A DNA stretch of 41,582 nucleotides from a virus. The DNA is taken from IMG/VR virus record IMGVR_UViG_3300029319_000071, positions 10,947 to 52,528 of that record, one strand, 5' to 3'. Positions 1-41,582 of this stretch are shown in pieces. The notes beneath the pieces were generated by a model. That model was given only the letters and a program-made list of their open reading frames with translations. It did not search any database and was not told the DNA's origin. A program made the position numbers and the translations under genes. Positions within the stretch are counted from its first letter, which is position 1, and every line of letters begins with the position of its first letter.

Positions 1-900
1 CCCAGCCCTGTTAAGGAAAGTAAGACTTTCGGGCTTAAATCGGGTTCTAACCACGTCTGTGGCTTTCCTAATAGTTTCTACCGGAAGCTTAGTATTTGCC
101 ACAACACGAACTCGGGCACCAAGAGGAATATTGGTGTTCTTTGGGATTCTGCCCTTGGGTGTAAGTTCGATTGTAATAAACGGCTTTGGGTTTTGGAACG
201 TGTGTAGTTCTACCTTGAAATCGTCTTTGTTATCGATAGTCCAAAGCAAGTAGCCCTTATCCATTTCCTCGGCGTGGTTTTGTTGAACTGTGCTGCCAAC
301 ATAGCGCACCCGACCTTCATCGTCCAAGCTTTGGTTGGTTTTGTGAATGTCTCCAAGCAGGGCATAGTCAAAACCCTCAAAGATAGAAACGTCGTTCTCG
401 CCGTGTTCCATAACCCAGCCAAGAGAAGTTTCGCAGCCAGAGATAGAGCCGTGATAAAGAGCAATATTAATTTTTTCTTTCTGTGTTGGCTTTATCCAGT
501 TTTCTGTGTCAAAAACCGATAGAACATTGAATGTTAGGTTATCGTCCCATACAAACTCACCTGACGCCCGCAAGAGGTGAATGTGCGGGTGGTCAAGTGC
601 CGTGACTAAGGGTGTGATGGCATCTTGACGTGCTGTGTTTCTCAGATTGCCGTCATGGTTGCCTGGAATAATAATAAGTGGAGCAATATCAGCTAAGTTT
701 TTGAGAAAATCTGTAGCGAGGTCAAAATACTCTGGTGAGAGATTGACCTTCGTGTGTGCCAAGTCACCACAATGAACAATGATGTCTGGCTGATCTGCTC
801 GCAGTTTATTATACATCTGCGAAAATACAGCGCGGTATTCCTTGTGGTATTTTAGATTTCTGATATGGGTGTCAGAAATGTGGGCAATAGAATAACTCAT
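1..900 (-). CDS. Mre11/SbcD-like (T4 gp47-like) DNA nuclease subunit, 3' end outside window
   Basis: The frame is open from ATG at 900 to the left edge, giving 300 codons without a stop, so the C-terminus is missing. The metallophosphoesterase motifs appear in order: DTH (D10, H12), GDLAH (D46, H49), GNHD (residues 80-83), an isolated histidine in LYHGS (H150) and LGDIH (H186). This is the Mre11/SbcD/gp47 arrangement. Family knowledge: such proteins pair with a Rad50/SbcC/gp46 ATPase and resect DNA ends in recombination. In T4 the pair also degrades host DNA. A gp46-like partner would be expected further left, outside the window. The start ATG shares one base with the TAA stop of the methyltransferase (TAATG), which points to translational coupling. 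A different metallophosphoesterase is possible but the motif set fits Mre11 well. Confidence 0.88.
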   Translation of the reverse strand, partial: MSYSIAHISDTHIRNLKYHKEYRAVFSQMYNKLRADQPDIIVHCGDLAHTKVNLSPEYFDLATDFLKNLADIAPLIIIPGNHDGNLRNTARQDAITPLVTALDHPHIHLLRASGEFVWDDNLTFNVLSVFDTENWIKPTQKEKINIALYHGSISGCETSLGWVMEHGENDVSIFEGFDYALLGDIHKTNQSLDDEGRVRYVGSTVQQNHAEEMDKGYLLWTIDNKDDFKVELHTFQNPKPFITIELTPKGRIPKNTNIPLGARVRVVANTKLPVETIRKATDVVRTRFKPESLTFLNRAG

Positions 901-1838
901 TAAACATCCTTGGTGCGAAGAAGCACCTCTGTTGCTGGCTTTGCTTGGTAACCATCCTCTGTTTTCTTTCTTCGACCTGCTGTGTATGTCACATCAAAGT
1001 AAAGAATGTGGTCCCAACGCGATGTGAAGAAATCATCTCCACAGTCCCTATTCGTCAACCAGCCAAGAGCACCAACCTTTTTGCAATGCTCAAGTGACGA
1101 AATAACTCGCTCTTGCTCTTTATCATGAAAATCAGTATCGTATTGTGTAAAAGAATCCCTATAGGGTGGGTCCATGAAGACAAACGAATCCTTGGTAGCC
1201 CACTTGGAAACTACGTCCTCGTAGTCGCCACATAGTATTTCTGTGTTTTGCAGTGCCTTGTGCCACCATTTCAAAACCTTGTGATCGTATACATGGATAG
1301 TTTGGTTGCCAAGACCAAATGGCGTACCAAATCTGCGATTAGTGTTGTTGTTAACCTGCCAAATACCATTGAACCCAGTCTTCATAAGAAAGTATAGTGT
1401 AGCAGCTTCTTTGGCTTTTGTCCAGTCTTTATATTTGTATGCGTGCTCATGACGTAGTTTAAAATAAAAATACCTACGACATGGGTGGTGCTCATACAGT
1501 TCTTCCCAATCTCTATTCCAGTCCCTCTCTAGCTGTTTTCTTAGCTTTTTATCTGGCTGAAACTCTTTGCGTAAAGGCAAATATTCTGATGATAACTCAA
1601 TCAAACGAGCTTCAAACTCATCGAAGTTATTTTTTATCTCTCGATAGATTGATATTATGCCTTCGTTAACATCGTTAATGACAAACTTTGCGTCGGGGTT
1701 TTGATTGTACGCCCAGATAAACATCGCACCACCGCCGAAGAAGGGCTCGATGTATCTGTCAAATGTTTTGGGCAAATAGGGATCATACTTCTTGAGCATT
1801 TTCTTTTTGCCGCCTGCCCACATAAATAACGGTTTCAT
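900..1838 (-). CDS. dam: Dam-type (D12 class) DNA N6-adenine methyltransferase
   Basis: This 312-residue enzyme would transfer a methyl group from S-adenosylmethionine to the N6 of adenine in DNA. The N-terminal motif FMWAGGKKKML matches the F.GGK.. element of the Dam/DpnM/T4 Dam family. It is followed by the SAM-binding IEPFFGGGAMF (about residue 30-41) and the catalytic DPPY near residue 225, an alpha-class (D12) order. I choose ATG at 1838 over an in-frame GTG at 1844: it forms an ATGA overlap with the stop of the upstream endonuclease gene and has GAGGT just before it. Dam relatives recognise GATC, GATATC, CATG and other sites, so specificity cannot be read off. Overlap with an EcoRI-like nuclease gene suggests it is the protective partner of a restriction-modification pair. 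A solitary phage Dam is the alternative. Confidence 0.92.
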   Translation of the reverse strand: MKPLFMWAGGKKKMLKKYDPYLPKTFDRYIEPFFGGGAMFIWAYNQNPDAKFVINDVNEGIISIYREIKNNFDEFEARLIELSSEYLPLRKEFQPDKKLRKQLERDWNRDWEELYEHHPCRRYFYFKLRHEHAYKYKDWTKAKEAATLYFLMKTGFNGIWQVNNNTNRRFGTPFGLGNQTIHVYDHKVLKWWHKALQNTEILCGDYEDVVSKWATKDSFVFMDPPYRDSFTQYDTDFHDKEQERVISSLEHCKKVGALGWLTNRDCGDDFFTSRWDHILYFDVTYTAGRRKKTEDGYQAKPATEVLLRTKDV

Positions 1839-2350
1839 ACACACCTCGCTAGTGTATCAATCATTTTAGCCTTTACTTCTTCGGGAGTGAAACCATCAGG
1901 GCTCAATACAAAAGAATAGTTTTCACCCATTGTAATCTCTGCCAACCTTCTCATTTTATCGAATACTTCGCCCTCTCTTGCCCCTTCACCGGAACAGAAG
2001 GTAACGTACTTTACATCGGGGTTGATGTGTTTCGCAATGATTGCGTTCTTAAACCATCTTTCGTTGGCGTTGCCTTTTAGTCCTTGTTTTTTTGCTTCAA
2101 ATACAGCAACAAGCTTATCACCAAGAAACCATGCACCACCGTCTGGCTCAAATCCAAAACAATCATCTCCGACATATTTTCTTTTATCCTCTTTTACGAA
2201 ACGCTTTTTGCAAGACAAGTTATTCGTGCCAATGATTGCATCTCTTGATTCTTTAAGGGACACGTCCAGCTTCTTGCTTTTATCGTCATAAGCTGTGGTG
2301 CCAGACTGAATGCCGCCGTTAAACCCAGCGGTTCTTTGTGAAACTTTCAT
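1835..2350 (-). CDS. EcoRI-family type II restriction endonuclease, short form
   Basis: This 171-residue protein carries the two EcoRI signatures. First is PDGG (residues 69-72) followed by EAKKQG (85-90), a PD-(D/E)XK site with D70, E85 and K87 matching EcoRI D91, E111 and K113. Next comes GNANERWFKN (93-102), matching EcoRI GNAIERSHKN, which contains the base-contacting N141, A142, E144 and R145. The EcoRI sequence is recalled from memory. The protein is much shorter than EcoRI (277 residues). The stretch between K87 and the recognition motif is about 7 residues against about 27, so the DNA-wrapping arm appears to be missing. Start ATG at 2350 has AGGAGT upstream. The stop overlaps the methyltransferase start (ATGA). 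Nuclease activity and site are inferred; AATT or GAATTC is the natural guess. Confidence 0.82.
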   Translation of the reverse strand: MKVSQRTAGFNGGIQSGTTAYDDKSKKLDVSLKESRDAIIGTNNLSCKKRFVKEDKRKYVGDDCFGFEPDGGAWFLGDKLVAVFEAKKQGLKGNANERWFKNAIIAKHINPDVKYVTFCSGEGAREGEVFDKMRRLAEITMGENYSFVLSPDGFTPEEVKAKMIDTLARCV

Positions 2351-2354
2351 AATA

Positions 2355-2360
2355 ACTCCT
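2355..2360 (-). promoter_or_regulatory. Ribosome binding site of the EcoRI-like gene
   Basis: On the minus strand AGGAGT lies four bases before ATG at 2350. It decides the start against a TTG codon at 2368 that has the same frame. The site overlaps the last two bases of the primase stop codon, so translation of the two genes may be coupled. Confidence 0.6.
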
Positions 2361-3285
2361 AAATGCAAGCAACCTGCATTGCTAAAAGGTTATCTGGGTC
2401 CACCCAGGTGGCATTTTGGCGGCGCTCTTGGAACTGACCTCGTGTCATTTCTCCCACATCATCAAAACCTGAGATGTCTACCTTGTAAACGTCTACGTCA
2501 TATTGTAACAGTTTTCGCATGATTTTGTAAGCTTTTGAGTCTGCATCTGGATCAAGCGCAAAGTAAACTGCCGTATCGTTATGAACAATACTTTGGAATA
2601 GCTTGCTTTCTTCTCGCAGGGTCGAGCCAAGAATAGGCACAGCGTTTTCACCTGCGATAATAGCGTCGAACACACCCTCTACTAAAATAATCTCTTGGGA
2701 AAAGTCAAGGAAAAGTTCGTTAAATATAATATCTTTACTCGCGTCAGGGTTACGATACTTTGCCCAAGAGCCCTTGTAAGTTCGTGCGATGAAAAAGTTT
2801 GGATCGCCATCCTTATTAAAGGATGGAACGATAATGCGATCCTTGAACTCACCCCATGGACAATACCCGATCTTCCAAAACAGTATCTCATCCATTGTGA
2901 TGCCTCGCTTTGCAAGATAGTGACGGGCTGGAAGGGATGACATAGGCAAGTCTGAACGACCTAGAAAAATGTAATCATTCGGCAAGTCTATTACTTGCTC
3001 TCTTTCTTCTGCTTCGTCGCCAAATAAGTCGTCAAAGTTTGTTACATCAAAGTCGGGTGACAACTCTGCCCATCTTTGCTTATCAGAGAATGTCCCAAAG
3101 CGACGAATAAGCCTGTATACAGACTTTCCAGAGTAGTTGCAGTGCCAACACTGAAACTTATCTTTGTCGATGTTTACGGATAGCTTGTTCTTGTGGTGTT
3201 TACAGTTGGGACAATGAAACAAACGCTCCCCACCGCTTTTGCGAAAGTCGCCTAATGTTCTGCGGAGGATAGAGACTTTTTCCAT
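2359..3285 (-). CDS. DNA primase with zinc ribbon and TOPRIM domain
   Basis: This 308-residue protein would make RNA primers for phage DNA replication. The N-terminus has a four-cysteine zinc ribbon (CPNC at residues 25-28, CWHC at 46-49) typical of DnaG/T7/T4 gp61-type primases. The centre contains a basic-acidic primase core (RIIVPSF near 150). The TOPRIM domain follows, with the glutamate motif LVEGVFD (E203) and the ALDPDAD motif (D245, D247). I choose ATG at 3285; the longer frame would start with TTG at 3315. The start overlaps the end of the RuvC-like gene by 34 bases. No helicase domain is fused, so a separate helicase is expected elsewhere in the genome. Closest functional equivalent is T4 gp61, though zinc ribbon plus TOPRIM looks more like DnaG. 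Confidence 0.9.
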   Translation of the reverse strand: MEKVSILRRTLGDFRKSGGERLFHCPNCKHHKNKLSVNIDKDKFQCWHCNYSGKSVYRLIRRFGTFSDKQRWAELSPDFDVTNFDDLFGDEAEEREQVIDLPNDYIFLGRSDLPMSSLPARHYLAKRGITMDEILFWKIGYCPWGEFKDRIIVPSFNKDGDPNFFIARTYKGSWAKYRNPDASKDIIFNELFLDFSQEIILVEGVFDAIIAGENAVPILGSTLREESKLFQSIVHNDTAVYFALDPDADSKAYKIMRKLLQYDVDVYKVDISGFDDVGEMTRGQFQERRQNATWVDPDNLLAMQVACI

Positions 3286-3788
3286 ACTGACCAACCTGCC
3301 TTTGCTATGACCCAACTGTCTGCTTTGTCGTATGACTCTGGACGTGGGTTGCCCTTTGTCGTGTATTGTATCTCAAAAGTGGGGTCGTTGTCAAGAACAA
3401 ATTGTAGAACAACGGGTTTTGCTTTTGTGCCACGGGGAACTTTAATACCTACGGCTCGTCTTGCTTCACCTGCGGTTAGATATTGTGGTTTAACCTCAAA
3501 GAGCACATATGTTATCCAACTAACCACTCCATTGAATCTCTGTAGTGCTGCCATGGTCTTGGCAGAGGAGCCCCCTGAGTTGAAAAACATAAATGGCTGC
3601 TCGATAAAAACCTGTGTTACTTTAACATCTGATTTAATCACTGTCAAGTATTCTTTTATTTTTTCTGCCTTGACAAAAAAATCCTTATGTTTGCGGAGGT
3701 CTATCGCTGAACAGAGCACAACTTCGCCCTCTTCGTTTATTACAGAGACACCTGTAATAGATGTCGAAACGTCTAATGCTAATATCAT
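3252..3788 (-). CDS. RuvC-like Holliday junction resolvase
   Basis: This 178-residue protein has the RNase H-like fold signature of RuvC-type resolvases. It begins ALDVSTSITGVSVI (D6, the first metal-binding aspartate), continues with VFIEQPF (E63) and ends with YDKADSWVIAKAG (D154 and D157). It would cut four-way junctions formed during phage recombination and packaging, the job of T4 gp49, which is unrelated in fold. It is the first gene of the DNA module after the tail genes and overlaps the primase. No Shine-Dalgarno is visible in front of ATG at 3788, but a perfect TATAAT is. Poxvirus A22-like or phage RuvC families are the nearest relatives I would expect. A ribonuclease H-like nuclease of other use cannot be excluded. 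Confidence 0.82.
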   Translation of the reverse strand: MILALDVSTSITGVSVINEEGEVVLCSAIDLRKHKDFFVKAEKIKEYLTVIKSDVKVTQVFIEQPFMFFNSGGSSAKTMAALQRFNGVVSWITYVLFEVKPQYLTAGEARRAVGIKVPRGTKAKPVVLQFVLDNDPTFEIQYTTKGNPRPESYDKADSWVIAKAGWSVWKKSLSSAEH

Positions 3789-3794
3789 ATGATT

Positions 3795-3800
3795 ATTATA
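3795..3800 (-). promoter_or_regulatory. Possible -10 promoter element before the RuvC-like gene
   Basis: The minus strand reads TATAAT followed by six bases and then ATG at 3788. This lies at the boundary between the tail module and the DNA module, where a separate early or middle promoter makes sense. A -35 element is not convincing: TTAAAG at the usual distance matches only half the consensus. If used, transcription would begin at or next to the start codon. The region is A+T-rich, so a chance match is possible. Confidence 0.3.
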
Positions 3801-4889
3801 CTACAAGTCGATGTTGACTTTAAATGTGTAGCCATCTTCCTCGTCTTTTTTGACGGGTCTGGCTAGCTTGGCTATCGCGATGAGATTCTTGTTATCATCA
3901 TAAATGCCGATTTTAGAGATGTAAGTCACGGGCGCATATGGCTCAGAACCTGATGCATAATCTGACCTGACTATGTTCTTGATCGTTGAACCAGTTGGTT
4001 GAGTGTATGATTTTGACTGTACGTCTTCTTTTCTGACACTTCCGCTGAGAAGGAATGTTGGATTGTTTGAGAAGTTGAACTGATTCTTTGGTGCCTCACA
4101 AAGCATCGTCATGACGGGGATAGTGTTCGTTCCCTCAAGCTCCAAAGTCCATGAACCGGAAGCGGGACCATTAGTGCCTTCGTAAGGTCCGTAAAGCACC
4201 CATGTAGGCGCGATTGAGGAACCACCCTGCCAAGTATCGTTTGCAACTGTCGAAAGCGCTGCGGACGACGTGAGAAGCAAAAATCCTTCGTTATAAAGAA
4301 CGGTGCCAATGATGCTACCTGAGTTAGCTGCTCCAAACGTTTGGATTAGAGCACCGTTATGACCAGTGTCTTGCGCTCTGGCTACTAGAGTCCCACTAAA
4401 GAAACAACTTAGTGTAACAGAACCTTTTTTAATCTTCTCACCGTAAAAGATTGATGGGATGGAGATTAAGTTTGTATCAGCGCTTTCATAGTTTGAAAAA
4501 TCATAAGCCGAGGAGAGTGTCTTATAAAAGTTTAATGTATTCTTCAGGGCTTTTTTGCGAGCGGTCGTCATGGGTCGCTCACGAGTAACCGATGCAGTCA
4601 GTGGATACGTGCCATTAATCGTTGCCCCAGGGTTCAATGCCCTGTAAGCTTTTTTAGTGGTTACGCTAAAACTATTCTTAGCTGCGTCCTTTACCACAAA
4701 AGGAAAGATTAGGTTTCCTGCTGCGCGGTCTGTGTTTATTTGGTATAAAGAAGTGCTGCCAGAAACATCCTGGGCTCCTTCTGTGATTCTTTCGTTGTAA
4801 TATGCGTTACCACTGTGAAAATCCACCCTCAAGCGAGGGTGGGTCTTCAAGAAATTAGTGAATACTTGATTCTCTGAGAATTTCTTCAT
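3801..4889 (-). CDS. Virion structural protein, paralogue of the next gene
   Basis: I cannot name this 362-residue protein. Its C-terminal part resembles that of the 380-residue protein encoded immediately upstream. Both have a F-N-[FY]-S-x-NP-[ST]-[FY]-L element (NQFNFSNNPTFL here), then a [YV]T.[IV]G[IL] segment, then a run of the type LIAIAKLARPVKK, and both end in a beta-type [VL]RLD/VNIDL tail. This looks like a repeated tail or fibre building block that arose by duplication. The start ATG shares one base with the upstream stop (TAATG). It is the last gene of the tail module. No signal peptide or membrane segment is seen. Role as a tail or appendage component is inferred from location and paralogy. 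Confidence 0.6.
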   Translation of the reverse strand: MKKFSENQVFTNFLKTHPRLRVDFHSGNAYYNERITEGAQDVSGSTSLYQINTDRAAGNLIFPFVVKDAAKNSFSVTTKKAYRALNPGATINGTYPLTASVTRERPMTTARKKALKNTLNFYKTLSSAYDFSNYESADTNLISIPSIFYGEKIKKGSVTLSCFFSGTLVARAQDTGHNGALIQTFGAANSGSIIGTVLYNEGFLLLTSSAALSTVANDTWQGGSSIAPTWVLYGPYEGTNGPASGSWTLELEGTNTIPVMTMLCEAPKNQFNFSNNPTFLLSGSVRKEDVQSKSYTQPTGSTIKNIVRSDYASGSEPYAPVTYISKIGIYDDNKNLIAIAKLARPVKKDEEDGYTFKVNIDL

Positions 4890-6031
4890 TAGTAGTCAAG
4901 TCTTACCCTCAACACATACTCGGTCTCTGGAGTCTTTCTGAGTGGCTCTGAAAGTTTTGCGACAGCGAGTAGCTCGTTGTTGGCTGATAGCAGACCAACA
5001 GTGGTCACATAAGACACTGGTGTGTCTGTTGGGTCATCCTTTACAACAATCTTTGATGAAGATAGGTAGGATGGGTTTGCTGAGTAGTTGAACTCGTTGT
5101 GTCCGACTCGGCAGAAGTAAATAGAGGAGTTCAACTCTGTGGTGTTGTTAAACGAGATGTTCTCGATTCTGCGACGGAAGTTGTTAGCAAAGTCATCAAC
5201 TGTGCCAGATGCTAGCATGTTTGCGATTGTGCCGAGTCCGAACGATGAGCCTGAGTATTGGCTCTGCACGATATCTGCTGGGAATGCAGCATTGACTGGG
5301 TTGGTCAATGAACCAGTGATTGAGAGTACAGCAACGCCCGCTTGATAGAAAAGCAAGCCAGCAAATGCCAAGCCGTTTGTGGCTGTATTTGGGAAAAATG
5401 CTCTCATTGGAACATCAGGAGCAGCGGTTAAGGTTGTTCCTGTCTGTTCTGTGGCGTAAAGTACACCATACTCACCGGCTGGTGAGTTGATGCGATAATC
5501 GCTGTCAGCGCCCTTATCAGCATATGTAAGAATATGGTCGGGAGCACCGAAAGCACCACTCATCTTTAACTTCAAAGAGAATGTACCTTTCTGGATTTCG
5601 TCCTTGTAGAGCAATCTAGAGAAGTTAACAAAAAATACTTTATTGTATTTACTGCCCTCGGTAAGGTCACCGTTCTCATCAAACTTGCGAAGGTTACCGT
5701 TTTGGTCAAAACCAGCGAGTACTTGTGCCATTGAGTTGTACAAGTTGATTCGCTTTCTTTTGTCGGATTCGGTAATGTTCGTCGCTTCTGAAATAACGCT
5801 TGTATGGAAACCTACAGATAGATCATAAATGTGGTTAGCCGATGAGCTTAGGAATGGGTAATCAAAAACAGACTGAAACATCCCGTGTGTGTACGTTCTA
5901 ACGTTCGTATCACTGGGGTATGTCCCGTATGTTCCTGATGCCAGGGTTCCTGTCAAGGGGATAGACTCATGCAACAGGGTTGTTACTGAAGTCTTATCAT
6001 TAGCGTTAAACTTTTTTCCAAATTGTGCCAT
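4889..6031 (-). CDS. Virion structural protein, paralogue of the gene at 3801-4889
   Basis: This 380-residue protein of unknown function has a small-residue-rich, Thr/Ser/Gly/Asn-heavy composition typical of phage tail and fibre proteins. The C-terminal 75 residues contain NEFNYSANPSYLSSS, YVTTVGLL and LLAVAKLSEPLRK, aligning with the neighbour at 3801-4889. The centre (around residue 155) has YKDEIQKGTFSLKLKMSG, which also lines up with GEKIKKGSVTLSCFFSG in the neighbour. The N-terminus MAQFGKKF resembles the short KKF starts of other proteins in this module. ATG at 6031 is preceded by a weak AGGA element. A structural role in the tail is inferred. Confidence 0.6.
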   Translation of the reverse strand: MAQFGKKFNANDKTSVTTLLHESIPLTGTLASGTYGTYPSDTNVRTYTHGMFQSVFDYPFLSSSANHIYDLSVGFHTSVISEATNITESDKRKRINLYNSMAQVLAGFDQNGNLRKFDENGDLTEGSKYNKVFFVNFSRLLYKDEIQKGTFSLKLKMSGAFGAPDHILTYADKGADSDYRINSPAGEYGVLYATEQTGTTLTAAPDVPMRAFFPNTATNGLAFAGLLFYQAGVAVLSITGSLTNPVNAAFPADIVQSQYSGSSFGLGTIANMLASGTVDDFANNFRRRIENISFNNTTELNSSIYFCRVGHNEFNYSANPSYLSSSKIVVKDDPTDTPVSYVTTVGLLSANNELLAVAKLSEPLRKTPETEYVLRVRLDY

Positions 6032-6043
6032 TTTTTTGTCCTA

Positions 6044-7015
6044 CTAGAATGTTTTGATTTTCACAAAGCGAATTGGGATGCTCAAAGAGTATCCTGTTTT
6101 CGCGCCGACAACACGGACTTCTGAGTCAATGCTAAAGACGCTTGTGTATGAACCATCTGTTGTGTCTGTGGTGTTGCCAAACTTCGTAAACAAGAAGTCT
6201 GAGAAAGCCAAGTTATCAGAAGCGAATACACTAAAGCGTAGCGCTTGTCTGTTGTATGGTCCATCAATTGATGATGGGCTAGATGTATCGTTAGTCTCTG
6301 GATCTCTGATCGTAACAAAGTTCTCTGCGTTCACAGCGTTGCCCTGACTGATGACGTATGTTGCGATGTTGTCGTCATCGATAAAAGCTGGCTGCAATGT
6401 ATCGCCATTTGGCTTGATTAGTGTGCCAAGTCTGTTATCAAGAAAAACAAAGTAATCTGTTTCTGTCAAGTCGCCGGATAGGTTCTCTGTAAAAGATACC
6501 TGCGTGGTGTTTAATCCTTGGTGGATTGTGATTGAGTTCTTGGTTCTATCCCCAGTTGATCTTGCCAGGAAGTTACCGGCGAGCAGGTTTTTAGCTGGTG
6601 AGCGAGTTGAGAAGCCATATGTTGTGCCAACGTTGGTACCAAAGTCTCCATCGGCGTTAACCAATGCGACAAATGTTCCGATACTGCTTGTATTAAAACC
6701 AGCACCATTTGCATCAGATGTTTGCAACTTTTCGATTGGCAAGTAGAGAAGACTCGTGTCTGAGTAAGTGACTAGCTTTGATTTCATAGAAGCGATGTTG
6801 TCTGTGATTGCCTCTAGGATTGGCGTTTGTAGAATGTCTAGATCCTGATAAGCGCTGCCGGTTGTGAGGTTATATTGAGAATAATCAATCTCGTCGTCGC
6901 CCAATGCGAACTGTGAAATCTCAAAGGAACCATCACCTTGGGAAAGTCTCTTTCGACCTAAGTCGGTTAAGACTGCATCAAGAATAATGTCTCCTGAGTT
7001 ATTTAGAAAAGCCAT
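6044..7015 (-). CDS. Tail-associated structural protein with conserved DxxLTxxGRxxLS N-terminus
   Basis: This 323-residue protein starts with a segment ILDAVLTDLGRKRLSQG, then ALGDDEIDYSQY. The 282-residue product at 12746-13594 has the matching VFDVQLTSEGRRLLSLG and YDDDILYDFG at the same distance from its start. The two therefore share an N-terminal module and probably attach to the same kind of site. The remainder is beta-rich (many S/T/V/G) and not recognised. The gene has the clearest Shine-Dalgarno of the tail module, AAAGGAGT, and follows the longest intergenic gap in the window, so it may be expressed separately. Tail or baseplate function is inferred from context. Confidence 0.6.
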   Translation of the reverse strand: MAFLNNSGDIILDAVLTDLGRKRLSQGDGSFEISQFALGDDEIDYSQYNLTTGSAYQDLDILQTPILEAITDNIASMKSKLVTYSDTSLLYLPIEKLQTSDANGAGFNTSSIGTFVALVNADGDFGTNVGTTYGFSTRSPAKNLLAGNFLARSTGDRTKNSITIHQGLNTTQVSFTENLSGDLTETDYFVFLDNRLGTLIKPNGDTLQPAFIDDDNIATYVISQGNAVNAENFVTIRDPETNDTSSPSSIDGPYNRQALRFSVFASDNLAFSDFLFTKFGNTTDTTDGSYTSVFSIDSEVRVVGAKTGYSLSIPIRFVKIKTF

Positions 7016-7080
7016 GTGTCGTACTCCTTTACTTCAATAAATAGATAGTTCAATACTATTTTACCTTTTACATTCTAACT
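7016..7080 (-). other. Longest intergenic gap (65 bases)
   Basis: This A+T-rich spacer lies between two tail genes in an otherwise gapless block. On the minus strand it contains ATAGT-ATTGA-ACTAT, a five-base-pair inverted repeat, followed by TATTTATTG and then AAAGGAGT before ATG at 7015. I find no clear T4-type late promoter (TATAAATA) in transcription direction and no convincing terminator. It is the only place in the tail module with room for a regulatory site outside coding sequence. Confidence 0.35.
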
Positions 7081-9555
7081 TCATTCTTCACCAATAATCT
7101 GGAAGTCTCCACCATCTAGTGACACTTCGTCATAATCAAACCCTGAAGGTAAATCTTGCTCGGACGATATCACGTATAACTTCTTGTTGAAGTGAACATT
7201 GATGTCAAATCTTTTATTTGTTTTCTTTGAACGGATTCTTACTTTGTAAGTCTTTCCAAAAGGTGACTCCTTGCCTATTCCAGCCTCAACTGCGCCATTT
7301 TGAAAGAATGGCGTGGTGTGTTGTGGGGCTGGGGCAATGTAGACGGACTTAGAAAAATCCTCAGATGGTGAAACTTCTTTTGGCAAAAGCTGCTCATCAA
7401 AGTTAAAAATCTTGATCTCTGGATTGATGTATCCATCGTCATTTATAATTTTAAAGCGGAAAACTGTTGACGGATCTGATATGTTACCGTTAAAGTCAAC
7501 AACTCTACCAGTTATCCAGTAGTCGATGTTTGGCTCCACATTTAAGGTATATGATGAACCAACCGCTTGATTGTTGTCTTGTGCTTTTCTAATCTCGACT
7601 GGATCGGTCGTATTTAAGACACTAATCTTAGTTGCCGTTTCAAAGTCTTCGTATTTCTTTGGTTGTTCTGTAGTGATGAATAGCTCAAAGAACTTTGCGT
7701 CTGATGACTCGCTTTTGTAATATAGTTCGTCTTTATAGAAAGAATAAAATTGTCTTGCGTATTGCTCTGCCTTTGCATTAGCTCGTTGGTCTGATGATAA
7801 TATGTTTTGTCTTTTCGCTCGGTATTCATCGTTATAACCGGCAAAAATAACTGTCATTAGGTTGTCTGTTTGACGGTAAGCAAAGAGTTGTAGGTTTGGT
7901 GCAGCGGGTGCTGAGTCATAAACCAAGATGCCATCTTGTGAGAAAAATGGGACTTCAATAAAGTTAACCGAGGGTCTTGCCTCAACCTTGAACGCAAGGT
8001 TTGGCAATACGCTCGTGTCACCGGACCCTGGCTCAACGATAACACTTTCCCCGATCAAGCCAATAGGGTCTTCTATACCCTCAAATGCATCCTCTGGAAT
8101 TGTGTACAGGTAATCTACTGCGACTGTAGCTCTAAGGGCAAATACTTCATATGTTGCGTCTGCGCCCTCATTGAAGCGCAAGTTTGTATCAAAAACTTGA
8201 ATGTCTTGCAAGGAAGGAAAGTTTGGAACTATCCAGTGACTTACTTTGCCTGTAAACTTATCTGTCTTTGTTACTCGGTAACAAACTGGCTCGCTGTAAT
8301 TGGCGTTGAGCCAAAAGTCTTCCTTGTCACCAAGAGTGTCAACAATAAGCTCTGTGACCTTTTTTTCAAACAAAAGTGAACTTAATTTTTTCTGAATATT
8401 GGAACATTTCTCTTGGTTTGTGCCCTTTGAAAGTTCAAAGTTGAGAAAATCAGCGTCTTTTGTCAATTCTTTTGCCCTAATGACTTTTGTATTGAAAGTT
8501 TCTATTTGCTCTCCGGTTTCTTGGCTGAAAACAGAGAACTCTTCGTTGCTGTCGAACCAAGAAGCGCCTTCGTACTTGTCAGGGTTTTCTACTAGGTCTG
8601 TGTAGAGACCAAGGAACTGTTGAAAGAACGGGGCTATCTGTGGAGAGTTCAAAAAGTTTACGAAAGAAAAACCGCCCATTGAGTTCTTCTCGGTTGTAAA
8701 CTCTGTTCTTGAATAGAATGGAACAAAATCTCTCAGGTCTGTTATTTGTTTTGCCACACTGTTTGCAGGGGCTTGGTCTCTGTATGTTGCAACACTTCTA
8801 AGACGATCTTCTGTGATATCGAGACAACCTTGTAAAAACGTGTTGTAAGAATCTAAGTCGTAGAATACAACATGGTTTAGGTTTTTGCTTTCATACAAAC
8901 TGTAATTTGCATCTTTTCCTATCTCGTTCAAAGTCTTGCCATCGGGTTGAAAAAATGAAGATTCAACATGACGATACATAGATGGAACAAAGTCACTGTT
9001 TTGCGAAGTATTTCCCTGAAATCTTTGATATGGATCATCTTTGATGTATTTTTTGTAGTAAGAGCGAAGCTTGTAGAAAAAGTGTGGAATGCCCTCTGCT
9101 TGTTTTGACTCTGCTATCTCTTCCTCGGTTGCGTCAGCAGGAAGAAAGAAAGACTCGTCAACAATTCTTCCCGCTGGAAATGAAACATCAAAGAATAGAT
9201 CTCTATTAAAAATTGGCGTTGCAGCTTTGCGAACGGCTGTGCCGAGAATCTTTAAAGTAGCAAGAATAGCCACAACAGGTTCAGTGAAGCCCTTCGCCAA
9301 TAAACCATCAACGTATTCCTTAACAGCTTTATCGCCAGCAAAGTTTTCCACCCTAAACTCATAAAGTTTTGTTTTCTCATCAGAACTAAGTTTTTTAAAC
9401 TTTACCTCGGACCTTTCATCGGAGATAATTTGTTCACGTCTGGCTGGGTTTATTTTTGTGCCAAGTTCAAACTCTTTTCTGATGCTGTCAACAATATTAT
9501 TACCAACAAGATCGGTTGGAATATAAATCAGATTTTCTTTATACTTCTTGTTCAT
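7081..9555 (-). CDS. Large tail/appendage structural protein, 824 residues
   Basis: The protein is not recognised by name. The N-terminal third is charged and probably helical (many K/E/D, for example around residues 20-65). The C-terminal third becomes beta-rich. Around residues 670-705 the run WITGRVVDFNGNISDPS looks like a strand-turn-strand element of a fibronectin type III or Ig-like domain, a type common on phage surface proteins. There is no signal peptide. A short hydrophobic stretch at about 83-105 is too polar to be a confident membrane segment. ATG at 9555 has GAGGAA six bases upstream. Location between other structural genes supports a tail or baseplate appendage role. Confidence 0.6.
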   Translation of the reverse strand: MNKKYKENLIYIPTDLVGNNIVDSIRKEFELGTKINPARREQIISDERSEVKFKKLSSDEKTKLYEFRVENFAGDKAVKEYVDGLLAKGFTEPVVAILATLKILGTAVRKAATPIFNRDLFFDVSFPAGRIVDESFFLPADATEEEIAESKQAEGIPHFFYKLRSYYKKYIKDDPYQRFQGNTSQNSDFVPSMYRHVESSFFQPDGKTLNEIGKDANYSLYESKNLNHVVFYDLDSYNTFLQGCLDITEDRLRSVATYRDQAPANSVAKQITDLRDFVPFYSRTEFTTEKNSMGGFSFVNFLNSPQIAPFFQQFLGLYTDLVENPDKYEGASWFDSNEEFSVFSQETGEQIETFNTKVIRAKELTKDADFLNFELSKGTNQEKCSNIQKKLSSLLFEKKVTELIVDTLGDKEDFWLNANYSEPVCYRVTKTDKFTGKVSHWIVPNFPSLQDIQVFDTNLRFNEGADATYEVFALRATVAVDYLYTIPEDAFEGIEDPIGLIGESVIVEPGSGDTSVLPNLAFKVEARPSVNFIEVPFFSQDGILVYDSAPAAPNLQLFAYRQTDNLMTVIFAGYNDEYRAKRQNILSSDQRANAKAEQYARQFYSFYKDELYYKSESSDAKFFELFITTEQPKKYEDFETATKISVLNTTDPVEIRKAQDNNQAVGSSYTLNVEPNIDYWITGRVVDFNGNISDPSTVFRFKIINDDGYINPEIKIFNFDEQLLPKEVSPSEDFSKSVYIAPAPQHTTPFFQNGAVEAGIGKESPFGKTYKVRIRSKKTNKRFDINVHFNKKLYVISSEQDLPSGFDYDEVSLDGGDFQIIGEE

Positions 9556-9569
9556 TAGATTCCTCTAAA

Positions 9570-12500
9570 TTAATATCCACCACTTCCTCTACCGGGAGCT
9601 ACTGTGGTTGGTCTGGCGGGGGCTGGTGAACGTGGTGGTGGCGCAACGACTGGTTGAGCAATCGGTGCTGGGGCTCTTGTTGGTGTCGGGGCTGGAGTTG
9701 CAGCGGTCGCTTGCGGTCTGGCACTTTCAGCGGGTTCTGCTTGGGGGCGTTGATTAATAACTGCTGTAGCCTTCGGTCTGGTTGCCTTGGCAACACGGCG
9801 ACTAGCGGAGGATCGGGTGGGACGTTTAATCAAGCCGGTGCCCTGGAATCCAAGAATGGCTTGGGTATCGTCAGTGGTAATAAGCGTTGGAACCTCTGTA
9901 TCCAAGAACGAAAACGGAACCGCCACAGCTTGCACAGCGGCTGAGTTGCTGATAATGAAATATTCGTTGAAGATGTCAAACCCTGATTCGATTGGAATAC
10001 CAGCTTTCAAAACGATGCGAGCCATTACATTTGTACCCTCGGGCAGGTTAACAAAGAATTGTTTTGTTAGCGGAGTGTAAACTGGCTGCATATCGTCGGT
10101 AAAGGTTGATACATATTCCAACTGATAGGCGTTCATTAGCCTAGTGATATAAGATGCTGGACGGAGTTTGTATTCAACATCGCCCAACGCCTGAGCTACT
10201 TTGCCATGCTTATCATCGATTTTTCCAAGACGCTTTCCAAGGATAGCTGCCAATACAAAGTTGTAAGTATATGTGGCTTGATCCAAATAAAGTGATTTTG
10301 TTGCCTGTTGACCAAGTTGTTCCACAGCACTTTGCTGGAGAAGCTCTGTGGCTTTTTTAATATTCTTGAGAAACTTGGACAACTTTTTGCCACGCTTTGG
10401 TTTTCTTGAAGAATCAATGGTGCCTGGAATAAAGTTATCTTGTGATGGCAACTCTTTTAATAAAGCGTCATCTGGCACACCGATTGTAACCCCATCAGAA
10501 TTTAAAAGTTGACCGACAAGATCTGACTGATTGGTGTAGAAGTTGCTAGGTTCTTTTACCTCTAGTTCCGCTGCTAAAAGGGTATCTGTGTAGAGCGCTT
10601 CAAAGTTTTCATTCTGTGTCACTAGGTTAATCGTTGCATCGTCAATGGTTATTGACACTGGGGCTAACGATAGTCTCTCGTCATCAGCGTATGCATTACT
10701 CTCGTCTGTGACACCATAAGAGTCAAGGGTAATACCCTCAAGATCAACTCTTGCAGACAGCGTGTTAGGATTCACCAAAAAAGCAGAGCCAAAAGGTTTT
10801 GTTTGATTAATAAAGTCGTAAAACACTCTTGAATCTCTATGAATGTAACCTTTGTCAAAGGTAAAATCAAATGTCTTGTATGGTTTGAAATCTTTCTTCT
10901 GCCCTTTCACGTAACTTCTTGAGCCCTGTTCTGCGACATCAATACCTTCTGCCTGGGCAATTTTCAATAATGTGGTGTATGCCTCGTCATATTGCTCCTG
11001 AAGCTCTTGAAACTGGTCGAAAGAAGCTAGCGTTCTATCTGTAACGTTGATCTGTTGCTTGGGCAAAAGATAGTTGTACAGATCAAATAATTGTTTTCTG
11101 AGTGTGTTGTAGTTCTGACTGTCCACCTTATAGAGATTACTAGTGATATAATCGTCCGTGAAATAGCCTGAGACGGGATTAAACACAGTGATAGATGTTC
11201 GGTCAATGTCCAATGACGCAATAATCTCAGTCAATGAGGTGATATTACTCTGAAGTTTTGGCATCACATACTTGAACAACCCCTCTAAAGGATTTTTTGC
11301 GGTTATTGTAAGTTTGTAATCATATTCTCGCGGATCATAAAAATCAGTGAATCTATAACCAATCGCGATACCACGGTTAAATGTAAATCCAGTTAGCGTT
11401 GTTGGGTCTGCCATTGATTCGACGACACCATTACTAAACACTTTACTCATTTTTACTGAGAATAACACACCTTTAGTATACAAGTCGGGATTATCCAGTA
11501 ACGCCTGATAAGACGTCAGCTTCTTCGATAAGTTCTTTTTGCTCAAGAAGAATGTCCCATTGACAACGTTATTATAATCAACCGATACAAGAGGGTCAGC
11601 GATTATTTTCTCATTGCCCGTATTTTGCAAGTAAGAGTAATATCCCTTTTCTCCGAATGCTTTTTTAACTGAATCAAGTCTCGCTGCTAAAGCAAAGTTG
11701 TCAAGGGCGAACTGGGGCTTTTGTTCAAAGAGGCTAACATCGACCGTTTGTTGCTCGCTAAACTGTTGAGGCTCAAAGTTTTCAACGAGTGGGATGGAAG
11801 CGTAATCTCTAACAGTAAAAACTAGTTTATTGTTTTCACGGAACTCGATATTTGGAACAATGGTCACATATAAGTTTTTTAACTGAGTGTCGGTGAAAAC
11901 GACTTGCGTCTTTTGACTATTGATAATTTTTGGCTCTGGTGGTTCCCCACTAATCTCTATCTGGTCGCTTGATACCTGCAAAGCCTTTGCAAAAGTAAAT
12001 ATCTGGTCTTCGGTTGGGTCTAGCTCAATAGAGTTGTTGTCATTTAGTGCTGCTAGTATTCTATCAGCAAGTGACACTATTTGTTTTACCTGCGGAGCAG
12101 TGGCTGTTAGGTCTATTAAAGATTGCAGAGCAGCATTGTTAGACAATGTTCCTGCATCGACTGCGGCTTGGAGCGCTCCTGCTTGCTCAGTGTCTTCTTC
12201 AACTGTTTGATTGACGGCGGCGGTTGGCTCTTCAACTGTTTGATTGACAGCAGCGGTCGGCTCTTCAACTGTTTGATTGACAGCAGCGGTTGGTGTCGAT
12301 GCCATTTTGAAGATACATTTGTTTAGTTGCTCAACTGCCTGCTGTGCTGGGGCTGGTGCATCGGCAGGAGGAGCATCAATAAACTTTTTTACTTCTTGGG
12401 CTGTTGGTGTCTGAGTTCCGTTGTAAAGATAAAAGCCAACCTGTTGTGCAACTGCCACCAACTCATTTATAAGTTCGTAGCGTTCTGGATCATTCGTCAC

Positions 12501-12749
12501 TAAAACTTTTACGTTGTAAAGGTTTGGTTGTCCGACTGTAGCGTCAAGGACATCTCTTAAAGAAAAGCTATCCAAATAGTTTTCAACCTCAATGAGGTTG
12601 GTGTGACTGATTGTGAGTTCAAAACGTTCGTCGTCCTGTGGCGAAAAAGCACCAGCCTCCAGAGTGGCGTCTGACGCTTCGTCAAACCCAATCTGTCGAA
12701 CGGAAATACCATCGATGCTTATTTGCGGTAGGATCTCATTACAACTCAT
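9570..12749 (-). CDS. Large structural protein with internal tandem repeat and proline-rich tail, 1059 residues
   Basis: The family is unknown. Residues about 150-185 consist of three near-identical 11-residue units, PTAAVNQTVEE. They are preceded by a Pro/Ala-rich linker (DAPPADAPAPAQQ type) and form a flexible spacer between an N-terminal domain and the main body. The last 75 residues are a long Pro/Ala/Thr/Arg-rich tail ending in Gly-Ser-Gly-Gly-Tyr. The body is mixed alpha/beta without recognisable motifs. The start codon overlaps the upstream stop (ATGA). Repeats and low-complexity ends fit an extended virion protein; this is inference from position and composition. Confidence 0.6.
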   Translation of the reverse strand: MSCNEILPQISIDGISVRQIGFDEASDATLEAGAFSPQDDERFELTISHTNLIEVENYLDSFSLRDVLDATVGQPNLYNVKVLVTNDPERYELINELVAVAQQVGFYLYNGTQTPTAQEVKKFIDAPPADAPAPAQQAVEQLNKCIFKMASTPTAAVNQTVEEPTAAVNQTVEEPTAAVNQTVEEDTEQAGALQAAVDAGTLSNNAALQSLIDLTATAPQVKQIVSLADRILAALNDNNSIELDPTEDQIFTFAKALQVSSDQIEISGEPPEPKIINSQKTQVVFTDTQLKNLYVTIVPNIEFRENNKLVFTVRDYASIPLVENFEPQQFSEQQTVDVSLFEQKPQFALDNFALAARLDSVKKAFGEKGYYSYLQNTGNEKIIADPLVSVDYNNVVNGTFFLSKKNLSKKLTSYQALLDNPDLYTKGVLFSVKMSKVFSNGVVESMADPTTLTGFTFNRGIAIGYRFTDFYDPREYDYKLTITAKNPLEGLFKYVMPKLQSNITSLTEIIASLDIDRTSITVFNPVSGYFTDDYITSNLYKVDSQNYNTLRKQLFDLYNYLLPKQQINVTDRTLASFDQFQELQEQYDEAYTTLLKIAQAEGIDVAEQGSRSYVKGQKKDFKPYKTFDFTFDKGYIHRDSRVFYDFINQTKPFGSAFLVNPNTLSARVDLEGITLDSYGVTDESNAYADDERLSLAPVSITIDDATINLVTQNENFEALYTDTLLAAELEVKEPSNFYTNQSDLVGQLLNSDGVTIGVPDDALLKELPSQDNFIPGTIDSSRKPKRGKKLSKFLKNIKKATELLQQSAVEQLGQQATKSLYLDQATYTYNFVLAAILGKRLGKIDDKHGKVAQALGDVEYKLRPASYITRLMNAYQLEYVSTFTDDMQPVYTPLTKQFFVNLPEGTNVMARIVLKAGIPIESGFDIFNEYFIISNSAAVQAVAVPFSFLDTEVPTLITTDDTQAILGFQGTGLIKRPTRSSASRRVAKATRPKATAVINQRPQAEPAESARPQATAATPAPTPTRAPAPIAQPVVAPPPRSPAPARPTTVAPGRGSGGY
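12197..12295 (-). repeat. Three tandem 33-base units inside a structural gene
   Basis: Units begin at 12197, 12230 and 12263 on the plus strand and each starts CTTCAACTGTTTGATTGAC. They encode AAVNQTVEE-type 11-residue repeats in frame. Differences are limited to a few bases (for example GGCGGCGG against AGCAGCGG), so the duplication is recent or kept uniform by recombination. The multiple of three keeps the reading frame when copy number changes. Confidence 0.92.
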
Positions 12750-13594
12750 TTGTCATCACACACCACTTTTGATTTACTGTTTGGTGCCCTTGTAGTAAGT
12801 AGTTCTGCTGAGAATAGTGACTCTGCCGTCTGATCAAGTAATACTTGTAAATTCTCTGACAGTAAGTTGTCAACTTCCTCTTGAATAGTTTCTATTTTTA
12901 TTTGTCTGTCGGTAATATCTTGAGGGGTTTTTGGATTGGAGTCTTCGACAATAAATAATTTTGGCTGTGATAAGTTGGTGGTTGAACCAGTGACTTCATA
13001 AACCTCAATCTCAAAATCCTGAGTAAAGTTGGAAAACTGCGTGTTCTCCTCTTTTAAGATAAAGAAAAGCGGATCTTCAGCTACGTATGCAGTGTTAGTT
13101 GAGCTATCATAGAAATATCTATAAGAGCATGTAATATTTAACTGCGGAATAAAAGTGGCGGCGGCTTCTACAACCTGTGTATCGTCATTAACCAAGTTGT
13201 TAATATTATTTGACAAAATTTGCATGTCAAAATATGGTGCCTCCTGAACCTGGGAGTTATAAGACCCCAAGGGTGTTAAATACGGAGACTCATTTAAAAA
13301 TACGTCCTGTCCTATATTTTGAAAGTTTTGTTTGCCACCCTTATAGTTTGTCTGTCCCTTCTCAACTGCTCTTTTAAATCGTGCGTTGGGCTTTATGTAT
13401 TGTGTTTCATCAAGAATACGTTGTTGTGCAAGGTTTTGTATTTCTGTGCCACTGGCATAACCAAAGTCATATAAGATGTCGTCATCATAAAAAGCGTAAT
13501 ATGATGGTTTAAACCTACCAAGAGATAATAATCTTCGACCCTCTGAAGTTAGCTGCACATCAAATACTTCTTCTTTTTTATTAAAATAGGTCAT
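12746..13594 (-). CDS. Tail structural protein sharing its N-terminal module with the gene at 6044-7015
   Basis: This 282-residue protein opens with VFDVQLTSEGRRLLSLG and YDDDILYDFGYASG, matching the N-terminus of the 323-residue protein at 6044-7015. The remainder is acidic with Asn/Gln-rich stretches and no known domain. It overlaps the end of the 2647-residue gene by four bases (ATGA) and is followed by the 1059-residue gene in the same way. The three are therefore likely translated together and may assemble together. No enzymatic motif, signal peptide or membrane helix is seen. Function beyond a virion component is not supported. Confidence 0.6.
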   Translation of the reverse strand: MTYFNKKEEVFDVQLTSEGRRLLSLGRFKPSYYAFYDDDILYDFGYASGTEIQNLAQQRILDETQYIKPNARFKRAVEKGQTNYKGGKQNFQNIGQDVFLNESPYLTPLGSYNSQVQEAPYFDMQILSNNINNLVNDDTQVVEAAATFIPQLNITCSYRYFYDSSTNTAYVAEDPLFFILKEENTQFSNFTQDFEIEVYEVTGSTTNLSQPKLFIVEDSNPKTPQDITDRQIKIETIQEEVDNLLSENLQVLLDQTAESLFSAELLTTRAPNSKSKVVCDDK

Positions 13595-16500
13595 CTGTTG
13601 TTTCTCCCTCCATCCTCGGATTCATCGGGCGTGTTTGCCGACAAAGCACTAAGATCGATAGTGGTTAAGCTTGATACATTTGCCTGGATGCCCAGGCTGA
13701 GGGCAGCTTCAGCTTGTTGTTCCTCTTCAGTTTGTGGTTCTGTCACGGTCTGATTAGCGAACGCTGGTGGCTCAGGTGGTGTTGTTGGTGCGATATTGGC
13801 GATTTTACCGGACAACTCAACGGATGAATCAACTTTTGCCAACTCGATAAGCGAGAAGAAGTCGTAAGGGTAGTTGTAAGAGTAAGCCAAGCGTTTTTTA
13901 CCAAAGTCTTCAAAGAATGGTAGTTCGCTTTGAACACCGAAGGGTTTAAAGTCAAACTGGAACTGATCATCCTCAACATTTTTTGTGATTTGTGAGTACT
14001 GGAACTCGCCTCTCTTTTTAACTTTGAAAACAAAGAATTTAAGATCGTCAAGCTCGATAGCATTCAGGGCTTTTACATCGCCCTCAAAGATTGATGGAGC
14101 GCCTGAAGCGATTAAAGATTTGATATTCGCATTAATAACATCAACAGGAGTCCCGTCTGTACCAACGAGTGATTCGTATCCGGTGGGCAAATCAATAACA
14201 GATTCTTGCTCAACTGCTACGAGTCCAGCATCTGGAAGCACTCCTTGCCAAATGTTTGACAAGTCTGTTTGTGACAAAGTTCTCCTGAACTCAAACACAT
14301 ACATGATTGGCTTTTTAACATTTGTCTGGATTGATGCCTCTGTCAAGTCTGGTGGTGAGAATGTAACCCAATCCAAGAATGGTGGGAACACATAATCTTT
14401 CATTAATCTTGCCTGACGGACAAGTTGGTCATCAGCAGAAGAAACAGACCTTCTATTGGTTTTCTTCAAGGTTTTTCTTACAGCATCATCGGTCAACTCA
14501 AAGAATCGCACTGGCTGATCTTTTGTATTATCCACGTAATATGGAAGCACAACCAGTCCCTCTTTAACGTCACGAGCAGTAGCAAGGCGACCAATCGCTT
14601 TCTTTTCTTTCGGAATCCCCAGGCTATCAGCAAGTGAAGCCGTGGCAAAGCCCCGGTCAGATGCTTGGACAAAGCCATCGCTAATTTCTGCGAAGATGCC
14701 AGTACTGCTGTAATCTGGAATCTCACCATATTGATGCCACATGCCTTTTGGTGCTGTGTTTGAACCAGACGCAGGTCGAGTGATTGACACATTTTTAAAG
14801 TTTAGAACCGGGCACTCGTATTTGGAGTGAATAACTAGTTTCTTTCTTGGCGTGTCAAATGATTCAAACTCAACAATATCGCCATCTTCGTTGAACTTCG
14901 TTTTCTTTTCTTCAACAACGGCATCCGTAACAAAACTAGCGCTGATTTGCATTTCATCATCAGGCTGAATGAGGTTTACGACCGTTTCTGACTCTGCTAC
15001 AAAACTTTCATCTGCATTGAGAATGTTAAATGGATTCTCGTTCGCTCGCAGGTAGGTGATTTTCATGCTGGAAACAACTTCGTCCAAGGTATGCGTCTCT
15101 TGCGTGGGAGTAAAAGTATAGCGTGCGCGAGCAAAGCCATTGTAGTATGGAGGAGTAAAAGCAGAGAACTTTCTCGTATTTACTCGCGTTCCGGCGCTCT
15201 CAGAGGCGTCAGAAATAGACGGGAAGCCAAACGCATCGGGTCTATCATACATGACACAGTTTTTCGTTGGTTCTAGGCTCGCAGTTGAACCGATAAACAC
15301 CTCTTCAAGAGGGCGTGGACCAGTTATCAAAGGAAGTTGCTTTTTAATTTTTTCTGAATACTCACTAACACTTGAAACATCTGCGTTTGTAAGAGTCAAA
15401 TCCATTTGGTAAGTTTTTGTTTTATCAAAAGCGAAAACATCCTTTGCCAAACTTTCAAACGAAACCAAACCGCGTTTCAAAAAGAAATTAACCGTTTCAG
15501 CAAAGAAGTTGTTTGCAAATAACTCGTGATTGATTTTTGGTTTTGAACCAACAATAGAGAACGATCCGGTATTATTTGCTAGGTTGTTTGCGTCAAATTG
15601 AATGTATTTTTGTTTGAAGTTTCCAAAAGGATCCAGCATAGCCTCAAAAGGGACTCTTCTAACTAAACCACCACCATAATTGAATATGCCGAGAGTAAAT
15701 GGAGCGTCTGTAAAGTTTTGGTGTATTCCAAGAAACTTGTTGACAAACGGAATTGAGGATGAAAACGGCGTTGCCACCATATCCCCCAAATCGGTAGAAA
15801 CAGTTGCGGTAAGAGTAGTCGCAATCCACTCGTTTGTTATGGCATCACCGAAATAAGTGACAGAGGCAGAAAATGCATTGCAGACTCCTTTTTGGAAAAA
15901 TGTATTTGATGCAGTGACCTCAAACATTGGGTAGTCAACAGCCAGACCAGACTTGATTGTGTTGAACAAAATACCGGGAGTTACATAGGGCTCAAAGAAA
16001 TATTGCCTTGGGTTTTTAAATCCAAATCCATTGTTGTCAAATGCTTCTATACTATCTGCATAACTTTGACTCAATTCTTCTGCAAGCTGAACAGTTCTCT
16101 GTTGTGGGTAAAACCCTTCGTATGGTAATAGTTTTAATAGTGCTTTTGCTTTTAAGCCAAACTTACTGATTCCGAGACCAGTATCCTCTTTTAGACCAGC
16201 TACGACCTCTGAAAGTTCTGCCGCTGAATATCTGTTAACGCTAAAATCAGATGTACCAGTCAACGACACAAAGTCTGTTAATTGCGTTGCAAAGTCAAAA
16301 CCGTTGGTTAGATACGTTTCAATGTGATCCGAAATCTTAAACTCTGGTACGATTGAATGATCTTTGCCTCTGCGGCGAAGTTCATCAGCGTATGCATCGT
16401 AAGAGTTGTAGAAAGGCTCTCTACCAGATTGATCACCAACTTCCCACAATGCCTCGCCAGTGTTAATGATACCACCTGTAACTGATGTGGCTATCACAGA

Positions 16501-19500
16501 GGCGAATGGCGAAGCGGTGCCTGTTGTGGTAAACTCAATCGTTCTTCTATTATACAGAGGACCGTACTTCAGATTTGAACCCGCATCTTGGTCTGGAAAG
16601 AGGTGGAATGTGGTGTAGGAGTTCTGTAAGATGCCTGAGCCGGATGGGTTGTCGGGACCATATTCTTCACCTGCGCCGCCTGGGTTTCTTGAATCTTTCT
16701 CTGGTGATGTGGTCGTAAAATCATTTCTAGCGTCCATAGACCAGCGAGACTGTCGCGCTTCTTGTGGTTTACCAGCGAATGCACTAAAAGTAAAACCAAA
16801 AACGTTTTCCGTCATTACCAATGTGCGGTCACCACGTTTTGTTCTCCACCACTTATTGTCAAAAACATCTCTAGCTCTTGTGTTCTGCAAGAACTGATTA
16901 TCCTTTAGTGGGAAAATAGATGAGCGCAAAGTCAAGGAATCAACAAAAACTTGTGGCTCTGATTTTTCTGCGTCAAGAACTTTATCCAAGAACGTTTTTT
17001 GATTATCTAAGCTAGCCTCAAATGCTTGCTGGTCTTTCTGCAAAGCTTCTTGAGTAAAGCCAAGCTTTTTGTTCTCATACGAACTTTTCAACACAAAATC
17101 TGATGCCTGTAATCTGATAAACAATGGATCAGTTGTACTAACTGCACTCTGTGTAACATTGTTCAGCACATGGAAGTTCAGTGTTTCACCTCTAACATTT
17201 AGTTTACTATCTGTCATGAAAGATACAACATTGTTTTGTCTGTGTAATCTGACGACAGGGTGGTCGTCTTTGCGGTACATCTTCCACGATGGTGCTTGGT
17301 ATGGACCATTAATGTTTAGGAAGTAAATGCTAGTTGCTGCCTCAGTTCCATTAACCATGGCTAGTGGAGCCTGAATAAGGTTGGCTGTTGTGTTTAGCTC
17401 GTAGTGATATTGAGTGAACTCTGCGATCTTGCTTGGTGGAGTTGTAAAATAAACAAAGTTTATTTCTTCGTTCTCGCTAACACCACGCAATGCGCCACTT
17501 ATGAATGTGATCTGCTCGTTTGGCAAGTGGGCACTTTGTGTTTGGTATCTTCTAATGTTTGTGTTTTGGAATGATGATGTGATCCAAAGGTATTGAAGAT
17601 CGGTGGCTGGCAGTTGTGTCTGAACAAAGCCGTTGTCAAAAATCTTTTTCGATTGAAGCTTGGTTGCGCCGATAAACTGTTTATCGTAACCGTTTCTATG
17701 AATCTTGTGAAAAGATCCAGTAACAGTTGAGCCTGATTGGAAACCGCCAAAAGCAGATGGGGTTTTTAAGAAGGTGTTAAATGCATTTCTTACCACAGAG
17801 TTTCTGTAGTTCATGTTATTGTAAACCGAGAACTCTCTTGCGGCGACATCCAAACCACCATGCATCGTCTCAGGTGAGCCAGGAGCATTAAACGTGCTTC
17901 TGATAACTGTTTTAAACTTATTTCTTGCTGGGCGGCTAAAGTCATGCGTGTCTGAGAGTCCAGGCGAAACAGTATCGCCAGGATCGCCCTCAATAGCTAA
18001 GTATCGACCATTGAACGCACCTTTCTGCCCAACAGCTTGAACAACTTCGTAATCGTCTTTAAAGTTGCCCATTGTGCCAGAGGCAAAATTAAATGAAGTC
18101 ACAGCGCCGACTCTGCGGTCATCTTCGTTCCCAGTGAGGAATGGAGTGTTGGCAATGACAACGGGCGTTATAGCCCCACTCACGATTGATTGAGCACCTA
18201 TTTCCTCAACCCTCTTGTTGTTAGGAACTTTTGCAGATGACGATGCAAAGTTAAATGAGTTTGCAGCACCTGTTCTTCTGTCATCGATAAGGTTGAGTCG
18301 TCTAGAAATATTTTGTAGGCTGACAATCTGAGATATAGTTCCCGATGGTCTTGGGTCTTTAAACTCAAGAGTTGGGTACTTCATGGGGTATTTGCTGCGC
18401 TCAAGGGCGTGGCTCTCAACGACGTTTGGCGAATGGGATGCGATGTTTGTAGTAGCTGGGATTAGATTGTCGATAACTGTATCGACAACCGTGTCAAGCC
18501 ACTTAAAATACTTTGTAAACTTTTCTAACTCTGGATTTCTCTCGACAGAATCAAAGTAAAGTCTACGCAGGTGATCCAACTCCTTGTAGTTCATCCTGTA
18601 GCGGTTGACGGGCGTACCTATTAAGTGGTTAAAGTCTTTTATTCCTGCAAAAGCTTTTAGCATATCCCCAGATATAACATCGTACATGCTTTTACCAAAG
18701 ATAACTGCTTCGCTGGTTGCTGCTTCGTTTGGCTGGAAGGTGATGACGGATTCACCCTGAGCGTTTATAACATTTGCAGCGGTTGCCTCCTCTGGAGCCA
18801 CAGAGCGCACCTTCGACACGAACTCGTTTTCAAATACCTTTATGTCTGTTGGGAACTGAAAGCCATAGCCAGTATATGTTTTAGAGACGACTGGTCCATA
18901 GATTCCAAATGAACTTGTCAAACCGATGGATGCAGATGTAGTATCGACGACTGAAAACTGCCCCACGGAGTCTGGTGTTGTAACCTGATCAAAGTCCCAT
19001 TCAAATACTTTGGATAAAAACCCTGGTACGTATGTGATGGTATCTCTATTTTTTCTATTGATGTTCTCAAACGGACGTTGGCGTCCGTCGCTGTTTCTGT
19101 ATTTGGCGTGTAAGAACACTTCATCTTCTTCTAGAGAGTCGCCAAAGAACTTACAGTTGCCGATACGGGCGTAACTTCTATGAAGAATGGAGCCTGTAAA
19201 GTTTGTTCTTTGAGCACCTACGAATACGCGCTTACTTTCGGCAATCATGTTAGCGCCAGCGGCTGCTGAAATGGATGAAGTAAGGTTGAACGAGTTAACT
19301 GTTTGTCCAGACTCGACCTGATAGCCGATAAACCTTGCGATGTATGGCAATGACTTAGCTGGCAATACATTTCTTGGATCACCGTCAGGCTCAACAACAA
19401 CAGCTAGGTTCCAGTTGGTCGAATCAAAGATATCATAAATGCTTGTTTCGATAGCTGTAAAGTTGCCATTTGAGGAAGAAAGAACAAACTTGCCCTGTCT

Positions 19501-21534
19501 GTTAGTCTTGCCGCTGTGAACAGCGTATGCTGCAAGACCGCAAACGTCGTTACCCTTGAATGTCGTATTTGCAGAATCATCTGGATCGGCAGCGTGAACA
19601 CCAAAAATAGAACCACTAGTGTCAAAACTAATAAAGAAATCGCTATCACTGTCTTCCTGTCTCGGAAAATAAACATTGTTCTCGATTGAAAATGCGCTAA
19701 AACCACCAGTTACAAATGATTTGTTGTTGGCGTCTGAGCCAGTGTAGTTGAAGATGGACGCTTCGTTTGGCAATGTCTTCTCTGCGACAAGATTTTTAAT
19801 GCCATAAAAGTCAATGGTCTTATCTTTAAACTGGGCTACCTCGTCTCTATTTTCGATAGTCGTTGTTGTGTTACTGGCGAAGTTACGAAGACGAATCAAG
19901 TTATCATCAACACCGTAACAGTGCAACAGATTCCTAATCGACTTTTGAGTACCCTTCGTTTTATAGATGTGCAACAAGTTGTTGTAAATGTTGCGGTAAA
20001 CGTAGTTCTTTAGATCGTTCAGTGATCCGCTGACGAGGTTACCTGCGGTGGTCTTTTCTTGCACCTCAGTTAGAAGGTCGCCGTCAAGAAAACCAGCGGC
20101 AGTGAAGCCGCTGCCCTCAAGAAGCTTCTCGTAATATGGAAAGATTTTTAAATCTTGGTCTTGATAATCTTTTCTTTTTACTTTTTCAAAAGAGCTAATC
20201 TGGGCATAAAGTTCATCAAATCTAGCGCCGATGATGTGTGATAAGAATTTCAAATCATTTGTGTCATCGGAACCACGGACGTGCTCTGGCATCAACTGGT
20301 AAAAGCTGTGGTAGTTGTTTCTATCAAATATTCTACCATCTCTTACCTTGTTGGCTTCTAGAGATTTAACGTCTGGGTGTGTTGCATAAATGATTGGATC
20401 GGGGTTTTCGCTAAACAGTGGGTTAAACTGTTCAATAGCTGAACCTGTTGAGCGAACAGCGGCAGTGTAGTTTAAGATGCTCGCACTTGCGACACGACCT
20501 GAGTAATCTAAAACAGACTGGTCGATTGATGCAGTTGCTGTGATACCTTCATTGAACTTTAAGTAAAGACCAAGAGGATATGAGGTGCTGCCTGTGACAT
20601 TAGAACCACCATAGACCTGTGAGTTGTAGTTTACACCGATTTCTTTTGTTGTTCTTCTGGTCTTCCAGTAACGGAACTCATCGATAGAACCCGTAAAACT
20701 GTACGTCTGGGCAAAGCCAACGTTACCAGATACTGCGTTCACAACTGTAGAAACAGTGGCTGAATCAGTTAACTGCTCAGTAAACACACCGTCAACATAC
20801 AATGTTGAAATGAGCTTGTCACTAGCGTTGAGTTCAAAAGTTAGTGCGTAGTGGTGGAACGCAGCGTCAAAACCAGTCAATGTAGTGAAAGTTGTATTAG
20901 CCTCAACACCACCTGCACTGGATGACTTTTGCACGATCAGTTGAACACCTGTGCCGCCAGGGTTGTTTAAAAATACGCAAAAGAAGTTTCCATTGGTATC
21001 TACAGTTTCAAAGATGCCGCCAGCCATGGCATCGCCGCTGGGTTTAGCCCAAAACTCGACAGTTGCGCCTTGATTTGCATCAAAGTGTAAGTTGTTTGTT
21101 TGCTGAGATGAAGATAAGTAAACGTTATTAAGGTTCGGTCCAGCTTTGACCTCTACTCTTTGTAGTAAGTTTTTAGTCTCATTGATGGTAATGAAGCCAG
21201 TGGTCTTTGGGTACAAGTCTTTGTAGATGTAGTAATCGAACGTATTTGATTCGTTGAAGAACTTATATTTATCGCCCTCGGTGCCATCATACGGATAATC
21301 ATTGTAGATTCTTTGAATACCTGTTTCAAAGTGGTACTCGGCTAAACCATATCGCACGTAGTTGTCTAGACTTGAGGAGACATCTGCAAACGCAAATATT
21401 TTCTGATCAAAATCAGATTTTTGTTTTAAATCATCTAAAGTGTTAAGAACGTCCGAACCAGATATGTTAACATTGATTTTGGACGATCTTAACGCTGTTT
21501 GTGCTTGTGGTTTAAAAAACTTTTTTAGACTCAT
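13591..21534 (-). CDS. Giant tail/baseplate protein with LamG-like domain, 2647 residues
   Basis: This is the largest gene in the window. The N-terminus is MSLKKFF, like that of the upstream neighbour. Residues about 137-300 form a laminin-G/concanavalin-like jelly roll: GATVEFWAKPSG, then FHHYALTFE, then YVDGV and GSIDEFRYWK, the usual order in LamG_3 domains, which often bind glycans. After this comes a long helical/beta body with no recognised domain. It includes two copies of a DDRR.GA..SFNFAS element near residues 1085 and 1140. The last part is acidic and ends in a short disordered tail. Position after gp6-like and DNRLRE-like genes parallels T4 gp7 (1032 residues), but I see no clear gp7 similarity. 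Host-surface binding or a long baseplate arm are both plausible. Confidence 0.7.
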   Translation of the reverse strand: MSLKKFFKPQAQTALRSSKINVNISGSDVLNTLDDLKQKSDFDQKIFAFADVSSSLDNYVRYGLAEYHFETGIQRIYNDYPYDGTEGDKYKFFNESNTFDYYIYKDLYPKTTGFITINETKNLLQRVEVKAGPNLNNVYLSSSQQTNNLHFDANQGATVEFWAKPSGDAMAGGIFETVDTNGNFFCVFLNNPGGTGVQLIVQKSSSAGGVEANTTFTTLTGFDAAFHHYALTFELNASDKLISTLYVDGVFTEQLTDSATVSTVVNAVSGNVGFAQTYSFTGSIDEFRYWKTRRTTKEIGVNYNSQVYGGSNVTGSTSYPLGLYLKFNEGITATASIDQSVLDYSGRVASASILNYTAAVRSTGSAIEQFNPLFSENPDPIIYATHPDVKSLEANKVRDGRIFDRNNYHSFYQLMPEHVRGSDDTNDLKFLSHIIGARFDELYAQISSFEKVKRKDYQDQDLKIFPYYEKLLEGSGFTAAGFLDGDLLTEVQEKTTAGNLVSGSLNDLKNYVYRNIYNNLLHIYKTKGTQKSIRNLLHCYGVDDNLIRLRNFASNTTTTIENRDEVAQFKDKTIDFYGIKNLVAEKTLPNEASIFNYTGSDANNKSFVTGGFSAFSIENNVYFPRQEDSDSDFFISFDTSGSIFGVHAADPDDSANTTFKGNDVCGLAAYAVHSGKTNRQGKFVLSSSNGNFTAIETSIYDIFDSTNWNLAVVVEPDGDPRNVLPAKSLPYIARFIGYQVESGQTVNSFNLTSSISAAAGANMIAESKRVFVGAQRTNFTGSILHRSYARIGNCKFFGDSLEEDEVFLHAKYRNSDGRQRPFENINRKNRDTITYVPGFLSKVFEWDFDQVTTPDSVGQFSVVDTTSASIGLTSSFGIYGPVVSKTYTGYGFQFPTDIKVFENEFVSKVRSVAPEEATAANVINAQGESVITFQPNEAATSEAVIFGKSMYDVISGDMLKAFAGIKDFNHLIGTPVNRYRMNYKELDHLRRLYFDSVERNPELEKFTKYFKWLDTVVDTVIDNLIPATTNIASHSPNVVESHALERSKYPMKYPTLEFKDPRPSGTISQIVSLQNISRRLNLIDDRRTGAANSFNFASSSAKVPNNKRVEEIGAQSIVSGAITPVVIANTPFLTGNEDDRRVGAVTSFNFASGTMGNFKDDYEVVQAVGQKGAFNGRYLAIEGDPGDTVSPGLSDTHDFSRPARNKFKTVIRSTFNAPGSPETMHGGLDVAAREFSVYNNMNYRNSVVRNAFNTFLKTPSAFGGFQSGSTVTGSFHKIHRNGYDKQFIGATKLQSKKIFDNGFVQTQLPATDLQYLWITSSFQNTNIRRYQTQSAHLPNEQITFISGALRGVSENEEINFVYFTTPPSKIAEFTQYHYELNTTANLIQAPLAMVNGTEAATSIYFLNINGPYQAPSWKMYRKDDHPVVRLHRQNNVVSFMTDSKLNVRGETLNFHVLNNVTQSAVSTTDPLFIRLQASDFVLKSSYENKKLGFTQEALQKDQQAFEASLDNQKTFLDKVLDAEKSEPQVFVDSLTLRSSIFPLKDNQFLQNTRARDVFDNKWWRTKRGDRTLVMTENVFGFTFSAFAGKPQEARQSRWSMDARNDFTTTSPEKDSRNPGGAGEEYGPDNPSGSGILQNSYTTFHLFPDQDAGSNLKYGPLYNRRTIEFTTTGTASPFASVIATSVTGGIINTGEALWEVGDQSGREPFYNSYDAYADELRRRGKDHSIVPEFKISDHIETYLTNGFDFATQLTDFVSLTGTSDFSVNRYSAAELSEVVAGLKEDTGLGISKFGLKAKALLKLLPYEGFYPQQRTVQLAEELSQSYADSIEAFDNNGFGFKNPRQYFFEPYVTPGILFNTIKSGLAVDYPMFEVTASNTFFQKGVCNAFSASVTYFGDAITNEWIATTLTATVSTDLGDMVATPFSSSIPFVNKFLGIHQNFTDAPFTLGIFNYGGGLVRRVPFEAMLDPFGNFKQKYIQFDANNLANNTGSFSIVGSKPKINHELFANNFFAETVNFFLKRGLVSFESLAKDVFAFDKTKTYQMDLTLTNADVSSVSEYSEKIKKQLPLITGPRPLEEVFIGSTASLEPTKNCVMYDRPDAFGFPSISDASESAGTRVNTRKFSAFTPPYYNGFARARYTFTPTQETHTLDEVVSSMKITYLRANENPFNILNADESFVAESETVVNLIQPDDEMQISASFVTDAVVEEKKTKFNEDGDIVEFESFDTPRKKLVIHSKYECPVLNFKNVSITRPASGSNTAPKGMWHQYGEIPDYSSTGIFAEISDGFVQASDRGFATASLADSLGIPKEKKAIGRLATARDVKEGLVVLPYYVDNTKDQPVRFFELTDDAVRKTLKKTNRRSVSSADDQLVRQARLMKDYVFPPFLDWVTFSPPDLTEASIQTNVKKPIMYVFEFRRTLSQTDLSNIWQGVLPDAGLVAVEQESVIDLPTGYESLVGTDGTPVDVINANIKSLIASGAPSIFEGDVKALNAIELDDLKFFVFKVKKRGEFQYSQITKNVEDDQFQFDFKPFGVQSELPFFEDFGKKRLAYSYNYPYDFFSLIELAKVDSSVELSGKIANIAPTTPPEPPAFANQTVTEPQTEEEQQAEAALSLGIQANVSSLTTIDLSALSANTPDESEDGGRNNR
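18077..18290 (-). repeat. Two-copy degenerate protein repeat inside the 2647-residue gene
   Basis: The minus strand encodes DDRRTGAANSFNFASSS (about 18241-18290) and then DDRRVGAVTSFNFASGT (about 18077-18130). The copies are separated by about 55 residues including the spacer. Conservation of Asp-Asp-Arg-Arg and Ser-Phe-Asn-Phe-Ala-Ser in both suggests an internal duplication of a small structural unit. Confidence 0.6.
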
Positions 21535-22958
21535 TACTCAACCCTAAATTTGAATGTATCGGCTGGCTCAATATACTTACCTTGTAAATAGAGTTTAAAG
21601 GAGATTTCATACTGATAACCTGACTCAAAGTTTGAGAAATCTAAGTCAGTGTACGAACCCGATACATCATAGGATAGAAGGGTGTGTTTGTCTGAGCCCG
21701 TTCCATAGGGAATAACCTCAAGATTGTCTACTACTCGTTTAACTTGATAATAAACCTCTTCTACTATCTCTGTTTCTATATTACGAGTTGCCGTGGTAAA
21801 GATTGTTGGTTGCCAATCACGCTTGCGAACATAGAGCCTTATGCGGGCTTTATCGCCGGTAGCGTACTTGGGGCGTAGATTTGTAACATTAATCACAAAC
21901 TCAGAGTCTGGATTAAACGTGTCAGAGGTGAATGATTTTACAGTAATCGCAGAACCCGTGTGGAACTCTGTGCCTCCTGCGGAAGACCAAACATCAAAGA
22001 TTGTTGTCCCGGTCGTGCTGAGGACCGCCGATGCTGTGTATATTCCCGTCGCAGTAAAGCCTCCAGTAACAGCAGTGGTGTTGATCTTTGTACCACCCAC
22101 GGTGTTGTAAAAGTTAACAAAGATTAGTCCTGTGCCGATTGAAGGAATATTTCTTAGTTGACCTCTAATATTATTATATAAATAAAGCTTATTACTGTTC
22201 TCTGTTGCAGTAGCCAATGTAGAACTGGCAAAGAAGTTACCTCGGTCATCAGTCTCTGCATCGTTAAAACGCGCCTCTAAGACGGGTCTCTTGTAAAAGA
22301 ACTCGCTCTCTCTAGCAAAAAACTTCTTTGAAAAATATGATGAAGATGGGATTGTGTTGGCAGTGCCGCTCTCAAAAGATGATGACAACTTGACAAGAAA
22401 TCCGTAGTTTGTTTTTGTTCCGGCTAGCCACTGTTCTACTGTGTCTGTTACGTTTACCTCTAAGTCTTCAATGCCGGTTGTGAAAGATTGTTTCTGTTCT
22501 GGTTCTGTGTGAAAACTAGCTCCCTCTGCGCTCCAAGTAGTAAAAGTCGTCCCGTTAAATGATGCGGTCAACCAGTTGCACACTCCTTTGTCAAGGTAAG
22601 AGTCCATATCCAGACCAATACCTTCGTCCCACGACTGAGAGATGGGGTTTACTGTCAATGTAAAGTCTGTTGGGTTAGTGCCTTCATGTGGAGCGTTTGT
22701 CAATCGCAAGTAAAAGCTAACTGAACCAGACGCGGGAATATCACCTGCGGAGCGCGAAGCTGCGATGAGTGTTGTGTCAAACTGCACCAGCACACGTTGA
22801 TTCTCAAGCGAGGCTGTGTTAAACGACCCAAAGAGTGAATATAACTCTAAAATATCCGATGCGCCCATATTGGCATCGGTTGCGCGAGAGGTTCTAAGTG
22901 AACCAAAGCCGTTTGTGATACTGTTATCTTGTGTTGCGAAAAACTTTTTTATTGCCAT
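21534..22958 (-). CDS. DNRLRE-domain-like tail protein, 474 residues
   Basis: The protein begins MAIKKFFATQDNSITNGF and has NMGASDILELYSLFG near residues 30-45, followed by LVQFDTTLI. The middle carries WDEG, the element VTDTVEQWLAGTKTNYGFLVKL (near 170-190) and SKKFFARES. The order strand-QFD, WxEG, then V.(D)xVxxWxxGxxxNxGfLlK is that of DNRLRE domains, beta-sandwiches found in surface proteins. The gene lies between the gp6-like and the 2647-residue genes and shares one base with each (TAATG on both sides), implying coupled translation. A baseplate or fibre adaptor role is inferred. Its KKFF start is shared with the 2647-residue protein. Confidence 0.65.
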   Translation of the reverse strand: MAIKKFFATQDNSITNGFGSLRTSRATDANMGASDILELYSLFGSFNTASLENQRVLVQFDTTLIAASRSAGDIPASGSVSFYLRLTNAPHEGTNPTDFTLTVNPISQSWDEGIGLDMDSYLDKGVCNWLTASFNGTTFTTWSAEGASFHTEPEQKQSFTTGIEDLEVNVTDTVEQWLAGTKTNYGFLVKLSSSFESGTANTIPSSSYFSKKFFARESEFFYKRPVLEARFNDAETDDRGNFFASSTLATATENSNKLYLYNNIRGQLRNIPSIGTGLIFVNFYNTVGGTKINTTAVTGGFTATGIYTASAVLSTTGTTIFDVWSSAGGTEFHTGSAITVKSFTSDTFNPDSEFVINVTNLRPKYATGDKARIRLYVRKRDWQPTIFTTATRNIETEIVEEVYYQVKRVVDNLEVIPYGTGSDKHTLLSYDVSGSYTDLDFSNFESGYQYEISFKLYLQGKYIEPADTFKFRVE

Positions 22959-24760
22959 TAGACTGCCTCAGCGGTTATGCTTGTACTAAATAGTTTTATC
23001 TCAAACACATAGTCCTCTGGGATTGTAATGAATCTACCATCGGTTGTTGTGTTTTTAATAAAGTCATATTCTATGTCAGAAAATGAACCGCCGGTTTTTG
23101 AAACGAACTCGATCTTTATAATGTCAGTAACCTGCTCAGTGTCGTTTAATATCCTGACCAACTCAGAGACATTGATTGACTCTCCAAAGTTATATTTTCT
23201 TCTATTGAAATAATCTTGTGTTACTTCAATCGCGGCAGAGAGCGCCTCAGTGTTATTGTAGGCTCTATTAGACACGAAAGAAAAACGAACGCCGAAGTTG
23301 ATAATTCTACCGTCAAGGATATCAACCGAGTCTGATACTGTTTTGTATTGTGATAACCAAACTTTTAGATTATCTTTCACCGCTTGGCTTGTTACAGCTA
23401 GAGCGCCAGTGTCGTCCTCAGATAGAACGTACAAGTTAATAGACCTTCTTGGTGAGAAATCGTCACGGATTGCGGAGGCTCTCTTAATGGCACCAAACTG
23501 CGCTGGCATTCTGTACGAGAAGTTTACGTAGTCTGTCGGAGTGACAACTCTGCCTTGCGATGAAGCAATGCCCATCACGACTTCTCGGATTTCCTCGTCT
23601 GTAAGGCTAAGACGTGAGCCAGCGATTGGCTGTTGATTTTCAACTTCAATGGAGGCTCTAACATCATTTTTCAGCGCTGTGTCAGTGGCAGCAGTTGAGA
23701 AAACAAAAGTCGCGTTCTCAACGTTTACTAAAGACAGTTGTGGTGCAGAAACCAAGTCTGAAGTGTTGGCTCGGTATGTCACTGTCAACTCTGTGTTTGA
23801 TGGACCAATACCAAACTTATCTGTAGCCTTTAGAACAGTTGGGTCTAAGATGGTTGTAGAAACATAATCTTTTCCCTGTTTCTGTAAAACTACTTTAGTA
23901 GGATCATTAACGCTATCTAGCACTGAATCTGAATCTTCTTTTCCATTACCAAAAATCAAGGAAAAGGTGTCGTCTTGAAACTTAGTTACAAATCTGCGGG
24001 AGGCGACTGTGGGGATCAGAACATTGATTGTATTCGATGAGGTTGAGCCCTGATTTGGCAAAGCCTTGTATATAATGTTTTGTGTTAGAGCGTCCACCTC
24101 AAAATACTCGTTACCCTCAATATCAAAAACCGAAATAACTTCGATGACATTGCTGTCCTCGATGTCAGTTGAAAAAAACTTGTTATTTTGTGTCTGATCA
24201 GCGACTGGAATATCAACTGTGCGGACGATTCCTGAAGCGACCGAAGCGTCTCGTTTGGCGGCGTATTTTGTTGGAATACCTGTTGTGCTATCAACTTCAG
24301 ACACAACGAAGTCCGTCCCAGCCTCTGAAAAGTCCACATCCTCTGTCAGGCTAAAAACCGCACCTTCAGTAGTGCTAAACGCTGTGCCTCTTTTTAAAAC
24401 TGGCAAATAGTTTGTATCTGGACCAGCATTGTTGGCGGCTGAGGGGATGTTTAAAAAGATTGTCACGACGCCCGTTACATTTGGCGAGAGTGGGTCGCTG
24501 TAGCCCATTTGTCGAGCTAGTGCAATAATATTCTCACGATTGATCGCAGTGGATAAATTGTTTTCATTTGATTGATAATCAAGCTGGAATGACATAACGT
24601 CGCCAAGATAAGCTACAGCATCAAGCATGAAAGAGCCGAATGAAGCCTCCGAAAAATCATTAAATTGGCGCGGATAAAATCTCTTTGCATAAGTGACTAA
24701 CTCGTCTTTAATGCTATCAAAATCTCTCGCCAAATAGTTTATTTGTGGTTTATTTGCCAT
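22958..24760 (-). CDS. 6: Baseplate wedge protein, gp6/baseplate J-like
   Basis: At 600 residues this is close to T4 gp6 (660). The N-terminus has the classic J/gp6 helix pattern: YAKRFYPRQFNDFSEASFG (about 24-42), then LDAVAYLGDVMSFQLDY and NENNLSTAINRENI. In this family these helices pack wedge subunits around the baseplate. Near residues 390-420 the segment with EIREVVMGIASSQGRVVTPTDY matches the conserved J-family element R.vT..Dy. The gene directly follows the gp25-like gene, the same neighbourhood as in other contractile-tail phages. gp6 dimers form the ring that closes around the hub. Start ATG overlaps the upstream stop (TAATG). Confidence 0.88.
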   Translation of the reverse strand: MANKPQINYLARDFDSIKDELVTYAKRFYPRQFNDFSEASFGSFMLDAVAYLGDVMSFQLDYQSNENNLSTAINRENIIALARQMGYSDPLSPNVTGVVTIFLNIPSAANNAGPDTNYLPVLKRGTAFSTTEGAVFSLTEDVDFSEAGTDFVVSEVDSTTGIPTKYAAKRDASVASGIVRTVDIPVADQTQNNKFFSTDIEDSNVIEVISVFDIEGNEYFEVDALTQNIIYKALPNQGSTSSNTINVLIPTVASRRFVTKFQDDTFSLIFGNGKEDSDSVLDSVNDPTKVVLQKQGKDYVSTTILDPTVLKATDKFGIGPSNTELTVTYRANTSDLVSAPQLSLVNVENATFVFSTAATDTALKNDVRASIEVENQQPIAGSRLSLTDEEIREVVMGIASSQGRVVTPTDYVNFSYRMPAQFGAIKRASAIRDDFSPRRSINLYVLSEDDTGALAVTSQAVKDNLKVWLSQYKTVSDSVDILDGRIINFGVRFSFVSNRAYNNTEALSAAIEVTQDYFNRRKYNFGESINVSELVRILNDTEQVTDIIKIEFVSKTGGSFSDIEYDFIKNTTTDGRFITIPEDYVFEIKLFSTSITAEAV

Positions 24761-25143
24761 TATATGCCTACCTCAACCAAATCTTGTTGTGTCGTGTTTG
24801 TTGGTAGGATTACATATTCTACCTTGACACCTAAAGTCTGTTCGTTTTCGTCTAATGAGACATCTACATCTGTTACAGCAATATATGGAGCGTAGGTTGC
24901 TAGCTGCTCCTCGATCTCGTCTTGAATAGATTCTTCGCCTGTGTCTTCGCCAATGAATGGCTCAAATAAAAACTTTCTCAAGCCGCAGCCAAAGTCGATA
25001 TCAGTTAACTTTTCGCCCTTTTCTGTAAGAATAATCATTCTGACATTCTGCCTTGCGTTCTCATTAAACGTTTTTGTTAAAACGTATGTGCCCTGCAAGT
25101 CATCAGTTCTTAAAGGTATCGATGGTTGAAATCCTGCTGTCAT
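24760..25143 (-). CDS. 25: Baseplate wedge protein gp25/GPW-like
   Basis: This 127-residue protein is the size of T4 gp25 (132). It has NVRMIILTEKGEKLTDIDFG (about residues 33-52), then GLRKFLFEP and, after an acidic helix, IEEQLATYAPYIAVTDVDV. This is the standard GPW/gp25 pattern: n.r.iL.T..GEr...p.fG..l...lFe, then I...l..y.Pri.v. The fold resembles the type VI secretion protein TssE. It links the wedge to the tail sheath and tube during baseplate assembly. The adjacent gp6-like gene is its known partner. The start codon follows the upstream stop directly (TAAATG). Confidence 0.92.
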   Translation of the reverse strand: MTAGFQPSIPLRTDDLQGTYVLTKTFNENARQNVRMIILTEKGEKLTDIDFGCGLRKFLFEPFIGEDTGEESIQDEIEEQLATYAPYIAVTDVDVSLDENEQTLGVKVEYVILPTNTTQQDLVEVGI

Positions 25144-26682
25144 TTATAGTAACCTTGCTAAGTCTCCGCAATCCCGTAACCATGGGAAGTCTCCTGATAA
25201 ATAGGCGCTTAAAGAAGAAAATAGTTCGTTTATTCCATCATCTATTCCCTTAAAGACACCATTCTTCCTCATAATCGGAATCACCTGCTTCGCAATCTCA
25301 ACATTTGGGATAACGTTGATAGTGTTAAAGAGAAATGCTGGAACAAATACGGACTTGACAATAGCGTCAAAATCTTTTGTTTTCATTAGATCGATCAGTA
25401 ATAACTCTGCGACAGAGGCGTCTGTTGGAGTCGCACTTAGTTTGAACACATCGTCAAGCTTAATATCATTAAATTTCTTACCCTCGGAGACCACCTTTAG
25501 GTAACCCTCGGATGCCTTGTAGTCCACTTCGGCAGCAGCCAAAACATATGTTACATGCGGATAGCGAGGGAAGATAGTGCTTGGTTTTTCAGAAAAGGCA
25601 TTGTACGATTCTTTAATGTACGGCTCTTCATAAAATATTGACTTTTCTGGAAATACTTTTATCAAATCAGGAGAGTTAAAATCAACTGGTGATTGTCTAA
25701 CTGCATCGATTGAGCTTCTGACCCCTAAAGATATGCTCTTGATATGAGCATCGAGAATCTCTCTAAACTCTGTTATATTTAAGTTTGGCAACTTTTCGCC
25801 TAACTCTGGGAATAGCACACGACTAAAATAGTTTTGAAAGTCCTCCACCGAACATACGAAAGTTCTCAGGGCTATCTGGGCGATGTCAGCTTCAAACTTA
25901 TTTTTTAGCGTTGGGCTTTCATTTCCGTCTGCCAAAGCAAACACCATCTTAACAATCGCCTGCGATACGGTTGCCACAGTGGTAGGGGATAGTCCCAAGT
26001 CACTAGAACAATTTCTAATGTCTGTAAATCCCTTAACACTCACCCTAACGTATGGCTCAAAACAAAACTTCGGTTCAGCATATACCGAGACTACACCACC
26101 AAAATCATCAGCATTAACAATGCCGGTTTCAGGTTGTGGCACACGGTAGAACTTCTTTTCGTCTTTGCCAGCTTTAATTTTTTCCCATGTTTTTATTTTT
26201 CCTTCTTCGTTCAAAAAGCTCAGCTTCCCAGTTTTTTCCATGAGGAAGAACTTGTTAATAGTGTCCTGCACAAAATCTTTTTTAGTGATATCCTTGTCAA
26301 AATCATTTAGCTCTGCCACGTTGGGAGTAGGATTGTACAATCTTTCACTAAGCTTTTTAACAGCTTGAAACACGGTCCTTTTGATAGCAACATCTGATAG
26401 TAATCTGACCTCAGTGTCAGACAGTTCATCAAAACGAATATCTGGGAATGTCTCTGATACGAGAGCTTGAGAAATAGTGGCTAACTCTTCTCTCTCAACC
26501 AGAGTCTGTTTGACATACTGAAAAAATAAATCAACCACCAACTCATCTGTTGGGGAGATAATCTTGTATTGGTTCATGTACACTGGTGGCAAAATGGAAA
26601 AGAATATCTCCATCACAATGTTTTTTACTTTTATATCTGCGCCGTATCCAAATAAGGCTGACGCTAACGCTCTACTGCTCAC
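25144..26682 (-). CDS. Unrecognised baseplate-module protein, 512 residues, GTG start
   Basis: I do not recognise this protein. It is mixed and mostly helical, with repeated short Leu/Phe/Val-rich helices and no catalytic motif. The position between the 1573-residue protein and gp25/gp6 genes suggests a baseplate component. The start is GTG at 26682, supported by GGAGGT five bases upstream, which lies inside the end of the preceding gene (the two overlap by 11 bases). The N-terminus MSSRALASALFGYG is not a signal peptide. Confidence 0.6.
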   Translation of the reverse strand: MSSRALASALFGYGADIKVKNIVMEIFFSILPPVYMNQYKIISPTDELVVDLFFQYVKQTLVEREELATISQALVSETFPDIRFDELSDTEVRLLSDVAIKRTVFQAVKKLSERLYNPTPNVAELNDFDKDITKKDFVQDTINKFFLMEKTGKLSFLNEEGKIKTWEKIKAGKDEKKFYRVPQPETGIVNADDFGGVVSVYAEPKFCFEPYVRVSVKGFTDIRNCSSDLGLSPTTVATVSQAIVKMVFALADGNESPTLKNKFEADIAQIALRTFVCSVEDFQNYFSRVLFPELGEKLPNLNITEFREILDAHIKSISLGVRSSIDAVRQSPVDFNSPDLIKVFPEKSIFYEEPYIKESYNAFSEKPSTIFPRYPHVTYVLAAAEVDYKASEGYLKVVSEGKKFNDIKLDDVFKLSATPTDASVAELLLIDLMKTKDFDAIVKSVFVPAFLFNTINVIPNVEIAKQVIPIMRKNGVFKGIDDGINELFSSLSAYLSGDFPWLRDCGDLARLL

Positions 26683-29600
26683 CTGCTACCTCCTTAATGG
26701 CGCTCACGATTTTCTCTTGCTGAGTCTTAGATAGAGTTCTTGGACCCAGCCAATCGCCAGCAAAATACTCGCCGTCTGCTTGAGTTGTTGAGTTCATCAA
26801 CTTTTGTGCCGCATAAAAAGCAGCGGGAGACTCTACAACATTGCCAACAAAGTTCGCTATCTTTTTGGGTTCGTTTAGTTCGCCGTCAGTCAGGTTTTTG
26901 TAAAAGTCTTTTAAACTAGCCTCGACCTTTTCAGTGAGCTTTGCCACATCCTGAGCTACAGTTTCCTCAAAAAACACATCGCTTAGGATGTTGTCAGATC
27001 TTAAAAAGAACAATACCGATGGAGGTTTTGGGTTAGTTTTGATGTTCTGTACTTGATTGATAATCCCTTGTAGCTGGGCTGGATCGCTAGGATCAAAACC
27101 TTTTGGAACCTTGATCTTTGTTTTTTGTGCCTCTAGATAAGGTTTAAAAAAGAAGTCAGCCACTTCGTCATATGGCTTGCCAAGTTCTTCCTTAATAGAG
27201 TTATCTATTTTACCTTGTACTTCTTTATATAAGCTATTCATGACTGAAGTTAAGGCTAGTTTTTGATCTTTGTCCAGGGACGGGAACAAACTAGTGGCTT
27301 TTAAAGAGTTCTCTATAACTGCTAAAAATATTTTATTTTGCGGGTTCTCGGCTTCTTGCAAGGCAATAAACTCAGAGTTCTCGGTGGTGAACTTGTTATA
27401 ATCGTACTCGTTATTCACAGTAAATGGTTCGGACAACTTTGGTAAATCACGATTAAACTCGTTTGCTCCATCATCTAGCTCAACTTGAAAGTCATTTAGT
27501 CCAATATTTAAGCTCAACAACGTGTTCTCGCCATTAGAGTACTCGTATTGAATACCATCGGTGTTTCGGGTTGCTTTAAGAACGTATTGTTGTTCTAACA
27601 GAGATACTGCGCCAGCAGCATTCTCCTGGGCATTGGGGTAAGCCTCATCAGAAAATGCTCTATATTTTGCTGGGAATCTTCTTGGATCTGGATCAAACGG
27701 CAAAAGTGCCAGCAAATTCTCTGCCCAAGCGTAAAAATAGTTCGGGTTATTTAACTCTCTCGATGCATCCAGCAAAGTTCTTTCTGTGCGGTTAATACCA
27801 GACACGCCAAAAAGTCCTGCCTCTAGGGCTGGCAAGAACGGTAAAAGGATTGGGTTAATAACAGCCAACACTTGCAACAAGTCTTGAAGGAACTCTTTTT
27901 CAAAAGAATCATTTCTTAACAGCGCGACTGTGTTGTCAGAGAATCTTTCTCCCAGCGCATTACTAAACACCTCTGGTCTCAGATTAAACTTTTTACGAAA
28001 ACTTCTGTTTTCTGGATCGCCATTGGTCTTTAGCACTTGGCTTAGCCAATAGTTGTTGTAAACAACACTGTATGCCAAAGATAAATCCGCTGTAATCACA
28101 TCATCTAAATCAGGCTTGTCGTCCAAAGAGCCGACATACAACCTTCTCAAAGTTCGATAATCAAAGTATGGTTTGATCCTTAGTTGTGTTACTAGTTGGG
28201 TAATGGCTCCTGAAAGCGCGAAGTTTGCAAAACCAGCTAGTAAGGCTGGAGCGGTGTTGATCTCGTTAATCAACCCAATGGTGCCGTTTAGCAACTCACA
28301 AAATGCGCTAACGCGGTCTGCCAGTTCTTCTCTGGCGTCGTCAACTTGTTGTTGAGCTTGTTGTTCTGTAAGTCCAGATCTTTCAGCGCTTCTAATAAGT
28401 TCGTCTCTAATACTTTTAATTGTTTCTGCGCCATCAACGATAGCAGGGGGGCACTCTTCTTGTCCCGTGATTGACTTAAACAAGGATGCGGCAATCAAAG
28501 CATCGTACTCGTAACTATCATTTAAGATGCTAAGCATTGTTCTGAACTCATCATCCGAGAAAGTGATCGGGTAAAAAATATTCTCAGCTACGAGCTTACC
28601 CTGCAAGAAAATAAATGTTGGTGCATCTCCTCCCAGAAGTGCTTTAAAGTGAGCGATGGGCATCGTAAGTGCCAGTTCAAAAATAAAGTCTCTTAGGGTA
28701 TCTGCGTTTATCGATTCAAATGTTGGTATTTTTTGGATGAGGCTGGCGGCGCGTTGAGCGTTTGCACCTGCCAAACCAGCACGAGCTAAGTCACCAGATT
28801 GCCTTGATAACGACTTATCTAGGCTTGAGGAAGACTGATCAATATCTGATTGCTCGCAGTCAGAGAAGTCAGCCCCACAGTCAATATCAAGTAGACTCAA
28901 AATGGATTGAACAAACGCAACGATTAAATCTTTTAGTATTTTTACTAACAAAGAGATTAAAAACCCTCTCAGGCATTTGTACCAATCAAGTGATGGAATA
29001 CTGGGTAACTCTCTATCATATATTAGCTTTGCAAGGGGGAAGTCTGGATTTTGTGTGGCTTCTCTCTCTAGGAACTCGGGGAAGTTTGTCACGGTGTCAA
29101 TAGCTTTCAGAGTGTTTTGGTACGCACCCATGGTATCAAAACTAGCTAAACATGCCAGTTCACCGCCTCCCAACTTTGATAGTTCGCATTTGAATCTATC
29201 AACCGCCTTAACAACAAACAGCGCCCAGTTACCCTTGTGCAGGACAGTGCTGTAAAGATCATCAAGAGTTTGAGCGCTTTTTACCGCGAACTCAACGCAG
29301 CCTGTGCCTCCGAATGCTTGCTCGATCAAATCGTTTCTGCGAAGATTCAACTCTCTCAGAACTGCTGCTTTTTCTTGCTCTGTTAAATCCGCTGTGAGGA
29401 TATCTTTTCCTCGTGATACCTTTTGTGAAAAGGGCTTCTCTTTGTAATACAAAGAATATTTGTACAACTTGTCAAAGAATGTTTTATATGTTCCTGCTCC
29501 ATTAATCGGAGAATATCTATCCTCATCAACCGCTAAAACGAACGAAAGCTCTGGGGCTGTGAGTCTAGACGTCAGATCATTAACGTCCTTGACATATCTG

Positions 29601-31393
29601 TTAATCTGCAAGGTGCCATAATCAAAATCGTCAATGAACGCTTTGTTATTAACAGACGTTGCATTAAGCCATGTGTACTGCTGAAGGAGCTTGTCCCACT
29701 CTGGTTCATATTCTACTAGATTATTCTTTTTATTTTTTCTTGTTACTCCGACGACATATGGTCCTTCAATATCGGAGTAGTCTGTAATATCTTCAAGTTT
29801 GCCATCAATGGTTACAGACTTAGTAATCTTTTTGTTGTTCGTAATACCATCCACATAGAGTTGCCCATTTATCAAAGAGTCCCTCACAATATCAGCTAAC
29901 CCATACACAAGGGCGTACTCCAGCTTTTTGTCATTTGGTGATGCTCTGTAAATGTACTCTAGGTTTGAAGCGTCCTTTTTAATGGCAGGGTCGGTGTTTT
30001 CTGCTCTCTTCTCTAAGACCTTAACTGCGTCTGCTAAGGTTGCAGCAAAATCTGTTACACCGTTTAAAGTTGAGCGAATCTGTTGAGAAATGCCTTGTTC
30101 CACAAGGACAACCTTGCCTTTTTCTAAAAACACCTCATTCACTTGTTCAGACAAAGTGTTATCTAAATTTAGTGTCAGCAGTGCTCTTGGAGTTAAGGTT
30201 GTTCTATCTAGCCTAATGCTGGAGATGTATTGTGGGACTCTAGCCTGACTGTGGATGTTCATTGTAAAAGCAGCCTTTGAAACCTGCTCCAGACCTGCTG
30301 GTGTTATCTCACCAAAAATGGCAGATGATTTTACAAAGGTGGGGATGTTTTTTATGTTATCAACTTGCTCATTAATGTCGCGTTGCAATGTCGAACTATC
30401 TTCTGTTTGCCCAGTGTAAATCGCCTTATCGTTGCCGTCACGCATTGATGTGTCAAACTTTGTTGCAAGTCGAGTTAAGTTTTGTAATCTGTTTTCAAAG
30501 TCGTCAGCGCCTATTTCTTTTGTTTGTTTGTTGTTAACATCAAATTCAATAATATCGTTGATGAGTGCGTGGGCTCTGTCAATGTTGTGAGGAGTTCCCT
30601 GTTGACTTTGCAAAATATCTTTTGTATGTTTTGGCTCAATGATTGGAACGGTCTTCGATGATGTCGCCAAACTCAAAGGAATTTTGTAAGTAAAGAATCC
30701 CCAGCGAGCGGTGGTTGGGATTTTTGGATTGTAGTCTATAATAAGCTTATCTGGTTGCCCAAGCATTTCTAAGAAAAATTCTTTCGACAAACCGAGCGAT
30801 TCCACACAACCATCGGCAAGAGCGGACCTGAACGTCTCAAAAGATAGAGCCTCCTTCGCCAACTCTTTATATCCTATGCCAAGCTCGTTACTAACTTGAT
30901 ATACATCTTTAAATGTGCCTTTTTCCAGTCGGGCGAACTGTTGTTCGTTTGGTCCAGCCGCTAGCGCAGCGGAGTCACGAGCGGAGGGCTCGTATAATAA
31001 GTTTGCAAACTCAACTTTTGACGCAGGATTTGCGACATTGCCCTGTACAGGGGGAGTTGTCAATGGCAAAAAGTAGAATGGCTGGACAATATCTATAGTA
31101 TTGTCGCCTGAGTTCCAATAACAAGCCGGTGTGTTTGCCAGTAGGTTCATGTTTGGGAGTAGTTTGCTTAGCTCCTTGAAAATCATAATAGCAACCATTG
31201 GATTGCTACCTGCCAATAAGGAACCGACTTGTTGACCAAACTTTTCTACAACCACTGTCTCATTCAAACGTTGTAGCACATCCCCGATCGGTAAAGATAT
31301 AAACTGCCCTGACAGTTCAAAGGTAAACTCTTCGCCGCTTGGGTTAAAGCTGTTTAGTATAGAAATCTCTTGTTTGAGTGGTTTTAGCTTCAT
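26672..31393 (-). CDS. Very large baseplate-module protein with a hydrophobic centre, 1573 residues
   Basis: No family is recognised. The N-terminal part is beta-rich (FELSGQFISLPIGDVLQRL), and the rest is dominated by charged helices. Around residues 803-835 there is a strongly hydrophobic run, FLISLLVKILKDLIVAFVQS and following residues, then CGADFSDCEQSD. It could be an amphipathic or membrane-active helix. A further mildly hydrophobic run (LLAGFANFALSGAI) occurs near 1055. The protein lies between the spike/amidase genes and gp25, where central hub and tube-initiation genes usually sit. Being so long, it could also act as a scaffold or an ejected protein. It starts at ATG 31393, one base after the upstream stop. 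Confidence 0.6.
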   Translation of the reverse strand: MKLKPLKQEISILNSFNPSGEEFTFELSGQFISLPIGDVLQRLNETVVVEKFGQQVGSLLAGSNPMVAIMIFKELSKLLPNMNLLANTPACYWNSGDNTIDIVQPFYFLPLTTPPVQGNVANPASKVEFANLLYEPSARDSAALAAGPNEQQFARLEKGTFKDVYQVSNELGIGYKELAKEALSFETFRSALADGCVESLGLSKEFFLEMLGQPDKLIIDYNPKIPTTARWGFFTYKIPLSLATSSKTVPIIEPKHTKDILQSQQGTPHNIDRAHALINDIIEFDVNNKQTKEIGADDFENRLQNLTRLATKFDTSMRDGNDKAIYTGQTEDSSTLQRDINEQVDNIKNIPTFVKSSAIFGEITPAGLEQVSKAAFTMNIHSQARVPQYISSIRLDRTTLTPRALLTLNLDNTLSEQVNEVFLEKGKVVLVEQGISQQIRSTLNGVTDFAATLADAVKVLEKRAENTDPAIKKDASNLEYIYRASPNDKKLEYALVYGLADIVRDSLINGQLYVDGITNNKKITKSVTIDGKLEDITDYSDIEGPYVVGVTRKNKKNNLVEYEPEWDKLLQQYTWLNATSVNNKAFIDDFDYGTLQINRYVKDVNDLTSRLTAPELSFVLAVDEDRYSPINGAGTYKTFFDKLYKYSLYYKEKPFSQKVSRGKDILTADLTEQEKAAVLRELNLRRNDLIEQAFGGTGCVEFAVKSAQTLDDLYSTVLHKGNWALFVVKAVDRFKCELSKLGGGELACLASFDTMGAYQNTLKAIDTVTNFPEFLEREATQNPDFPLAKLIYDRELPSIPSLDWYKCLRGFLISLLVKILKDLIVAFVQSILSLLDIDCGADFSDCEQSDIDQSSSSLDKSLSRQSGDLARAGLAGANAQRAASLIQKIPTFESINADTLRDFIFELALTMPIAHFKALLGGDAPTFIFLQGKLVAENIFYPITFSDDEFRTMLSILNDSYEYDALIAASLFKSITGQEECPPAIVDGAETIKSIRDELIRSAERSGLTEQQAQQQVDDAREELADRVSAFCELLNGTIGLINEINTAPALLAGFANFALSGAITQLVTQLRIKPYFDYRTLRRLYVGSLDDKPDLDDVITADLSLAYSVVYNNYWLSQVLKTNGDPENRSFRKKFNLRPEVFSNALGERFSDNTVALLRNDSFEKEFLQDLLQVLAVINPILLPFLPALEAGLFGVSGINRTERTLLDASRELNNPNYFYAWAENLLALLPFDPDPRRFPAKYRAFSDEAYPNAQENAAGAVSLLEQQYVLKATRNTDGIQYEYSNGENTLLSLNIGLNDFQVELDDGANEFNRDLPKLSEPFTVNNEYDYNKFTTENSEFIALQEAENPQNKIFLAVIENSLKATSLFPSLDKDQKLALTSVMNSLYKEVQGKIDNSIKEELGKPYDEVADFFFKPYLEAQKTKIKVPKGFDPSDPAQLQGIINQVQNIKTNPKPPSVLFFLRSDNILSDVFFEETVAQDVAKLTEKVEASLKDFYKNLTDGELNEPKKIANFVGNVVESPAAFYAAQKLMNSTTQADGEYFAGDWLGPRTLSKTQQEKIVSAIKEVAGEQ
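26688..26693 (-). promoter_or_regulatory. Ribosome binding site deciding a GTG start
   Basis: GGAGGT on the minus strand lies five bases before GTG at 26682. It is the strongest Shine-Dalgarno in the tail module and explains use of a non-ATG start. It lies in the coding sequence of the 1573-residue gene. Confidence 0.65.
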
Positions 31394-31394
31394 T

Positions 31395-32330
31395 TTATGT
31401 TGTCTTGTTGTGTGGGCTGCAAATAAATCTTCTTGCGCCGGGAGTTAGGTAATTAGTTTTAAACTCTGCATGTTGAAACTGTCTTGTATTCGTTTCTATG
31501 ATATTAACAGCGTTGTCAATAGTAGTTAACAATCCCTGAACAAAGGAGTTTGGATCAATCGGTGGAGTCGTTGGTCCAAGAGCAGACCCGTGAAAGTGCC
31601 CTATAAACTGTGCTTGTTGTTGGGTAATGATTTTTGTTATAATCCCAATCTGAGTGTCTAGAGTCGCGACATGATCCACCAGCCTGTTTAGAGCATCAAC
31701 CAAGTTTTGTCCTTTGACCAGGGGTTGAAGGTCAGTATTGCCTTTTGTGCTGTTGGCTGCGGCGATTAACTCAATGCCATACTCACCACCAATCTGTTTA
31801 TTCTTGCTGCTGTACCTGTCAGTCATGGTCACTAACTTAATAGCTTCTCTACTGACTATTCTAATACCATCTGCTTTCATTCCGATTGCAGATTTATTTT
31901 TTGATGCTCCATCAATAGAGCCCTTTTTTCGCAAAAGGTCGGTTAAATAAAGGTTGTCATCGATGTCTGTTTTTTGTGATAGATAAATGCGTGCAGAATC
32001 AAACTTAAAGTTTGGAGTCGTAAGCCCAGGCAACGAAGAATCGTCGCTTGCCTCCTTGATATAGTCTCTGCCTACATCACCAAAGCGACCGACGACCAGA
32101 TCCATAGCGGCAGCATTGGTCTCGCCAGCGTGACCAGCGCGTCCTCCACCTGGGTTATCCTTTCCTAAAACAATGTATGAGTCGCCATTTCGGATAACCT
32201 TCTCGCCAGAAAGCTGGCTGTACTCAAAAATAAACTCTCCAGGCATACGTGTGCCCTGGACCACTTTATCGTAGGCGTTGGGCAAGCCCTCGACATCGAC
32301 TCTACTTTGTATTGCTTTTTCTTTACTCAT
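31395..32330 (-). CDS. Probable baseplate spike / central puncturing protein, 311 residues
   Basis: The protein has a Gly/Asp-rich N-terminus (SYIVLGKDNPGGGRAGHAG) and, about residues 150-165, the segment GMKADGIRIVSREAIKLVT, of the kind found in beta-helical spike proteins. Near residue 245 it has GHFHGSALGPTTPP. An H-x-H pair followed by a Pro/Thr-rich stretch is reminiscent of metal-binding spike-tip domains (gpV, gp138-like), where histidines bind iron. The gene is directly downstream of the amidase gene with an ATGA overlap. Together the two could form the cell-puncturing device that T4 builds from gp5. The assignment is inferred from motif and position, without clear family identity. 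Confidence 0.5.
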   Translation of the reverse strand: MSKEKAIQSRVDVEGLPNAYDKVVQGTRMPGEFIFEYSQLSGEKVIRNGDSYIVLGKDNPGGGRAGHAGETNAAAMDLVVGRFGDVGRDYIKEASDDSSLPGLTTPNFKFDSARIYLSQKTDIDDNLYLTDLLRKKGSIDGASKNKSAIGMKADGIRIVSREAIKLVTMTDRYSSKNKQIGGEYGIELIAAANSTKGNTDLQPLVKGQNLVDALNRLVDHVATLDTQIGIITKIITQQQAQFIGHFHGSALGPTTPPIDPNSFVQGLLTTIDNAVNIIETNTRQFQHAEFKTNYLTPGARRFICSPHNKTT

Positions 32331-33673
32331 GGTTTTGGTATTGGTTGGTTTCTATTTTTACGGGCGGCGATATTCATTCTTGTGGTCTCTTGATAAGCTC
32401 GTTCAGGGCTAAAACCAAGTCCACGCAAATGACAATAACAAGATTCCCATCGACCGTCTGAATGTTGTTTACTTGGGTCTCCCTGGTTTGCCGAGCCGTG
32501 GGCAATAATGCCATTTCTCTTTTTATCTAATCCAAACGGCAAGACACCAAACTTAAATGTGCCATTAGGGCTAGCCTCAATGGATCGAAGTGGAATCGGC
32601 TGACCGTCTTTGCCTCGGACCAATGGTTGTAGTTTTAACAAAAGTTGCCAAAGAGCTTCCATTTGGTTCAAAGAGCCTGGAGTAAATTTTTTGGATGGGG
32701 CTCCAAGTCGGCTGGGATTGAGCATTTCAATGCTGATAGCTCGGGAGTTTAAAGAACCCTGAGCCGCAGATTTAGTTTGTAAGTCAGTTAGTTGCGTTGT
32801 TACGCCATTGTCGTCGATAACAAAGTGGACAGATAGGTTCTTGTCATTTAAGATCTTTACGACACTATCGAGAGATGTTGCACCGGCAGAGATATGAAGG
32901 CAAAAACACGTAACCTCTTTCAATTTTCTGGGGTTATTTTGATTTCTTGCGAATACATTTTGAAACGGCACCCCTGGTACTTGAGATTGCAGCGGAGTGA
33001 ATCCTTCAACATCTTCACAGGGTTGGTCGTCTATCGAAGCGTTTGGAAGCCGTGTAGGCTCGACCGTGGATTGTTGAGGCTGAACACTTGGCAGACTACC
33101 AGCCTGAGTTGCTGGAGTTGGGGTGTTCGATGATGGGGCTGGAGCACTTACGACTGCGCTTGGCTTGTTGCAAAACTGGCTTGTGGCTGATGTGGTGCTT
33201 TGTGGTCTTGCATCAGTAGTTTGTGATGTTACATCGCGAACGAACTTGCCAACTGAGTAATCACCATCGGTGAACGAGACCTCAATGACAGAGTTTACGG
33301 CAATGTTGGCTGCGTCACCTGTAAGCTCGACTGTGGTTAAAAGTTGTTGATAGTTGTCTGGTGTGATCCTGTTAGCCACAACATCATGAATGACATCAAA
33401 AAACACATAAGCTCTTGCAGTCTGTGTCGTGGTGCTAGAGTCATAGAGAAATGAGAATATGGATGAATCTTCATCTTTAGGATTTGTTTGTTCAACCTTC
33501 ATCACGATTCCGGTTAAGGACGGATACTTGGGAACAGAAAACTGTTTATTAAGTTGCTCTCCAATAGATAAAACATCATCACTATCTGTAACGAAGAAGT
33601 TTTGCTTGGCGACAGCGGCGATCTTGTTTAAGGAACCCCTTTTTATCTCTTTGAGATTAACTGTTTTATCCAT
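32327..33673 (-). CDS. Baseplate-associated peptidoglycan amidase (Amidase_2), 448 residues
   Basis: Three parts are visible. Residues 1-150 form an N-terminal domain, possibly of the OB/gp5 or tail-adaptor type. Residues about 150-225 are a Pro/Ser/Thr/Gln-rich linker. Residues about 250-440 are an N-acetylmuramoyl-L-alanine amidase domain. Zinc ligands fit H260 (CFCLHISAG), H392 (IIAHGSANQGD) and H404 (KQHSDG), with the catalytic-side SVHFVID at 281-287 and ISIEMLNP at 313-320. It would cut the amide bond between muramic acid and the peptide stem, locally opening the wall during infection, the role that T4 gp5 lysozyme plays with a different enzyme. It overlaps the probable spike gene (ATGA). 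A free endolysin is less likely given the N-terminal domain and location. Confidence 0.82.
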   Translation of the reverse strand: MDKTVNLKEIKRGSLNKIAAVAKQNFFVTDSDDVLSIGEQLNKQFSVPKYPSLTGIVMKVEQTNPKDEDSSIFSFLYDSSTTTQTARAYVFFDVIHDVVANRITPDNYQQLLTTVELTGDAANIAVNSVIEVSFTDGDYSVGKFVRDVTSQTTDARPQSTTSATSQFCNKPSAVVSAPAPSSNTPTPATQAGSLPSVQPQQSTVEPTRLPNASIDDQPCEDVEGFTPLQSQVPGVPFQNVFARNQNNPRKLKEVTCFCLHISAGATSLDSVVKILNDKNLSVHFVIDDNGVTTQLTDLQTKSAAQGSLNSRAISIEMLNPSRLGAPSKKFTPGSLNQMEALWQLLLKLQPLVRGKDGQPIPLRSIEASPNGTFKFGVLPFGLDKKRNGIIAHGSANQGDPSKQHSDGRWESCYCHLRGLGFSPERAYQETTRMNIAARKNRNQPIPKP

Positions 33674-33970
33674 CTACTCATCCTCCTCCTTGTTTTCATT
33701 GAGGTTGTCGTAGATGGCATCGATGTCTGCTGAAGATATAGTTTCGGTTTGTTTAGTGGTCTTAGCTATTAGGGAAGCTACCTTTACTAGCTGCTCGTTA
33801 GAGCGCTGTAGTGTCTCCAAATACTTAGCCACAATAAGACCTTGACGACCATGGTCTGCTCTCCCTTGATGAATGTCTTGGCACATCTCATCTAGAGCAG
33901 TATTGGTCGCCTCTCGGTCAAGTCTTATATTTTTTATTGCTTCTTCTAGAAGTTCTTCATATTTCGCCAT
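33674..33970 (-). CDS. Small helical protein of unknown function, 98 residues
   Basis: A very helical, charged protein with a predicted coiled-coil character: the stretch GLIVAKYLETLQRSNEQLV near residues 43-61 is followed by an acidic C-terminus ending NENKEEDE. No cysteine cluster, membrane segment or enzymatic motif. It overlaps the sigma factor gene upstream by 14 bases and directly abuts the amidase gene, so it is translated with both. A regulatory or small-terminase-like role is conceivable but not supported. Confidence 0.6.
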   Translation of the reverse strand: MAKYEELLEEAIKNIRLDREATNTALDEMCQDIHQGRADHGRQGLIVAKYLETLQRSNEQLVKVASLIAKTTKQTETISSADIDAIYDNLNENKEEDE

Positions 33971-34634
33971 CGTTCCAATCTGACCTAAAGCCCCTATATC
34001 TCACTTTTAGTTTCGTGAGGACAGTCGCGATTTGCTTTGTATTCAAATCGGTGATCTCCCTCATGTATAGGTAAATAGCTTTTTTATTGAAAATTTCTAT
34101 TTGATCAGAGTGTTCAAACAGAACTTTAATGGCGTTTATAACCTTCACTTCGTTTTCTTTCTCAGCCGCCTCGTACCACTCATCAATGTTGTGGCGCAGA
34201 TGAGAGAAGAACTCTGCACGAGCACGCTCTGCCTCATAGGGGATTTCATCAGTGAGGGGGTGCTCTAGATTTTTAGATTCCTCGATTTGTGTTTCGGTTT
34301 TTAACCTTTTGGTTGTCTTTTTCACCTTGTGAATAAACCAGTTTTTGGTGACCACCGAAAAGTATGAGAATGCCTTTGAACCCTTGTCTGGGTCGTATTT
34401 ATCTAGGATGGTGACGAGCCAAGCTTTACACTCTTCACGAAGATAGTCAATGTTGGGGAGCGTTGTGAACTTGTACGTGTAAATGATTTTATCAACAAGC
34501 TCATCAAATGCAGGGTGGATAAACTCAATGTATAGCTTTTCCTTCTTATACCTGTCACTCGTCCTACAGTATTCTACTATTGCGTCCTCGTGAACTTTTG
34601 TAAAGTATTTTCTTTTAGTTCGTCTTTTCGCCAT
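33957..34634 (-). CDS. 55: Late-transcription sigma factor, T4 gp55-like
   Basis: This 225-residue basic protein contains a sigma-70 region-2-like core, about residues 67-107: ECKAWLVTILDKYDPDKG, then KAFSYFSVVTKNWFIHKVKK. DPDKG.KAF.YF is the hallmark of the T4-type gp55 family, which binds host RNA polymerase and recognises the short late promoter. The N-terminus is rich in Lys/Arg. The C-terminal helices (about 160-215) may hold the sliding-clamp or gp33-like contact, not identifiable here. Neighbours are small proteins and the baseplate genes it would switch on. Not a full sigma factor: region 4 is not seen, as in gp55. Confidence 0.85.
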   Translation of the reverse strand: MAKRRTKRKYFTKVHEDAIVEYCRTSDRYKKEKLYIEFIHPAFDELVDKIIYTYKFTTLPNIDYLREECKAWLVTILDKYDPDKGSKAFSYFSVVTKNWFIHKVKKTTKRLKTETQIEESKNLEHPLTDEIPYEAERARAEFFSHLRHNIDEWYEAAEKENEVKVINAIKVLFEHSDQIEIFNKKAIYLYMREITDLNTKQIATVLTKLKVRYRGFRSDWNDGEI

Positions 34635-34905
34635 CGCCTCTTATCTCCTCTTGTATTCTCGTAACATCTTCAAGTGCTGTTTTAAGCTGGTCAGTGGCAT
34701 CTACGAAAGCCTGGATGATAGGATCTCCATAGTAAGTCTCGTTGCCATTAATCCTCTGCACTAAATCTTCAAATTCACTAATCTCAGCCTGTAGGTCATA
34801 AAGCCTAGTCTGAATGTTTTTTAATGTCTCAGAAAAGTTCCAACAAAGATATAGTAGTGCCAAAACTACACTTGATAGAATCCCTGGGAGTAGCCAGCTA
34901 GTCAT
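34615..34905 (-). CDS. Small membrane-anchored coiled-coil protein, 96 residues
   Basis: One N-terminal hydrophobic segment (WLLPGILSSVVLALLYLCW, residues 4-22) is followed by a long charged coiled coil (NIQTRLYDLQAEISEFEDLV and beyond). The topology resembles an inner-membrane protein or spanin-like protein, but no cysteine lipobox is present and no family is recognised. AGGAG lies ten bases before ATG at 34905. It overlaps the sigma factor gene by 20 bases and the zinc-ribbon gene by eight. Confidence 0.6.
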   Translation of the reverse strand: MTSWLLPGILSSVVLALLYLCWNFSETLKNIQTRLYDLQAEISEFEDLVQRINGNETYYGDPIIQAFVDATDQLKTALEDVTRIQEEIRGDGEKTN

Positions 34906-35161
34906 TTGGTTTAAACTCCTGTGTTGTTGCGCGTTTTCTCATCTTTTTCAAGATCTCGCGGTTTTCTTCAATACCTTCTTTTGTCGCTTCGCCAACTTTC
35001 CTATCTGTTTTTCTGTCCTCTGTGACTAGAGTCGTAAAACTACTTGGAACACGAAAGACAAAGGGAGAGCCGCACTCACACTCGTCAACTGTATCTGACA
35101 TAGAGTGCCACTCGTCCCAAGTCTTTTCGCAGGTGTTGCAGCGATAAGTATATTTAGGCAT
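34898..35161 (-). CDS. FmdB-type zinc-ribbon protein, 87 residues
   Basis: The N-terminus MPKYTYRCNTCEKTWDEW with C8/C11 and a later CECG pair (C28/C30) is the FmdB-family zinc ribbon (P.Y.Y.C..C, then C..CG). After residue 40 it becomes a basic helix with many Lys/Arg and Glu. Such small proteins are frequent near phage transcription and structural genes, but their role is not established. Nucleic-acid or protein binding is inferred. The start overlaps the cupin gene stop by eight bases. Confidence 0.75.
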   Translation of the reverse strand: MPKYTYRCNTCEKTWDEWHSMSDTVDECECGSPFVFRVPSSFTTLVTEDRKTDRKVGEATKEGIEENREILKKMRKRATTQEFKPND

Positions 35162-35507
35162 CTGCCCTTCCGTAATCGTCAGAAAGCCTCACAACATCGT
35201 TCAAATGTGGTGTTGACGCTTCCAGTAACGTTACGCCATTTGTCTTTGGGGCAGTAAATCGGTGTATGGTCCCAGGCTTAATCCTGTAAGAATGATTCTC
35301 ACCTAAAACTAAAATGTTGTCTTCGTCATCATTTCTTGATAGGTCAAGGTGCAAACAACCATCCTCTACGAAGACCGTCTCATCTTTTTCGTTGTGGTAC
35401 TGTCTTGACAACCTTTGCCCAGGTGCCACATAAATACGCTTTACTACATAAAGCTCAGTATCGATTAATATGTCCTCCCAACCCCAAGGCTTTTCAATCC
35501 GTCTCAT
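35154..35507 (-). CDS. Cupin, mannose-6-phosphate isomerase type II-like
   Basis: This 117-residue single-domain cupin has EKPWGWEDIL at the start, then KRIYVAPGQRLSRQYHNEKDETVFVEDG and later HSYRIKPGTIHRFTAP. That is the pattern of the C-terminal mannose-6-phosphate isomerase domain of ManC (PWG...., PGq.lS.Q.H...E...v..G, i..g..H....). H.....E and the later H are the metal ligands. It would interconvert mannose-6-phosphate and fructose-6-phosphate or act on another sugar phosphate, supplying the sugar cassette upstream. The guanylyltransferase half of ManC is absent. Overlaps the 59-residue gene by 14 bases. Confidence 0.75.
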   Translation of the reverse strand: MRRIEKPWGWEDILIDTELYVVKRIYVAPGQRLSRQYHNEKDETVFVEDGCLHLDLSRNDDEDNILVLGENHSYRIKPGTIHRFTAPKTNGVTLLEASTPHLNDVVRLSDDYGRADA

Positions 35508-35673
35508 CGTCTGCTGCCTTTATTGTTGGGGGGTTCATGATTGTTAGTTCCTGGGTATCTGTATCGACTGCTATTTCAAAGTCACGCAGGATGCCTGTGA
35601 TATCCTGCTGATCCATGATTCCCTTCTGAAGCGCCATCATAATCGCTCCAATCGCTTGATTTGATAATGTCAT
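35494..35673 (-). CDS. Small conserved-looking protein of unknown function, 59 residues
   Basis: This short frame runs from ATG at 35673 to TGA at 35494: MTLSNQAIGAIMMALQKG, then IMDQQDITGILRDFEIAVD, then an acidic tail. Its start shares a base with the epimerase stop (TAATG) and its end overlaps the cupin start, the coupling style used throughout this genome. It also fills what would otherwise be a 165-base gap. The N-terminal half is an amphipathic helix with methionines. Function unknown; I did not find a motif. Confidence 0.7.
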   Translation of the reverse strand: MTLSNQAIGAIMMALQKGIMDQQDITGILRDFEIAVDTDTQELTIMNPPTIKAADDETD

Positions 35674-36596
35674 TACTTAAACTCCGTATTGTTTCTTAAC
35701 TTTGAACGACCTGCGCCATTCATGAACTGGTATAACTGTTTAAAACAATTTTCTATTCCGTCGTGGATTTTGACCTTAGCGGACCAACCCAACTCCTTCA
35801 AGGGCTCCACTTTCGCCCTGGTTGACAGCACGTCGCCTGCACGGGCAGGGTTGTAGTCAAACTCAATGTCTGGAAACCACTTGTGAATGATATCCACAAT
35901 CTCATTTAGAGAGATATTTTCTCCTGTTCCTACGTCAAAAACTTGCCCACCAAAATCCTTACCGCAGTTGGCAGCAAAAATGTTTGCAGCAACAACGTCG
36001 TCAACGTGTACCATGTCTCTTCTATGCTCGCCGTCACCATTGATAAATGGTTTCATGTCATCTCTGATGTGGTGCATCCAGTTCGCAATAGCTGTCGCAT
36101 AGGCATGATCAACCTTTTGATCCTCTGAATATACGTTGAAGTACCTTAGTGACACTGTATCAACATTGTAAAGCTCACTGTACAGCTTGCACTCTAGTTC
36201 AGAGATAAGTTTCTGAAGTGCGTAAGGACTTACAGGACCGTTGCCGTTGCCTAGAACAGAAGATGAGCTAGAAAAGATAACTCGTTTAGCACCTACCTTT
36301 CTTGCAAAGTTCAAAACATTGGTTGTCGAGATAACATTATTTTTCATTGTCTCTACTGGTTTTTCAACACTGTAAAGAACCCTTGGGATGCAAGCCATGT
36401 GAAAAATATACTCTGGCTTGAAGTCAAAATAATGTGGATGAAACGACTCACCGTCAAGACCATGATCTAGGTCGTCATTAATATCGTGCCCCTCTTGAAG
36501 GTCGATTCCAAGAACCTCGTGTCCCTGCTCTTTTAATGCGTTATAGAGTTTGGTTCCGATATATCCTTTGTGTCCGGTTACTAAACATCTTGACAT
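35673..36596 (-). CDS. NAD-dependent sugar epimerase/dehydratase
   Basis: This 307-residue extended short-chain dehydrogenase begins VTGHKGYIGTKL (TGxxGxxG, NAD binding). It has SSSSSVLG around 110-118 and the catalytic Y-x-x-x-K in SPYALQK (near 125-129), followed by RYFNVYSEDQ and the substrate-binding HRRDMVHVDDV. This matches UDP-glucose/UDP-N-acetylglucosamine 4-epimerase-type enzymes (GalE/WbpP family). It would make a nucleotide sugar for the cassette. ATG at 36596 follows the previous gene by ten bases. Exact sugar cannot be read from sequence. Confidence 0.85.
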   Translation of the reverse strand: MSRCLVTGHKGYIGTKLYNALKEQGHEVLGIDLQEGHDINDDLDHGLDGESFHPHYFDFKPEYIFHMACIPRVLYSVEKPVETMKNNVISTTNVLNFARKVGAKRVIFSSSSSVLGNGNGPVSPYALQKLISELECKLYSELYNVDTVSLRYFNVYSEDQKVDHAYATAIANWMHHIRDDMKPFINGDGEHRRDMVHVDDVVAANIFAANCGKDFGGQVFDVGTGENISLNEIVDIIHKWFPDIEFDYNPARAGDVLSTRAKVEPLKELGWSAKVKIHDGIENCFKQLYQFMNGAGRSKLRNNTEFK

Positions 36597-36606
36597 TTAC
36601 TTCTCC

Positions 36607-37551
36607 TTATTGCTGTGCGTTGAAGCTGTCAACACAAATCTTCACAGCCTCTTCTACCTTGACCGTAGGAGAGAATCCTAGTTCCTCTTTAGCACGGTCA
36701 ATGCTTGGTATTCTAATCTTTACGTCATCGGCGTATTCTTTGACAGTTTCAAACTGTAACTCTTCCTCTCCATTATATATCATTTTTGCCAATTGTTTCA
36801 TAGTTATTGGCTCTGGATTTCCAAGATTATACGTTTTATTGTCTGTTTTGTCAATAAAAGAGAACTTTGCGATGGCAGAGGCAATATCCTCAATCCAAGT
36901 AAAGCACCTGATTTGTTCACCGTCGCCAATGATAGGAAGTGGATTCTTCTTTTCGACGATTAGGTTCTTGATATAATCTGCAAAAACATGGCTCATACCC
37001 AATTCTTTTTCACCCTTCTCGTGGGGTGTGATGATATTGAATGGACGCCAAATAACATAGTTGATGTCATACTGTCTGGAGAACGCTCGACAGAGACGCT
37101 CACCGACAAGTTTGCTTAGTCCATAATCGGTCGAGGGAATGATAGAGTCATCCACGTCAGACTCAGTGCTGGGATGGTTGTCACAACGCTCGTAAACCAT
37201 CGATGAACTGATGTATGCAACCTTCTTGACTCCGTGTTTCTTCATAGCCCACAGAATGTTTTGATGCAGAACAATATCCTTTGACAGAATATCCGCTGGG
37301 TATTTGTGAAAGCCGCCGACACCATAAATCAGAGCAGCAGCCTGAACAACTCCATCAATACCACTCATGATTGAATCAACAAATGATGGATCTGTTAAAT
37401 CCCCACGAACAAACTCATATGCTCGTTCTCTTTCAATCTCGCCGTAGCGGGCAAAGTTGTCTACGCCAACGACCTCATACCCTTGTTTTAGCAGCAGCGG
37501 AATAACATACTGCATTAGTGATCCCTCAGACCCAGTTACTAAAATTTTCAT
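36607..37551 (-). CDS. NAD-dependent sugar epimerase/dehydratase with altered glycine motif
   Basis: A 314-residue enzyme of the same superfamily as its neighbours. The first motif is TGSEGSLMQ, so the third glycine of TGxxGxxG is replaced (by Met or shifted). It has ISSSMVYE, the catalytic TDYGLSK (near 143-149), WRPFNIITPHEKGE and CFTWIEDIASAI. The family includes UDP-glucuronate decarboxylases, GDP-mannose dehydratases and 4-epimerases. Substrate is unknown. It overlaps the dehydrogenase stop by four bases (ATGA). The changed glycine motif may weaken cofactor binding or the enzyme may bind NAD differently; activity should be regarded as open. Confidence 0.82.
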   Translation of the reverse strand: MKILVTGSEGSLMQYVIPLLLKQGYEVVGVDNFARYGEIERERAYEFVRGDLTDPSFVDSIMSGIDGVVQAAALIYGVGGFHKYPADILSKDIVLHQNILWAMKKHGVKKVAYISSSMVYERCDNHPSTESDVDDSIIPSTDYGLSKLVGERLCRAFSRQYDINYVIWRPFNIITPHEKGEKELGMSHVFADYIKNLIVEKKNPLPIIGDGEQIRCFTWIEDIASAIAKFSFIDKTDNKTYNLGNPEPITMKQLAKMIYNGEEELQFETVKEYADDVKIRIPSIDRAKEELGFSPTVKVEEAVKICVDSFNAQQ

Positions 37552-38342
37552 TTTCTCATTCCCTCAAATACAGTTGTTTTGTATTTATTGTTTTCGTCTA
37601 ATATCATTTTAAAGAAGTCTACATCTAGACCCCTCTCTTTGACCAAGTGATTCAAAGCACTTGTATCTTTTGGCAAACACATGCCGCCAAAGCCTCTTAT
37701 GTTGTGATTACAATCCAAATACACATCAGAGATATTGTTTCTTTCTGTGATTGCGTCTTTCACACTTGTGTAGTTTGCACCTAATGACTCGCATAGTTCA
37801 AAAAAACTATTGGCAAATGTTATCAAGGTGGCGTTATACACGTTATTAAAGTATTTTGTAAGCTCTGCCTCCGTAGGGGTGAGCTTCACAAAGGTGTTTG
37901 GATATTTACCATGGCTCTTCTTAATGACGTCGTACACATCATCTCTGTTGGTTCCAATGACACATAGGTCGTGGTTCTCAACGAAATCTACTATCGCACA
38001 TCGTTCACGCAGAAACTCTGGGACAAAACATATTTTTGTATTCTTGTATTTGTCTGTTAACTTAATAGTTGTCCCTGGAGAGACTGTTGATTTAATGGCG
38101 ATGATGCCACCATACTCTTTCGCTAACAGTTCTTCTACCACTCCCTCCACGATAGAAACATCGCAAGCACCTTCGTCATCGGTAGGGGTTGGCACGCAGA
38201 TATAACACACCTCACAATCAAGTAAATCTTCGATTTTTGTATCGTATTTTATATCGTGGGGCTTAACATTGTGCCCCAGTTTTCTAAAGCCGTGTTCTAC
38301 AGCGGACCCAACGCAGCCGAGCCCGACGATTCCTATATCCAT
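37548..38342 (-). CDS. UDP-glucose/GDP-mannose 6-dehydrogenase, short form
   Basis: A 264-residue enzyme with the Rossmann motif VGLGCVGSAV at residues 6-15. It has CVPTPTDDEG and IAIKSTVSPGT in the first half and FVPEFLRERCA in the middle, and the active-site cysteine in GFGGMCLPKDTSAL (near 230-243). This order is that of Ugd/WecC/AlgD-type dehydrogenases, which oxidise C6 of a nucleotide sugar to a uronic acid in two steps. It stops about 30 residues after the cysteine motif, so the C-terminal nucleotide-binding domain of the usual 390-450-residue enzymes is missing. ATG at 38342 (preceded by GGGAG and in a TAATG overlap) is preferred over ATG 38357. Confidence 0.85.
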   Translation of the reverse strand: MDIGIVGLGCVGSAVEHGFRKLGHNVKPHDIKYDTKIEDLLDCEVCYICVPTPTDDEGACDVSIVEGVVEELLAKEYGGIIAIKSTVSPGTTIKLTDKYKNTKICFVPEFLRERCAIVDFVENHDLCVIGTNRDDVYDVIKKSHGKYPNTFVKLTPTEAELTKYFNNVYNATLITFANSFFELCESLGANYTSVKDAITERNNISDVYLDCNHNIRGFGGMCLPKDTSALNHLVKERGLDVDFFKMILDENNKYKTTVFEGMRK

Positions 38343-39181
38343 TATTGTTTCTCCCATCTAAACCAGCCGTCGAGTGGAACTTGGCTAAGGTTTTTATTTT
38401 TATCGCCCTTCCATTCTCGCCATGGTCCATAAACCCCAACCTTGGAGGCATCGCTCAAAACCGCTGCCCACCAAGACAAGGTGCCATGCTCAAAAAGAAT
38501 ATTATCAAACGTTCTAATAAACTTAAAATCTTCAGCTACATCCCGCTTTTCCACTATTGGACTATGTTTTTTAAACCCATCAATAAGATCGTTAATATAT
38601 TTTACAGACTCAGACAGCGGGACGCGCTGTGATGCTGGAATATTAACGTGAAACTTAGTGTTACTAAGTTGGTCAGCAGTTATGTTTTCCCATTTTGGCA
38701 TGTCCGTAACAATATGCAGCTTATCAAAGTCGAATTTTGAGACAGCGTTTAGATAATCTTCTACTTTAGGTTTTAGATAAAACTCGTTTTTCATGAAAAG
38801 TCTGTCGCCGGTCCTCATGTGGACAACAAGGTCTCTATTATTTCTTTTTTGTAAGGGTCCAAACCAACTTTTTATTTTATCTAAATTGTCGATGTAAAAA
38901 GTATAGTCTTCAAAATAACCTGTAAGAAACAAGTTTTGCCCCTTTACCCTGCTGTCATATGCCATTTTATACGTTTTGTCACTGATATTTAAGGCTTGAG
39001 GTAATCTTTTTTGCTCAACCCTCACTCCAAGATCCTGAAGACCTTTAATTGCATAATAATCCTGCGATGGTGGAATCACGTAACATGAAGTTTCGTGGTG
39101 CTCTGCCAGCAATCTGCAAGCAACGTATTGAAAAATGTTATTGCCAAAGCCGTTTGTCAACTGGACAGCCACTTCAGACAT
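38342..39181 (-). CDS. Glycosyltransferase family 11-like (fucosyltransferase)
   Basis: This 279-residue protein carries the pattern of alpha-1,2-fucosyltransferases. LTNGFGNNIFQYVACRLLA (residues 8-26) matches GGLGNQ.FQYa.a..la. VVHMRTGDR near 119-127 matches V.IR.GDy, whose arginine binds GDP-fucose. FEHGTLSWWAAVLSD near 233-247 matches S.STFSWWaawL. Such enzymes add fucose from GDP-fucose to a glycan. A GDP-fucose synthase-like gene lies three genes upstream, at the right edge. The first glycine of the N-terminal motif is Thr-Asn here, so the acceptor may differ. Translation is coupled on both sides by TAATG overlaps. Confidence 0.72.
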   Translation of the reverse strand: MSEVAVQLTNGFGNNIFQYVACRLLAEHHETSCYVIPPSQDYYAIKGLQDLGVRVEQKRLPQALNISDKTYKMAYDSRVKGQNLFLTGYFEDYTFYIDNLDKIKSWFGPLQKRNNRDLVVHMRTGDRLFMKNEFYLKPKVEDYLNAVSKFDFDKLHIVTDMPKWENITADQLSNTKFHVNIPASQRVPLSESVKYINDLIDGFKKHSPIVEKRDVAEDFKFIRTFDNILFEHGTLSWWAAVLSDASKVGVYGPWREWKGDKNKNLSQVPLDGWFRWEKQ

Positions 39182-39876
39182 TAATGACTCCTATTGACAA
39201 ACAGTAGGTCGCCGGTTGGTCCTCTGCCTGAAAGTTCTTCAATGACTCTAAAGCCTTTCTCGTCTAATAGTTTAATTGTATCTTGTCGTGACATGGAGCC
39301 CTCGTACATCATTTCACCATACTCTGTCCAAATAAACTTTATATTTTTTATTTCATCGCCCATGCCGAGGATGACATCTTTTTCTGCGCCTTGGACATCG
39401 ATCCAAGCCAGGTCAACATGTCGAATATCTCTTTCGCAAGCCCAGTCATCATACCTTTTGGATTTTACTTTTATAGTCTCTCCAAGGACATGTTGGTAGC
39501 CTTTTTTAAGCGAGGAGGAACCAGAGTTGTTTAGCTTGCCTTTTTTGTAATCTTGCTCGCTAATCCAGTCATATTTGTTTGGTACATCAGTTGGCTGATA
39601 TTCTTGATAAGACTGAAAGAACTCTAGTTCTCCTTCTACATCGGATAACGCTAGTTCTATTAGTTCTATTCTATGGTCGTTAACGTGTTTCTTGAATATT
39701 TCAATAGAGCGTGGATCGGGCTCAAATGCAAAAACACGAGCAAGCGGAAAAGCCTCCGTGAATCGCACAGAGTCCTCTCCGAAATGAGCGCCGATTTCAA
39801 CTATGGTTGGATCAGTTCGGTTAATAATAACCTTGAACATATTAAACTTTCTTGTGTATTTTTTCATCCAACTCAT
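39181..39876 (-). CDS. FkbM-family methyltransferase
   Basis: A 231-residue SAM-dependent methyltransferase. The SAM motif is VEIGAHFGEDSVRF (about 26-39), followed by VFAFEPDPRSIEIFKKH and LALSDVEGELEFF. The later IDVQGAEKDVILGM near 157-170 is the FkbM signature (lk.DiqGaE..vl.G). Family members usually O-methylate sugars in glycans and polyketides, so it likely decorates the glycan made by neighbouring genes. The ATG directly follows the stop of the Mpo1-like gene (TAAATG). Confidence 0.85.
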   Translation of the reverse strand: MSWMKKYTRKFNMFKVIINRTDPTIVEIGAHFGEDSVRFTEAFPLARVFAFEPDPRSIEIFKKHVNDHRIELIELALSDVEGELEFFQSYQEYQPTDVPNKYDWISEQDYKKGKLNNSGSSSLKKGYQHVLGETIKVKSKRYDDWACERDIRHVDLAWIDVQGAEKDVILGMGDEIKNIKFIWTEYGEMMYEGSMSRQDTIKLLDEKGFRVIEELSGRGPTGDLLFVNRSH

Positions 39877-40167
39877 TTAAATCTTGATTCTCCCAAGGAG
39901 TATGTCCTTGAACATAATCCAGTCACACGCTTTTGCCCACAAGGGCTTTGAAAACGCTGCTGGTGTGTTATTCTCAAAAAAGAAGTGTCCTGACCATGCA
40001 AATGGATATATAACAAATGGCACCACAGGTAACAAATACCAGTGACTGTAATAGAAAATCATTATCACTGTCAAGATAGTGCTGACCTGACCAATGAAAT
40101 GCATTCTCCTACAGAGCCTATTTTGATGCAGACTTAGGTAAAACTGATAATATTCTTTAAAAGTCAT
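39877..40167 (-). CDS. Mpo1/DUF962-like membrane protein, 96 residues
   Basis: The sequence has the DUF962/Mpo1 pattern: YLSLHQNRLCRRMHFIGQ at residues 10-27, then two hydrophobic segments (about 28-40 and 44-58), then AWSGHFFFENNTPAAF at 57-72 and a final PLWAKACDW. Conserved histidines fit H14, H23 and H61. In yeast, Mpo1 is an Fe(II)-dependent dioxygenase in the alpha-oxidation of 2-hydroxy fatty acids. The bacterial and phage roles are unknown. It lies inside a glycan gene cassette with TAATG coupling. It could act on a lipid of the host envelope, for example on a 2-hydroxy fatty acid of lipid A. That is speculation. Confidence 0.78.
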   Translation of the reverse strand: MTFKEYYQFYLSLHQNRLCRRMHFIGQVSTILTVIMIFYYSHWYLLPVVPFVIYPFAWSGHFFFENNTPAAFSKPLWAKACDWIMFKDILLGRIKI

Positions 40168-41105
40168 TATACGTTCCTGTATTTCAGGCTGTGTTTTACC
40201 AAAGGAATGGTCTTCTTGATTTCTTCAATGCCCTCTTCCAGGCTAACCTTGGTCTCGTAGCCGACATCTTTAATCTTTTCATAAGAAACTTGGTAGTTTC
40301 TCTTATCCACATCCTCTTTGATATCAGCGTGGTGAAAATATGCATCAGGGATCTGCTGATTAATCATATCACACACTTCTCGCTTTGTGTGGTTCATTTT
40401 GTTAGACCCGACATTGTATACGTTAGAAATCATTTTTTCTTGATTGTCTATCGCGAAAACAAAGGAGCGGGCAAGGTCACTAACGTGAATAAATGTTCTG
40501 AGAAAGTGTGACTCATAAATTACAGCGTAGCCCTCAGTCATAGCCTTGTGGGTCAAGTCATTGACAAGAAGGTCGAGACGCATTCTTGGAGATACACCAA
40601 ACGCAGTGGCGAACCTGAAGGCAGTGGAGTTCTTACGACTCATGACAATCTGCTCTGCCTCTGTCTTTGTTCTGCCATAGATTGATAACGGATTTAGAGG
40701 AGTCTCTTCTGTGCAAAGCCCATGAACTTCGCCATAGTTAGAGCCAGTGGAACCAAACAACAAATATTGTTCTTCTTCTAAGACACTAGCCAAAAAGCGT
40801 GTAGCTTGAGTGTTGACTTCATACGACTCTCGCTCACCTTTCAAACGGCACAACGGGAAGCCAACATAGGCTGCTAAATGGATGATAACGTCTTTTCCTT
40901 TGACCAGTGAAGCAACGAGTTTTTCGTCCCTTATATCGCCTTCTACAAAAGAAAAGTTTTCATTATTGATAAACGGAATCAACCTGTCTCCATTACCAAA
41001 CATCAGGTTATCTAAAACTGTAACTTCGTATTCTCTCTTGAGCAACATTGGTATCAATGTCGTGCCAACGTATCCTGCTCCTCCTGTTACTAAAATCTTT
41101 TTCAT
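40167..41105 (-). CDS. NAD-dependent sugar epimerase/dehydratase
   Basis: This 312-residue enzyme begins with an intact TGGAGYVG (TGxxGxxG) motif, followed by VLDNLMFGNG. It has HLAAYVG near 76-82, FGSTGSNYG near 117-125 and the catalytic SIYGRTK near 142-148. The later FLRTFIHVSDLARS (about 202-215) is the usual substrate-binding R.fihV.Dla. It resembles WcaG/RmlB/UDP-glucose 4-epimerase-type enzymes. It lies downstream of another epimerase-like gene and shares a base with it. The nucleotide sugar is undetermined. Confidence 0.87.
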   Translation of the reverse strand: MKKILVTGGAGYVGTTLIPMLLKREYEVTVLDNLMFGNGDRLIPFINNENFSFVEGDIRDEKLVASLVKGKDVIIHLAAYVGFPLCRLKGERESYEVNTQATRFLASVLEEEQYLLFGSTGSNYGEVHGLCTEETPLNPLSIYGRTKTEAEQIVMSRKNSTAFRFATAFGVSPRMRLDLLVNDLTHKAMTEGYAVIYESHFLRTFIHVSDLARSFVFAIDNQEKMISNVYNVGSNKMNHTKREVCDMINQQIPDAYFHHADIKEDVDKRNYQVSYEKIKDVGYETKVSLEEGIEEIKKTIPLVKHSLKYRNV

Positions 41106-41582
41106 TATTTGTCTCCGTTAAAAATGCTATCGTAGTACTCTATGGTGTTTTTAATCCCCTCTCGGTGATTGTAGAACTTAAAATCTTTGAAAGTTTCTAA
41201 GAAACTGTCCTTGCTCATGATTTTGACGGGATCACCGTCCTGAAATGATGTATCAAAGACAATCTCTCCTTCAAAACCGCACACATCTTTGATTGTTTTC
41301 GCAGACTCTGCGATGGAGTAGCCCTTCTCCTGACCCATGTTTAGTGGGTACTCTAGCCCTTCTAGCTCCATTGAGCCAACCAGTGTGTCAATAAAATCAT
41401 CGATGTAAGCCCACTCTCTGATTGGAGAACCAGTGCCCCAAACCACAAACTCTTTGTCACCGGCTTGCTTTGCTTTGAGCATTCTAATAATCATGCCATT
41501 AAGTGCATGAGTGTGGTTAGGGTCTTCAGAGTCTCCCGGTCCATATGTGTTTGGAAACAGGATGTTCACAGACCGAACACCG
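41105..41582 (-). CDS. GDP-L-fucose synthase-like epimerase, 5' end outside window
   Basis: The frame stays open to the right edge (GVRSVN before the GTG at 41569), so the N-terminal NAD-binding half and the catalytic Tyr-Lys lie outside. The visible 159 codons have NILFPNTYGPGD, then HALNGMIIRMLKAK and VVWGTGSPIREWAYIDDF. The last is the strong WGtG.p.REf.y.dD element of GDP-fucose synthase (Fcl/WcaG) and relatives. Stop TAA at 41105 forms TAATG with the next start. A related epimerase is possible, but the motif and the fucosyltransferase-like gene nearby favour fucose. Confidence 0.75.
   Translation of the reverse strand, partial: GVRSVNILFPNTYGPGDSEDPNHTHALNGMIIRMLKAKQAGDKEFVVWGTGSPIREWAYIDDFIDTLVGSMELEGLEYPLNMGQEKGYSIAESAKTIKDVCGFEGEIVFDTSFQDGDPVKIMSKDSFLETFKDFKFYNHREGIKNTIEYYDSIFNGDK

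What the first reader, a model, noticed from the sequence alone, without database searches (positions are those of the whole stretch)
1..41582. AATT is strongly depleted across the window
By eye I count about 60 to 65 AATT in the whole window. With about 59 percent A+T (my estimate) roughly 300 would be expected. As an internal control, in the first 6 kb I count about 26 TTAA and 20 ATAT but only 5 AATT. No GAATTC was found. AATT is the core of the EcoRI site, so the depletion is what one expects if this phage lineage lives with an AATT- or GAATTC-type nuclease, its own or its host's. Codon and dinucleotide bias could explain part of it.
Basis: seen in the sequence. Interest (0 to 1): 0.75.

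Follow-up and report, generated by a model that had tools for sequence, protein, structure and literature searches.

The report
Phage EcoRI-like enzyme and AATT avoidance
This phage carries a small relative of the DNA-cutting enzyme EcoRI and has lost most copies of the letters AATT that such an enzyme reads; most related phages with the gene show the same loss, and two have none left, which suggests that viruses rewrite their own genomes to survive their own weapon.

Summary
The depletion is real. The window has 64 AATT against 288 (base composition) or 214 (Markov); a shuffle keeping every protein and its codons expects 272±12 where 62 occur. The window encodes a 171-residue protein (1835-2350, minus) predicted to have the EcoRI fold: Z 11.7 for it, 14.8 for a relative (next fold 8.4). 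It has the PD...ExK centre and a GNAxER motif spaced like EcoRI's AATT-contacting residues. A D12 adenine methyltransferase gene lies beside it. In 44 non-redundant carrier groups AATT is rarer than TTAA, ATAT and TATA in 41. Two distinct phage contigs (111,864 and 73,883 bases) with the nuclease and no methyltransferase found have no AATT at all. On one host, WH7803, carrier S-RIM2 has O/E 0.25, non-carriers S-T4 and S-PM2 0.99 and 1.01. Best reading: the lineage's own AATT nuclease drives the loss. Against: carrier S-CREM2 shows no specific loss; relative G001 has 0.54 without the gene in its fragment; control contigs are mostly fragments. Cleavage and methylation specificity are untested.

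The parts
1..41582 (.). genome-wide AATT depletion: 64 sites where 214-288 are expected; no GAATTC
1835..2350 (-). EcoRI-fold nuclease gene (R), 171 aa, ATG at 2350 preceded by GGAG; phrog_2400 (unknown function)
   Evidence: ORF (listed there as 1835-2368 from an upstream TTG); phrog; fold; sequence
2135..2146 (-). PDGG, residues 69-72: predicted catalytic Asp (PD of PD...ExK)
   Evidence: invariant in 35 diverse members
2084..2098 (-). EAKKQ, residues 85-89: predicted catalytic ExK
   Evidence: E85, K87, K88, Q89 invariant in 35 members
2057..2074 (-). GNANER, residues 93-98: predicted AATT-reading motif (spacing of EcoRI Asn141, Ala142, Glu144, Arg145)
   Evidence: EcoRI contacts of Asn141, Ala142, Arg145 from PMC4081073 section 20
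900..1844 (-). D12-class N6-adenine DNA methyltransferase gene (M), 314 aa, overlaps the end of R by 10 bases; FGGG near residue 35 and DPPY at 225
   Evidence: Pfam PF02086 E 5e-35

Best explanation
The phage lineage carries its own small EcoRI-type restriction enzyme that recognises AATT, usually with a neighbouring adenine methyltransferase, and its genome has been purged of AATT because the enzyme also cuts phage DNA that is not (or not yet) methylated. Proposed working: after infection R cuts AATT-rich foreign DNA (the host chromosome, or a competing phage lacking the cassette), while phage DNA survives through few remaining sites plus methylation by M. Shown here: the depletion, its association with the R gene across many phages, the predicted EcoRI fold and motifs, the R-M gene pair. 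Inferred: that R is active, that it cuts AATT, that M methylates AATT, and what the cutting is for.
For: Fold: predicted models of two members 42% identical (window R, pLDDT 87.8; L057 R, pLDDT 89.3; their alignments share members) both rank EcoRI entries first to fifth: Z 11.7, rmsd 2.9 over 141 residues (next Can2 10.5, MunI 8.1) and Z 14.8, rmsd 2.6 over 151 (next 8.4, MunI 8.2). Motifs: PDGG, ExK and GNAxER invariant in 35 diverse members; EcoRI's Asn141, Ala142 and Arg145 contact the A-T pairs inside AATT (PMC4081073 section 20, read). Association: 44 groups at 90% R identity (82 sequences), AATT O/E median 0.38, below TTAA, ATAT and TATA in 41 of 44, against 32 of 80 control contigs; 81 carrier loci median 0.35, 80 control contigs 0.90, p 2.8e-15. 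Complete genomes: 2 carriers 0.25 and 0.58, 13 without R in a whole-record profile search 0.71-1.01, exact rank p 0.0095 (values; R searches; test). Same host WH7803: 0.25 vs 0.99 and 1.01. Strongest: G033 and G035, distinct phages (86.7% identity over the aligned part), R present, AATT 0 in 111,864 and 73,883 bases (expected 339 and 233 Markov, 599 and 402 zero order); of 256 tetramers only AATT and CCGG are missing, and CCGG is missing also from 10 of 11 R-free Kyanoviridae stretches, so AATT is the word peculiar to them. Synonymous loss: of 77 AATT in G003 at dicodons whose amino acids are identical in the window, 4 are kept (5%), against 27/64 TTAA, 15/48 ATAT, 8/40 TATA.
Against: No biochemical test. 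S-CREM2, a complete genome with R (annotated 'restriction endonuclease EcoRI'), has AATT 0.58 with TTAA 0.56-0.68 and TATA 0.39-0.50: not AATT-specific. Carrier groups L016, L019 and L021 fail the AATT-lowest test and L024, L069, L007 are only mildly low. G043 (R, no D12 found) has 0.66. Non-carrier S-RIM12 is mildly low (Markov 0.71; codon shuffle 0.52). The carrier and control sets also differ in other words: ATAT 0.93 vs 1.13, TTAA 0.86 vs 1.05, both with p below 1e-12, and CATG and CCGG in the opposite direction, so they differ in lineage; no phylogenetic correction was made. The controls are mostly fragments in which absence of R is not proof: 20 of 80 have AATT below 0.6; 3 are S-RIM2-like, 17 fall in 4 phage groups whose contigs end within about 6 kb upstream of gp6, whereas S-RIM2 keeps R about 13 kb upstream; no R in any of those contigs. 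Foldseek alone gave no match at E <= 0.001. The Pfam EcoRI profile is reached by only 4 of 35 members, best E 0.027.
Confidence: 0.75

Rival explanations
1. Host restriction: the hosts of these phages carry an AATT-cutting restriction system, and the phages avoid the site and took up the R-M pair for unrelated reasons or as a counter-weapon.
For: Avoidance of host restriction sites is widespread in phages (PMC6286503, passages including parts of the abstract). GGCC (window lineage) and CCGG and AGCT (cyanophages) are avoided with or without R, so pressure unrelated to R acts on other sites. G001 at 0.54 without R in its fragment leaves room for a shared host effect.
Against: Phages of the same host WH7803 differ: 0.25 with R, 0.99 and 1.01 without. 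The host of the window's phage is unknown and no host genome was examined, so for the window itself this is not excluded.
Confidence: 0.14
2. Methylation-driven loss: M methylates the adenine of AATT and the modified sites mutate away, as CpG does.
For: M lies downstream of R on the same strand in 69 of 81 carrier loci besides the window.
Against: G033 and G035 have no AATT at all although no D12, N6_N4 or Dam-type methyltransferase gene is found in their fragments (C5 sought in G033 only). Non-carriers with a D12 or annotated DNA adenine methylase gene (S-RIM12, S-RIM50, ACG-2014a) have 0.71-0.92. N6-methyladenine is not known to be strongly mutagenic (recalled).
Confidence: 0.04
3. General compositional or palindrome avoidance, unconnected with any one enzyme.
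For: Several palindromes are moderately low in the window (TCGA, GTAC, GATC, TATA); symmetrical hexamers around AATT are lower than asymmetrical ones, also in controls; by codon shuffle TTAA is low too in G033, G035, G046 and S-RIM2 (0.46-0.64), as in the R-free S-WAM1 (0.61).
Against: AATT z -17 under codon shuffle against -3.0 for TTAA and +0.4 for ATAT in the window; zero AATT beside 277 TTAA, 461 ATAT and 307 TATA in G033.
Confidence: 0.05

Closest known systems
EcoRI (Type IIP restriction endonuclease, G|AATTC)
   Same: Predicted fold (Z 11.7 and 14.8), PD...ExK centre, N-A-x-E-R residues with EcoRI spacing, AATT core
   Different: 171 aa against 253-261 residues in the EcoRI entries; 20-21% identity over the aligned part; below the Pfam EcoRI cut-off; phage-borne; avoided site is AATT whatever the flanks; neighbouring methyltransferase is D12 class
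MunI (CAATTG) and MluCI (AATT)
   Same: AATT core (specificities recalled); MunI is matched at Z 8.1-8.2; the review PMC4081073 (passage) names EcoRI, MunI and MluCI together as perhaps mosaic
   Different: Bacterial enzymes; MunI is a weaker fold match than EcoRI; MluCI was not compared
Chlorovirus R-M systems (CviAI GATC, CviAII CATG of PBCV-1)
   Same: Lytic virus with its own R-M pairs of tetranucleotide specificity (PMC7248222, passages)
   Different: In the passages seen PBCV-1 keeps many such sites and methylates nearly all of them; here the sites are depleted or absent
Phage avoidance of host restriction sites (Rusinov et al. 2018, PMC6286503)
   Same: Depletion of a short palindrome in a phage genome
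   Different: That study pairs phages with enzymes encoded in host genomes (passage); here the enzyme gene is in the phage

Membership tests
EcoRI-fold restriction endonucleases | EcoRI-like fold | tested here: met
   Two AlphaFold2 models, EcoRI entries rank 1-5 in both; Z 11.7, Z 14.8 with next fold 8.4. Predicted, not solved
EcoRI-fold restriction endonucleases | PD...(D/E)xK catalytic residues | tested here: met
   P69, D70, E85, K87 invariant in 35 members; PDGG found by regex in 81 of 82 sequences
EcoRI-fold restriction endonucleases | residues that read the AATT core (EcoRI Asn141, Ala142, Arg145) | tested here: met
   GNAxER in 82 of 82. Part of the set was retrieved with a pattern containing NA[NYI]ERW, but 13 loci with GNAQER, GNACER or GNAVER must have come by the other pattern. 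Residue correspondence is by spacing, not by a printed structural alignment
EcoRI-fold restriction endonucleases | match to Pfam PF02963 above cut-off | tested here: inconclusive
   4 of 35 members, best E 0.027; window R none
EcoRI-fold restriction endonucleases | sequence-specific cleavage of AATT or NAATTN | not testable with these tools
   needs purified enzyme
Type II restriction-modification system | nuclease gene next to a DNA methyltransferase gene | tested here: met
   met in the window; M downstream on the same strand in 69 of 81 other carrier loci (53 within 60 bases, 16 after about 1-1.5 kb); 11 without, 1 cut by the contig end
Type II restriction-modification system | R and M share one recognition site | not testable with these tools
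   M's best PDB sequence match is DpnM (2dpm), a GATC enzyme by recall, so a shared AATT specificity is an inference
Phage avoidance of host restriction sites | the enzyme is encoded by the host | tested here: inconclusive
   the window's host is unknown; for S-RIM2 the same-host comparison speaks against it; no host genome was examined

The most novel reading that the evidence does not exclude
Some phages run a restriction enzyme without any methyltransferase: they protect themselves only by having no recognition site in their genome. G033 and G035 (EcoRI-fold R present, AATT 0 in 111,864 and 73,883 bases, no D12, N6_N4 or Dam-type methyltransferase found) would be the finished state, and the window's phage, with R, M and about 30% of its sites left, an intermediate. 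More widely, nuclease cassettes beside the UvsW-like helicase in cyanophages may each leave their own avoided tetranucleotide (S-RIM50: D12 plus PDDEXK_11, GATC 0.09), so that the target of an unknown phage nuclease could be read from the missing word.
Probability: 0.4. Interest if true: 0.82.

Novelty: new variant of a known kind. Interest (0 to 1): 0.68.

Why it matters
Missing words in phage genomes are usually read as scars of host defence. Here the best-supported author is the phage's own enzyme, which changes how such scars should be read, gives a family of unknown phage proteins (phrog_2400) a predicted fold, active site and target, and offers a direct test in a cultured pair (S-RIM2 on Synechococcus WH7803). 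Phages with no AATT and no methyltransferase would show that deletion of sites can replace methylation as self-protection.

Tried and rejected
Only the motifs and the predicted fold showed it.

Bacterial homologues: two scans of 84,980 species genomes found none; the patterns are strict, so this is not proof of absence.

GAATTC as the avoided site: rejected, since AATT is low in every flank context of the window and absent in G033 and G035. Flank preferences among the few remaining sites were not pursued because many loci are copies of one phage.

M as a GATC enzyme whose site is what is avoided: GATC is low in the window (0.55 Markov, 0.68 codon shuffle) but carriers and controls differ little (median 0.74 vs 0.83, p 0.027).

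GGCC as an effect of R: rejected; it is absent from G001 and nearly so from G003, fragments without R. No C5 methyltransferase was found in G000-G004.

Control loci with at least 10 kb upstream of gp6 (7 of 7 with AATT 0.93-1.04; none with R): I first took these as showing that contigs covering the place of R and lacking it are normal. Only S-TIM4 (L112, 176 kb) certainly reaches 13 kb upstream, so I claim this for it alone (0.97 on 22 kb).

One shared GTAC nuclease in S-MbCM6 and P-RSM4: their candidate genes are not alike by BLASTP. The ACG-2014d gene pair I suspected behind its absent TCGA turned out to be 2OG-Fe(II) oxygenases.

A search for a gp6 like that of L161 in 8 carrier records, to link the low-AATT controls to a carrier, gave one distant match (38%).

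Literature: 10 searches of the held PMC library listed no paper that I recognised as being on this family's specificity or on a phage avoiding the site of its own restriction enzyme; the library lacks most subscription papers. Passages only were seen of PMC10665884 (S-CREM2; its text mentions the adenine methylase and not EcoRI), PMC6286503, PMC12707154 and PMC7248222; of PMC4081073 passages and section 20.
Full report
What the window is. The window is bases 10,947-52,528 of a 52,528-base IMG/VR virus record, a fragment of a T4-like myovirus with baseplate, primase, RuvC-like, late sigma factor and sugar-metabolism genes. Its first 25 kb have no near DNA match among 50,697 phage records. The best gp6 relatives there are Flavobacterium and Microcystis phages at about 30% identity, and IMG/VR contigs at 84% (L002, L003) and 56% (L004, L005). 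Its host is unknown.

The observation. AATT 64 in the window, expected 288 by composition and 214 by maximal-order Markov. Shuffling synonymous codons inside each of 31 genes, which keeps proteins and codon usage, gives 272±12 where 62 are seen, ratio 0.23, z -17, in all three codon positions; TTAA 0.89, ATAT 1.02. Over the whole record 80/262 = 0.30. GAATTC is absent. GGCC is absent too: 0 in 52,528 bases, expected 107. GGCC is likewise 0 of 140 in G001 and 10 of 110 in G003, fragments in which the nuclease gene was not found, so it probably belongs to the lineage or its hosts and is a separate matter.

The nuclease. ORF 1835-2350 (minus) encodes 171 residues, phrog_2400 of unknown function. 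Sequence searches against PDB, Pfam, NCBIfam and PADLOC gave nothing usable for it; the Pfam EcoRI model was touched by 4 of 35 relatives at best E 0.027. The predicted structure (pLDDT 87.8) puts EcoRI entries at ranks 1-5 (Z 11.7, rmsd 2.9, 141 residues), then Can2 10.5, BstEII 9.5, MunI 8.1. Foldseek's own list had no match at E <= 0.001. A second model, of the L057 protein (42% identical, pLDDT 89.3), gave EcoRI Z 14.8 over 151 residues, next 8.4, which I take as decisive for the fold. P69-D70 and E85-x-K87 match the PD...ExK centre. GNANER (93-98) has the spacing of EcoRI Asn141, Ala142, Glu144, Arg145; Asn141, Ala142 and Arg145 contact the A-T pairs inside AATT (PMC4081073 section 20, read). 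These residues are invariant in 35 diverse members.

The partner. A D12-class adenine methyltransferase gene overlaps the nuclease gene by ten bases. In 81 other carrier loci it lies downstream on the same strand in 69, within 60 bases in 53 and after about 1-1.5 kb in 16; 11 have none downstream, one is cut by the contig end. Its specificity is unknown; the best PDB sequence match is DpnM.

Carriers. Among 50,697 phage records 65 have the gene, all Synechococcus phages; of the 60 listed, 58 are S-RIM2, the others S-BM1 and S-CREM2. In IMG/VR 94 stretches encode a relative and 80 were kept. With S-RIM2 and the window this makes 82 sequences in 44 groups at 90% identity. In the longest locus of each group AATT is below TTAA, ATAT and TATA in 41 of 44, below 0.5 in 29, median O/E 0.38, and the most depleted palindrome by z in 19. 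The three exceptions are groups L016, L019 and L021.

Controls from metagenomes. 80 IMG/VR loci with an S-RIM2-like gp6 (the best 80 of 345), none with R in the locus, have median 0.90; the 81 carrier loci 0.35, p 2.8e-15. The sets differ in other words too, less strongly: ATAT 0.93 vs 1.13, TTAA 0.86 vs 1.05 (carriers lower), CATG and CCGG (controls lower); AGCT does not differ. So they differ in lineage, many loci are copies of one phage, no phylogenetic correction was made, and the within-genome comparison above is the safer one. Among controls AATT was below the three AT palindromes in 32 of 80 and below 0.5 in 18. Of the 20 below 0.6, three are S-RIM2-like fragments and 17 form four phage groups whose contigs end within about 6 kb upstream of gp6, short of where S-RIM2 keeps R (about 13 kb). 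No R was found in those contigs; whether these phages have it is open.

Complete genomes. On 50-kb stretches, S-RIM2 has 0.25 and S-CREM2 0.58 (two stretches); 13 records in which a 35-member profile finds no R have 0.71-1.01 (exact rank p 0.0095). A further R-free complete genome, S-TIM4, has 0.97 on 22 kb. On the same host, WH7803, S-RIM2 0.25, S-T4 0.99, S-PM2 1.01. S-CREM2 shows no AATT-specific loss (TTAA 0.56-0.68, TATA 0.39-0.50); in it R and its adenine methylase are also two genes apart. S-RIM12, R-free and near S-RIM2, is mildly low (0.71; 0.52 by codon shuffle with TTAA 0.87).

The extreme cases. G033 (111,864 bases) and G035 (73,883), 86.7% identical where aligned, carry R with intact motifs and no AATT; G034 is the same phage as G033. 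Codon shuffle expects 305±13 and 173±11 in their longer genes; there TTAA is also low (0.58, 0.46) but far from absent. Of 256 tetramers only AATT and CCGG are missing; CCGG is missing also from 11 of 13 Kyanoviridae stretches, among them 10 of the 11 R-free ones. No D12, N6_N4 or Dam-type methyltransferase gene was found in G033-G035. These are fragments, so a methyltransferase elsewhere, or of another type, is possible. Named phages match one 20-kb stretch of G033 only in part: the best listed, S-WAM1, covers 7% at 76%; it lacks R and has 224 AATT in 50 kb, O/E 0.84. Other carriers: G046 0.08, G051 0.12, G045 0.62, G048 0.70 (100 of 194 kb sampled), G043 0.66 (60 of 62.3 kb, no D12 found).

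The window against its relatives. At dicodons with identical amino acids, G003 has 77 AATT and the window keeps 4; TTAA 27 of 64, ATAT 15 of 48, TATA 8 of 40. Against G001 the contrast is weak (14 of 43 AATT; 23 of 50 TTAA). G001 has AATT 0.54 with TATA 0.53, CATG 0.43 and GATC 0.29 and no R in 70.5 kb: a former carrier, a carrier whose gene lies outside the fragment, or a generally palindrome-poor genome. This is the main uncertainty for the window itself.

Mechanism. Self-cutting by an AATT enzyme explains why one word is lost, why the loss goes with the gene, why flanks hardly matter, and why same-host phages differ. That carriers with M still lose sites suggests that protection by methylation is incomplete, for instance because R is made before new phage DNA is methylated (inference). 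What R is for, host DNA breakdown or exclusion of rival phages, is not decided by this evidence. Chloroviruses have comparable viral R-M pairs but keep and methylate their sites (PMC7248222, passages).

Verdict.

Noticed in passing
window 1-41582; G000, G001, G003: GGCC is absent from the record (0 of about 107 expected) and from the relative G001 (0 of 140), and rare in G003 (10 of 110), with no C5 methyltransferase found; perhaps restriction of the HaeIII type by the host.
   Followed up: partly
L012, L168-L173, L176, L179, L217, L227: CCGG is absent from 11 of 13 Kyanoviridae stretches of 50 kb (not S-T4 or S-CREM2), with or without the nuclease.
   Followed up: partly
L169:17941-19262: Cyanophage S-RIM50 has a D12 methyltransferase and a PDDEXK_11 gene beside the helicase, where S-RIM2 keeps its pair, and GATC O/E 0.09; S-RIM12 has a similar pair with GATC 0.58.
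   Followed up: partly
L172, L171, L179, L175: Other phage-specific low or missing words: TCGA 0/76 in ACG-2014d, GTAC 0.28 and 0.26 in S-MbCM6 and P-RSM4, CTAG and GATC absent in the Microcystis phage Mel-JY01 stretch.
   Followed up: partly
L012:20451-21506 and 16 of 69 R-M loci: In 16 of 69 loci R and M are about 1-1.5 kb apart; in S-RIM2 a 351-aa gene of unknown function fills the gap.
   Followed up: no
L069:2381-3277, L086:9016-9912: Two carriers without a methyltransferase nearby have R next to a conserved 298-aa protein with an EHPED motif near its start.
   Followed up: no
window 35673-41569: A run of nucleotide-sugar epimerase, dehydrogenase, glycosyltransferase and methyltransferase genes.
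   Followed up: no

What the first reader, a model, noticed from the sequence alone, without database searches (positions are those of the whole stretch)
1835..2350. Phage-encoded EcoRI-family endonuclease overlapping a Dam-type methyltransferase gene
The protein has both EcoRI catalytic (PDGG, EAKKQG) and recognition (GNANER..KN) motifs, in order. Its stop overlaps the start of a D12-class adenine methyltransferase (ATGA). That is the layout of a complete type II restriction-modification pair inside a T4-like DNA module. A restriction system carried by a lytic-type phage would let it cut host or rival DNA while protecting its own. Pairing an EcoRI-type nuclease with a Dam-type methylase is unusual, since the EcoRI methylase itself is, to my knowledge, of a different class.
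Basis: partly seen in the sequence, partly recalled or inferred. Interest (0 to 1): 0.92.

Follow-up and report, generated by a model that had tools for sequence, protein, structure and literature searches.

The report
Phage restriction-modification cassette cutting AATT
A tailed phage carries a two-gene restriction-modification cassette, a miniature EcoRI relative plus a Dam-type methylase, and the near-absence of the four letters AATT from phages with this nuclease shows which DNA site it very probably cuts.

Summary
The 171-aa ORF is a minimal EcoRI relative: single-sequence searches find nothing, but a 46-member profile aligns to EcoRI along its length (hhalign probability 97%, score 75.5; best of 100 column shuffles 21), with PDGG, EAKKQ and GNAxER in register and invariant. 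It belongs to phrog_2400 (unknown function), found here only in viruses. In 40 of 46 non-redundant loci with enough flank, a D12 adenine methylase follows within 1.5 kb, usually with a 4-nt overlap. In the window the pair sits between primase and gp47; close relatives have nothing or another methylase there.

New here: the target is very probably AATT. All 66 linked methylases have Gln where EcoDam, DpnM and T4 Dam have Arg (which reads the G of GATC, from memory), and the nuclease keeps EcoRI's AATT-contacting motif. AATT is depleted in nuclease-bearing phages (median obs/exp 0.25 versus 0.87 without; the strongest of 136 tetramers). In one lineage with the nuclease and no methylase found, AATT is absent from 112 kb (340 expected). 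Nuclease-less relatives show 0.50-1.08.

No cleavage or methylation was measured. Whether host or rival DNA is the main victim is open.

The parts
1835..2350 (-). Minimal EcoRI-family restriction endonuclease, 171 aa (phrog_2400). Predicted catalytic D70 (2141-2143), E85 (2096-2098), K87 (2090-2092); recognition motif GNANER (R98 at 2057-2059).
   Evidence: AF2 model pLDDT 87.7
900..1838 (-). D12-class (Dam/DpnM-like) N6-adenine DNA methylase, 312 aa, with FFGGGAMF and DPPY motifs; Gln161 (codon 1356-1358) at the position of EcoDam Arg124. Presumed self-protecting partner.
1835..1838 (-). 4-nt ATGA overlap of nuclease stop and methylase start
   Evidence: the same 4-nt overlap in most adjacent homologous pairs
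2356..2360 (-). AGGAG ribosome-binding site of the nuclease, overlapping the primase stop codon; kept in relatives that lack the cassette
901..2358 (-). The cassette as an insertion between primase and gp47; in relatives L106-L110 the two genes are neighbours, and in L105 another methylase fills the slot

Best explanation
A functional phage-borne type II restriction-modification cassette with target AATT. The nuclease is a trimmed EcoRI relative that keeps the catalytic PD...ExK residues and the EcoRI motif for the AATT core, but lacks the EcoRI segment that carries much of the outer G:C contact. It is expected to work as a dimer and cut unmethylated AATT in any flanking context. The overlapping D12 methylase would methylate adenine in AATT on the replicating phage genome and protect it. 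Made with the replication genes, the pair would leave phage DNA intact while shredding unmethylated DNA: the host chromosome (nucleotide supply, shutdown) and competing phages. Where the methylase is missing, one lineage protects itself by having erased AATT from its genome. Shown here by computation: homology, intact and conserved motifs, linkage, purifying selection, cassette insertion, AATT depletion and erasure. Inferred: dimerisation, cleavage, AATT methylation, and the victim.
For: EcoRI homology: the A3 profile's five best PDB hits are all EcoRI (E 0.016-0.12); hhalign 97.1%, score 75.5 versus at most 21.0 in shuffles. Catalytic and recognition residues invariant in 46 sequences. Pairing: of 47 non-redundant loci, 27 have the methylase directly adjacent, 13 within 1.5 kb, 6 none, 1 cut by the contig end; Mantel r 0.80, n=67. 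Methylase: Gln at EcoDam R124 in 66/66; EcoDam, DpnM and T4 Dam have Arg. AATT was predicted from these residues before counting. Window AATT 80 versus 264 expected, S-RIM2 0.25, S-BM1 0.27. Of 136 tetramers AATT has the lowest p (1.9e-4) and largest drop, one genome per lineage. All 10 flank contexts are depleted (0.09-0.29; controls 0.76-1.04). Nuclease without a detected methylase: AATT 0 of 340 expected in 111,864 bp and 0 of 233 in 73,883 bp. Relatives by helicase: 4 loci with the nuclease 0-0.13, 68 without 0.50-1.08; 0 of 48 of their contigs hold the nuclease.
Against: No biochemistry or methylome. Foldseek against PDB gave no significant match and EcoRI was not among the 50 listed. One diverged clade (L079, L081, L082, L087) has the nuclease, no methylase found, and no AATT erasure (o/e 0.66, G006). 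Several pairs show little depletion (S-CREM2 0.76, G024 0.77), and some nuclease-less relatives of the window are at 0.50-0.51 with general palindrome avoidance. The AATT specificity of the methylase is an inference from one residue plus linkage. The zero-AATT evidence comes from one lineage (G001 and G003 are related), and those contigs are incomplete, so a methylase elsewhere is not excluded.
Confidence: 0.88

Rival explanations
1. The host, not the phage, restricts AATT: phages avoid AATT because their hosts carry an AATT-specific R-M system, and the phage pair is at most a response.
For: Host-driven palindrome avoidance is common; CCGG and GGCC are avoided in these phages whether or not the nuclease is present.
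Against: AATT loss tracks the phage's own nuclease across lineages, including window-like phages and cyanophages; 68 nuclease-less cyanophage loci show 0.50-1.08. AATT was predicted from the nuclease and methylase residues before counting.
Confidence: 0.05
2. Host-takeover nuclease only: the EcoRI-like enzyme degrades host DNA like T4 endonuclease II, and the neighbouring methylase is an unrelated Dam-like epigenetic enzyme.
For: Some phages carry the nuclease with no detected methylase; orphan Dam-like methylases are common in phages.
Against: Linkage in 40 of 46 usable non-redundant loci, usually with overlapping genes; S-BM1 has a second, classical Dam elsewhere, so this one is additional; linked methylases share a recognition change.
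Confidence: 0.07
3. The pair is a selfish mobile cassette, kept by self-transfer (cutting at the empty site) rather than by use to the phage.
For: Patchy presence, clean insertion between primase and gp47, other genomic slots in other phages.
Against: A 4-bp cutter has no homing-site specificity; the locus differs between lineages; genome-wide AATT loss shows a genome-wide effect.
Confidence: 0.04

Closest known systems
EcoRI restriction endonuclease (Pfam PF02963)
   Same: PDGG, EAK-Q and GNA-ER motifs in the same order; homology by profile comparison.
   Different: 171 versus 277 aa; about 21 residues missing between the EAKxQ and GNAxER motifs; below detection by the Pfam model; partner is D12 rather than PF13651; predicted site AATT rather than GAATTC.
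EcoRI-family enzyme and D12 methylase of Paracoccus marcusii plasmid pCP157_17
   Same: EcoRI-family enzyme (PF02963 E 2.5e-16) next to a D12 methylase.
   Different: Order reversed, 238 aa, methylase of another D12 subgroup, on a plasmid.
Bacterial AATT enzymes MluCI, Tsp509I, Sse9I (from memory)
   Same: The same predicted 4-bp site.
   Different: Sequences not compared here; bacterial rather than viral.
DpnM, EcoDam, T4 Dam (GATC methylases)
   Same: Same D12 family; profile E 2e-39 to 1e-14.
   Different: Arg that reads GATC is Gln in all 66 nuclease-linked phage methylases.
Chlorovirus and marseillevirus R-M systems (PMC7253447)
   Same: Virus-encoded REase and methylase pairs; chlorovirus enzymes degrade host DNA, marseillevirus ones are proposed to exclude rivals.
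   Different: Eukaryotic giant viruses; GATC in the marseillevirus case; not EcoRI-like as far as recalled.
S-CREM2 gp11 'restriction endonuclease EcoRI' (OR473000)
   Same: A homologue already named so in GenBank.
   Different: Its paper does not mention EcoRI (text search); no methylase pairing or specificity proposed.

Membership tests
EcoRI family | Detectable sequence homology to EcoRI | tested here: met
   hhalign 97.1%, score 75.5 versus at most 21 in 100 shuffles; below the Pfam threshold for single sequences
EcoRI family | Catalytic PD...(E)xK and recognition GNAxER motifs in order | tested here: met
   invariant in 46 sequences, aligned to EcoRI D91, E111, K113, N141, R145
EcoRI family | EcoRI fold | tested here: inconclusive
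   confident AF2 model; Foldseek PDB: no hit at E <= 0.001, EcoRI not in the 50 listed, top hit the restriction enzyme BbvCI at E 0.018
EcoRI family | Site-specific double-strand cleavage as a dimer | not testable with these tools
   needs purified enzyme; AATT erasure is indirect support
Type II restriction-modification system | Separate REase and methylase genes, linked | tested here: met
Type II restriction-modification system | Both enzymes read the same sequence | tested here: inconclusive
   nuclease: AATT depletion; methylase: only the Arg-to-Gln change and linkage
Dam (D12) methylase family | MethyltransfD12 domain with FxGGG and DPPY motifs | tested here: met
   PF02086 5e-35; TIGR00571 163 bits, cut-off 114.85
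Dam (D12) methylase family | GATC-reading Arg (EcoDam R124) | tested here: not met
   Gln in 66 of 66 linked methylases; so D12 family but probably not a GATC Dam

The most novel reading that the evidence does not exclude
Tailed phages carry a virus-specific, miniature EcoRI-type AATT restriction enzyme and protect themselves in two interchangeable ways: by a co-encoded methylase, or by erasing every AATT from the genome so that the enzyme can be kept without any methylase.
Probability: 0.8. Interest if true: 0.85.

Novelty: new variant of a known kind. Interest (0 to 1): 0.78.

Why it matters
It gives a function and a testable 4-bp specificity to a phage family of unknown function (phrog_2400) found in many marine and freshwater phages, including the cultured S-RIM2, S-BM1 and S-CREM2. 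It would place a working EcoRI-type R-M pair in lytic-type tailed phages, as a parallel to chlorovirus systems. It also provides what looks like a natural experiment on self-protection, methylating a site versus deleting it from the genome, and a minimal EcoRI for studying how its specificity arose. A 68-locus control set and cultured phages make it quickly testable.

Tried and rejected
Single-sequence Pfam, NCBIfam and PDB searches: nothing for the nuclease; PADLOC gave only a weak REase_II hit, E 0.013. A 6-sequence profile against PDB gave only chance hits; the 46-sequence profile found EcoRI. Genome-wide bacterial scan and plasmid tblastn for the phage nuclease: none; the bacterial scan used only two short peptide patterns, so distant cellular relatives could be missed. 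Foldseek against PDB: inconclusive. GATC as target: not depleted relative to controls (p 0.65) and R124 lost, so rejected. Longer sites such as GAATTC or RAATTY: all flank contexts are depleted, so a tetranucleotide is preferred. Host-imposed avoidance: not favoured. Papers: no report of this pair or of AATT avoidance in cyanophages found in the library.

Full report
What is there. On the minus strand, window 1835-2350 encodes 171 aa and 900-1838 encodes a 312-aa methylase; stop and start overlap as ATGA. The nuclease start is preceded by AGGAG that overlaps the primase stop. Upstream lie a primase and a RuvC-like gene, downstream gp47 (calcineurin-like phosphoesterase) and an SbcC-like gp46. 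The window is part of a 52.5-kb virus record with T4-like terminase, portal and baseplate genes; the terminase is closest to Flavobacterium phage immuto (47%) and Microcystis phage Mel-JY01 (44%).

The nuclease is an EcoRI relative. Single-sequence searches fail, but homologues are plentiful in viruses: 65 Synechococcus phage records (a 66th hit, in an Erwinia phage at E 0.2, is not counted) and 91 confirmed stretches in IMG/VR. A scan of bacterial genomes and plasmids found none. In 46 diverse sequences PDG(G), E-KKQ, GNA-ER and N102 are invariant. The profile's five best PDB hits are all EcoRI, and profile-profile comparison gives 97% probability, score 75.5, against at most 21.0 for 100 column shuffles. 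The alignment puts D70, E85, K87, Q89, N94, A95, E97, R98 on EcoRI D91, E111, K113, Q115, N141, A142, E144, R145. About 21 EcoRI residues between these motifs are missing, including M137-A138; R203 has no counterpart and R200 aligns with a conserved Lys, though that part of the alignment is uncertain. The roles of these EcoRI residues (N141, R145, Q115 at the AATT core; M137, A138, R200, R203 at the outer G:C) are from memory. AlphaFold gives a confident model (pLDDT 87.7), but Foldseek did not list EcoRI, so the fold test is inconclusive. The family is phrog_2400, 'unknown function'.

The pair is real. Of 47 non-redundant nuclease loci, 27 have the D12 methylase immediately downstream, mostly with a 4-nt overlap, 13 have it within 1.5 kb, 6 have none and 1 ends at the contig edge. 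Nuclease and methylase distances correlate (Mantel r 0.80; expected also from shared ancestry) and both genes are under purifying selection. In seven close relatives of the window phage (primase 79-91% identical) the nuclease is absent from the whole contig; in L106-L110 primase and gp47 adjoin, and L105 has a different methylase there. So the pair is an exchangeable cassette.

Specificity. The linked methylases are closest to DpnM and EcoDam, yet 66 of 66 have Gln at EcoDam R124, which DpnM and T4 Dam keep as Arg; EcoDam K9 is Ile, Met or Val in 57 of 66 (T4 Dam also lacks this Lys, so K9 is weak evidence). That R124 reads the G of GATC is from memory. Together with EcoRI's AATT-core motif in the nuclease this pointed to AATT, and the count was made afterwards. 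Window genome: 80 AATT versus 264 expected from trinucleotides; S-RIM2 0.25; S-BM1 0.27; 19 nuclease-bearing versus 13 nuclease-less phages: median 0.27 versus 0.74, p 1.5e-4. With one genome per lineage, AATT has both the lowest p (1.9e-4) and the largest drop of 136 tetramers (0.25 versus 0.87). All flank contexts are depleted, so the site is the tetranucleotide.

Natural experiment. The L058 contig (111,864 bp) and its relative L063 (73,883 bp) carry the nuclease but no D12, N6_N4, N6_Mtase or EcoRI-type methylase. AATT occurs zero times (340 and 233 expected); the only other missing tetramer is CCGG, which is also missing from the 50 kb examined of two nuclease-less cyanophages. Among phages related through the neighbouring helicase, 4 loci with the nuclease (three of them this lineage) show 0-0.13 and 68 without it 0.50-1.08; none of 48 such contigs holds the nuclease, while the same profile matched 15 of 22 records.

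Mechanism and limits. The best reading is a self/non-self weapon: unmethylated AATT is cut, phage AATT is methylated or absent. Residual depletion in phages that have the methylase suggests imperfect protection, for instance early in infection (inference). The victim may be host DNA, as in chloroviruses, or rival phages, as proposed for marseilleviruses (PMC7253447); nothing here separates the two. Unexplained: the diverged L079/L081/L082/L087 clade (stem length 1.86) has the nuclease, no methylase found and ordinary AATT (0.66); it may have another specificity or a methylase outside the fragment. S-CREM2 and some others show little depletion, which would fit effective methylation.

Known and new. 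S-CREM2 gp11 was already labelled EcoRI in GenBank, a Paracoccus plasmid pairs an EcoRI-family enzyme with a D12 methylase, and R-M genes in phages are known, mostly as lone methylases (PMC10711547). New, as far as the held library shows, are the identification of phrog_2400 as a minimal EcoRI, its conserved methylase partner with a changed recognition residue, the AATT target, and site erasure in place of a methylase.

Noticed in passing
L001:5090-8051 and L021:4106-7056: Four-gene run: another D12 methylase, the EcoRI-like nuclease, its D12 methylase, and a 175-aa ORF with a DFEGSDGLRYECK motif (possible PD-(D/E)XK nuclease, no Pfam or PHROG hit). Possibly two R-M systems side by side.
   Followed up: partly
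L047:371-2175: A 323-aa ORF with an HNH-like motif overlaps a D12 methylase of another subgroup: a second R-M-like pair in a phage that also carries the EcoRI-like pair.
   Followed up: partly
L007:6578-7690; L049:3707-4681: A gene sits between nuclease and methylase in 12-13 of 47 loci; two unrelated-looking types (DUF6551/ParB-like phrog_2558, and phrog_5778), often overlapping the methylase start. It is present or absent among S-RIM2 isolates (nuclease-methylase spacing).
   Followed up: partly
L079, L081, L082, L087: Diverged nuclease clade with intact motifs, no methylase found, next to or near a DUF6267-like gene in some, and no AATT erasure: possibly another specificity.
   Followed up: partly
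L112-L124; L100, L102, L103; window: CCGG is absent from large parts of several cyanophages with or without the nuclease, and GGCC is absent from the window genome: imprints of other restriction systems, source unknown.
   Followed up: no
L105:10944-11873: A different DNA methylase (NPPF motif, phrog_799-like) occupies the primase-gp47 slot; that phage strongly avoids GATC (0.07) and ATAT (0.09).
   Followed up: partly
L010:2305-4914: S-CREM2 gp12 next to the nuclease is annotated as a Cas9/Csn1-like virion protein; not checked.
   Followed up: no
window 35154-41569: Cluster of sugar-nucleotide epimerase/dehydratase-like genes, an FkbM-type methyltransferase and a mannose-6-phosphate isomerase-like cupin at the structural end of the phage contig.
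   Followed up: no
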